Source: Acidobacteriaceae bacterium
GTDB taxonomy: Bacteria; Acidobacteriota; Terriglobia; Bryobacterales; Bryobacteraceae
DNA length: 33,258 bases
Direction of reading: 5' to 3'
Assembly: GCA_020247055.1 (NCBI GenBank)
Contig: JADCJL010000260.1
Span: 1-33,258 of the forward strand
The translations under genes were made by a program, and so were the position numbers. Position 1 is the first letter of the stretch. Each line of letters begins with the position of its first letter. Below are positions 1-33,258 of the stretch, piece after piece. Below the pieces are notes generated by a model that saw nothing but the letters and a program-made list of their open reading frames with translations, did no database searches and was not told the origin of the DNA.

Positions 1-1
1 G

Positions 2-403
2 CTCGGCGTGTCCGAACACTTTTTCCAATCGCACAAACGGGCCACCATCGAAAAGGAGGTCCAGCAGTTCGTCATCCGCGGCCAGCGTCATCACATGGCG
101 ACCTTCCGCAGTCTGCACAAAACGCTGATCGACCTGCGCAAGTATACCCCCATGCAGCCGCCGGAGCCGGTCGATATCACCGCCGACTCCCAGCAGATTC
201 ACGACGAGGACTTCGATCCGCAAATTGCCGTCGAAGTCCTTGCCCTGGCGGACCGGGCGAAAAAGGAACCCAGCTTCCGGATCCCCGAATATGCCCTTAA
301 CTTCTTGCAGGATATAGAGTTAATGGAGCGATTCGCCCCCGGTTACGACGTCGGCGATCTGCTCGAGCGCTTCGGCCGAACCCCGGTTCCCAAGGCGGCT
401 TAA
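2..403 (+). CDS. Unrecognised protein, C-terminal part (5' truncated by window edge)
   Basis: The reading frame is open to the left edge of the window, so the gene probably begins upstream. A GTG at 8 is the first possible start inside the window. The visible part is about 133 residues, soluble and rich in charged residues, with no signal peptide or membrane segment. It runs from a basic segment (HFFQSHKRATIEKEV) through RSLHKTLIDLRKYTP to an acidic middle (HDEDFDPQ) and ends in PGYDVGDLLERFGRTP. I do not recognise the family. It converges on the next gene with a 24-base gap and no visible terminator hairpin. High GC at third codon positions supports it being coding. Confidence 0.6.
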   Translation, partial: LGVSEHFFQSHKRATIEKEVQQFVIRGQRHHMATFRSLHKTLIDLRKYTPMQPPEPVDITADSQQIHDEDFDPQIAVEVLALADRAKKEPSFRIPEYALNFLQDIELMERFAPGYDVGDLLERFGRTPVPKAA

Positions 404-427
404 CCCCGAAACAACCGCAAACGCAAC

Positions 428-838
428 CTAAGTCAATTTCTTCAGCCGCACCATCTGCCCGCTGCCCGGCTTAACAAAAGCCCCGCTTTGGGCCCCGGCC
501 CGCGTCGAACTCTCGCGCTCCCGCATCAGCTCGAGCGCCCCGTTCACCAACCGGCCCGTAAACCGCACCTTCGTGTCGTTAATCTCGTTGCCGGCCTGTT
601 CCGTCGTCACCACCACAAACGTCACCAGCTCTCCGGCCACAATCCCGGTCGCAATCGGCGTGCTCTGATGGTCCCCATACTGCTTACCGCCCAGCGCCGT
701 ACCCTTCTGCACAAACTGAAACGAAATCTGCGTCGGGTCCCGGTCCGGCCGCCCGCTGTCGATCTCCCCCACCCAAATTCCCGTCAAATCCGCCGCCCAC
801 GCCGTGCCGGCCAGCAGCAGCAGCGCCAGCCTACCCAC
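428..838 (-). CDS. Small secreted protein of unknown function, third gene of the first DUF1592/DUF1552 cassette
   Basis: This 136-residue protein starts at a GTG (838) that overlaps the stop codon of the DUF1552 gene (831-833) by 8 bases, which suggests translational coupling. The first 15 residues (VGRLALLLLAGTAWA) form a short Sec signal peptide, with likely cleavage before ADLTG. The mature part (TGIWVGEIDSG, then alternating hydrophobic segments such as GELVTFVVVTTEQ and VRFTGRLVNGALELMRERE) looks like a small all-beta domain of the kind seen in many acidobacterial secreted proteins. A longer frame upstream exists but lies over the DUF1552 coding region and has no signal peptide at its start, so it was not used. 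No enzymatic motif is visible; function is unknown. Confidence 0.7.
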   Translation of the reverse strand: MGRLALLLLAGTAWAADLTGIWVGEIDSGRPDRDPTQISFQFVQKGTALGGKQYGDHQSTPIATGIVAGELVTFVVVTTEQAGNEINDTKVRFTGRLVNGALELMRERESSTRAGAQSGAFVKPGSGQMVRLKKLT

Positions 839-2153
839 GCAACAACCCCCGCAGCGGACCCGTGCTATCAGCAAACCGCTCCACCGGCGTCCCAAAAGCC
901 TCCAGCATCGAAACGTACAGGTTCGCCATCGGGCTGTCCTCGGCATACACCAAATGTTGCCCGGCGTCGATCCGTCCGCCCCCGGTCCCGCCCAGCACCA
1001 GCGGCAGGTTCCGCGGGCTATGCCGGTCCCCGTCGCTCAGCGCCGAACCAAACAGGATCATCGAGTTATCGAGCACCGTCGATTCGCCCTCTTTCATGCT
1101 CTCAAGACGCCCCAACAGATAGGCGTACTGTTCCACGTGCCACCGGCTGATCCGCTCGTACTGCCGCAGCTTGTCCTCGTTCTTCTGGTGGTGCGAAACA
1201 TCGTGGTGCCCCGCGCTCACCCCTTCAAGGAACCGGAAGCTCACGTTGCTCACTGCGTTGCCGAACATAAACGTCGCAATCCGCGTCGTGTCCGTCTGGA
1301 ACGCCGTCGCAATCATGTCCAGCATCAGCCGCACATGCTCGGCATGGTCCGCCGGCCGCTCCGTCGGCATCGCCTTCGGATCCATCGCCGCCCGCGGCTT
1401 CCACGTCCGCTCCTGCGTGCTCGTCGCCCGCTGCACCCGCTCCTCAAGCGACCGCATCACCGACAAATACTCATCCAGCCGCACCCGGTCCGCCGTCCCC
1501 ACCTGCCCCCGCAGCTTCTTCGCGTCGCCCAGCACCCGGTCCAGCAGCAGCGCGTCCATCTTCGCCTCGTTCCCCTGCGGCCCGGACGAAGCGCGGAACA
1601 GCCGTTCATACACGGACCGTGGATTCAGCTCCCGCGCCAGCGGCGTCGTCGGGCTGCTCCACGCAATGTGCGACCCGTAAACCCGCGTGTACCCCACCAC
1701 GGCGTCCACCCCCACCGCCACCGGCGTCACGCCCAGCTCAAGCGACGGCAGCGGCGTCTGCCCCGCCGTCCGCTGCGCCGCCAGTTGATCCACCGACACT
1801 CCGTTGGCAATATCCTCGCCCGGCGTCTTCTTGATCGTCTGGCACGTCAGCCACGCCGCCTCTTTTACGTAGTGCCCGTCGCCGCCCTTCGAGTTCTCGT
1901 TCCAAAGGTTGGTCAGCACCGTCACCCGGCTCTTCAAACCGGCCAGCGGCTGCAGCGTCGGCGAAAGCTGAAACTCCCGCCCCTTCCCCTCCGGCGCCCA
2001 CTTCCACGGGTTCACCCCGTTCGGCATGTACAGCGCCGCCATCCGCACCGGCGGCTTGCCCGCGCGGTCGCCCGTCGCGGCCATCGCCTCGAGCCACGGC
2101 AAGCCCAGGCCAACCCCGGCCCCTCGCAAAATCGTCCGGCGGGAGATCTTCAT
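831..2153 (-). CDS. DUF1552 (HXXSHH) family exported protein, copy A
   Basis: This 440-residue protein begins with a twin-arginine-like signal (KISRRTILRGAGVGLGLPW), implying export in folded form. The family-defining motif HHDVSHH lies at about residues 316-322, and the sequence YMPNGVNPWKW near the N-terminus is also typical of DUF1552. The biochemical role of the family is unknown; members are almost always encoded beside DUF1592-type c-type cytochrome-like proteins, as here. The start codon overlaps the stop of the upstream DUF1592 gene as ATGA (2150-2153), so the two are probably co-translated. Length is normal for the family. A second copy lies at 11892-13250. Confidence 0.93.
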   Translation of the reverse strand: MKISRRTILRGAGVGLGLPWLEAMAATGDRAGKPPVRMAALYMPNGVNPWKWAPEGKGREFQLSPTLQPLAGLKSRVTVLTNLWNENSKGGDGHYVKEAAWLTCQTIKKTPGEDIANGVSVDQLAAQRTAGQTPLPSLELGVTPVAVGVDAVVGYTRVYGSHIAWSSPTTPLARELNPRSVYERLFRASSGPQGNEAKMDALLLDRVLGDAKKLRGQVGTADRVRLDEYLSVMRSLEERVQRATSTQERTWKPRAAMDPKAMPTERPADHAEHVRLMLDMIATAFQTDTTRIATFMFGNAVSNVSFRFLEGVSAGHHDVSHHQKNEDKLRQYERISRWHVEQYAYLLGRLESMKEGESTVLDNSMILFGSALSDGDRHSPRNLPLVLGGTGGGRIDAGQHLVYAEDSPMANLYVSMLEAFGTPVERFADSTGPLRGLLRG

Positions 2154-4006
2154 GACGTCTTCTTCTCCTTCGGCCGCTCCTTCTGCCGGAACGGCGTACT
2201 CAGTACAATGCCTTCAATCAACGCCTGCGCGCTGTAATCCTTGGCCTTCACCTCGGCCACAATCGCGTCCACCGTGCACGAATCCCGCAGCGTCAGCCCG
2301 CGCCCCAGCGCATAGCCCAGCAGCTTGCTCGTCAGGTTCCGCAGGAACAGATCCTTGTGCTGCAGCAACGCCGCCTTCAGCTGCGCCGGCCCTTGAATCT
2401 TCGTCCCATCGGTCATCTCGCCCGCATTGTCCACCGGCTTGCCGGCGTCCTCGGTCCGCCACCGCCCAATCACGTCGTAGTTCTCAAGCGCGAAGCCCAG
2501 CGGATCAATCCGGCTGTGGCAGCTCGCGCAAACGGCGCTGGCCCGGTGCTTTTCAAGGCGCTCCCGCACCGTGGCCGGCGCCGCGCCCGCCGCCGTCTCG
2601 GCGAGCGGCGGCACATTCGCCGGCGGCGGGGGAGGCGGCGTACCGAGCAGCGAATCGAGAATCCACGTCCCCCGCAGCACCGGGCTCGTCCGGTACGGAT
2701 ACGACGATACCGCCAGCACCGCCGGCATCCCCAGCAGCCCCCCGCGGTTGGAATCCTTCGGCAGCTCCACCCACTGCGGCTGCTTCGATGCGTTCGCCCG
2801 CACCGCCAGCTTAAAGCCGAAGTGCTTCGAGAAATTGCTCGTCCCCACCGTGTAGTCGGAATCGATCAGGTTCAGCAGCGACAGGTTCCGCACGAGAATC
2901 TCCCGGAAAAACTGCTGCGGCTGGATGCGGATATCCCCCCGCAGCTCCTCGTCCTTGGCGTACTCCGGAAACAGCTTCGCGTCCGGCGCCTTATCTCCGG
3001 CCAGCTCCCGCGTGTGCAGCCACTGTTCGGTAAACCGCCGCGCCAGGTTCCAAGACCGGTCGTGCTTCAGCATCCGCCGCGCCATCTGCCGCAGCACCTC
3101 GGGGTCCTGCAGCTTGCCGCTCGCCGCCAGGTCCGTCAGCAGCTCGTCCGGCTGGCTGCCCCACAGAAAGTAGGAAAGCCGCGAAGCCAGCGCATAGCTG
3201 TCCACCGTCTCCGCCGGCTCGGTCCGGAACAGAAATAGCGGTGAAACCAGCGCCCCGCGCAGCGCAAAGAAGATCGCCGGCTCAAAGTCCTCGCCCGCCT
3301 TCCGCGCGGCACTATACAAGCTCAAATACGGCAGCAGCTCCGCCTCCGTCACCGGCCGCCGGAACGCCCGCGGCAGAAACGCCTGCAAAATCTTCCGGGC
3401 CGCCTGCTCGGCCGTTATTCCCGGCCCCGGCTTGGCTACCAGAATCCGCGTCCGCGACTTGTACTCCTTCGCCGCGAAGTCCATGGCCAGCTTCGCCGTC
3501 TCCATGTACTTCTCCGAGTGTAGCGGCGACAAAAACAGCGTCTCCGCCGCGTTGTCAAAACCTTCGCCGCCCGCCCCGTCCACCGGCAGCGCGTGGCCAA
3601 TGTCCAGGTGGATATCGAGCAGATCCTGCACCGTCGCCGTGTACTCGTCCCGGTTCAGCCGCCGCAGTGGCGCCGGCCCCGGCCCTACGCCCGAAGCGCA
3701 AGCCGTCGTCCGCAGCGTCTGCTCGACGTAACGGGCCAACTCCTCCCGCGCGCTCAACTCCGGCGCGGGCGATCCCTTCGGCGGCATCTCGCCGTTCCGT
3801 ACCCGCAGCGCCAGCCGCGACCAGTCCTGCGCCGCCGTCGCAAAGCTCTCCGGGCTCGCTACCTTCTCAAGGCGAAACCCGCCCACCGCCGCCTTCCCCG
3901 CGTGACAACTCTTGCAATAGGTTTGGAGAAACCGCTGGCTCCCGGCAAAATCAGGCGCAGCCCAACCGCACACCACCGTCAGCGCGAATGAGGCGACAAA
4001 ACGCAT
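2150..4006 (-). CDS. DUF1592 domain-containing cytochrome-like exported protein, copy A
   Basis: This 618-residue protein has a signal peptide (residues 1-17), then a c-type haem motif CKSCH at 31-35 in a planctomycete-type cytochrome domain. The DUF1587-like segment follows (RRLNRDEYTATVQDLL, about 115-180), then the DUF1595/DUF1592 region (about 200-400), the DUF1588 region with the proline run after LLGT and a second CASCH at 493-497, and DUF1585 at the C-terminus (about 535-610). These domain names are assigned from remembered family hallmarks. The protein presumably binds haem in the periplasm; the substrate is unknown. A possible RBS (AAAGG) lies 7 bases before the ATG. Compared with copy B it lacks an insert of about 130 residues after the DUF1587-like region. 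Confidence 0.92.
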   Translation of the reverse strand: MRFVASFALTVVCGWAAPDFAGSQRFLQTYCKSCHAGKAAVGGFRLEKVASPESFATAAQDWSRLALRVRNGEMPPKGSPAPELSAREELARYVEQTLRTTACASGVGPGPAPLRRLNRDEYTATVQDLLDIHLDIGHALPVDGAGGEGFDNAAETLFLSPLHSEKYMETAKLAMDFAAKEYKSRTRILVAKPGPGITAEQAARKILQAFLPRAFRRPVTEAELLPYLSLYSAARKAGEDFEPAIFFALRGALVSPLFLFRTEPAETVDSYALASRLSYFLWGSQPDELLTDLAASGKLQDPEVLRQMARRMLKHDRSWNLARRFTEQWLHTRELAGDKAPDAKLFPEYAKDEELRGDIRIQPQQFFREILVRNLSLLNLIDSDYTVGTSNFSKHFGFKLAVRANASKQPQWVELPKDSNRGGLLGMPAVLAVSSYPYRTSPVLRGTWILDSLLGTPPPPPPANVPPLAETAAGAAPATVRERLEKHRASAVCASCHSRIDPLGFALENYDVIGRWRTEDAGKPVDNAGEMTDGTKIQGPAQLKAALLQHKDLFLRNLTSKLLGYALGRGLTLRDSCTVDAIVAEVKAKDYSAQALIEGIVLSTPFRQKERPKEKKTS

Positions 4007-4018
4007 GACAACGCCTTT

Positions 4019-4024
4019 ACTATA
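4019..4024 (-). promoter_or_regulatory. Candidate -10 element upstream of DUF1592 copy A
   Basis: TATAGT reads on the minus strand 12 bases before the ATG at 4006 and matches the -10 consensus at five of six positions. It would give the DUF1592/DUF1552 cassette its own transcript, separate from the regulator gene that ends at 4032. No clear -35 is visible. Confidence 0.4.
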
Positions 4025-4031
4025 TAACCAC

Positions 4032-4721
4032 TTACGGTTCCTTCACAAACCGGTAGCCCACCCCCCGCACCGTCAGCAGATGCCGCGGTCGCGCCGGATC
4101 GTCTTCGATGTACCGCCGCAGCCGCACCATGAAGTTGTCAATCGCCCGCGTGTCCGTATCCTCGTGCAGCCCCCAAACCTCTTCGAGCAACACCTTCCGC
4201 GATACCGGCGCCCCCTCGTGCTGGATGAGGTATCGCAGCACATTGGCCTCCATCAGCGTCAACGGATACGTCTCGGTCCCCACCCGCAACTCCAGCCGGT
4301 CGAGGTCCACCGATTTGTTGCCAAACACAAACGCCGGCGGCTTCCGCAGCCACTCCCGCCGCCGTAGCAGGCTCCCAATCCGCGCAATCAGAATCGCCAG
4401 CTCAAACGGCTTCGGCAGATAATCGTCGCACCCCGCCGCAAACCCGTTCAACACATCATCGGCGTGCCCCCGCGCCGTCAAAATCAGCACCGGAACATAC
4501 AGCCCCGCCGCCCGCAGCTCCCGCAACACCGTGAAGCCGTCCTTGCCCGGCAGCATCACATCGAGCACCAGGACATCGAACTGGCTTCGTTTCGTCACCA
4601 GCTCCTCGAGCGCCGCCTCCCCCGTCTCCACCACCTGCACCGTGTACCCTTCGGCTTCGAGGTTGAAGCGCAGTCCTTCGGCCAGCGCCCGCTCATCTTC
4701 CACCACCAGAATCCTGCTCAT
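4032..4721 (-). CDS. OmpR/PhoB-type response regulator
   Basis: This 229-residue regulator has an N-terminal receiver domain with the acidic pair E8-D9, phospho-acceptor D54 in LVLDVMLPGKDG, T82 and K104 (LPKPF). A C-terminal winged-helix domain covers about 130-226 and ends in LTVRGVGYRF. The start MSRILVVEDE (4721) was chosen because it overlaps the kinase stop codon as ATGA; an upstream in-frame start would add 21 residues that have no receiver character. It is almost certainly the partner of the kinase encoded just upstream. The desaturase gene precedes both, so membrane-lipid genes are plausible targets, but this is inference. Confidence 0.95.
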   Translation of the reverse strand: MSRILVVEDERALAEGLRFNLEAEGYTVQVVETGEAALEELVTKRSQFDVLVLDVMLPGKDGFTVLRELRAAGLYVPVLILTARGHADDVLNGFAAGCDDYLPKPFELAILIARIGSLLRRREWLRKPPAFVFGNKSVDLDRLELRVGTETYPLTLMEANVLRYLIQHEGAPVSRKVLLEEVWGLHEDTDTRAIDNFMVRLRRYIEDDPARPRHLLTVRGVGYRFVKEP

Positions 4722-5608
4722 CTCTTTAAAGGCAACTGCAGAATAAACGTGCTGCCGGCCCCCGGCCCCGCGCTCTCCGCCCACGCCTTGCCTCCGTGCC
4801 GTTGCGCCACGCTCCGCACGATGAACAATCCCAATCCCGTCCCCTTCACCTTCGCCGCCAACACCCCCGGCACCCGGTAGAAGCGCTTGAAAATCTGCTT
4901 CAGCTCATCTTTGGGAATACCCAGCCCTTCGTCCCGCACCCGCAGCTGCACGTGCTGGCCCTCCACTACCCGCGTCTCAATCTCCACCCGCGCCGGCCCG
5001 CTCGAATACTTCACCGCGTTGTCCAGTAGATTCGAAACCGCCGCCCGCACATCGTCCGCGTCCGCCCGCATCACCACCGGCGCCCCCGGCGCGAAAGCCA
5101 ACTGCACCGCCGGCTCCGGATGCATCGTCCGCAACCGCTCCAGGCACTCGGCCACCACCGCGTTCAAGTCAAACGAAGTCAGATTCAGCTTCCGGCTCGC
5201 CCCCATCCGCCCCGTCCGCAGCACCTGCTCAATCGTCGCGTGCAGCCGGTCGTTCTCGGCCAGCATGATCCGGTAAAACTCCTGCCGCTTGCTCTCCTCC
5301 ACCGGCCGGCTCTGCAGCGTCTCGAGATAGAGCCGGATCGACGCCACCGGCGTCTTCAACTCGTGCGTCACGGCGTTGATAAAGGCGTCGTGCTGCTCAT
5401 TCCGCCGGATCTCCCGCACTAGAAATATCGTGTTCAGCACCACCCCGGCAATGATGATGGCCAGCAGCACCACCCCGAGAAACAACAGTATCCCCGTCCG
5501 CCAGTTGAGCAAAACCCAGCCGACGTACAGCAGCACCGTAATCGAAACCACCCCGGCGCCTAACGCGATAAAGAATGCGATGGTTTTCCGCCGGCCCGTC
5601 ACAATCAC
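4718..5608 (-). CDS. Two-transmembrane sensor histidine kinase without an extracellular domain
   Basis: This 296-residue kinase has two hydrophobic helices (about residues 9-31 and 38-64) joined by a loop of only a few residues, so there is essentially no periplasmic sensor domain. The HisKA domain follows with the phospho-acceptor H82 (NAVTHELKTPVASIRL). The HATPase domain has an N-box (NLLDNAVKYS, about 193-202), G1 (DEGLGIP) and G2 (GTGLGL). All catalytic motifs are intact. Such intramembrane kinases usually sense membrane state or partner proteins. The start is a GTG; a second GTG two codons later (5602) fits an AAGAGAG ribosome site better. The gene begins 9 bases after the desaturase stop and overlaps the regulator, forming a three-gene operon. 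Confidence 0.94.
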   Translation of the reverse strand: MIVTGRRKTIAFFIALGAGVVSITVLLYVGWVLLNWRTGILLFLGVVLLAIIIAGVVLNTIFLVREIRRNEQHDAFINAVTHELKTPVASIRLYLETLQSRPVEESKRQEFYRIMLAENDRLHATIEQVLRTGRMGASRKLNLTSFDLNAVVAECLERLRTMHPEPAVQLAFAPGAPVVMRADADDVRAAVSNLLDNAVKYSSGPARVEIETRVVEGQHVQLRVRDEGLGIPKDELKQIFKRFYRVPGVLAAKVKGTGLGLFIVRSVAQRHGGKAWAESAGPGAGSTFILQLPLKR

Positions 5609-5617
5609 TCTCTTAGC

Positions 5618-6433
5618 CTACGCCGCTTTCTCCGCCGGCAGCGCCTCGTCCACCCGCGCCACCTTTACCGCCGTAATCACCCCAAGCTTCTCGAGCAGCT
5701 TGATCTGCAAAAACGAAGGATCAAATTCGTACCACGCCAATCCGTGCCGCGCCGACACCGGATGCGCGTGATGGTTGTTGTGCCACCCCTCCCCAAACGT
5801 CAGCAGCGCCACCCACCAGTTGTTCCGCGAATCATCCCGCGTCGCAAACCGCCGCGCGCCCCACAGATGCGTCGCCGAGTTCACAAGCCACGTCGCATGC
5901 AGCCCCACCGTCACCCGCACAAACGAACCCCACAGCAGAAACGGCCAGCCGCCTACCGCAAACAGCAGCGCCGAAACCACCACCAGCGGCAGCCAGTGCC
6001 AGTCGTTCAGCCACACATAAAACGGATCCTTCGCCAGATCCGGCGCGTACTTCGCCATCCGCTTCGTGTCAAAGTGATCGGCCGGCCCCACCAGCATCCA
6101 GCCAATGTGCGCCCACCACGCTCCCTCCCGCGGCGAATGCGGATCGCCCGGCTGGTCGGACTTCTGATGGTGAATCCGGTGCGTCGCCACCCAGAAAATC
6201 GGCCCGCCTTCCAAGGTCAGCGCCCCGCACACCGCCAGAAAATGCTCCAGCCACCGCGGCGCCTTGTAGCCGCGATGCGTGTGCAGCCGGTGATAGCCCA
6301 TGCTGATCCCCAGGCAAATCGCCACCCAGTGCAGAAAGGCCGCCACGCCCAAAGCGGCCCACGAAAAATGAAACAGCGCGGCAACGGCGCCGGAGTGCAG
6401 CACGATCAGAACGATGACGGTCGGCCAGTTCAT
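5618..6433 (-). CDS. Membrane acyl-CoA/acyl-lipid desaturase (delta-9 type)
   Basis: This 271-residue integral membrane protein belongs to the stearoyl-CoA desaturase-like family. All three histidine clusters that bind the di-iron centre are present: HRLHTH (48-53), HRIHH (85-89) and HNNHH (218-222). Hydrophobic segments lie at about 6-45, 65-80, 145-170 and 175-190. The enzyme introduces a cis double bond into fatty acyl chains using O2 and electrons from a carrier that is not encoded here. It is somewhat short for the family and has no fused cytochrome b5. It is first in an operon with a membrane-embedded kinase and its regulator. The ATG at 6433 is preceded by GGAG only 2 bases away, too close to work as a normal RBS, and by TAGCGT 6 bases upstream. 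Confidence 0.94.
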   Translation of the reverse strand: MNWPTVIVLIVLHSGAVAALFHFSWAALGVAAFLHWVAICLGISMGYHRLHTHRGYKAPRWLEHFLAVCGALTLEGGPIFWVATHRIHHQKSDQPGDPHSPREGAWWAHIGWMLVGPADHFDTKRMAKYAPDLAKDPFYVWLNDWHWLPLVVVSALLFAVGGWPFLLWGSFVRVTVGLHATWLVNSATHLWGARRFATRDDSRNNWWVALLTFGEGWHNNHHAHPVSARHGLAWYEFDPSFLQIKLLEKLGVITAVKVARVDEALPAEKAA

Positions 6434-6439
6434 ATCTCC

Positions 6440-6445
6440 ACGCTA
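6440..6445 (-). promoter_or_regulatory. Candidate -10 (TAGCGT) for a leaderless desaturase transcript
   Basis: TAGCGT lies exactly 6 bases upstream of the desaturase ATG, so transcription would begin at or next to the start codon. No -35 hexamer is evident. It is one of seven TANNNT-N(6-8)-ATG arrangements in the window. Confidence 0.45.
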
Positions 6446-6470
6446 CCAGCGCCCCGCGCCGCGCCATGTA

Positions 6471-7496
6471 TTAGTTGTGTAATAGCTTCCGGAGGATCGC
6501 CACGGCCTCTTCGCACCCCGCGCGATCGACGTCGTAGTGCGTCACCGCGCGCAGCCGGTTCGGCCCCATCGCGTTCATCACCACGCCCGCCGCCAGCAGC
6601 TCCTGCGCCATCTGCGCGCCCGTCCGCCCCGTACCCGCCACGTCGAAGAACACAATGTTGGTCCCGGCGTAGGGCTCCACTTTGATCCCCGGCAGCTCCG
6701 CCAGCGCCCCGGCCAGGTATGCCGCGTTCGCATGGTCCTCGCCCAGCCGCCCGCGCATCTGTTCGAGCGCCACCAGCCCGGCCGCCGCCAGCACGCCCGC
6801 CTGCCGCATCCCTCCGCCCAGCCGCTTCCGCAGCAGCCGGCCCTTATCCATCTGCGCCTGCGTGCCCACCAGCATCGATCCGGCCGGTGCGCCCAGCCCC
6901 TTCGATAGACAAAACATCACCGTATCGGCGTACTGCGCAATTTCGGTCGGCGCCACGTTCAGCGCGGTGACGGCATGGAAAAACCGCGCCCCGTCCATGT
7001 GTACCGCCAGGCCGTAGCTCTCGGCCCCCCGCTTGATCTCGGCCAGCTGCTCCAGTGGATACACCGTCCCGCCCGAAACGTTGTGCGTGTTCTCCACCGA
7101 GATCAGCCCCGTCGGCGCCGCGTGCGGCCCCACCGGGCGAATCTCCCGTTGAATCTCCTCCCAGCGCATCTGCCCCGTCGCCGTAGGAATCGCCCGCGCC
7201 AGACAGCCCGCAAACCAGGCCATCATCGAAAGTTCCCAATCGAGCACGTGCGACCGCGAGTCGCAGATCACCTCCTGCCCGTGCTGCGTATGGACGGTCA
7301 GGCCAATCGTGTTTCCCATCGTTCCGGTCGGGACAAACAGGCCTGCCTCCTTACCCATCACCTGCGCCGCCAGCGCTTCCAGCCGGTTAACCGTAGGGTC
7401 TTCCTGATAAACGTCGTCGCCGACTTCGGCTTCGGCCATGGCCCGGCGCATGGCCGGGGTGGGTTTGGTGACGGTGTCACTCCGGAGATCAATCAT
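6471..7496 (-). CDS. ltaE: Low-specificity L-threonine aldolase
   Basis: This 341-residue PLP enzyme cleaves L-threonine or L-allo-threonine to glycine and acetaldehyde. Hallmarks are the N-terminus [31 protein letters not shown], the PTGTMGN segment, HMDGAR (D168, which contacts the PLP ring nitrogen) and the Schiff-base lysine K199 in [12 protein letters not shown]. Length is normal for the family and all key residues are present. The start overlaps the hemW stop as ATGA, so it is the third gene of a cyaY-hemW-ltaE operon. Glycine supply may connect it with haem or one-carbon metabolism, but the link is only positional. Confidence 0.95.
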
Positions 7497-8563
7497 AAAA
7501 ATTCCTGTAATACGTCATTAGAAACCAGCACGCCGCGCGCCGACAGCCGCAGGCGTTCGCCCACGCGCTCAAGCAGCCCGTCGCCCAAAAACCGCGCAAT
7601 CGGCTCGGACCAGCGCGCCAGTTCAGCCGGCTCCGCCACAATCCCTTCGCTTAAGCGCAGACCAACAAAAAACCGTTCACTCGCCGGATCGGCCGCCGTC
7701 GCCTCCCGCCGGCCGGGCCCCTGCTCCACGTACGCCAGCGCCGTCTCCGGGTTCTGCCACCGCTCACCGCCCGCACTCGAATGCGCATCGGCGCCAAAGC
7801 CCAGATACTCCTCCAAGCGCCAATACTTCAGGTTGTGCCGCGACGGCCGTCCAAAATTAGAAACCTCGTACCGCGGCAGCCCCATCGCCTCCAGCCGCTC
7901 AACGGCCCGCTCATACATCGCCGCAATCGCGTCATCGTCCGGAATGTCCCGCGCGCCATACTTCGGGCCGTTGTTCAGAATTTCCAGGCCCAGCCGCGAA
8001 TCCTCATCCACTTCGAGCATGTACACCGAAGCGTGCGGCGGCCTCAACCTTTCGATCCAGTCGAGCGAAACCTCCCAGCTCCCCGCCGTCTGCCCGGGCA
8101 GGCCCGCGATCAGGTCGATGTTGACGTCCGCGATCCCCTCCTCGCGCAGCAGCGCGACATCGGCCGCCACGGTCTCGGCCGTATGCTTGCGGCCGGTCCG
8201 GCGCAACTCCCCGGCGACGAACGACTGCACCCCCAGGCTCACCCGGTTGATCCCCGCCTCGCGCCAGGCGGCCACCTGCTCCCGCGTAAACGATCCCGGC
8301 GCGGCCTCCATCGTCGCTTCGGCCCACGGCCGGCCCGGAATGCGGCGTAGCAACTCGCGCAGGTCATTCAGCGCAATCTGGCTCGGCGTGCCGCCGCCGA
8401 GATAAACGGTCTCCGGCGTCCACGGCCAGGCGGTCTCGTCGAGCTCCCGCCGCAACACCGCCTGATAGCGGTCTTCGAGTTCGCGCGGAAACACCCCGGA
8501 GGCGAAATTGCAATAGGTGCATTTCTGGGCGCAGAACGGAAACGAGAGATAGACGCCGGGCAT
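7493..8563 (-). CDS. hemW: Radical SAM haem chaperone HemW
   Basis: This 356-residue radical SAM protein carries [10 protein letters not shown] at residues 11-20, i.e. the CX3CX2C cluster motif followed by a phenylalanine at the position where the true coproporphyrinogen dehydrogenase HemN has a fourth cysteine. The HemW-type RHNLKYW motif is present in the C-terminal half. This favours a haem chaperone that transfers haem to respiratory enzymes over an oxygen-independent oxidase. Annotation pipelines often mislabel the family as HemN. The ATG directly abuts the cyaY stop codon with no gap, and the gene's own stop overlaps the threonine aldolase start. Linkage to frataxin fits its need for an iron-sulfur cluster. 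Confidence 0.93.
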
Positions 8564-8896
8564 TTAGGAAAGGCTGACGGTCTCACCGAGATGCTCGCTG
8601 ACGTGAGCCGCGATCAGCTCGGCGAGCGATTGACCGGAAGCGGCCAGCACAAAAGCGCCGCGGGCGCCATCCCAGTCCAGTTTGAAGCTCCGCGAGTGCG
8701 CCGAAACCCACACCTGCCGGACCGGCGTCTGTGGACTCACCACGAACTTAGCCCGCGGCTCGTCAAACTCGATGGTCAACGTGCCATTATTGAAGTCGGC
8801 CTCAAAGTCGTACTCATCCGAGGCGGCGGCTAGCGTTTTGAACAGAGCCGTCATGGCGTCTTCGCATTTCAGATGGAACTCTTGTTCGTCGAGCAT
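8564..8896 (-). CDS. cyaY: Frataxin homologue, iron donor protein CyaY
   Basis: This 110-residue protein has the frataxin layout: a helix rich in acidic residues at the N-terminus (MLDEQEFHLKCEDAMTALF), then strands in DFNNGTLTIEFDEPRAKFVVSPQTPVRQVWVSAHSRSFKLDW, and a C-terminal helix (LAELIAAHVSEHLGE). The VSPQTPVRQVWVSA segment matches the family core well. CyaY binds iron and regulates iron-sulfur cluster assembly on IscS/IscU, neither of which is in this window. It is first in an operon with hemW and ltaE and is divergent from bshC. There is no good Shine-Dalgarno sequence; TACCGT lies 8 bases before the ATG. CyaY is best known from Proteobacteria, so its presence here is of some interest. 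Confidence 0.88.
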   Translation of the reverse strand: MLDEQEFHLKCEDAMTALFKTLAAASDEYDFEADFNNGTLTIEFDEPRAKFVVSPQTPVRQVWVSAHSRSFKLDWDGARGAFVLAASGQSLAELIAAHVSEHLGETVSLS

Positions 8897-8904
8897 GAAT
8901 CTTC

Positions 8905-8910
8905 ACGGTA
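8905..8910 (-). promoter_or_regulatory. Candidate -10 (TACCGT) for a leaderless cyaY transcript
   Basis: TACCGT (TANNNT) is followed by 8 bases and then the cyaY ATG, with no Shine-Dalgarno sequence in between beyond GAAG. No -35 is evident. Confidence 0.4.
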
Positions 8911-9030
8911 TCAGAAAGCATCTCTCCCCATACAGTTCTGATAGGCTGATCTTTTGATGACCAAGCGCACCACGCATTGTCGCAGCGCAGAAACGGGGCT
9001 CCCACCCGCGGCCCGCGGGCGCGGAAACGG

Positions 9031-10563
9031 ATGACGACGATCTGCATCCGGCACACCGAACTGCCCGGCACCTCCCGGCTGTTTGCCGATCTGGTCTATC
9101 ACTATGACCGCGTAGCGCCGTTCTACGCCCACGCCCCGTACGATCCGGCCTCGTTTGCCGCCGCCGCGCGGCAGATCCAATATCCCGTCGAGCGCCGTGC
9201 CGCCCTGGTCGCCGCCCTGGCCGAACAGAATCCCGGCAATTCGTCGCTGGCCGTACTGGCCCGCCCGGACGCCGTCGCCGTCGTCACCGGCCAGCAGGTG
9301 GGCCTGTTCTCCGGTCCCTGCTATTCGATCTTCAAGGCGCTATCGGCCATCCGGCTGGCCGAACACTTAACGGCGCAGGGCCTTCCGGCCGTGCCCGTCT
9401 TCTGGCTCGCCACCGAAGATCACGATCTCGTCGAAATCAACCAGGCCTGGGTCTTCAACGCCGCGCACGAGGTGGTAGGGCTGAAGACGGCGGCCGTCAA
9501 TCCGCTGGGCGGCCCCGTGGGGCCGATCCCCGTGGGTGAGGCGCCGCTCGATGAGTTGGCCGCCGCCTTGGCCGGGCTGCCCTACGCCGACGAAGTGATG
9601 GCCATGGTGCGGGAGTGCTACGTGCCCGGGGCCACCTTCGGAGGAGCGTTCCGCGCCTTGGCGCAAAAGCTGCTGGCCCGGTGGCCGATCCTCTTTCTCG
9701 ATCCGCTCGCCCCCGCCATCCGCGCCATCGGCGCTCCGCTGCTTGAACAGGCTGTCGCCCGGGCGCCGGAGTTGAATGCCGCGCTGCTCGAACGCAACGC
9801 GGAGCTCGCCGCGGCCGGTTATCATTCCCAGGTGCACGTAGAAGCCGGCAGCTCGCTGCTGTTTTCGCTCGCCGGAGGCCGCCGCACACCGTGGAAGGGT
9901 GAAGCGGTGGAACCGGCCCTGCTTTCGCCCAACGCCCTGCTGCGCCCCGTGCTGCAGGACTACCTGCTGCCCACGGTCGCCTACTTCGGCGGCCCGGCCG
10001 AGCTGGCCTACTTCGCCCAGTCGCAGGTTCTCTACCAGCGCCTCCTTGGCCGCATGCCCGTTATGCTCCACCGCGCCGGCTTCACCCTGCTCGACGACCG
10101 CACAGCGAAGATCCTCTCCCGCTACGGCCTCAGCGTGACGGATACCCTGATTCACGAAACCGGCTTGCGGGAGCGCCTCGCCGCGAAACTCATCCCGCCC
10201 GGCATCACCGAGAAGGTCGCCGGCCTGCGCGCGAATCTGAGCCAGGAGGTGGAGACGCTCTTCGCCGAAGTCCGCGCCCTCGACCCCACGCTCGAAAAGG
10301 TCCTCGCCACAGGCCGGGTCAAAATGCTCTATCAACTCGAAAAGATGGAGCGCAAAACCGCCCGCCAGGCGCTGCGCCGCGACGAACAGGCCCAGCGGCA
10401 GGCCGCTTATCTGCACCACAGCCTCTACCCGCACCGCCACCTGCAGGAGCGCTTCTACAGCGTGCTGCCGTTCCTCGCTCAGCATGGCCCGGATCTGATC
10501 GAGCGCATCTACGCGCACGTTGAAGTGGCCTGCCCGGATCACCAGGTGCTTCCGATACACTAG
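9031..10563 (+). CDS. bshC: Bacillithiol biosynthesis cysteine-adding enzyme BshC
   Basis: This 510-residue protein matches BshC, proposed to add cysteine to glucosaminyl-malate in the last step of bacillithiol synthesis. Recognisable segments are VVTGQQVGLFSGPCYSIFK, the following PVFWLATEDHDLVEIN, GPAELAYFAQSQVLY and MLHRAGFTLLDDRT, with a coiled-coil-like helical region near residues 390-460 (EVETLFAEVRALDPTLEKV and after). The length is slightly below the usual 530-540. The ATG at 9031 was chosen over an upstream TTG (8977) because the added residues are low-complexity and basic. Other bsh genes are not in the window. The divergent neighbour is cyaY, an iron-sulfur protein factor, which fits a thiol/iron theme. 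Confidence 0.93.
   Translation: MTTICIRHTELPGTSRLFADLVYHYDRVAPFYAHAPYDPASFAAAARQIQYPVERRAALVAALAEQNPGNSSLAVLARPDAVAVVTGQQVGLFSGPCYSIFKALSAIRLAEHLTAQGLPAVPVFWLATEDHDLVEINQAWVFNAAHEVVGLKTAAVNPLGGPVGPIPVGEAPLDELAAALAGLPYADEVMAMVRECYVPGATFGGAFRALAQKLLARWPILFLDPLAPAIRAIGAPLLEQAVARAPELNAALLERNAELAAAGYHSQVHVEAGSSLLFSLAGGRRTPWKGEAVEPALLSPNALLRPVLQDYLLPTVAYFGGPAELAYFAQSQVLYQRLLGRMPVMLHRAGFTLLDDRTAKILSRYGLSVTDTLIHETGLRERLAAKLIPPGITEKVAGLRANLSQEVETLFAEVRALDPTLEKVLATGRVKMLYQLEKMERKTARQALRRDEQAQRQAAYLHHSLYPHRHLQERFYSVLPFLAQHGPDLIERIYAHVEVACPDHQVLPIH
10556..10561 (+). promoter_or_regulatory. Candidate -10 (TACACT) for a leaderless HpcH/HpaI aldolase transcript
   Basis: TACACT ends 6 bases before the ATG at 10568 and overlaps the last codon and the first base of the bshC stop codon. 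No Shine-Dalgarno sequence is visible before the ATG. It could produce a separate leaderless transcript inside what otherwise looks like a two-gene operon. Confidence 0.4.
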
Positions 10564-10567
10564 CGCC

Positions 10568-11335
10568 ATGCGCTTGAACTCTGTGAAGCAGGCCCTGCGG
10601 GCCGGCCAGACCGTCCTCGGCACCTCCTACGGACAGCTCCGCGACCCCGAGATCGCCCGCATCCTCAAAGCTGCCGGATTCGACTACGCCTATCTCGACG
10701 GCGAGCACGGCTGCTTCGGCGTCGAAACCCAGCAGGACATCTGCCGCGTGGCCGCTCTGTGCGGCCTGACGATCTTTGCCCGCGTGGCCGACATGCAGTA
10801 CGACCTCATCGCCCGCTCGCTCGATTGCGGCGCCGATGGCATTATCTTTCCGCGCGTTGAATCGCCGGAGCTGCTCGCGCAGGCCGTCAGCTGGTGCAAG
10901 TTCCCGCCGGTGGGCATCCGCGGCTTCGGCCTCACCGCCATGCAGAACAACTACGAGAACGTTACGATTCCCGAGGTGATGACGCACCGCAACGAGAACG
11001 GCATGGTGATTCTGCAGATTGAGACCAAGCGGGCTCTCGACGCCCGCGAGGAGCTGCTCGCGGTGCCGGGCATCGATGTCGTCATGGTCGGGCCGGTAGA
11101 CCTATCGATCTCGCTCGGCGTGCCGGGCCAGTTCGATCACCCGGCCATGGAAGCGGCCTTCGAGGCCATCCGCGAGACGTGCGACGCCAAGGGCATCGCC
11201 CCGGGCCTGCAGGCCCGCAACCTGGCGCTTTCGTCGAAATGGCGCCATCGGGGCTACCGCTTCCTCGGAACCGCCTCGGAATGGTCCATGATGCTCGAGA
11301 AGGGCAAAGAGATCGTAGCCGCGCTACGAACTTAG
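10568..11335 (+). CDS. HpcH/HpaI-type class II aldolase / citrate lyase family protein
   Basis: This 255-residue protein belongs to the 2-keto-3-deoxy-L-rhamnonate/HpaI aldolase family. It has the catalytic histidine in LDGEHGCFG (H47), an R-containing segment FARVADMQYD, the metal-site glutamate in MVILQIET (E152), and GPVDLSISLG with the second metal ligand (D178). Members cleave 2-keto-3-deoxy acids to pyruvate plus an aldehyde using a divalent metal. The substrate cannot be read from the sequence. The ATG at 10568 was chosen because the family's N-terminus starts here (MRLNSVKQALRAGQ); the longer frame would overlap bshC by 44 bases. The gene ends 4 bases before the 3' end of the oppositely oriented tRNA-Leu. 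Confidence 0.9.
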   Translation: MRLNSVKQALRAGQTVLGTSYGQLRDPEIARILKAAGFDYAYLDGEHGCFGVETQQDICRVAALCGLTIFARVADMQYDLIARSLDCGADGIIFPRVESPELLAQAVSWCKFPPVGIRGFGLTAMQNNYENVTIPEVMTHRNENGMVILQIETKRALDAREELLAVPGIDVVMVGPVDLSISLGVPGQFDHPAMEAAFEAIRETCDAKGIAPGLQARNLALSSKWRHRGYRFLGTASEWSMMLEKGKEIVAALRT

Positions 11336-11339
11336 TCGA

Positions 11340-11428
11340 TGGTGCCGAAGGTGGGAGTCGAACCCACATGGGGAGTGAACCCCGGCAGATTTTGAGTCTG
11401 CTGTGTATACCAGTTCCACCACTTCGGC
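11340..11428 (-). tRNA. tRNA-Leu (anticodon CAA)
   Basis: Read on the minus strand, the acceptor stem GCCGAAG (5' end at 11428) pairs with CTTCGGC followed by an encoded ACCA (3' end at 11340). The anticodon stem GCAGA/TCTGC encloses the loop CTCAAAA, giving anticodon CAA for codon UUG. The T-arm GTGGG-TTCGACT-CCCAC is perfect. A long variable arm (GGGG-TTCACT-CCCC) shows a class II tRNA and agrees with leucine. The 89-base gene includes the CCA end. Confidence 0.97.
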
Positions 11429-11440
11429 CCTGACCCTGTC

Positions 11441-11446
11441 AGTATA
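11441..11446 (-). promoter_or_regulatory. Candidate -10 (TATACT) of tRNA-Leu
   Basis: TATACT on the minus strand lies 12 bases upstream of the tRNA 5' end. On the plus strand the overlapping bases read TATAAC, 5 bases before the ATG at 11454, so divergent promoters may share this spot. No convincing -35 is seen for either. Confidence 0.45.
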
Positions 11447-11453
11447 ACAGCAG

Positions 11454-11897
11454 ATGGCTCCTTTGTTCGATAGTCAGGATCTGGTGAATCAACTCGCGCT
11501 CCTCGCCGAGCCCCGGCTGCGGCAACTGCTGCGCCTCGGCTCGGCTCGCCACGTCTACGATCCCCACCCCGGCCTGCCCGGCTCGAAGTACTTTGCCGCA
11601 GAGGGCGAAGTCCTCCTCAGCGGCTTCGCGCGCGCCGTCGAGCCCTATCAGAACATCGAACGCTTCCTGGCCCGCGAAAAGGCCGTCTCCTTCCTCGTCG
11701 AACCAGGACTGCTGCCCATCGCCAAAGCCATCGCCGCCGAAGCTCGCGGCCGCCGGCTCCTCGTCACCAGAAAGCCCGCGCCCCGGCCTACCGACCAGGG
11801 CGCCACCGCTCATCTTCCCGGCATCGGAGTCCGGCTGCTGCTCCACACCGGACCGGAAACCACGCTAACTTGGGAGTGCCTCTACGGCGCTCTATAG
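11454..11897 (+). CDS. Protein of unknown function, 147 residues
   Basis: I do not recognise this soluble protein. It has no signal peptide. It begins with a helical segment (LVNQLALLAEPRLRQLLRLG), then HVYDPHPGLPGSKYFAAEGEV, IERFLAREKAVSFLVEPGLLPIAKAIAAEA and a C-terminal hydrophobic stretch GVRLLLHTGPETTLTWECLYG. Strong GC bias at third codon positions on this strand, and a low-complexity, glycine-rich antisense frame, support the plus strand as coding. Its 3' end overlaps that of the DUF1552 gene on the other strand by 6 bases. It begins 25 bases from the 5' end of tRNA-Leu and has no Shine-Dalgarno sequence. Confidence 0.7.
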   Translation: MAPLFDSQDLVNQLALLAEPRLRQLLRLGSARHVYDPHPGLPGSKYFAAEGEVLLSGFARAVEPYQNIERFLAREKAVSFLVEPGLLPIAKAIAAEARGRRLLVTRKPAPRPTDQGATAHLPGIGVRLLLHTGPETTLTWECLYGAL

Positions 11898-13250
11898 CTC
11901 CGTCAGGTGCTCCACCTTGCCGGTCGAGTCGCCAATCCGCTCCGGCTGCACCCCGACGTTATCCAGCATCGTCAGGAACAGGTTCGTCATCGGCGTGCCC
12001 TTCTTGAACCGCACGTGCCGGCCCCCGTGGATCTTGCCGCCGCCGCCGCCCGCCAGAATCGTCGGCAGGTTCAGATGCTCGTGCTTGTTGCCGTCGCTGA
12101 TGCTGCTGCCGTAAACCACCATCGAATTGTCGAGCAGCGTACCCTCGCCATCCTTGGCGCCCTTCAACTTGCCGAGGAACTGACTGAACATCGCCACGTG
12201 GTGCTGGTCGATCCGTTGCAGCCGGTCGATCTTCGACGGGTCGTTGAAGTGGTGCGACAGCCCGTGGTGCGCGTCCGGTACCCCGATCGAACGATAAGTC
12301 CGGTTGCCGCCCTCGCGCCCAATCATGAACGTCACAATCCTCGTCAAATCGGCCTGGAACGCCACCGTCACCAGATCAAACATCAACTGAATATGCTCTT
12401 CGAACGTCGGCGGCACCCCCGACGGCCGGTCGAGCGCCGGAATCGAAGCCGCCCGTTCGTTCGGCTCCTCGCTCTTCTGAATCTTCCGCTCAATCTCGCG
12501 GACCGCCTCCATGTACTCGCCCAGCTTGCGCTTATCGGAGGCCCCGAGCTGCATACCCAGGCGCGCGGCGTCCTCGCGGACGAAATCGAGAATGCTGCGG
12601 TCCTGCCGGGCCCGCGCGGCGCGCGCCGCCGGGTCGGTGGAGTCGCCATCGCCAAACAGCCGTTCAAACACCGCTCGCGGATTGATCTCGGGCGGCATCG
12701 GCGTGCTCGGCGACCGCCAGGAGACCGTGTTGCTGTACGCGCAGCTGTAGCCGCTGTCGCAGTTGCCCACCATACGGGCATCTTCGAGCGCGATCTCGAG
12801 CGAAGGCAGCAGCGTCCGCCCGCCCACCTCTTTGGCCGCCACCTGGTCCACCGAGACGCCGGCCTGGATGTCGGCCCCCTGCGTCTTCTTGGGATGCACC
12901 CCGGTCAGCCACGTGGCGCCCGCGCGGGCGTGGTCGCCGGCGCCGTCGCCGAGCGCCTGGCCGTTGTAGTGATCAAGGCCGGAGAGCACGAGCAGATCGT
13001 TGCGGTAAGGCGCGAGCGACTGCAGGGTCTTGGTGAACTCAAACCCCTTGCCTTCGGCGCCTGGAGTCCAGTGGTTCATGATGATCCCGTTCGGCACGTA
13101 ACAGAACGCCATGCGCACGGCCGGCGCGGCTGCCGTGCGCGCCGCGTGGGTCAGCGCCGGCACCATCGCATCGAAAAGCGGCAAACCGAGCGCGGCGCCA
13201 AACCCGCGCAGCATGGTGCGGCGATCGAGAGACTTCTTGGTGAGGATCAT
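11892..13250 (-). CDS. DUF1552 (HXXSHH) family exported protein, copy B
   Basis: This 452-residue paralogue of the gene at 831-2153 has a twin-arginine-like signal (LDRRTMLRGFGAALGLPLFDAM), the YVPNGIIMNHW segment and the family motif HHGLSHH at about 328-334. Its start overlaps the upstream DUF1592 stop as ATGA. The two copies share layout and conserved blocks (GVSVDQ, LLPSLEL/LLPSLEI, RIATFMFG/RIVTFMIG) but are clearly divergent overall. That suggests old paralogues, or cassettes with separate substrates, rather than a recent duplication. The function of the family is unknown; export and pairing with a haem-binding protein suggest a periplasmic redox or hydrolytic complex. Confidence 0.93.
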   Translation of the reverse strand: MILTKKSLDRRTMLRGFGAALGLPLFDAMVPALTHAARTAAAPAVRMAFCYVPNGIIMNHWTPGAEGKGFEFTKTLQSLAPYRNDLLVLSGLDHYNGQALGDGAGDHARAGATWLTGVHPKKTQGADIQAGVSVDQVAAKEVGGRTLLPSLEIALEDARMVGNCDSGYSCAYSNTVSWRSPSTPMPPEINPRAVFERLFGDGDSTDPAARAARARQDRSILDFVREDAARLGMQLGASDKRKLGEYMEAVREIERKIQKSEEPNERAASIPALDRPSGVPPTFEEHIQLMFDLVTVAFQADLTRIVTFMIGREGGNRTYRSIGVPDAHHGLSHHFNDPSKIDRLQRIDQHHVAMFSQFLGKLKGAKDGEGTLLDNSMVVYGSSISDGNKHEHLNLPTILAGGGGGKIHGGRHVRFKKGTPMTNLFLTMLDNVGVQPERIGDSTGKVEHLTEL

Positions 13251-15499
13251 CGTTCCGGACTCCTTCTCATCTGAAATGGTACGCTGTTGACCAGCGCGTT
13301 GACCAGCGCCGAGAACTGGTAGCCGCCTCGCGCCGTTTCCCGGCGGATCTGGCGAACGGCCGGCATGTCGTAGTGTTCCAGGCCCCGGCCCAGCGCGTAC
13401 GTTAATAGCTTTTCGGTCAAACAGTCGACAAATTCATCCTGACGCTCGGAGAGAATCCGCTTCAGGTCGCCGGGTCCATTTAGCATCACCCCGCCCGGCA
13501 GTGCGCCGGAGGCGTCAATCTTCGCCCCGCCCTCTTCGGCGCGGAAGCGCCCGGTGGCGTCGTAGTTTTCGAGCGCAAACCCCAGCGGATCCAGCCGGTC
13601 GTGACAGGAGGCGCAGGCGGCCTTGGCCCGGTGCGCCTGCAGCGCCGCGCGCAAGTCCTTGGCTGAGCCGTTGGCGCTGTCGGCCAGGTCCGGGATGTCG
13701 GGCGGCGGCGGGGGCGGCGGCGCGCCCACGATGTTTTCAAGGATCCATTTGCCGCGCAGCACGGGCGAGGTGCGCGTCGGATAAGAAGTCACCGTCAGGA
13801 TGCTGCCGTGCGAAAGCAACCCGCCCCGCTCGGGATTCGTCAGCGCGACACGGCGGAAGTAGCTGCCCCGCACCCCCGGCACCCCGTAATGCCGCGCCAG
13901 GCGTTCGTTCAAAAACGTGTAGTCGGCGTTGAGGAAGTCGGTCACCCGGCGGTCCTCCCGGACAATGTAGCCAAAAAACAGCTCGGTCTCTTTCTGCAGC
14001 GCCGACCGCAGCGAATCGTCAAACTGCGGATACTTCTCCGGATCCGGGCGCCAGGAGGGGATGTTGCGCAGGTGCAGCCACTGGCCGGCGAAGTTGTCGA
14101 CGAGCGCCTTGGCCTTGGGGTCGGCGAGCATACGCCGAACCTGCGCGGCCAGCGCGGGCCGCAACCGCTTCTGTTCGGCCAGCCGCAGCAACTCCTCATC
14201 GGGCAGCGAACTCCACAGGAAGAACGACAGCCGGGAGGCCAGTTCGAGGTCACTCACCTTCGACACCGCCGCCGGCCCGTTGGTCTCCATTCGGAACAGG
14301 AAGTTGGGGGATACCAGAATGCCCCGCAGCGCCATTTCGAGGCCCGCGTCGAACGAGCCGGCTCCGGCGTAGAGCCGCTTGAGCGGCGCCAGATCAGCGT
14401 TGGTTACCGGGCGGCGGTAAGCCCGCCGGGCCAGGTTGGCCAGAATGCGGTCCGCGCATGCCGCCGTCTTTTCGGCGCACAGCAGGATGCGCCGCCGGCT
14501 CGGGGTATCGCTCGCGCCTTTGGGTTGAAACGGGCCGCCAATCAGCACATACTCAAGCTGCGTCAGCGACGGTGGCGGCCCCGCGAAGCGGTTGCCCGCC
14601 GTGCCCGCGGTCGTCTCCGGCCGGGCTGACTCGGTGAGAAAGGCGGCCCCGATCTCGTGGAAGCCCGCCTTCAGGGTCAGGGGCACTTCGAAGTTGCGGC
14701 TGGCCTGCGACTCCTCGGCGTTGCTGTAGACGGTGTCGATCAGCTTCCACCGCGCGCCATCGAGCCGCACGTCGAGCTTGGCGGCGGGCAGCGTCGGGTC
14801 GGGATTGCCGCGGACGCGTACCGTCACCACGTAGTCGCCATCGACGGGGAAGTAATGGCGGATCGCCATCCCGCTCCGGACCGAGAGCGGCAGCGCCTCG
14901 CCCGAGTCGGAAGCCCCCGGCCGCGCAAAGGTGTACTTCTCGACGACCGGCGTCAGCTTCATCGTGCCGAGCGCCTGCCGCACGACGCGGCGGGCCGTGG
15001 CCATATATTTTTCCATCAGCAGCGGCGAGACGGTCAGCACCGAGCCGATGTTGTCAAACCCGTAGCCGGAGTCGTCGGCCGGCAGGCTGGCGGCGTGATC
15101 GAGGTCGAGGTCGAACAGGTCGCGCACCGCGCTCGTGTATTCGGCCCGGTTCAATCGATGTACGGTGGGGGTGCCGGGGTTGGGGAACCGGCGGATGTTC
15201 TCATCGAGGCGCGTTTCAAGCCACCCCGCTAGGGCCGTATTGGCCTCCGGCTTCGGCCGCGGCAGTCCCTTGGGCGGCATCTCGCCGGTCTTGAGCTTGC
15301 GCAGCACCTTTTCGAGCTTGCCGGCGTGGGCCGTTAGGTCTGTGGTGGTCACCCCGTCGAGGGAGAAGCCTGCCGTGCGGCTCTGATCGTTATGACAGCC
15401 CTGACAGTACTGCCGGAGCGCCGTTTGCACGGTGGCGGCGTCTTGCGCCAAGACGGCGGAGGCGGCGAGAAGAAGCGAAGAAAAGAGACGCGGCATCAC
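13247..15499 (-). CDS. DUF1592 domain-containing cytochrome-like exported protein with a beta-sandwich insert, copy B
   Basis: This 750-residue protein has a signal peptide (MPRLFSSLLLAASAVLA), haem motif CQGCH at 32-36, a DUF1587-like segment (HRLNRAEYTSAVRDLF, about 114-175), DUF1595/DUF1592/DUF1588 regions (about 345-650, with a proline run at 594-600 and CASCH at 629-633) and a DUF1585 C-terminus. Between about 190 and 320 it has an insert absent from copy A, with segments such as GDYVVTVRVRG, LDVRLDGARWKLID and LKAGFHEIGAAFL. This looks like a carbohydrate-binding-type beta-sandwich. The start is GTG followed directly by ATG (15496); either may be used. The gene is divergent from an ankyrin-repeat gene. 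Confidence 0.92.
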   Translation of the reverse strand: MMPRLFSSLLLAASAVLAQDAATVQTALRQYCQGCHNDQSRTAGFSLDGVTTTDLTAHAGKLEKVLRKLKTGEMPPKGLPRPKPEANTALAGWLETRLDENIRRFPNPGTPTVHRLNRAEYTSAVRDLFDLDLDHAASLPADDSGYGFDNIGSVLTVSPLLMEKYMATARRVVRQALGTMKLTPVVEKYTFARPGASDSGEALPLSVRSGMAIRHYFPVDGDYVVTVRVRGNPDPTLPAAKLDVRLDGARWKLIDTVYSNAEESQASRNFEVPLTLKAGFHEIGAAFLTESARPETTAGTAGNRFAGPPPSLTQLEYVLIGGPFQPKGASDTPSRRRILLCAEKTAACADRILANLARRAYRRPVTNADLAPLKRLYAGAGSFDAGLEMALRGILVSPNFLFRMETNGPAAVSKVSDLELASRLSFFLWSSLPDEELLRLAEQKRLRPALAAQVRRMLADPKAKALVDNFAGQWLHLRNIPSWRPDPEKYPQFDDSLRSALQKETELFFGYIVREDRRVTDFLNADYTFLNERLARHYGVPGVRGSYFRRVALTNPERGGLLSHGSILTVTSYPTRTSPVLRGKWILENIVGAPPPPPPPDIPDLADSANGSAKDLRAALQAHRAKAACASCHDRLDPLGFALENYDATGRFRAEEGGAKIDASGALPGGVMLNGPGDLKRILSERQDEFVDCLTEKLLTYALGRGLEHYDMPAVRQIRRETARGGYQFSALVNALVNSVPFQMRRSPER

Positions 15500-15538
15500 A
15501 AATTCGGGGCAAGACTTCCACCAATGTCACAGAAAGAA

Positions 15539-15544
15539 TATCAT
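15539..15544 (+). promoter_or_regulatory. Candidate -10 (TATCAT) for a leaderless ankyrin-protein transcript
   Basis: TATCAT is followed by 6 bases and the ATG at 15551. It supports 15551 over the in-frame ATG at 15524 as the start, because the latter would lie upstream of the inferred transcription start. Confidence 0.45.
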
Positions 15545-15550
15545 TTCTTC

Positions 15551-16834
15551 ATGTTCCTTCCCAAGCGCTTCAGCCTATTGCTCCTATTGCCCATCTGTAT
15601 GGCAGGCGCCGAGGGGAAGCCCGCCGATGAGCGTATCTTTACCGCCGTGCAGAGTGGCGACCAGCGCGCCGTGCTCGCCCTCCTCAAGGCCGGCGTCAAC
15701 GTCAACGCCGCCCGGCCCGACGGTTCGACGCCCCTCAGCTGGGCCGTCAGCCGCGATAACGTCGAAATCACCACCGCCCTGCTGCAGGCCGGCGCCAACC
15801 CGAACGCGGCCGACGAGAACGGCGAAACCCCGCTGACGCTGGCCTGCGCCCAGGGCAATCTGGCCATCGCCCGCCTGCTGCTCAACGCCAAAGCCAACAG
15901 CAGCGTCATCCGCTGGAACGGCGAAACGCCGCTGCACGGCGCCGTCCACTCCGGCAATCTTGAGCTCGTCCGGCTGCTGCTCGAAGGCGGCGCCCCGGCC
16001 AGCCCGCGCGAAGCCCGCCTGGAGCAGACCCCGCTCATGTGGGCCGCCGCCGCCGGCCACGCCGGCATCACGGAGTTGCTGCTGGCCAAGGGTGCCGACC
16101 CCAACGCCAAGTCCAAGAGCGGCTTCACGCCGCTGCTGTTTGCCGCCCAAAAGGGCGACCTCGCTACCGTCAAACTCCTCGTAGCCGCCAAGGCCGACCC
16201 GCTTGCCAAGTCCAAGGACGGCGCCGCCCCCTTCGCCCTCGCCCTGGCCCGCGGGCACGAAGCCGCCGCCCGCTACCTGCTCGATTTCGGCGCCGAGGTG
16301 AACCTGCCCGACACCTCCGGCAACACGCCGGTTCATACCGCCGTCCGGCTCGGTAAAATTGACCTCGTCCGCGACCTCGTCGCCCGCGGCGCCGACCTCA
16401 AGGCCAAAACCACCCGCTCCGGCGTGCAGCGCGGCCCCTTCCGCAGCTTCGGCTTTACCCCCTTCCTGATCGCCGCCGAAGCCGGCGACGTCGCCATGAT
16501 GCGCGAACTCGTTAAACTCGGCGCCGACCCCAAGGCCAAGAGCTCCGATGGGGCCGGCGGCGTCCTCCTCGCGGCCCAGAGCCGGAAGCTCGAAGCCGTG
16601 AAGCTGATGGTGGAGCTCGGCGGCGACGTCAACGAAGAGCGCCCCGGCGGCGGCACCGCCCTGCACATCGCCACCCGCTTCGGCGATAACACGATGATCC
16701 AATACCTCGTCGACCACGGCGGCGACCTGAGCAAAAAAGACCGCTTCGGCCGCGACGTGCTCGGTGAGGCCGAGTTTGAAGCGCCCAAGCCCACCATCGA
16801 ATTCGTCCGGAAGCTCGTCCGGAACAAGCAGTGA
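15551..16834 (+). CDS. Exported ankyrin-repeat protein
   Basis: This 427-residue protein has a Sec signal peptide (MFLPKRFSLLLLLPICMAGA) and then about 11 complete ankyrin repeats plus a partial twelfth, each about 33 residues with the pattern G-TPL-A-G----LLL--GAD-N. The eighth and ninth repeats are separated by a longer loop (TTRSGVQRGPFRSFG). Ankyrin repeats bind other proteins, and a periplasmic location is predicted. An earlier in-frame ATG at 15524 would add nine residues with a glutamate in front of the basic n-region, which is less typical of a signal peptide. The gene is divergent from the DUF1592 copy B and lies just upstream of the sorbosone-dehydrogenase-like gene, so these may serve one exported system. 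Confidence 0.9.
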   Translation: MFLPKRFSLLLLLPICMAGAEGKPADERIFTAVQSGDQRAVLALLKAGVNVNAARPDGSTPLSWAVSRDNVEITTALLQAGANPNAADENGETPLTLACAQGNLAIARLLLNAKANSSVIRWNGETPLHGAVHSGNLELVRLLLEGGAPASPREARLEQTPLMWAAAAGHAGITELLLAKGADPNAKSKSGFTPLLFAAQKGDLATVKLLVAAKADPLAKSKDGAAPFALALARGHEAAARYLLDFGAEVNLPDTSGNTPVHTAVRLGKIDLVRDLVARGADLKAKTTRSGVQRGPFRSFGFTPFLIAAEAGDVAMMRELVKLGADPKAKSSDGAGGVLLAAQSRKLEAVKLMVELGGDVNEERPGGGTALHIATRFGDNTMIQYLVDHGGDLSKKDRFGRDVLGEAEFEAPKPTIEFVRKLVRNKQ

Positions 16835-16840
16835 TAAACT
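16835..16840 (+). promoter_or_regulatory. Candidate -10 (TAAACT) for a leaderless sorbosone-dehydrogenase-like transcript
   Basis: TAAACT follows the ankyrin stop codon directly and lies 8 bases before the ATG at 16849. The intervening bases GCGGGCAT contain no Shine-Dalgarno sequence. Confidence 0.4.
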
Positions 16841-16848
16841 GCGGGCAT

Positions 16849-18015
16849 ATGCAGAGAAGGAAACTTTTGGGTTGCGCCCTCGGGCTGGGCGCGGCGGCAT
16901 TTGCCAAGAGCAAGCGTTTCACATTGCCCGCTCCGAACCCCGCGAGTGCGGCCGCCAATGGCGCGAAGGTGATTCCGCAGCCTGCCGGGGCGAAGCTGAA
17001 GCTGCCGGCCGGCTTCGTGGCCGAAGAGTTCGCCGGGGGGTTCCAGAAGCCCCGCATCATGTTGGAACTGCCGGGCGGCACCGTGCTGGTTACCGAAAGC
17101 ATTCTCAAGGGCAGCGTCGTTGCCCTCGGCCCCGGCCAGAGCCGGAAAACGCTGATCGCCGGCCTTGACCGCCCCTTCGGCATGGCCGTCTGGAAGGACT
17201 ACCTTTACGTTGCCGAACCCGAGTCGGTAAAGCGCTATAAACTCGACGCCAAGGCGGTCACGGTCGGGGCCGGCGAAGAGGTCGTCGCGCTGAAGGGCTA
17301 CGGGAAAGGCCACTGGTCCCGCGGCCTCGCCTTCGACCCGAAAGGCACGAAGTTCTATCTCTCGGTCGGTTCGAGCAGCAATATCGACGCTGGCGACCCG
17401 GCCGACCGCGCCGCCATCCACGTCTACAACCCCGATGGCAGCGGCAAGCAGATCTACGCCACCGGCCTGCGCAACGCCGTCAACATCCGGATGAATCCGC
17501 AGAGCGGCAAGCCGTGGATCACCGTGCAGGAGCGCGACGGCCTCGGCGACGATCTGGTCCCCGACTTCTTTACCTCGGTCAAGAAGGGCGCCTTCTACGG
17601 CTGGCCCTACTCCTACATCGGCGGCAACGAGGAGCCGCGGCACAAGGGCGCCAACCCGCAGGCGGTCAAAAGCGCCATCGAGCCCGATATGATCCTCAAC
17701 GCCCACGCCTCGGCCATGGATTTTGCCTTCTACACCGGCAAACAGTTCCCGGCCAAGTACCAGAACGGGGCGTTTATCGCCTCCCGCGGCTCTTCGAACC
17801 GCGCCAAGCGGCTCGGCTACTCCGTTCTCTTTGTGCCGTTCACCAATGGGAAGCCCAGCGGCCCGCCCGAGGATTTCCTCACCGGCTTCCTGCTCGGCGA
17901 GGACAGGAAAGAGGTTTGGGGCCGCCCGGTGGGACTGCTGCAGCTTGCCGATGGCAGCCTGCTGTTGAGCGAAGACGGCAACAACAAGATCTGGCGGATC
18001 TCCTACAAGGGCTAA
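16849..18015 (+). CDS. Exported sorbosone dehydrogenase / glucose dehydrogenase-like beta-propeller protein
   Basis: This 388-residue protein starts with a twin-arginine-type signal (MQRRKLLGCALGLGAAAFA). The mature part resembles the soluble PQQ-dependent sugar dehydrogenase/sorbosone dehydrogenase family: LPAGFVAEEFAGGFQKPR, RPFGMAVWKDYLYVAEP, FYLSVGSSSN, IYATGLRNAVNI and GAFYGWPYSYIGG, ending in LLLSEDGNNKIWRISY. Members form a six-bladed propeller and oxidise sugars at the periplasmic side with PQQ, but many relatives are uncharacterised and cofactor binding cannot be confirmed by eye. It lies 14 bases after the ankyrin gene and is followed by a strong terminator. An upstream ATG overlapping the ankyrin stop was rejected because the TAT signal begins at 16849. 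Confidence 0.88.
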   Translation: MQRRKLLGCALGLGAAAFAKSKRFTLPAPNPASAAANGAKVIPQPAGAKLKLPAGFVAEEFAGGFQKPRIMLELPGGTVLVTESILKGSVVALGPGQSRKTLIAGLDRPFGMAVWKDYLYVAEPESVKRYKLDAKAVTVGAGEEVVALKGYGKGHWSRGLAFDPKGTKFYLSVGSSSNIDAGDPADRAAIHVYNPDGSGKQIYATGLRNAVNIRMNPQSGKPWITVQERDGLGDDLVPDFFTSVKKGAFYGWPYSYIGGNEEPRHKGANPQAVKSAIEPDMILNAHASAMDFAFYTGKQFPAKYQNGAFIASRGSSNRAKRLGYSVLFVPFTNGKPSGPPEDFLTGFLLGEDRKEVWGRPVGLLQLADGSLLLSEDGNNKIWRISYKG

Positions 18016-18032
18016 CAGGTAAGCCTTGAAAT

Positions 18033-18068
18033 GCGAAAAGGCCCCCGCGGAACCGGGGGCCTTTTCGC
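18033..18068. terminator. Bidirectional intrinsic terminator, 14-bp stem
   Basis: GCGAAAAGGCCCCC (18033-18046) pairs perfectly with GGGGGCCTTTTCGC (18055-18068) around an 8-base loop. Runs of A on one arm and T on the other let it work on both strands. It sits between the converging sorbosone-dehydrogenase-like gene and the small basic protein gene. Confidence 0.9.
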
Positions 18069-18085
18069 GTTACTTCAGGGGCGGG

Positions 18086-18277
18086 TTAAACGGGCCGCTC
18101 ATCCGGAGGAAGCGTAAACGATTCAATCGGTTCCGTCTCAATCTCCGGTCCGGATCCGGGAACCCGGCCCGAATCTTCGCTCTTCTTTTGCAACCGCTTC
18201 GCCGCTTTTTCCTGCGACTTCTCCATCCGTGCGAACTCTTTCTGTCGTTTCTTGAATGTTGTGTGTGCTCTCGCCAT
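18086..18277 (-). CDS. Small lysine/arginine-rich conserved protein, 63 residues
   Basis: The N-terminal half (MARAHTTFKKRQKEFARMEK, continuing with SQEKAAKRLQKKSE) is a single very basic, probably helical segment of a type seen in short uncharacterised proteins of several bacterial phyla. The C-terminal half is acidic and proline-rich and ends in LPPDERPV. A strong GGAGG ribosome site lies 4 bases before the ATG. Charge distribution suggests RNA or ribosome binding, but this is inference. Longer frames in the other two registers of this strand extend through the leader and were rejected because their composition is not protein-like. The gene has a 156-base upstream region with several hairpins. 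Confidence 0.75.
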   Translation of the reverse strand: MARAHTTFKKRQKEFARMEKSQEKAAKRLQKKSEDSGRVPGSGPEIETEPIESFTLPPDERPV

Positions 18278-18433
18278 GCAGCCTCCAGTTCGTACTGCGC
18301 CGGATGTTCCGTAGCCAAGCTCCCGAGGACGGTCCGCACGGGAGAGAGGACGCCGGTTCCGCCGGCGTGCAAGGGCCCGTTAGTAGTTGGAAGGGGCCGA
18401 TTCGACAGTCAAACCTCCCTTCATTGTAGCAGG
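18278..18433 (-). promoter_or_regulatory. Candidate structured 5' leader of the small basic protein gene
   Basis: Read on the minus strand, this gap holds at least four consecutive hairpins: GGCCC/GGGCC (18398-18374), a perfect 7-bp ACGCCGG/CCGGCGT stem with a CGGAA loop (18368-18350), CTCCCG/CGGGAG with an inner GGA/TCC pair (18344-18320), and CAGT-ACGA-ACTG (18297-18286), whose last base is the first base of the GGAGG ribosome site (18286-18282). Such density directly before a start codon suggests a cis-regulatory RNA. It does not match any riboswitch class I can recognise. Confidence 0.5.
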
Positions 18434-19846
18434 TCAATCCTTGTCGAACTCAATTTTAGACTCGGCGCCAAACTTGCGGTAGTTGCGGAAATTGATCTCG
18501 TTCCGGCTGCACTGGTTCGACCCGCGCTGGCACATCAGGTTCTCGCTGTGCACGGGCAGCAGATGCAGTTTGGTATCAATCCGCACGAAATCGTACTCCA
18601 AAACGAGCTCCACCTTGTCAAAGGGAAAGTCGCCCGGAAAGCTCAGGCTCTGCTGCTCAATCCGCATGACGCGGCTGGTCTCCTGGTCAATCCACATCGT
18701 CCCTTTGTAACCCGGACGGTAGATTTTACCTTCGTCACGGGCGTGGATCTGCCAGTGCGAAAACGGTTGCTTGACCGAAAAGTTGTAGACGAGCGTTGTG
18801 CGGCCCGAGATGCGGTCCGTGCCCCGCTTGGTAAACGTCGCGGCGGACATCGGGGAGAGGATGTCGCGCTGGGTAGTGACGAACTCCCCGGTCGACCAGG
18901 TGCCCGACTTCTCGGCCGGATCCTTCGACAGGCGGCCGTTGATTTTGATGTTCCGGTAGTCCTCCTTGCCGTCGACGCAAACCACGTCCGCCGTCACGTT
19001 GTCGACGGCGGTCCACTGCGGCGGATTGGTGCCGCTCATGTAACGCAGGGTGTGCTGCTGGACGAGGAAGTTGGGCAGGGTGTCGGTGAAATTCTCGGCC
19101 TCTTCGCGGGCGGCGGCGATGACCGGGTCGGGCGGGGCCGGCGGGCGGAGCAGCGATTCAGCCGGGGCGGCGGTGGCCGCGGTGGGGAGATCGGCATCGG
19201 AGGCCGGCTCGCCCGGCGCCGGGGTCTCCGGGCGGGGCGGGGCGTTCTTAACTCGGTCCGGTACCCCGCGGCGCAGCCGCGGCCGCTCTTCGAGCGGTTC
19301 GCCGCCCCGGTTCGGCGTTGTTGCCGCAGTCGCCGGTTCGTCTGCCGCTGCCGTCCTTTCCTCGGCGGTACTCGCCGCTGTCCGCTCCTCGGCAGTGCCC
19401 GCCCGCACCAGACTCACCCGGATGGCGGTCTCCTCATCGTCCGGGTTCACCTCCACCTTCAACAGATCGCCCGGCTTGAGCAGGGAGTCCCGCATCGGCT
19501 CGCCGGCGGCGTTCCGGAACTGCGTCTTGGCGATCAGGCGGTAGGTGACCATGCCTTTGGCCGCCGTCTCCACGACGAGTTCCTTTTCCCCTAACCGCCG
19601 CAGGGTGCCTTCGGTGGCGGTCAGCTTCGGCCCGCGCTTGGGAAGTTTGATCTGCGGCACCGGCAGGCCAACCCCGGGGCCAGTCGGGTACTGCCCGCGA
19701 GGATATTGTCCGGTTGGATATTGTCCGGGCGGATACTGCCCCGGCGGGTATTGACCGGGCGGATACTGGCCGGGCGGATACTGACCCGGCAGCTGCGCCC
19801 ACAACACCGCCGCGGCCGACAACCCAACCACCCAGCGACAATCCAT
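18434..19846 (-). CDS. Secreted protein with N-terminal PGQY repeats, unknown function
   Basis: This 470-residue protein has a signal peptide ([17 protein letters not shown]) with likely cleavage before QLPGQ. The mature N-terminus is seven tandem pentapeptides of the form (P/L)(P/T/R)GQY. A domain at about residues 70-150 ([20 protein letters not shown], then [23 protein letters not shown]) looks like a small beta-barrel. A low-complexity Ala/Glu/Arg/Pro linker follows (about 150-245), then a C-terminal domain (about 245-470) with [35 protein letters not shown] and [20 protein letters not shown], of a type seen in acidobacterial secreted proteins. It is the third gene of an operon with amidase and actin-like genes; GAGG lies 8 bases before the ATG. 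Confidence 0.88.
19688..19792 (-). repeat. Seven tandem 15-bp repeats encoding (P/L)(P/T/R)GQY
   Basis: The repeat covers residues 19-53 of the secreted protein. Units differ at synonymous sites and at the second residue (P, P, P, P, P, T, R in order), and a partial eighth unit (PTGPG) follows. Tyrosine- and glutamine-bearing proline repeats of this kind are typical of extended surface segments, and the copy number could vary between strains. Confidence 0.9.
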
Positions 19847-19871
19847 AAAAAGGGCCTCAACTCATAAGAAA

Positions 19872-20879
19872 CTACATTTCGCTCAGCGCTGCAATCACGG
19901 CCCCGCGGGCCGTAGCGTGCAAAGGTTCGGCGGCCAGCCGCACCTCACTGACCGGAACCGGGAAATCGTTCTGACGCAGCGCCTGCTCAAACCGTTCCCG
20001 AAATCCGCCGGCCAGCACCCCGCCCCCGCTCAGCACCAGCGGTACGGGCCGGCCGAGGCGCGGCAGGCTTTTGGCCTGCTGAAAGACGTCCCGCATGGTC
20101 TGCACGAGCGTCTGAATCACATCGTCGTAGTAGACGCTGAGTACCTGATGCGCTTTATCCGGGCTGATGGGGTTGAAGAAGAAACCGTCTTCTTTGACCA
20201 TCCGGATGCGGTTCACCAGCTCGCCCGTCACCGCGGCGGCGTTCGTGTCGATGAAGTCGCCTCCCTTGGGCACGCTGAACTGAATCACCGGCACCGCCAG
20301 ATAGGACATGCAGACGTTACAGAGGCCGCCGCCGAAGCTGATGCCGATTCCCGTGTAGTTGGACGACTCAAGCTCGCTGTAGATGACGGCCAGGCCTTCG
20401 TTAAGCGGCCTGGCCTCGTAGCCGAGTTCGCCCAGGATCTGCCGCAGCGTAGCCTCGTGATAGGTCAGGCTGTCGTGGGCCCCAATCGGCGGAGCGGGCA
20501 CGCTGAAAAACAGCTTCTGCCGGGCATGAGCGGCGGTTCCCAGCAGTTGGAGCAGCAGATGCTGCATGATCGGCATACTGTCGGGCTCCGCCGGGTTCAG
20601 AAAGCCTTTGGTCATTGGCCGCCGCAGTTCGGCGCCGAGCAGGTCGGCAAAGCGTTCGCTCTCGTTGCCGTGCACGATGATCTCGCTGCCCCGCACGGTG
20701 TGGGGTATGCGCTCTTTCCGCAGCACGCCTTCGGTCATGCGCGAATTGGGCAGCGCGACGAAGGAGTTCAACTGGCTCGTGAATCGATAACCGTGGTCGA
20801 CGGGCCAGGCCGCGACGATTCGGCTGGTGCCGACGTCCAGGCCGACGGGCGTCGAGCCATCCGAGTAGGTGTAGTTCAT
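19872..20879 (-). CDS. Actin-like ATPase (Hsp70/actin fold) with an altered phosphate-2 motif
   Basis: This 335-residue cytoplasmic protein has the actin/Hsp70 superfamily layout. Phosphate-1 is VGLDVGTSRI (12-21), connect-1/phosphate-2 region GIGISFGGGLCNV (177-189), and the adenosine motif LVLSGGGVLAGGFRERF (281-297). The C-terminal PLHATARGAVIAAL also fits. Canonical phosphate-2 is D(I/L)GGGT(T/F)(D/E); here the aspartate is serine (S181) and the last positions are L-C-N, so hydrolysis may be slow or lost. It is not close to MreB, FtsA or ParM by eye. The ATG overlaps the amidase stop as TGATG, so expression is coupled. A cytoskeletal or scaffolding role in envelope growth is inferred from this neighbour. 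Confidence 0.85.
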   Translation of the reverse strand: MNYTYSDGSTPVGLDVGTSRIVAAWPVDHGYRFTSQLNSFVALPNSRMTEGVLRKERIPHTVRGSEIIVHGNESERFADLLGAELRRPMTKGFLNPAEPDSMPIMQHLLLQLLGTAAHARQKLFFSVPAPPIGAHDSLTYHEATLRQILGELGYEARPLNEGLAVIYSELESSNYTGIGISFGGGLCNVCMSYLAVPVIQFSVPKGGDFIDTNAAAVTGELVNRIRMVKEDGFFFNPISPDKAHQVLSVYYDDVIQTLVQTMRDVFQQAKSLPRLGRPVPLVLSGGGVLAGGFRERFEQALRQNDFPVPVSEVRLAAEPLHATARGAVIAALSEM

Positions 20880-22042
20880 CAGTTTCCCTCCAGGGAGAAA
20901 TCGGGCTGCTTGGCGATGCTGTACAGCCGGCGATACCGGGCAGCCAGACCCCGGCGCCAGACCGGTAAGCTCACCTTCCGGGCCAGAGCCGCGCTCTGCA
21001 ACTCGAGATCCGCCGTGTCCAGGCCGCGCCAGAGACGCTCGCCGGTCGCCTTGCGAAAAGAATCGTCGTATTGAAAGCCGAACAGCGTGATGGCTGGCGG
21101 CGGTAACTGGTAGTTGTCGGGCAGGCCAATCTGTTCAAACGGAAAATTCGCCGCCCAATCCGTGTGGTAGCCGATCCCCATGTTATCCGGGTTCACGGAA
21201 ACCTGCGCGTGGGTGACGCAGTTGCGCGCGCTGATCCGGTAGCGGGCCCGCAGCAGATCGGTGAGCAGCCGGCCGGCGTGGATCTGCGGCGCGGTGACCG
21301 GGGTCTGCCCGGTCTCGTCCCGCGACGGGCCCTCGAAAGAGACCCCGAGAAAGCTGGCGTTGAGATTCAGATAAAAGTGCTGCTCTTCGGCCCACACCGA
21401 GTTGCCCGCGTGGTGGGCGGGCTCGCTCTCGGGCACGATCCGCCAGACGCGGCCAAACCGGTCGATCACAAAATGGTAGGCCCGGATGTGGCGGACGTAC
21501 TGCAGCACCCCGGCCCCGATGCGCCGCAGGTTCCGATTCTGCGTCTCCTCAAACGGCAGCGCGTGGCTTTCGGTGGTGTGGAACACAATCCCGTAGGGTG
21601 TGGACCGCTGCTCCAGCTGTTCGGTGGTCGTCCGGAAGCGGACAAAGGGAACCGGCTGCTGGCGGGCCAGCTGATATCGCTTTTCAATCCGCAGACCATT
21701 GCTGTAAAGATCGTGGGTCTCGGCCGACTCGACCAGCCAGACACGGGACAGCTCACCCCCGGGGCCGATCGCCTCGTGCGGAACCGGCCCGTGCTGCCTT
21801 CCCGCGCCGTCGGAAACCGTGGGCACCGGCAGCAGGCCAAGGGCAAGAAGAAAGGCCGACACATAGCGAACCTGGGCGCTGCGGACCGCCCGGTGCAAGG
21901 GACGGCTGGACATAAAAGCCGCACTCCGGCGGAGAAACTGCAGTCGGGCAACCGGTTCGGCGATCCGGTCTGCCCTCCAACTCAGCACCGCCGCGGAAAG
22001 ACGCCGGGGGGGCCGCCACTGGGCTTCGTTGCTTTCTGTCAT
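20879..22042 (-). CDS. N-acetylmuramoyl-L-alanine amidase (Amidase_2/PGRP fold), membrane-anchored
   Basis: This 387-residue protein has a basic N-terminal region of about 60 residues, a hydrophobic helix (YVSAFLLALGLLPVPTVS) that is a signal peptide or anchor, and then an amidase domain. Zinc-site motifs are GIVFHTTESH (first His), YHFVIDRFGRVWRIVPESEPAHHAGNS (in two parts) and NCVTHAQVSVNP with GYHTDW near the end. It should cleave the bond between N-acetylmuramate and the stem peptide. The start at 22042 is backed by TAGTGT 7 bases upstream; a shorter start at 21913 with GGAG 10 bases upstream would give an ordinary signal peptide and cannot be excluded. It is the first gene of the operon with the actin-like and PGQY-repeat genes. 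Confidence 0.88.
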   Translation of the reverse strand: MTESNEAQWRPPRRLSAAVLSWRADRIAEPVARLQFLRRSAAFMSSRPLHRAVRSAQVRYVSAFLLALGLLPVPTVSDGAGRQHGPVPHEAIGPGGELSRVWLVESAETHDLYSNGLRIEKRYQLARQQPVPFVRFRTTTEQLEQRSTPYGIVFHTTESHALPFEETQNRNLRRIGAGVLQYVRHIRAYHFVIDRFGRVWRIVPESEPAHHAGNSVWAEEQHFYLNLNASFLGVSFEGPSRDETGQTPVTAPQIHAGRLLTDLLRARYRISARNCVTHAQVSVNPDNMGIGYHTDWAANFPFEQIGLPDNYQLPPPAITLFGFQYDDSFRKATGERLWRGLDTADLELQSAALARKVSLPVWRRGLAARYRRLYSIAKQPDFSLEGN

Positions 22043-22049
22043 CGGCGCG

Positions 22050-22055
22050 ACACTA
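22050..22055 (-). promoter_or_regulatory. Candidate -10 (TAGTGT) for a leaderless amidase transcript
   Basis: TAGTGT lies 7 bases upstream of the ATG at 22042 and no Shine-Dalgarno sequence is present between them. Confidence 0.4.
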
Positions 22056-22144
22056 CACGCACTCTTGCCATCTCCATTCGAATTGTGCCAGCGAATTCTA
22101 ATTGTAAGCAACACAAATCAGACGGACACTCTAAGTTTACCCGC

Positions 22145-22172
22145 CCTTGGCGCTACCGCGGTAGCGCCAAGG
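22145..22172. repeat. Perfect 28-bp palindrome without a loop
   Basis: The left half is CCTTGGCGCTACCG and the right half is its exact reverse complement, with the centre at 22158/22159. It lies 11 bases past the stop codon of the small membrane protein gene and 103 bases upstream of the amidase start. No T-run follows on the minus strand, so a standard intrinsic terminator is not obvious. A dimeric regulator site or a cruciform/hairpin is possible. Confidence 0.85.
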
Positions 22173-22183
22173 TGCCGTCAGCC

Positions 22184-22447
22184 TCAGGACTTTCTGATCT
22201 TCCGGGCCCGCCAAAAGGAACCCAAGCCCAGTCCGAACATCGGCACAATGAATAAGACCTCCAGAATTATCCGGCCGAACTGGTCAGGTTCCCCCGAAAA
22301 CGCCACGACATCCCGGTAAAGCCGCGGCGTCGCGATTACGCCAATGCAAACAAACAAAAAGCCGATGATCTCGTTCCACAGAATGCGCAGCGGTCGAATC
22401 ACACCCGGCAGCACGTGAGCGACGAATTTTCGACCAAGGGCAAACAT
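22184..22447 (-). CDS. Small membrane protein, two predicted helices
   Basis: This 87-residue protein has a short basic N-terminus (MFALGRKFVAHVLPGVIRPLR), a first hydrophobic helix (EIIGFLFVCIGVIATP, about residues 26-41), a polar loop with GEPDQFGR and a second helix (IILEVLFIVPMFGLGLGSFW, about 60-79) followed by a basic tail (RARKIRKS). It is probably an inner-membrane protein with both ends in the cytoplasm. The family is not one I can name. The ATG at 22447 was chosen over a GTG at 22456 because a TATAAT box ends only 2 bases before that GTG. Confidence 0.75.
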   Translation of the reverse strand: MFALGRKFVAHVLPGVIRPLRILWNEIIGFLFVCIGVIATPRLYRDVVAFSGEPDQFGRIILEVLFIVPMFGLGLGSFWRARKIRKS

Positions 22448-22458
22448 ACGGAACACCC

Positions 22459-22464
22459 ATTATA
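22459..22464 (-). promoter_or_regulatory. -10 element TATAAT of the small membrane protein gene
   Basis: A perfect TATAAT on the minus strand ends 11 bases before the ATG at 22447, so the 5' UTR would be about 4-5 bases. No Shine-Dalgarno sequence and no good -35 are visible. Confidence 0.5.
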
Positions 22465-22554
22465 AGACTGAAGAATTCCGGGCGGCGCGCCGATACTACC
22501 CACAGAGTGTTATTCTGGGGGTGCCCAGAAGTACCAGGTGAGAGGGCCATTCCT

Positions 22555-22878
22555 TTGGACGACCGACTGAAAGAGCTAATGCAGGACTTGGGAAACGCGA
22601 TCAACGAATCCCTGTCCGACTCGGATCGCATTGCAGAAGCGATCGGCGAGATCAAAAAGTCAGGCTACGATGTCTTCCTCGTCTTGGAAGCGACGATCGG
22701 CTTCAATAAACGGGATGACTCCTCGACGGATAGCGACGAAGAGTATCAGGCCGATTCCGAGGATGGCGACGTCCCGCCTCGGAATGTGCTCGGCCCGCTC
22801 GGGAAGGTCCGCTGGACCTCGCAGGATCAGAAGTTCCTGAAGGCGCTGAAGATTTCGACCGAAGAAAACGGCGACTAG
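22555..22878 (+). CDS. Conserved-type acidic small protein of unknown function, TTG start
   Basis: The gene probably starts at a TTG (22555) with AGAGG about 9 bases upstream, giving 107 residues: LDDRLKELMQDLGNAINESL, then SDSDRIAEAIGEIKKSGYDVFLVLEATIGFN, a very acidic Ser/Asp/Glu linker of about 25 residues, and a C-terminal KVRWTSQDQKFLKALKIS. The first half is amphipathic helical. An ATG-like start further up (22507) would place the candidate -10 TATTCT (22511-22516) inside the coding region and was rejected. The function is not recognised. It ends base-to-base with the glycosyltransferase on the other strand. Confidence 0.72.
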   Translation: MDDRLKELMQDLGNAINESLSDSDRIAEAIGEIKKSGYDVFLVLEATIGFNKRDDSSTDSDEEYQADSEDGDVPPRNVLGPLGKVRWTSQDQKFLKALKISTEENGD

Positions 22879-23925
22879 CTATCGGTCGAGCAGCTCGTGA
22901 TAGGCCGTCCAGGTCTGGTCCACAGCCCGATCCCAGGTAAACTCCTCGGCGTGCTTCAGACCGCGTCGCACCATGGTTTCGCGTAGAGTTGGCTGCTCCA
23001 TCAGAGTCCGCAGCGTGAAGCGCAGCTCCTCGACGTCCTCCGGATCGATGTGGAACGCCGCCTCGCCCGTTACCTCCGGCAAGGCCGAGCGATTGGACGT
23101 CACCACCGGCAGCCCCCACGCCATCGCCTCAATCGCGGGAATCCCAAAGCCCTCATCGAGAGAAGGAAACGCAAAGATCGCGGCTTGACCATAAAGCGCC
23201 TCCAGCCTTTGCGGGGAAACGTAGCCGAGCACATCAATCTCCCGCCGGCGCGGACTGGCCGCGATCTGCTCAAGAATCTCCGCTGACCCAAACCCGGTGG
23301 GCGCGCCGGCCAACACGAGCCGCCATCCCGCGGGCAGGCCCTCAAACGCCCGGATTAGCCGACCCGTATTCTTCCGCTTCTGAATCGCTCCGACCGAGAG
23401 AATCCATGGCTGGCGTGCCGGCAGTTCGCTCAACCGTTTGCGCCCCGGGTGCGATACGCCGTGATGTATGACGCGGACCCGGGACCGCTCGACGCCGAGC
23501 AGGCCCGTCACCTGGGAGGCCGTAAACGAGCTCACCGTTAGAATCAGATCGGACCGGTTGGCCGCCTCCCGGGCCTGCGCCGTAAAGCGCGTGCGGAACT
23601 CCAGGGTCGAATAGTCACTCGTCATCACGAATAAGTCATGGAACGTGGTCACCACCCGGTGCCGTCCGGCGAGCCGCGGAACCCGCTGATTCAGCCCGTG
23701 GAAGATGTTCGCGGCGGGCGCCCAGGTTTCAAACAGCGGCCGCCGGGCCGCGCCGCGCGGCAAAAAAGCCTCGAGCGACCGGAGGAGCCGGTGCGGCCGG
23801 TAGCAGAAGTAGTAGCGGGCCGATGGGTGCCGGCGCGGCAGTCCCCACAGAATCTCGCGGGAGTAAACCGCCACCCCGGTCGGTTGGGAACTGACGCTGT
23901 AGGTGGCATCGAGAGCAATCCGCAC
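22879..23925 (-). CDS. Glycosyltransferase family 4-type protein (GT-B fold)
   Basis: This 348-residue glycosyltransferase has the N-terminal Rossmann half (MRIALDATYSVSSQPTGVAVYSREI, with HDLF at 96-99) and the C-terminal GT4 half with WILSVGAIQKRKNTGRLIRAF (about 174-194). The EX7E motif E258-GFGIPAI-E266 (in FPSLDEGFGIPAIEAMAWG) supports nucleotide-sugar binding and retention of configuration. It probably adds a hexose to a cell-surface polysaccharide or lipid; donor and acceptor are unknown. The start is a GTG with GAGGGG 4 bases upstream. It lies alone on this strand between unrelated genes and is slightly shorter than the usual 370 residues. Confidence 0.92.
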   Translation of the reverse strand: MRIALDATYSVSSQPTGVAVYSREILWGLPRRHPSARYYFCYRPHRLLRSLEAFLPRGAARRPLFETWAPAANIFHGLNQRVPRLAGRHRVVTTFHDLFVMTSDYSTLEFRTRFTAQAREAANRSDLILTVSSFTASQVTGLLGVERSRVRVIHHGVSHPGRKRLSELPARQPWILSVGAIQKRKNTGRLIRAFEGLPAGWRLVLAGAPTGFGSAEILEQIAASPRRREIDVLGYVSPQRLEALYGQAAIFAFPSLDEGFGIPAIEAMAWGLPVVTSNRSALPEVTGEAAFHIDPEDVEELRFTLRTLMEQPTLRETMVRRGLKHAEEFTWDRAVDQTWTAYHELLDR

Positions 23926-24005
23926 GTATCCCCTCAGCGTAACACCCGCCCCCGGCGCCAGGGTCGCAGAATACCCTCATTCGGGCGGTACTGCATCCCC
24001 CGGCA

Positions 24006-24938
24006 CTATCCCAACGCCGGAGCCATCTCCCGGCCGCGGTTGGCCGTCAAATCCGCCTCGGCGCGCTCGAGCAGCACGTCAAGATTCGTCGCTACCGACG
24101 GCACCAGCGTGGCCTGGCCCGTCAGATACGTCAACGGCGGCCGCTTGGCAGGGTAAGGAGACAGGGATTGCAGATACCGGTCGATGCGGTGATCGATTGT
24201 CTCCAACTCCGCCGGATCGTCGAAGCATAACGCTCCAAACGTGTCCCCCTGCAGCCGGGCAATCACATCTGACTCCCGGAAGACCGCCCGCAGCAGATCG
24301 CCCGTCTCAATCAGCGCGAGATCATGGGCCTGGCTTCCGTAGGTATCTTCGAGGAGGGAAAAACCCGTCAGTTCAATCAGAAACAGCGTGGCGGGCCGCT
24401 CCCAGCGCGCCGCCAACTGCAGCGACTGCTCCCCCAGCAAAACGAAGCCATCGCGGGAGATCAGGCTGGTGAACTCATCAAGCAGCGGCAGCTCCGCCCG
24501 CGCCACCATCGCCTGCTGCCGCTCCATGGCCGACCGCAGCGTCCGCGCCAGCGGCAGACAGTCCAGATCCTCCTTGAGCAGATAGGAGAACGCTCCCTCG
24601 CGCACCGCCGCCAGTGCGGTGTACTCGTCGCGGGCACTGCAGAGGACGACAATGGGCGCGGTGCCGCTCCGCGGTTGAATCCGCAGAAACGTGTGCAGCG
24701 CCTGGCTGTCGGTCAGGTCCAGGTTCACCAGCAGAATGTCGAAGCTCTCCTGCTCCAGCGCGGCCAGGGCCTCGGCGAGCGTCTCGGCGTGGTAGAGCTC
24801 CATATGCCAGGGAAGCAGCTTGCGGTACTGCTGCTCCTCCAGCTCATCGAGGGCCTCCTGAACTAGACCGGCATCCCAAGGGTCGGATTCGACAAGCAGA
24901 ACCCGGCTGCGGATACGGGCGGGGGTGGGCGAATTCAT
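24006..24938 (-). CDS. Degenerate receiver plus degenerate GGDEF domain protein
   Basis: This 310-residue protein has a receiver-like domain (about 11-140; SRVLLVESDPWDA, then SFDILLVNLDLTDSQAL, IVVLCSA and YLLKEDLD). The position that aligns with the phospho-acceptor aspartate is asparagine (N72), whereas the switch serine (S101) and lysine (K122) are kept. A GGDEF-like domain follows (about 152-305; LDEFTSLISRDGF, LFLIELTGFSLLEDTYGSQAHD), but the signature is QGDTF (230-234), so it probably cannot make cyclic di-GMP. Both domains look like binding or scaffolding modules. The gene is 33 bases downstream of a sigma-54 activator that lacks a receiver, so the two probably work together. The start ATG (24938) follows a GTG by one codon. 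Confidence 0.85.
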   Translation of the reverse strand: MNSPTPARIRSRVLLVESDPWDAGLVQEALDELEEQQYRKLLPWHMELYHAETLAEALAALEQESFDILLVNLDLTDSQALHTFLRIQPRSGTAPIVVLCSARDEYTALAAVREGAFSYLLKEDLDCLPLARTLRSAMERQQAMVARAELPLLDEFTSLISRDGFVLLGEQSLQLAARWERPATLFLIELTGFSLLEDTYGSQAHDLALIETGDLLRAVFRESDVIARLQGDTFGALCFDDPAELETIDHRIDRYLQSLSPYPAKRPPLTYLTGQATLVPSVATNLDVLLERAEADLTANRGREMAPALG

Positions 24939-24971
24939 CACTGGAAAAGTGGCCCGCCCGGCCCGAAAGTC

Positions 24972-26000
24972 TCAGTCGCCCAGTTGGTATTCCTTCAGCT
25001 TGCGGTAGAGCGTGGTCCGGCCGATTCCCAGCAAGTGCGCCGCCATCAGCCGGTCTCCCTTGGTGTAGTCGAGTGCGCTCAAGATCGCCCGCCGCTCCAT
25101 CTCAACCAGCGGCAGCACCGGCGAGGAGACGAACGCGGGCTGCGCCCCGGCTGCCGCCGGCTGCGCGGGCGCTTGCGCCGCCGCCGCCGCCATCGCCAGG
25201 CCGGGCGTGGCCGACCGCCGCAGATAGTGAAAATTCTGGATCGGCGAGGGCAAATCCCGCGCCTGCAACAGGGGACCGGTGTGGATGGCTACCATCTGCT
25301 GAATGGAGTTCTCCAGTTCCCGCACATTCCCCGGCCAGTCATAGGCCAGAGCGGACTCCAGCGCCTCCGGCGTGAAGCTATGGTTCGATCCGTACTTCTT
25401 GAGAAAGTGTTGCAGCAGCGCGGGAATATCCTCGCGGCGATCCCGCAGCGGGGGAAGCCGCAGCGTCACCACATTCAACCGGTAATAGAGATCCTGCCGG
25501 AAGGTCCCCTTGTCCACCTCTTTGGCGAGGTCCCGATTCGTGGCGGCGATGATGCGGAAGTCCGACCGCCGCGTCACCGTTGAACCCAGCGGACGGAACT
25601 CTTTCTCCTGCAAAACCCGCAGCAGCTTGGCCTGCAGATCCAGCGGCAGCTCCCCGATTTCGTCAAAGAAGGCCGTACCGCCGTCGGCCGCTTCAATCAA
25701 GCCCACCTTGTCCCGGTCCGCGCCGGTAAAGGCGCCCCGCCGGTGGCCGAACAGTTCGCTCTCCATCAGTGGACCCACGAAGGCCGAGCAGTCGATGGTG
25801 ACGAAGTTGCCCATCGGGTTAGCCGCGTGGATCGAACGAGCCACCACTTCCTTCCCGGTTCCTGTCTCACCCAGGATAAGAGCGGGCCAACGGCCATTCG
25901 CCAGCTTTTCTACCATCCGTTGCACATGCCGCAGCCGCGGAGATTGACCCACCAGGGCCGGCGGAGTGAAAAACGACGAAGGAGAAGAAGAAAGATTCAT
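24972..26000 (-). CDS. Sigma-54-dependent transcriptional activator without a sensory domain
   Basis: This 342-residue AAA+ activator has Walker A GETGTGKE (44-51), the sigma-54 contact loop GAFTGA (89-94), Walker [10 protein letters not shown] (107-115) and the conserved NRDLAKEV and [13 protein letters not shown] segments. After an Ala/Pro/Gln-rich linker (about 260-290) it ends in a Fis-type helix-turn-helix ([22 protein letters not shown]). The usual N-terminal receiver, GAF or PAS domain is missing; only about 15 residues precede the AAA+ domain. Control must therefore come from a partner, for example the degenerate receiver protein encoded next to it, or from its level of expression. 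No clear -24/-12 promoter was found in the window, so its targets are unknown. Confidence 0.94.
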
Positions 26001-26144
26001 GGGATGGTCTCGACGGATCGGAAGAGTCCGCTCAGCCGAATTAGTGGCAGCCGTATTCCATTACTCTAACTTTTTCTTAAAAACACCCACAATCCATTCG
26101 TAAGGGTTTTATGGGGTGCCGCGTCCCCCCAAAAGGAGGGTTCC

Positions 26145-26849
26145 CTACTCCACGTCCCATCCGATGACGAAGGAGTTGGGAAACTCCGAACGTACCTCGC
26201 GCAATCGCTCCTGCGCCTGCTTCACGCTATCCACCCGGCCCACCAGCACGCGCCAGGACTCTGGCGTGCCCCCCTTCGCCAGCGCCGGCCGGTAGCGGAC
26301 AAACACGTCCCGGTATCGCGCCTTCAGCTTGCCTTCAAGCCACTCCGCATTCTTCCGGTTGCGAGCGGTCGTCACCTGCACGGTGAACTGCCTGCCCCGC
26401 TCATACGCCCGCGGCGGCGCAATCACCGTGAGCTTCACCTTGGCTACTCCCAACCGCACCAGATCAATCTCTTCCGCCGCCGCACGCGACAGATCAATCA
26501 CCCGTCCCTTCACAAACGGGCCCCGGTCGGTGATGCGCACGGCGGTCGTTTGCCGGTTGCTCAGGTTCCGCACCGACACCCACGTCTCAAAGGGCAGCGC
26601 GGGATGCGCGGCCGTCATCGCGTGCATGTTGTACACCTCTCCATTGGCCGCTCGGCGTCCATGATAGGGCTCTCCGTACCAACTCGCCACGCCCTCTTCC
26701 GAGGCGCCCAGCGGCGCTACCGGGCTGCTAATTTTGAGACGCCTGCCGCCGCCGCATCCCACCGCCGCCAAGCTGCCCAACAGCAGCAGCAGATACGCCA
26801 AACCCCTATGTTTATTGGCTCCGAAAGAAACCGACCGCCCGGCTCGCAT
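26145..26849 (-). CDS. rlpA: RlpA-like septal ring lytic transglycosylase lipoprotein with a SPOR domain
   Basis: This 234-residue lipoprotein has a hydrophobic signal ending in AAVGC (lipidated C32). The double-psi beta-barrel domain follows, with GVASWYGEPYHGRRAANGE (53-71), FETWVSVRN and VRITDRGPFVKGRVIDLS (104-121); D108 in TDRGPF is a catalytic-type residue in active RlpA. A C-terminal SPOR domain (about 153-234; FTVQVTTARNRKNAEWLEGKL and SWRVLVGRVDSVKQAQERL) should bind denuded glycan at division sites. The start ATG at 26849 is preceded by GAGAGAGAA about 7 bases away; a GTG at 26867 is possible. Together with the amidase it may help separate daughter cells. Confidence 0.93.
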   Translation of the reverse strand: MRAGRSVSFGANKHRGLAYLLLLLGSLAAVGCGGGRRLKISSPVAPLGASEEGVASWYGEPYHGRRAANGEVYNMHAMTAAHPALPFETWVSVRNLSNRQTTAVRITDRGPFVKGRVIDLSRAAAEEIDLVRLGVAKVKLTVIAPPRAYERGRQFTVQVTTARNRKNAEWLEGKLKARYRDVFVRYRPALAKGGTPESWRVLVGRVDSVKQAQERLREVRSEFPNSFVIGWDVE

Positions 26850-26934
26850 AACGACATTCTCTCTCACTTTCGTTTTTTATGCGAAAACACTCAGCATTTT
26901 GCCACTCTGCGGTCCGGCCGGCCTACTTTTTTTC

Positions 26935-26963
26935 TTGACTTTACGAGGGAAGAACTTTATATA
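26935..26963 (+). promoter_or_regulatory. Strong sigma-70-type promoter of the PAKKAAA-repeat gene
   Basis: TTGACT (26935-26940) and TATATA (26958-26963) are separated by exactly 17 bases. Transcription would start near 26970, giving a 5' UTR of about 50 bases with an AGGGAG ribosome site 9 bases before the ATG. It is the best match to the housekeeping promoter consensus in the window, as expected for an abundant nucleoid protein. Confidence 0.8.
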
Positions 26964-27021
26964 TGGTCACAACCGCGTTCTCTCTGGAGAGCGCCAGAAA
27001 GATGTTAGGGAGAATCACTCT

Positions 27022-27360
27022 ATGAAGAACGCAACCACCCCACCGAAGCCAGCCCCGGCCAAGAAGGCTGCCGCGCCCGCCAAGAAGGCTGCGGCTCCGG
27101 CCAAGAAGGCTGCCGCGCCCGCGAAGAAGGCTGCGGCTCCGGCTAAGAAGGCTGCCGCGCCCGCGAAGAAGGCTGCTGCGCCCGCGAAGAAGGCCGCTGC
27201 TCCGGCCAAGAAGGCCGCTGCTCCGGCCAAGAAGGCCGCCGCGCCCGCGAAGAAGGCTGCCGCTCCGGCCAAGAAGGCCGCTGCTCCGGCCAAGAAGGCC
27301 GCCGCGCCCGCGAAGAAGGCTGCTGCTCCGGCGAAGAAAGCCGCTGCGAAGAAAGCGTAG
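27022..27360 (+). CDS. Histone H1-like Lys/Ala/Pro repeat protein
   Basis: This 112-residue protein consists of an 11-residue lead (MKNATTPPKPA), 14 perfect copies of the heptad PAKKAAA (residues 12-109) and a short KKA tail. It resembles the repetitive C-terminal tails of eukaryotic H1 and of bacterial AlgP/Hc1/HupS-type DNA-binding proteins, but has no folded domain. It should be strongly basic and bind DNA without sequence preference. It has a strong promoter, a good ribosome site and a terminator, so it is a single-gene transcript. Synonymous codons vary between units (GCC/GCT/GCG, CCC/CCG), so the amino-acid repeat appears to be maintained by selection. Confidence 0.9.
   Translation: MKNATTPPKPAPAKKAAAPAKKAAAPAKKAAAPAKKAAAPAKKAAAPAKKAAAPAKKAAAPAKKAAAPAKKAAAPAKKAAAPAKKAAAPAKKAAAPAKKAAAPAKKAAAKKA
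27055..27348 (+). repeat. 14 tandem 21-bp repeats encoding PAKKAAA
   Basis: The repeat has a constant amino-acid unit and varied third codon positions. Long open frames on the opposite strand here (Phe/Ala/Gly or Leu/Ser/Arg repeats) are by-products. Copy number may change by slippage, and assembly errors are possible. Confidence 0.95.
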
Positions 27361-27394
27361 TTTCTCGCTTCCTCTATTCCTTCCCACAACCAAC

Positions 27395-27420
27395 ACAGCC
27401 CCGGTTTCCCCCGGGGCTGT
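27395..27420. terminator. Hairpin terminator between converging genes
   Basis: ACAGCCCCGG (27395-27404) pairs perfectly with CCGGGGCTGT (27411-27420) around TTTCCC. Only a weak T-rich stretch (AATCATTTT) follows on the plus strand. It separates the repeat protein gene from the MidA-like gene and overlaps no coding sequence. Confidence 0.75.
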
Positions 27421-27422
27421 AA

Positions 27423-28349
27423 TCATTTTGGGGCCCTGTTTACGGGCCTTTCGCGCTTTGTGAACCACAGCGCGCGAAACGACTCTCCGAGATCAAACAG
27501 CAGCGTCTTCAACTGCAGCCGCCGCGCCGCATCCCCCGCCAACTCGAGAAACCGGAACTCATCCGCCTCGCCGATCCTCAACAAAAACGAACCCAGCGAC
27601 TCACTCCGTTCGAGCGCAAACCCCCCGTCGGCGGCCAGGCGCTCCAGGGCCGCGAAGGGCACGTGGGCCGTGATGTCCTGTTGTCCCGGATCGCGCAACA
27701 CATCGTCAATCGCACAGTGCCGCCGGTAGCTCAGCAGCGACCCCTGCGGAAACCGAATCCGCTCGCGCTCCGTGTAGCCATAATCGATCACCAGCAGATG
27801 GCCGGCCGCCGTGTGCGCTGCAACCTGCTGCATCGCGCGCTCCATGCCCACGGGCGCTTCCACCACCTCGACCTCCGCCGCCACCTTCGGATCGAACGCC
27901 ACCGCCGCGCCCGGCTGCCACACGAAACGGTCCCCGCGCCATCCCACCCGCCGCTCGCGCCATCCCTCCGCGCTGCGTTCGATCACATCCACGGGCAGCG
28001 CATCAAAGAACTCGTGCGCCAGCACAAGGCCGCCGAAATTCTCCGGCCACGCGCCGTAGCCGATGTCGATCGGCGTGTACTCCAAGCCCCCGAACGTCTC
28101 GCCCAGCGCTGCCCGCCCCGCGCCCAACTGCACGACGCTGGCGATCCCCTGGTGCTCGCACCAGCGCCGCAGCAGCAGGCCGAACACCGGCTGCAGCTGC
28201 TCGGCCGTATAGTAGTCGCCCTCACGTCCAAAGTGGTCCCGGCGGTAGTAACCGCCCGCCGGATCGTACAGCGCTACCTCCATGAAGCGGGAGAACGGAA
28301 TCGGTCCCAGGCGGGCAATCTCGGCCCGCAGCGAATCGGCAATCGACAT
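27423..28349 (-). CDS. SAM-dependent methyltransferase of the MidA/NDUFAF7 family
   Basis: This 308-residue protein has the family N-terminus (LGPIPFSRFMEVALYDPAGGYY), then the SAM-binding glycine motif in VVQLGAGRAAL, the hallmark HEFFDALPVDVIE (NEFFDALP in most members), and LLVIDYGYTERE. Mitochondrial relatives dimethylate an arginine of complex I subunit NDUFS2; the bacterial substrate is not established. The length is a little under the usual 340-390. The ATG at 28349 was chosen because GAGGG lies 5 bases upstream; a longer frame would reach 28415 and overlap the start region of the divergent permease gene. Confidence 0.9.
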   Translation of the reverse strand: MSIADSLRAEIARLGPIPFSRFMEVALYDPAGGYYRRDHFGREGDYYTAEQLQPVFGLLLRRWCEHQGIASVVQLGAGRAALGETFGGLEYTPIDIGYGAWPENFGGLVLAHEFFDALPVDVIERSAEGWRERRVGWRGDRFVWQPGAAVAFDPKVAAEVEVVEAPVGMERAMQQVAAHTAAGHLLVIDYGYTERERIRFPQGSLLSYRRHCAIDDVLRDPGQQDITAHVPFAALERLAADGGFALERSESLGSFLLRIGEADEFRFLELAGDAARRLQLKTLLFDLGESFRALWFTKRERPVNRAPK

Positions 28350-28399
28350 CTGCTCCCTCAGCTTCGCACGCCCCGCTCGCTCTTTTGCGCCGGAAAGCA

Positions 28400-28405
28400 T
28401 AGAAT
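28400..28405 (+). promoter_or_regulatory. Candidate -10 (TAGAAT) for a leaderless permease transcript
   Basis: TAGAAT lies 8 bases before the ATG at 28414; the intervening AACGGGCC has no Shine-Dalgarno character. It is placed in the 64-base divergent gap with the methyltransferase gene. Confidence 0.45.
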
Positions 28406-28413
28406 AACGGGCC

Positions 28414-29739
28414 ATGCTCCCTGCCTACATCACGCAAACCAAACCGAACCCGGCTTCCAACCGAGCTCCGTGGTTCACTAACACTGCGCCCACCTACGCC
28501 GGCGTCTTTCTCTGGATCGTCTTCTACCAGACCATGGCGCAGGGCACCATCGACCGCGCCAGCCTCGGCGTCTGCATCGCCGCCCTCGCCGCCGCCGGCC
28601 TCATCTGCTACGCGCTCTTCTACTACGTGCCCGGCATGCTCGGCATGAAGACCGGCTTCCCGCTCTACGTCATCGGCAGCTCCACCTTCGGCACCCTCGG
28701 CGGCTACCCCATGCCGGGCCTCTTCATGGGCCTGCTGCAGGTGGGCTGGTTCGCCGTGGGCACGTTCACCTCCACCCGCTTCATCCTCATGGGTCTTGGC
28801 CTTGACCCCACCGCCGGCACCCCCACCTTCTGGCTCGTCGCCGCGCTCTGGGCCTACATCATGGCCACCATCGGCATCCTCGGCATCCAGTACGTCGCCC
28901 GCGCCTCGCTGTTCCTCAATGCCATTCCGCTGCTGATGATCCTGGTCGTCTTCTTCCGTGTGCAGGGCGGCATCAGCCAGCATCAGCCAACTTCGACCGA
29001 TAACTGGGGCGCCATCGCCACGATCCTCCAAACCGTCATCGGCTTCTTCGCCACCGCCGGCGCCGCCGGCGTCGACTTCGGCATGAACTCCCGCGATGAA
29101 AAAGACGTCCGTCTCGGCGGCCTCGTCGGCATCGCCGGCGCCATCCTCATCGCCGGCGGTCTGCCGCTGCTCTCGGTGGCTGGCGCCCGCGTCCTGAACC
29201 CGGCCATCACCAGCTACAGCTACGACGCCGTCATCGGCTCGATGGGCGGCGCCATGGCCACCTCCATGTTCTTCCTGTTCGCTCTCGCCTCCATCGTCCC
29301 GGCCTGCTTCTGCGCCTTCATTGCCGGCAACAGCTTTGCCACCATGCTCCCCGGCGTCTCCCGCTCGCTGTCGACGCTGGTCGGCGTCACCATCGCGCTG
29401 GTGCTCGCGGGCACCGGCGTAGCCGCCGACCTGCCCGGCGTCTTCGGCCTGGTGGGCGCCTCCTTCGGCCCCATCTGCGGCGCCATGGTGGCGGACTACT
29501 GGCTTAGCGGCTTCCGCTGGGCCGGTCCGCGCGAAGGCATCAACTGGGCCGGTTACGGCGCCTGGGCGCTAGGCTTCATCGTGGGCATCTCCCCGGCGCT
29601 GAACCTCAACCTCGGCGTCGAGCCGCTGGCGCTTTCGAGCTTCGTCGTCGGCTTCGCCGTCTACACCGTCCTCGCCAAGGCCGGCCTGCAGCCGAAGGTA
29701 GTGAGCGAGCCGGTCGCCCTCGCCGCCGGCCAGAGCTAA
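28414..29739 (+). CDS. NCS1-type purine/cytosine permease-like transporter
   Basis: This 441-residue membrane protein has about 12 predicted transmembrane helices, from YAGVFLWIVFYQTMAQG near the N-terminus to SSFVVGFAVYTVLA near the C-terminus. The GGYPMPGLFMGLLQVGWFAV region, the helix with ATAGAAGVDFGMNSRDEKDV and the ADYWLSGFRWAGP segment resemble the NCS1 (CodB-like) nucleobase:cation symporters. A cytosine or related substrate is likely but not certain, and no nucleobase catabolic gene is adjacent. It converges on der with a gap of only 4 bases. There is no ribosome site, so start assignment rests on the N-terminal Pro/Thr/Asn-rich cytoplasmic segment and the -10 at 28400. Confidence 0.85.
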   Translation: MLPAYITQTKPNPASNRAPWFTNTAPTYAGVFLWIVFYQTMAQGTIDRASLGVCIAALAAAGLICYALFYYVPGMLGMKTGFPLYVIGSSTFGTLGGYPMPGLFMGLLQVGWFAVGTFTSTRFILMGLGLDPTAGTPTFWLVAALWAYIMATIGILGIQYVARASLFLNAIPLLMILVVFFRVQGGISQHQPTSTDNWGAIATILQTVIGFFATAGAAGVDFGMNSRDEKDVRLGGLVGIAGAILIAGGLPLLSVAGARVLNPAITSYSYDAVIGSMGGAMATSMFFLFALASIVPACFCAFIAGNSFATMLPGVSRSLSTLVGVTIALVLAGTGVAADLPGVFGLVGASFGPICGAMVADYWLSGFRWAGPREGINWAGYGAWALGFIVGISPALNLNLGVEPLALSSFVVGFAVYTVLAKAGLQPKVVSEPVALAAGQS

Positions 29740-29743
29740 ACCC

Positions 29744-31072
29744 CTACTTCTTGGGCTTCCGTTTGGGCGCCGGTCGATGCTTAATCACGATCGGCGTCCC
29801 CACGTAGCCGAAGTGCTTCCGGAACAGGTTCACCAGCTGCCGCTCGGCCGAAAAGTGCAGCTCCTTGCGATCGGTGAACACGACAAAGGTCGGCGGCCGC
29901 AGCGAGGCCTGCGTCACGTACTTGATCTTGGTGTCCGGCTTCAGCTCCACCATGGCGCAGAAGCGGTTCAATTCGCCCGTCGTCACCCGGTGGTTCGACC
30001 ACTTGTAGGCCTCTTCAATCATGCCGTACAGCCGGTCCACGCCGTGCTTGGTCTTGGCCGAAAGAAAAGCGATCTGCGCGAACTCAAGGAACTTCAACTG
30101 GTCCCGCAGCTCCTGCTCAAAGACCACTTTCTTCTTGTTCGGCGCAATATCCCACTTGTTGACGACGATGATGATCGCCCGCCCCGACTCGTGCGCATAC
30201 CCGGCAATGTGGGCATCGAGGTTCACAATGCCCTCGCTTGCGTCAATGACGATCAGCACCACGTTCGCCATCCGGATGTTCCGCTGCGCCATCACCACGC
30301 TGAGCTTCTCGGCGTCCTCGGTCGTCTTGCCCTTCCGTCGAATGCCGGCTGTATCGACAAACACGAAATCCGTGCCGCCATGCTCCACCGTCTCATCCAC
30401 GGCGTCCCGCGTCGTCCCCGCAATCGGGCTCACAATGCTCCGCTCGGCGCCCACCAGCGAGTTGATCAGCGTCGACTTGCCTACGTTCGGCCGCCCGATG
30501 ATCGCCACTTTGATCTTCTTCCGCTCCGGCGGCGCCTCTTCGCCCGGCTCCGGCTTCGCCTGCACCGGAAAATCCGCCGTCACGTAGTCGAGCAGTTCGT
30601 GAATGCCCACCTTGTGCTCGGACGAGACGGGGAACAGCGGCTCAATGCCGAGTTCGTAAAACCCCATCGTCAGCTTGTGGCTCTTCTCGGTGTCGATCTT
30701 GTTGACCGCCAGCACCACCGGCTTGCCGAGCTTCTTGAGCATCTTCGCCAGGTCGCGGTCGGCCGCCGTGATCTCGGTCCGGCCATCGATCAGAAAGACG
30801 ATCGAAGACGCCGATTCGAGCGCATACCGCGCCTGCTTCAGAATCTCGGACGGAATCAGATCACGATCATCCGGGATAATGCCGCCCGTGTCGATAATCT
30901 CGAACCGGCGCCCCCGGTGCGTCGCAATCCCGCTGATGCGGTCCCGGGTGATGCCCGGCTCATCGTGCACGATCGATCGCCGCGTGCCCGTGACTGCGTT
31001 AAAAAATGTCGATTTGCCAACGTTCGGCCGGCCGACAATGACTATGGTCGGAAGACCTGCCGATTTCACCAT
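29744..31072 (-). CDS. der: Ribosome assembly GTPase Der (EngA)
   Basis: This 442-residue protein has two tandem GTPase domains: P-loops GRPNVGKST at 14-22 and 193-201, DTGG (61-64) and DTAG as G3 motifs, and NKID (124-127) and NKWD as G4 motifs. A C-terminal KH-like domain (about 360-442) ends in PAPKRKPKK. Der is essential in most bacteria for maturation of the 50S subunit. Length is normal for the family. The ATG has no Shine-Dalgarno sequence; GATAAT lies 6 bases upstream. It is divergent from the PhoD-like gene. Confidence 0.98.
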   Translation of the reverse strand: MVKSAGLPTIVIVGRPNVGKSTFFNAVTGTRRSIVHDEPGITRDRISGIATHRGRRFEIIDTGGIIPDDRDLIPSEILKQARYALESASSIVFLIDGRTEITAADRDLAKMLKKLGKPVVLAVNKIDTEKSHKLTMGFYELGIEPLFPVSSEHKVGIHELLDYVTADFPVQAKPEPGEEAPPERKKIKVAIIGRPNVGKSTLINSLVGAERSIVSPIAGTTRDAVDETVEHGGTDFVFVDTAGIRRKGKTTEDAEKLSVVMAQRNIRMANVVLIVIDASEGIVNLDAHIAGYAHESGRAIIIVVNKWDIAPNKKKVVFEQELRDQLKFLEFAQIAFLSAKTKHGVDRLYGMIEEAYKWSNHRVTTGELNRFCAMVELKPDTKIKYVTQASLRPPTFVVFTDRKELHFSAERQLVNLFRKHFGYVGTPIVIKHRPAPKRKPKK

Positions 31073-31078
31073 ACGTTC

Positions 31079-31084
31079 ATTATC
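31079..31084 (-). promoter_or_regulatory. Candidate -10 (GATAAT) for der
   Basis: GATAAT matches TATAAT at five of six positions and ends 6 bases before the der ATG, again fitting a leaderless transcript. It overlaps the left arm of a repeated ATCGC/GCGAT motif. Confidence 0.4.
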
Positions 31085-31124
31085 GCAGTCGCCACGCTCT
31101 GCGATATCGCAAATGCTGTGCGAT
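31081..31124. repeat. Clustered GCGAT/ATCGC repeats with a 12-bp palindrome
   Basis: The perfect palindrome TGCGATATCGCA (31100-31111) is flanked by TATCGCA (31081-31087), which with TGCGATA (31100-31106) forms a second inverted pair, and by another GCGAT at 31120-31124. The cluster lies between der and the PhoD-like gene over the der -10, so it could be an operator. Confidence 0.45.
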
Positions 31125-31134
31125 GCTGCAATTG

Positions 31135-32637
31135 ATGAGAAGACGCGATCTGCTCCCCCTGACGCTCGGCTTCCCGGCGATTCTCGAAGCCCGTCCGCTC
31201 GCCGAACAGGGCGCCATGGTGGGCGATGTGCGCGCCAACTCCGCCCTCGTCTGGAGCCGCGCCGACCGTCCCTCGAAAATGCGCGTCTCCTGGTCCACCT
31301 CCGCCCGCGGCGAACGCACCGTCGTGCCCGGACCTTACTGCCTCGACGTCAGTGACTTCACCGGCCACCTGCCCCTCGAAGGCCTGCCCCCGGGCCAGAC
31401 GATCCTCTACGAGGTCGCCTTCGAAGACCTCCGCACCGGCGCCCTCAGCGAACCCCTCCCCGGCTCCTTCCGCACCCCCGGCCGCGGCAACGTCCGCTTC
31501 TGCTGGGGCGGCGACACCGTTGGCCAGGGCTGGGGCATCAACCCCGCCTTCGGCGGCCTGACGATCTACGAAACCATGCGCCGCCTGCAGCCGGACTTCT
31601 TCATCCACTCCGGCGACACCATCTACGCCGACGGCCCCGTCCCCGCCGAAATCAAGCTCAAAGACGGCACCGTCTGGCGCAACCAGACCACCGAAGCCAA
31701 AAGCAAGGTGGCCGAAACCCTCGCCGAGTTCCGCGGCGCCTATCTCTACAACCTGCTCGATGCCAACCTCCGCCGCTTCCACAGCGAAGTTCCCCAGATC
31801 TGGCAGTGGGACGACCACGAGGTCATGAACAACTGGTCGGCGTCGAAGGACATCCGCGACAACCCGCTCTACAAGGAAAAAAGCGTCCCCCTACTCACCG
31901 CCCGCGGCGAGCGCGCCTTCCGCGAATACGCCCCCATCGGCCCCGGCTCGAAGGTCTACCGCCACATCCCCTACGGCCCCCTCGTCGACGTCTTCGTCCT
32001 CGACATGCGCAGCTACCGCGGCCCCAACACCTTCAACCGCGAACCCGCCGAAACCCCCTTCCTCGGCCGCCCGCAGGTAGACTGGCTGCTCGCCGGCCTG
32101 CGAAACTCCCGCGCCCTCTGGAAGATCATCGCCGCCGATATGCCCATCGGCCTGCTCGTCGCCGACGGCGTCGACGAACAAAAACGAACCCGCTTTGAAG
32201 CCACCGCCAACGGCCCCGGCCCCGCCCTCGGCCGCGAGCTCGAAATGGCCCGCCTGCTCACCGGCATCCAGGAAGCCGGCATCCGCAACACCGTCTGGCT
32301 CACCGCCGACGTCCACTACACCGCCGCTCACCACTACCATCCCGACCGCGCCCAATACAAGAAATTCCACCCCTTCTGGGAGTTCATCGCCGGCCCCCTC
32401 CACGCCGGCACCTTCGGCCCCGGCCAGACCGATCCGACCTTCGGCATCGAAGTCGTCTACGCCAAAGCCCCGCCCAAAGGCGAGGCCAACCTGCCGCCCA
32501 GCGCCGGTTTGCAGTTCTTCGGCGACGTCGAAGTCGCTCAAAAAACAGGCACTTTGACCGTCACGCTCCGCGATCTAAACGGAACTGCCTTGTTTTCAAA
32601 GGAGTTACAGCCGGAGCGGATGAGAAATCGCGCGTAA
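31135..32637 (+). CDS. TAT-exported PhoD-like alkaline phosphatase / phosphodiesterase
   Basis: This 500-residue protein has a twin-arginine-type signal (MRRRDLLPLTLGFPAILEA), an N-terminal fibronectin-like domain (MVGDVRANSALVWSRADRP, to FRTPGRG) and a metallophosphatase domain. Metal-site motifs are FIHSGDTIYADG, WQWDDHEVMNNW and the C-terminal TADVHYTAAHHYHP. PhoD enzymes use Fe3+ and Ca2+ to hydrolyse phosphomonoesters and diesters outside the cytoplasm. An ATG four codons earlier (31123) is an alternative start. It lies 18 bases upstream of typA, but the two are unlikely to be functionally linked. Confidence 0.92.
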   Translation: MRRRDLLPLTLGFPAILEARPLAEQGAMVGDVRANSALVWSRADRPSKMRVSWSTSARGERTVVPGPYCLDVSDFTGHLPLEGLPPGQTILYEVAFEDLRTGALSEPLPGSFRTPGRGNVRFCWGGDTVGQGWGINPAFGGLTIYETMRRLQPDFFIHSGDTIYADGPVPAEIKLKDGTVWRNQTTEAKSKVAETLAEFRGAYLYNLLDANLRRFHSEVPQIWQWDDHEVMNNWSASKDIRDNPLYKEKSVPLLTARGERAFREYAPIGPGSKVYRHIPYGPLVDVFVLDMRSYRGPNTFNREPAETPFLGRPQVDWLLAGLRNSRALWKIIAADMPIGLLVADGVDEQKRTRFEATANGPGPALGRELEMARLLTGIQEAGIRNTVWLTADVHYTAAHHYHPDRAQYKKFHPFWEFIAGPLHAGTFGPGQTDPTFGIEVVYAKAPPKGEANLPPSAGLQFFGDVEVAQKTGTLTVTLRDLNGTALFSKELQPERMRNRA

Positions 32638-32642
32638 CGTGC

Positions 32643-32648
32643 GAGAAT
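32643..32648 (+). promoter_or_regulatory. Weak candidate -10 (GAGAAT) for typA
   Basis: GAGAAT ends 7 bases before the TTG at 32656. It has only the second A and last T of the TANNNT pattern, so the call is tentative. The purine run AGAGGGG touches the start codon and is too close to act as a ribosome site. Confidence 0.25.
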
Positions 32649-32655
32649 AGAGGGG

Positions 32656-33258
32656 TTGTCTCAAGAACTCACCCGCAATATCGCCATCATCGCGCACGTC
32701 GACCATGGCAAGACCACGCTCGTGGACGCCATGTTTAAGCAGAGCGGCATTTATCGCGCGAACGAAGCCACCGAAGATCGCGCGATGGATTCCAACGAAC
32801 TCGAGCGCGAGCGCGGCATCACGATTCTCGCCAAGACCACCGGCGTTCGGTACAAAGAGTACAAGATCAACATCTGCGACACCCCGGGTCACAGCGACTT
32901 CGGCGGCGAAGTCGAACGCGCCTTGAAGATCGTCGATGGCGTGGTCCTGCTCGTCGACGCCTCGGAAGGTCCGCTGCCCCAGACTCGCTACGTCCTGATG
33001 AAGGCGCTCGAAGCCGGTCTGCAGCCCATCGTCGTCATCAACAAGATCGACCGCCCCGACGCGCGCATCCAAGAGGTGCTCAACGAGGTCTACGACCTGT
33101 TCATCGACCTCGACGCCTCCGAAGATCAGCTCGATTTCCCCATCGTCTACACCAACGGCAAACTCGGCGTCGCCACGCTCGATCTCGCCGTGGCGCCTGT
33201 CGACCTGCAGCCGCTGTTTGAAACCATCATCAGCCGCATCCCCGCGCCCAAGGGCGAC
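32656..33258 (+). CDS. typA: Translational GTPase TypA/BipA, N-terminal 201 codons (3' truncated)
   Basis: The frame runs to the right edge. The N-terminus [20 protein letters not shown] contains the EF-G/TypA P-loop HVDHGKTTL. Switch I follows ([16 protein letters not shown]), then G3 [14 protein letters not shown] and G4 NKIDRPDAR. These, with the [11 protein letters not shown] segment, fit TypA/BipA rather than LepA or EF-G. TypA helps 50S assembly and growth in the cold. No ATG or GTG is available in frame before the P-loop, so the start is a TTG at 32656, just downstream of the PhoD-like gene's stop codon (32635-32637). Confidence 0.95.

What the first reader, a model, noticed from the sequence alone, without database searches (positions are those of the whole stretch)
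6431..28416. Recurrent TANNNT-N(6-8)-ATG: widespread leaderless transcripts
Seven starts have an exact TANNNT hexamer 6-8 bases before the ATG and no usable Shine-Dalgarno: desaturase (TAGCGT-6), cyaY (TACCGT-8), HpcH-type aldolase (TACACT-6), ankyrin protein (TATCAT-6), sorbosone-dehydrogenase-like (TAAACT-8), amidase (TAGTGT-7) and permease (TAGAAT-8). der (GATAAT-6) and typA (GAGAAT-7) come close. In GC-rich DNA this hexamer is rare by chance. The genes concerned are mostly first genes of transcripts, while genes inside operons overlap instead. The pattern matches leaderless promoters known from Deinococcus and Actinobacteria. It also helps choose starts, for example 15551 over 15524 and 22042 over 21913.
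Basis: partly seen in the sequence, partly recalled or inferred. Interest (0 to 1): 0.7.

Follow-up and report, generated by a model that had tools for sequence, protein, structure and literature searches.

The report
Leaderless gene starts in an Acidobacteriota genome
Many genes in this bacterium appear to have their promoter right against the start codon, so their messages would begin at the gene itself; [quoted passage not shown]

Summary
All seven hexamers are at the stated places. In a 677-kb sample of the same genome (Bryobacteraceae or close by, Acidobacteriota), with starts called without looking upstream, TANNNT at 6-8 bases before the start occurs at 77 of 522 genes against 13.9 ± 3.5 in shuffles. 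The peak at 6-9 amounts to about 14% of genes and excludes Shine-Dalgarno sites (7% against 40%). It is frequent at divergent genes (43 of 144), nearly absent at overlapping genes (1 of 104). Six of the seven hexamers are conserved in orthologues; the amidase one is not.

The mechanism, a sigma-70-type -10 box placed so that transcription starts at or near the start codon, is inferred; no transcript was mapped. It is not new: Zheng et al. 2011 (PMC3160421) predicted leaderless genes in 3 of 3 Acidobacteria, 9.7-19.4%.

One correction: the hexamer also sits between tightly spaced same-direction genes (20 of 129 with gaps 1-30). In 28 of 57 such cases pooled from seven genomes the preceding stop codon is part of the -10 box. 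Four paper searches naming stop codons showed no description of that; the evidence is post hoc and moderate.

The parts
5615..5620 (-). TAGGCT, -10-like box 6 bases before GTG 5608; its first three bases are the stop codon TAG of the desaturase gene (5618-5620)
   Evidence: kept in 4 of 4 distinct orthologues
6440..6445 (-). TAGCGT, 6 bases before ATG 6433 (fatty acid desaturase)
   Evidence: 5 of 5 distinct orthologues
8905..8910 (-). TACCGT, 8 bases before ATG 8896 (cyaY)
   Evidence: 10 of 10 distinct orthologues, down to 56% protein identity
10556..10561 (+). TACACT, 6 bases before ATG 10568 (HpcH/HpaI aldolase); its last T is the first base of the bshC stop codon TAG (10561-10563)
   Evidence: 4 of 5 distinct orthologues
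15539..15544 (+). TATCAT, 6 bases before ATG 15551 (ankyrin-repeat protein)
   Evidence: TATCATTTCTTCATG unchanged in the six relatives listed; 2 of 2 distinct orthologues with aligned start
16835..16840 (+). TAAACT, 8 bases before ATG 16849 (glucose/sorbosone dehydrogenase-like); directly follows the stop codon TGA of the ankyrin gene (16832-16834)
   Evidence: 8 of 10 distinct orthologues
22050..22055 (-). TAGTGT, 7 bases before ATG 22042 (N-acetylmuramoyl-L-alanine amidase); start supported, hexamer poorly conserved
   Evidence: 1 of 5 distinct orthologues
28400..28405 (+).
   Evidence: 5 of 5 distinct orthologues
31079..31084 (-). GATAAT, 6 bases before ATG 31072 (der); near miss here, exact TANNNT in more distant orthologues
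   Evidence: 9 of 14 distinct orthologues have exact TANNNT at 6-10
32643..32648 (+). GAGAAT, 7 bases before TTG 32656 (typA); near miss
   Evidence: sequence printed and blind start call

Best explanation
The hexamers are -10 boxes of the housekeeping sigma factor, placed so that RNA polymerase starts at or within a few bases of the start codon. The transcripts are therefore leaderless or nearly so, and are read by ribosomes that recognise the 5'-terminal start codon without a Shine-Dalgarno site. About one gene in seven in this genome is of this kind: many are first genes, but some lie a few bases downstream of another gene, where the promoter lies in or just after the end of the preceding gene. 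Shown: position, enrichment, exclusion of Shine-Dalgarno sites, conservation. Inferred: -10 function, the transcription start, and initiation on a 5'-terminal start codon.
For: Sharp peak at spacings 6-9 (34, 21, 22, 11 against a mean of 4.1) in 522 genes; 77 at 6-8 against 13.9 ± 3.5 in shuffles. Of twelve other hexamer patterns none gave a peak of this size; the largest was T...AT, 19 at spacing 6, which shares sites with TANNAT. Divergent 43/144, gap 1-30 20/129, overlapping 1/104. Shine-Dalgarno tetramer in 7% of hexamer genes, 40% of the rest, 11% in a control position; the 16S rRNA 3' end keeps CCTCC, so both routes should exist. In 153 hexamers at 6-9 (own sample, G009, G032), positions 4 and 5 are poor in T (12 and 8) compared with 179 TANNNT elsewhere upstream (45 and 47), as in a -10 box. 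Whole genome: 610 TANNNT-N6-ATG against 372 with the frame-matched spacing 15. The method finds the peak in D. deserti and Rhodococcus plasmids and none in 100 kb of E. coli.
Against: No transcript start is mapped. No -35 enrichment upstream of the hexamers (mean best match 2.75 against 2.72) and no significant extended -10 TGN (21/153 against 17/179, p = 0.23). Smaller excesses at spacings 11 and 12 (12 and 10) suggest that some starts have leaders of a few bases. The amidase hexamer (1/5) and that at 23925 (2/8) are not conserved. The orthologues are kin, so agreement among the nearer ones is partly descent. The yardsticks D. deserti and Rhodococcus gave only 4.5% and 4.9% excess, well below the roughly 30% of ORFs that PMC12340547 reports for Deinococcus-Thermus (passage), so the percentages are not calibrated.
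Confidence: 0.92

Rival explanations
1. The hexamers are chance AT-rich matches, picked by eye together with convenient starts.
For: The bare pattern is not enriched over the window as a whole (3 against 2.18 expected); two of the seven starts (ankyrin, amidase) differ from the blind calls; the amidase hexamer is not conserved.
Against: 77 of 522 blind starts against 13.9 ± 3.5 in shuffles; orthologues 50/68 against 0/57 in control genes.
Confidence: 0.03
2. The hexamers are -10 boxes, but transcripts have short leaders of a few bases, with translation helped by lack of structure or by protein S1 rather than by a 5'-terminal start codon. This overlaps with the best explanation.
For: Spacings of 8-9 and a lesser excess at 11-12 would allow leaders of about 2-6 bases.
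Against: The main peak is at 6, which puts the usual start point (recalled spacing) on the A of ATG, and the count is at baseline at spacing 10.
Confidence: 0.15
3. The upstream TA-containing element is a translation signal (an A/T-rich enhancer), not a promoter.
For: It sits at a fixed distance from the start codon, as a translation signal would.
Against: It is nearly absent before genes that overlap the preceding gene (1 of 104), which need translation signals but usually no promoter; positions 4-5 favour A/C and avoid T, the form of a -10 box.
Confidence: 0.03

Closest known systems
'TA-led' (leaderless) genes of Zheng et al. 2011, BMC Genomics 12:361 (PMC3160421; passages seen)
   Same: TANNNT about 12 bases before the start, more than in dinucleotide shuffles, fewer where operon-distal genes are many; Table 2 lists Acidobacteria, 3 of 3 genomes, average 13.3% (9.7-19.4), close to the 13.7% found here
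   Different: Koribacter and Solibacter are not named in its main text (0 occurrences each), so I do not know which Acidobacteria were used; [quoted passage not shown]
-10 motif adjacent to ORFs in Deinococcus-Thermus (PMC12340547; abstract and passages seen)
   Same: Same TANNNT motif with a spacing requirement to the ORF; reported there, with experiments, to act as a -10 region for leaderless mRNA
   Different: Different phylum, experimentally supported, about 30% of ORFs on average in that phylum; 'stop codon' and 'acidobacteri' do not occur in its main text
Leaderless mRNAs of Bradyrhizobium japonicum (PMC4842269; passages seen)
   Same: Transcription starts mapped exactly at start codons (192) with a -10-type motif upstream
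   Different: Its motif is an extended -10, TGnTA; here TGN is not significantly enriched
Leaderless transcriptome of Mycobacterium tuberculosis (PMC3898074; listing only)
   Same: The words leaderless and TANNNT both occur in the paper
   Different: Mapped transcription starts; distant phylum; I saw only the listing

Membership tests
Bacterial leaderless (TA-led) genes | TANNNT about 10-12 bases upstream of the start, above shuffled expectation | tested here: met
   77 of 522 against 13.9 ± 3.5, 200 shuffles; peak at spacing 6-9
Bacterial leaderless (TA-led) genes | No Shine-Dalgarno site at the same genes | tested here: met
   7% of hexamer genes have a Shine-Dalgarno tetramer, below the 11% of the control position over all genes; 40% of the others have one
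Bacterial leaderless (TA-led) genes | First genes of transcripts rather than operon-internal genes | tested here: inconclusive
   Divergent 43/144 against overlapping 1/104 fits; 20/129 genes at gaps of 1-30 also carry it, and whether these are internal or first genes cannot be told without transcripts
Bacterial leaderless (TA-led) genes | Conserved at orthologous starts | tested here: met
   50 of 68 distinct orthologues against 0 of 57 for control genes; fails for the amidase (1/5) and 23925 (2/8)
Bacterial leaderless (TA-led) genes | Transcription starts on or next to the start codon | not testable with these tools
   needs 5'-end mapping; one search for Acidobacteri* with transcription start sites and dRNA-seq returned 0 papers
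Bacterial leaderless (TA-led) genes | Translation by recognition of a 5'-terminal start codon | not testable with these tools
   needs translation assays
Sigma-70-type promoter with -35 element | -35 hexamer TTGACA 15-19 bases upstream of the -10 box | tested here: not met
   Mean best match 2.75 (153 hexamer genes) against 2.72 (759 others); TTGAC 1/153 against 4/759. A -10-only promoter read by the same sigma factor remains the working model
Extended -10 promoter | TGN directly before the -10 box | tested here: inconclusive
   21/153 against 17/179 at TANNNT elsewhere, p = 0.23; the cyaY and GSDH boxes of the window do read TGATANNNT

The most novel reading that the evidence does not exclude
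In this acidobacterial lineage, gene pairs that look like operons are often separate transcription units, because the stop codon of the first gene is built into the -10 box of a leaderless promoter for the second. Either TAA/TAG forms bases 1-3 of TANNNT (gaps of about 9-12), or the T of the stop is base 6 of the box (gaps of 4-7). One short sequence would then encode the end of one protein, a promoter and, a few bases on, the start of the next gene. This use of stop codons would shape gene spacing and break distance-based operon prediction.
Probability: 0.45. Interest if true: 0.5.

Novelty: new member of a known kind. Interest (0 to 1): 0.36.

Why it matters
About one gene in seven here would start without a ribosome-binding site. 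Gene finders that expect Shine-Dalgarno sites may misplace such starts (15524 against 15551 in this window), and operon predictors based on gene distance may join genes that have their own promoter. If the stop-codon/-10 fusion holds, it suggests how a GC-rich genome finds TA-containing promoters between tightly packed genes.

Tried and rejected
A simple pattern count in the window gave no enrichment and is not a test of starts. The reversed-pattern control that the genome search adds has a different base rate, so I compared the same hexamer at the frame-matched spacing 15. Nucleotide conservation between G009 and G017 was uninformative because the two are too similar (hexamer kept in 23 of 24, at a control position 13 of 14). 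I looked for a -35 element and for TGN and found neither enriched. I suspected that TAG stops are chosen to build promoters, but TAG is common at stops in this genome in general (69 of 156 convergent genes). I had thought that a gene on the minus strand starts at 28415, overlapping the start codon at 28414; coding score and orthologues put its start at 28349. G035 is partly masked (36% N) and its estimate depended on the gene caller (1.0%, 7.9%). The first gene sets (465 genes) were replaced by a retrained set; the own-genome excess changed little (14.5%, 13.7%).
Full report
What was checked. The window is contig 180 of a 6.56-Mb, 358-contig genome. Its nearest named relatives are metagenome-assembled genomes labelled Bryobacteraceae, Candidatus Sulfopaludibacter, Acidobacteriales and Acidobacteria, so it belongs to Bryobacteraceae or close by, phylum Acidobacteriota.

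Is it chance? Over the whole window TANNNT-N6-ATG is not enriched (3 against 2.18 expected), so the test must be made at gene starts. I took 40 stretches of the same genome plus the window (676,847 bases, about a tenth of the genome; contigs taken by number or because they held hits, without regard to promoters). I called genes by codon-pair score with no information from upstream sequence. In 522 starts the hexamer count by spacing 0-12 is 3, 4, 0, 4, 1, 2, 34, 21, 22, 11, 4, 12, 10, with a mean of 4.1 at spacings 16-49. The excess at 6-9 is 72 genes, 13.7%. At 6-8 there are 77 genes against 13.9 ± 3.5 in 200 dinucleotide shuffles, maximum 24. In the first gene set (465 genes) none of twelve other hexamer patterns gave a peak of this size; the largest was T...AT with 19 at spacing 6, which can share sites with TANNNT.

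Context. The hexamer at 6-8 precedes 43 of 144 divergent genes, 20 of 129 same-direction genes at gaps of 1-30, and 1 of 104 overlapping genes. Shine-Dalgarno tetramers are found in 7% of hexamer genes and 40% of the others; the control position gives 11%. The 3' end of the 16S rRNA carries the usual CCTCC, so the two initiation routes should coexist. 'First genes, while operon genes overlap instead' is right as a tendency and incomplete.

Conservation. For ten window genes (the seven, der, 5608 and 23925) I collected orthologues whose start aligns and whose upstream 40 bases differ from the window and from each other by more than two bases; nearer copies were dropped. 50 of 68 have TANNNT at 6-10, against 2 of 68 at 16-20. 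For eleven other window genes, chosen because the window lacks the hexamer there, the counts are 0 of 57 at 6-10 and 6 of 57 at 16-20 (bshC 3, the PhoD gene 3). By gene: desaturase 5/5, cyaY 10/10, HpcH 4/5, ankyrin 2/2, GSDH 8/10, amidase 1/5, 28414 5/5, der 9/14, 5608 4/4, 23925 2/8. So the amidase hexamer and 23925 are not supported. Part of the agreement among near relatives is descent; cyaY, GSDH and der, whose orthologues go down to 56%, 54% and 61% protein identity, weigh most. der has GATAAT or AATAAT in the window's closer kin and exact TANNNT in more distant orthologues, so the near miss is probably the same kind of box. Start choice: TATCATTTCTTCATG before the ankyrin gene is unchanged in the six relatives listed, while the ATG at 15524 is ATG in one, GTG in two and AAG in one of the four that align without a shift; the ATG at 22042 is kept in six of six relatives listed, the hexamer in two of these six.

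Form of the promoter. In 153 hexamers at spacing 6-9 (own sample, G009 and G032), positions 4 and 5 avoid T (12 and 8) compared with 179 TANNNT elsewhere upstream (45 and 47). There is no -35 enrichment (mean best match 2.75 against 2.72) and no significant TGN (21/153 against 17/179). This fits a -10 box without a conserved -35. In Bradyrhizobium the motif of leaderless mRNAs is an extended -10, TGnTA (PMC4842269, passages).

Breadth. The same pipeline gives excesses at 6-9 of 11.5% (G009), 14.0% (G017), 5.8% (G028), 17.1% (G032), 7.9% (G035, partly masked and unstable) and 9.6% (G089). Of 60 phylum genomes, 49 have more TANNNT-N6-ATG than TANNNT-N15-ATG, 22 of them significantly after correction for 60 tests; 38 do not pass. 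The six of the same class have ratios of 0.97-1.29; the window's own genome has 610 against 372. This bare count is not limited to gene starts and has little power: G089 has a ratio of 1.05 there. D. deserti and Rhodococcus plasmid DNA show the same peak at 6 (excess 4.5% and 4.9%); 100 kb of E. coli does not. The D. deserti figure is far below the roughly 30% of ORFs given for Deinococcus-Thermus in PMC12340547 (passage), perhaps because these are plasmids, so the percentages should be read as comparative only.

What is known. Zheng et al. 2011 (PMC3160421, passages read) predicted leaderless genes in 3 of 3 Acidobacteria, average 13.3% (9.7-19.4). The finding is therefore a new member of a known kind, and my 13.7% agrees with that figure. 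A search for Acidobacteri* with transcription start sites and dRNA-seq returned no paper. Leaderless with Acidobacteria returned eight papers and with Acidobacteriota four, of which I opened passages of PMC3160421 and PMC10783764 only; the passages of the latter give anti-Shine-Dalgarno statistics for classes of the phylum, not leaderless promoters.

A further observation. In close same-direction pairs (301 pairs with gaps of 1-30 from seven genomes, out of 332 before similar junctions were removed), 57 downstream genes have the hexamer at 6-9. In 28 of these the preceding stop codon shares bases with the box: in 18 the stop is its first three bases, in 9 the T of the stop is its last base, and in 1 it lies in the middle. 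No other overlapping register is possible, given TANNNT and the three stop codons. By genome, fused of hexamer pairs: own 10 of 21, G009 5 of 12, G017 7 of 12, G028 1 of 1, G032 4 of 6, G089 1 of 5; G035 has no hexamer pair. One junction present in G009 and G017 with a one-base shift was counted twice; without it the totals are 27 of 56. Stop codons supply TA for free, so the share alone proves little. Two tests do not depend on that. Among TAA/TAG stops, T at the place of base 6 is found in 17 of 41 pairs at gaps of 9-11, against 26 of 132 at other gaps (p = 0.006). TA five bases before the stop is found in 9 of 67 pairs at gaps of 4-7 (8 of 66 without the double), against 1 of 234 (p = 7e-6 as counted). 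Within the genus alone: 13/30 against 16/99 (p = 0.003) and 7/52 against 1/172 (p = 0.0002). In the window's own genome alone: 6/16 against 10/61 (p = 0.07) and 3/30 against 1/99 (p = 0.04). Outside the genus the numbers are too small to count as support; G035 (0/4 against 1/9) and G089 (1/3 against 5/11) show nothing for the first test. These tests were thought of after seeing the data and are not corrected for multiple tests. In the window, 5608 (stop TAG of the desaturase as bases 1-3) and hpcH (TACAC|TAG, end of bshC) are examples. In more distant members of the genus the bshC-hpcH junction reads, by eye, TGA followed by TAGAAT or TACAAT, again six bases before the ATG (L164, L166, L167, L168), while L163 has a spacing of 9 and L165 has no hexamer: where the box is kept, its distance to the start is mostly kept although the stop has moved. 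D. deserti (0 of 25), Rhodococcus (0 of 15) and E. coli (0 of 9) show no hexamer in close pairs, but the numbers are small and two of the three are plasmids.

Is the fusion in print? Four of my eight paper searches named stop codons; their listings suggested no such paper. I opened passages in five listed papers: PMC4842269, PMC6319747, PMC3890552, PMC6448022 and PMC6728331; none of the passages shown describes a stop codon as part of a -10 box. Zheng 2011 and PMC12340547 do not contain 'stop codon' in the main text. The other listed papers were not opened for this, so it is weak evidence of novelty.

Verdict. Observation confirmed. Interpretation supported, with the transcription start inferred. 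Known in the phylum at the level of prediction. The stop-codon/-10 fusion is the only part that may be new.

Noticed in passing
window 19872-20879 (-): Nearly full-length match to Pfam PF25216 Volactin (E 2.3e-77), next to an amidase gene; I recall volactin as an archaeal actin relative, so its presence in this bacterium may deserve a look.
   Followed up: no
own-genome sample and G009 stretch: TAG is the commonest stop codon of convergent genes (69 of 156 in the own sample, 37 of 62 in G009) in a genome of about 64% GC, where I would expect TGA (recalled).
   Followed up: partly
window 8896-9031: cyaY and bshC diverge; in relatives such as G016 and G009 the cyaY box and a TGATAGNCT box before bshC lie on opposite strands of the same short stretch, while the window has a GC-rich stretch before bshC instead.
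   Followed up: partly
own-genome sample: Lesser excess of TANNNT at spacings 11 and 12 (12 and 10 against 4.1), possibly promoters with leaders of about 5 bases.
   Followed up: no
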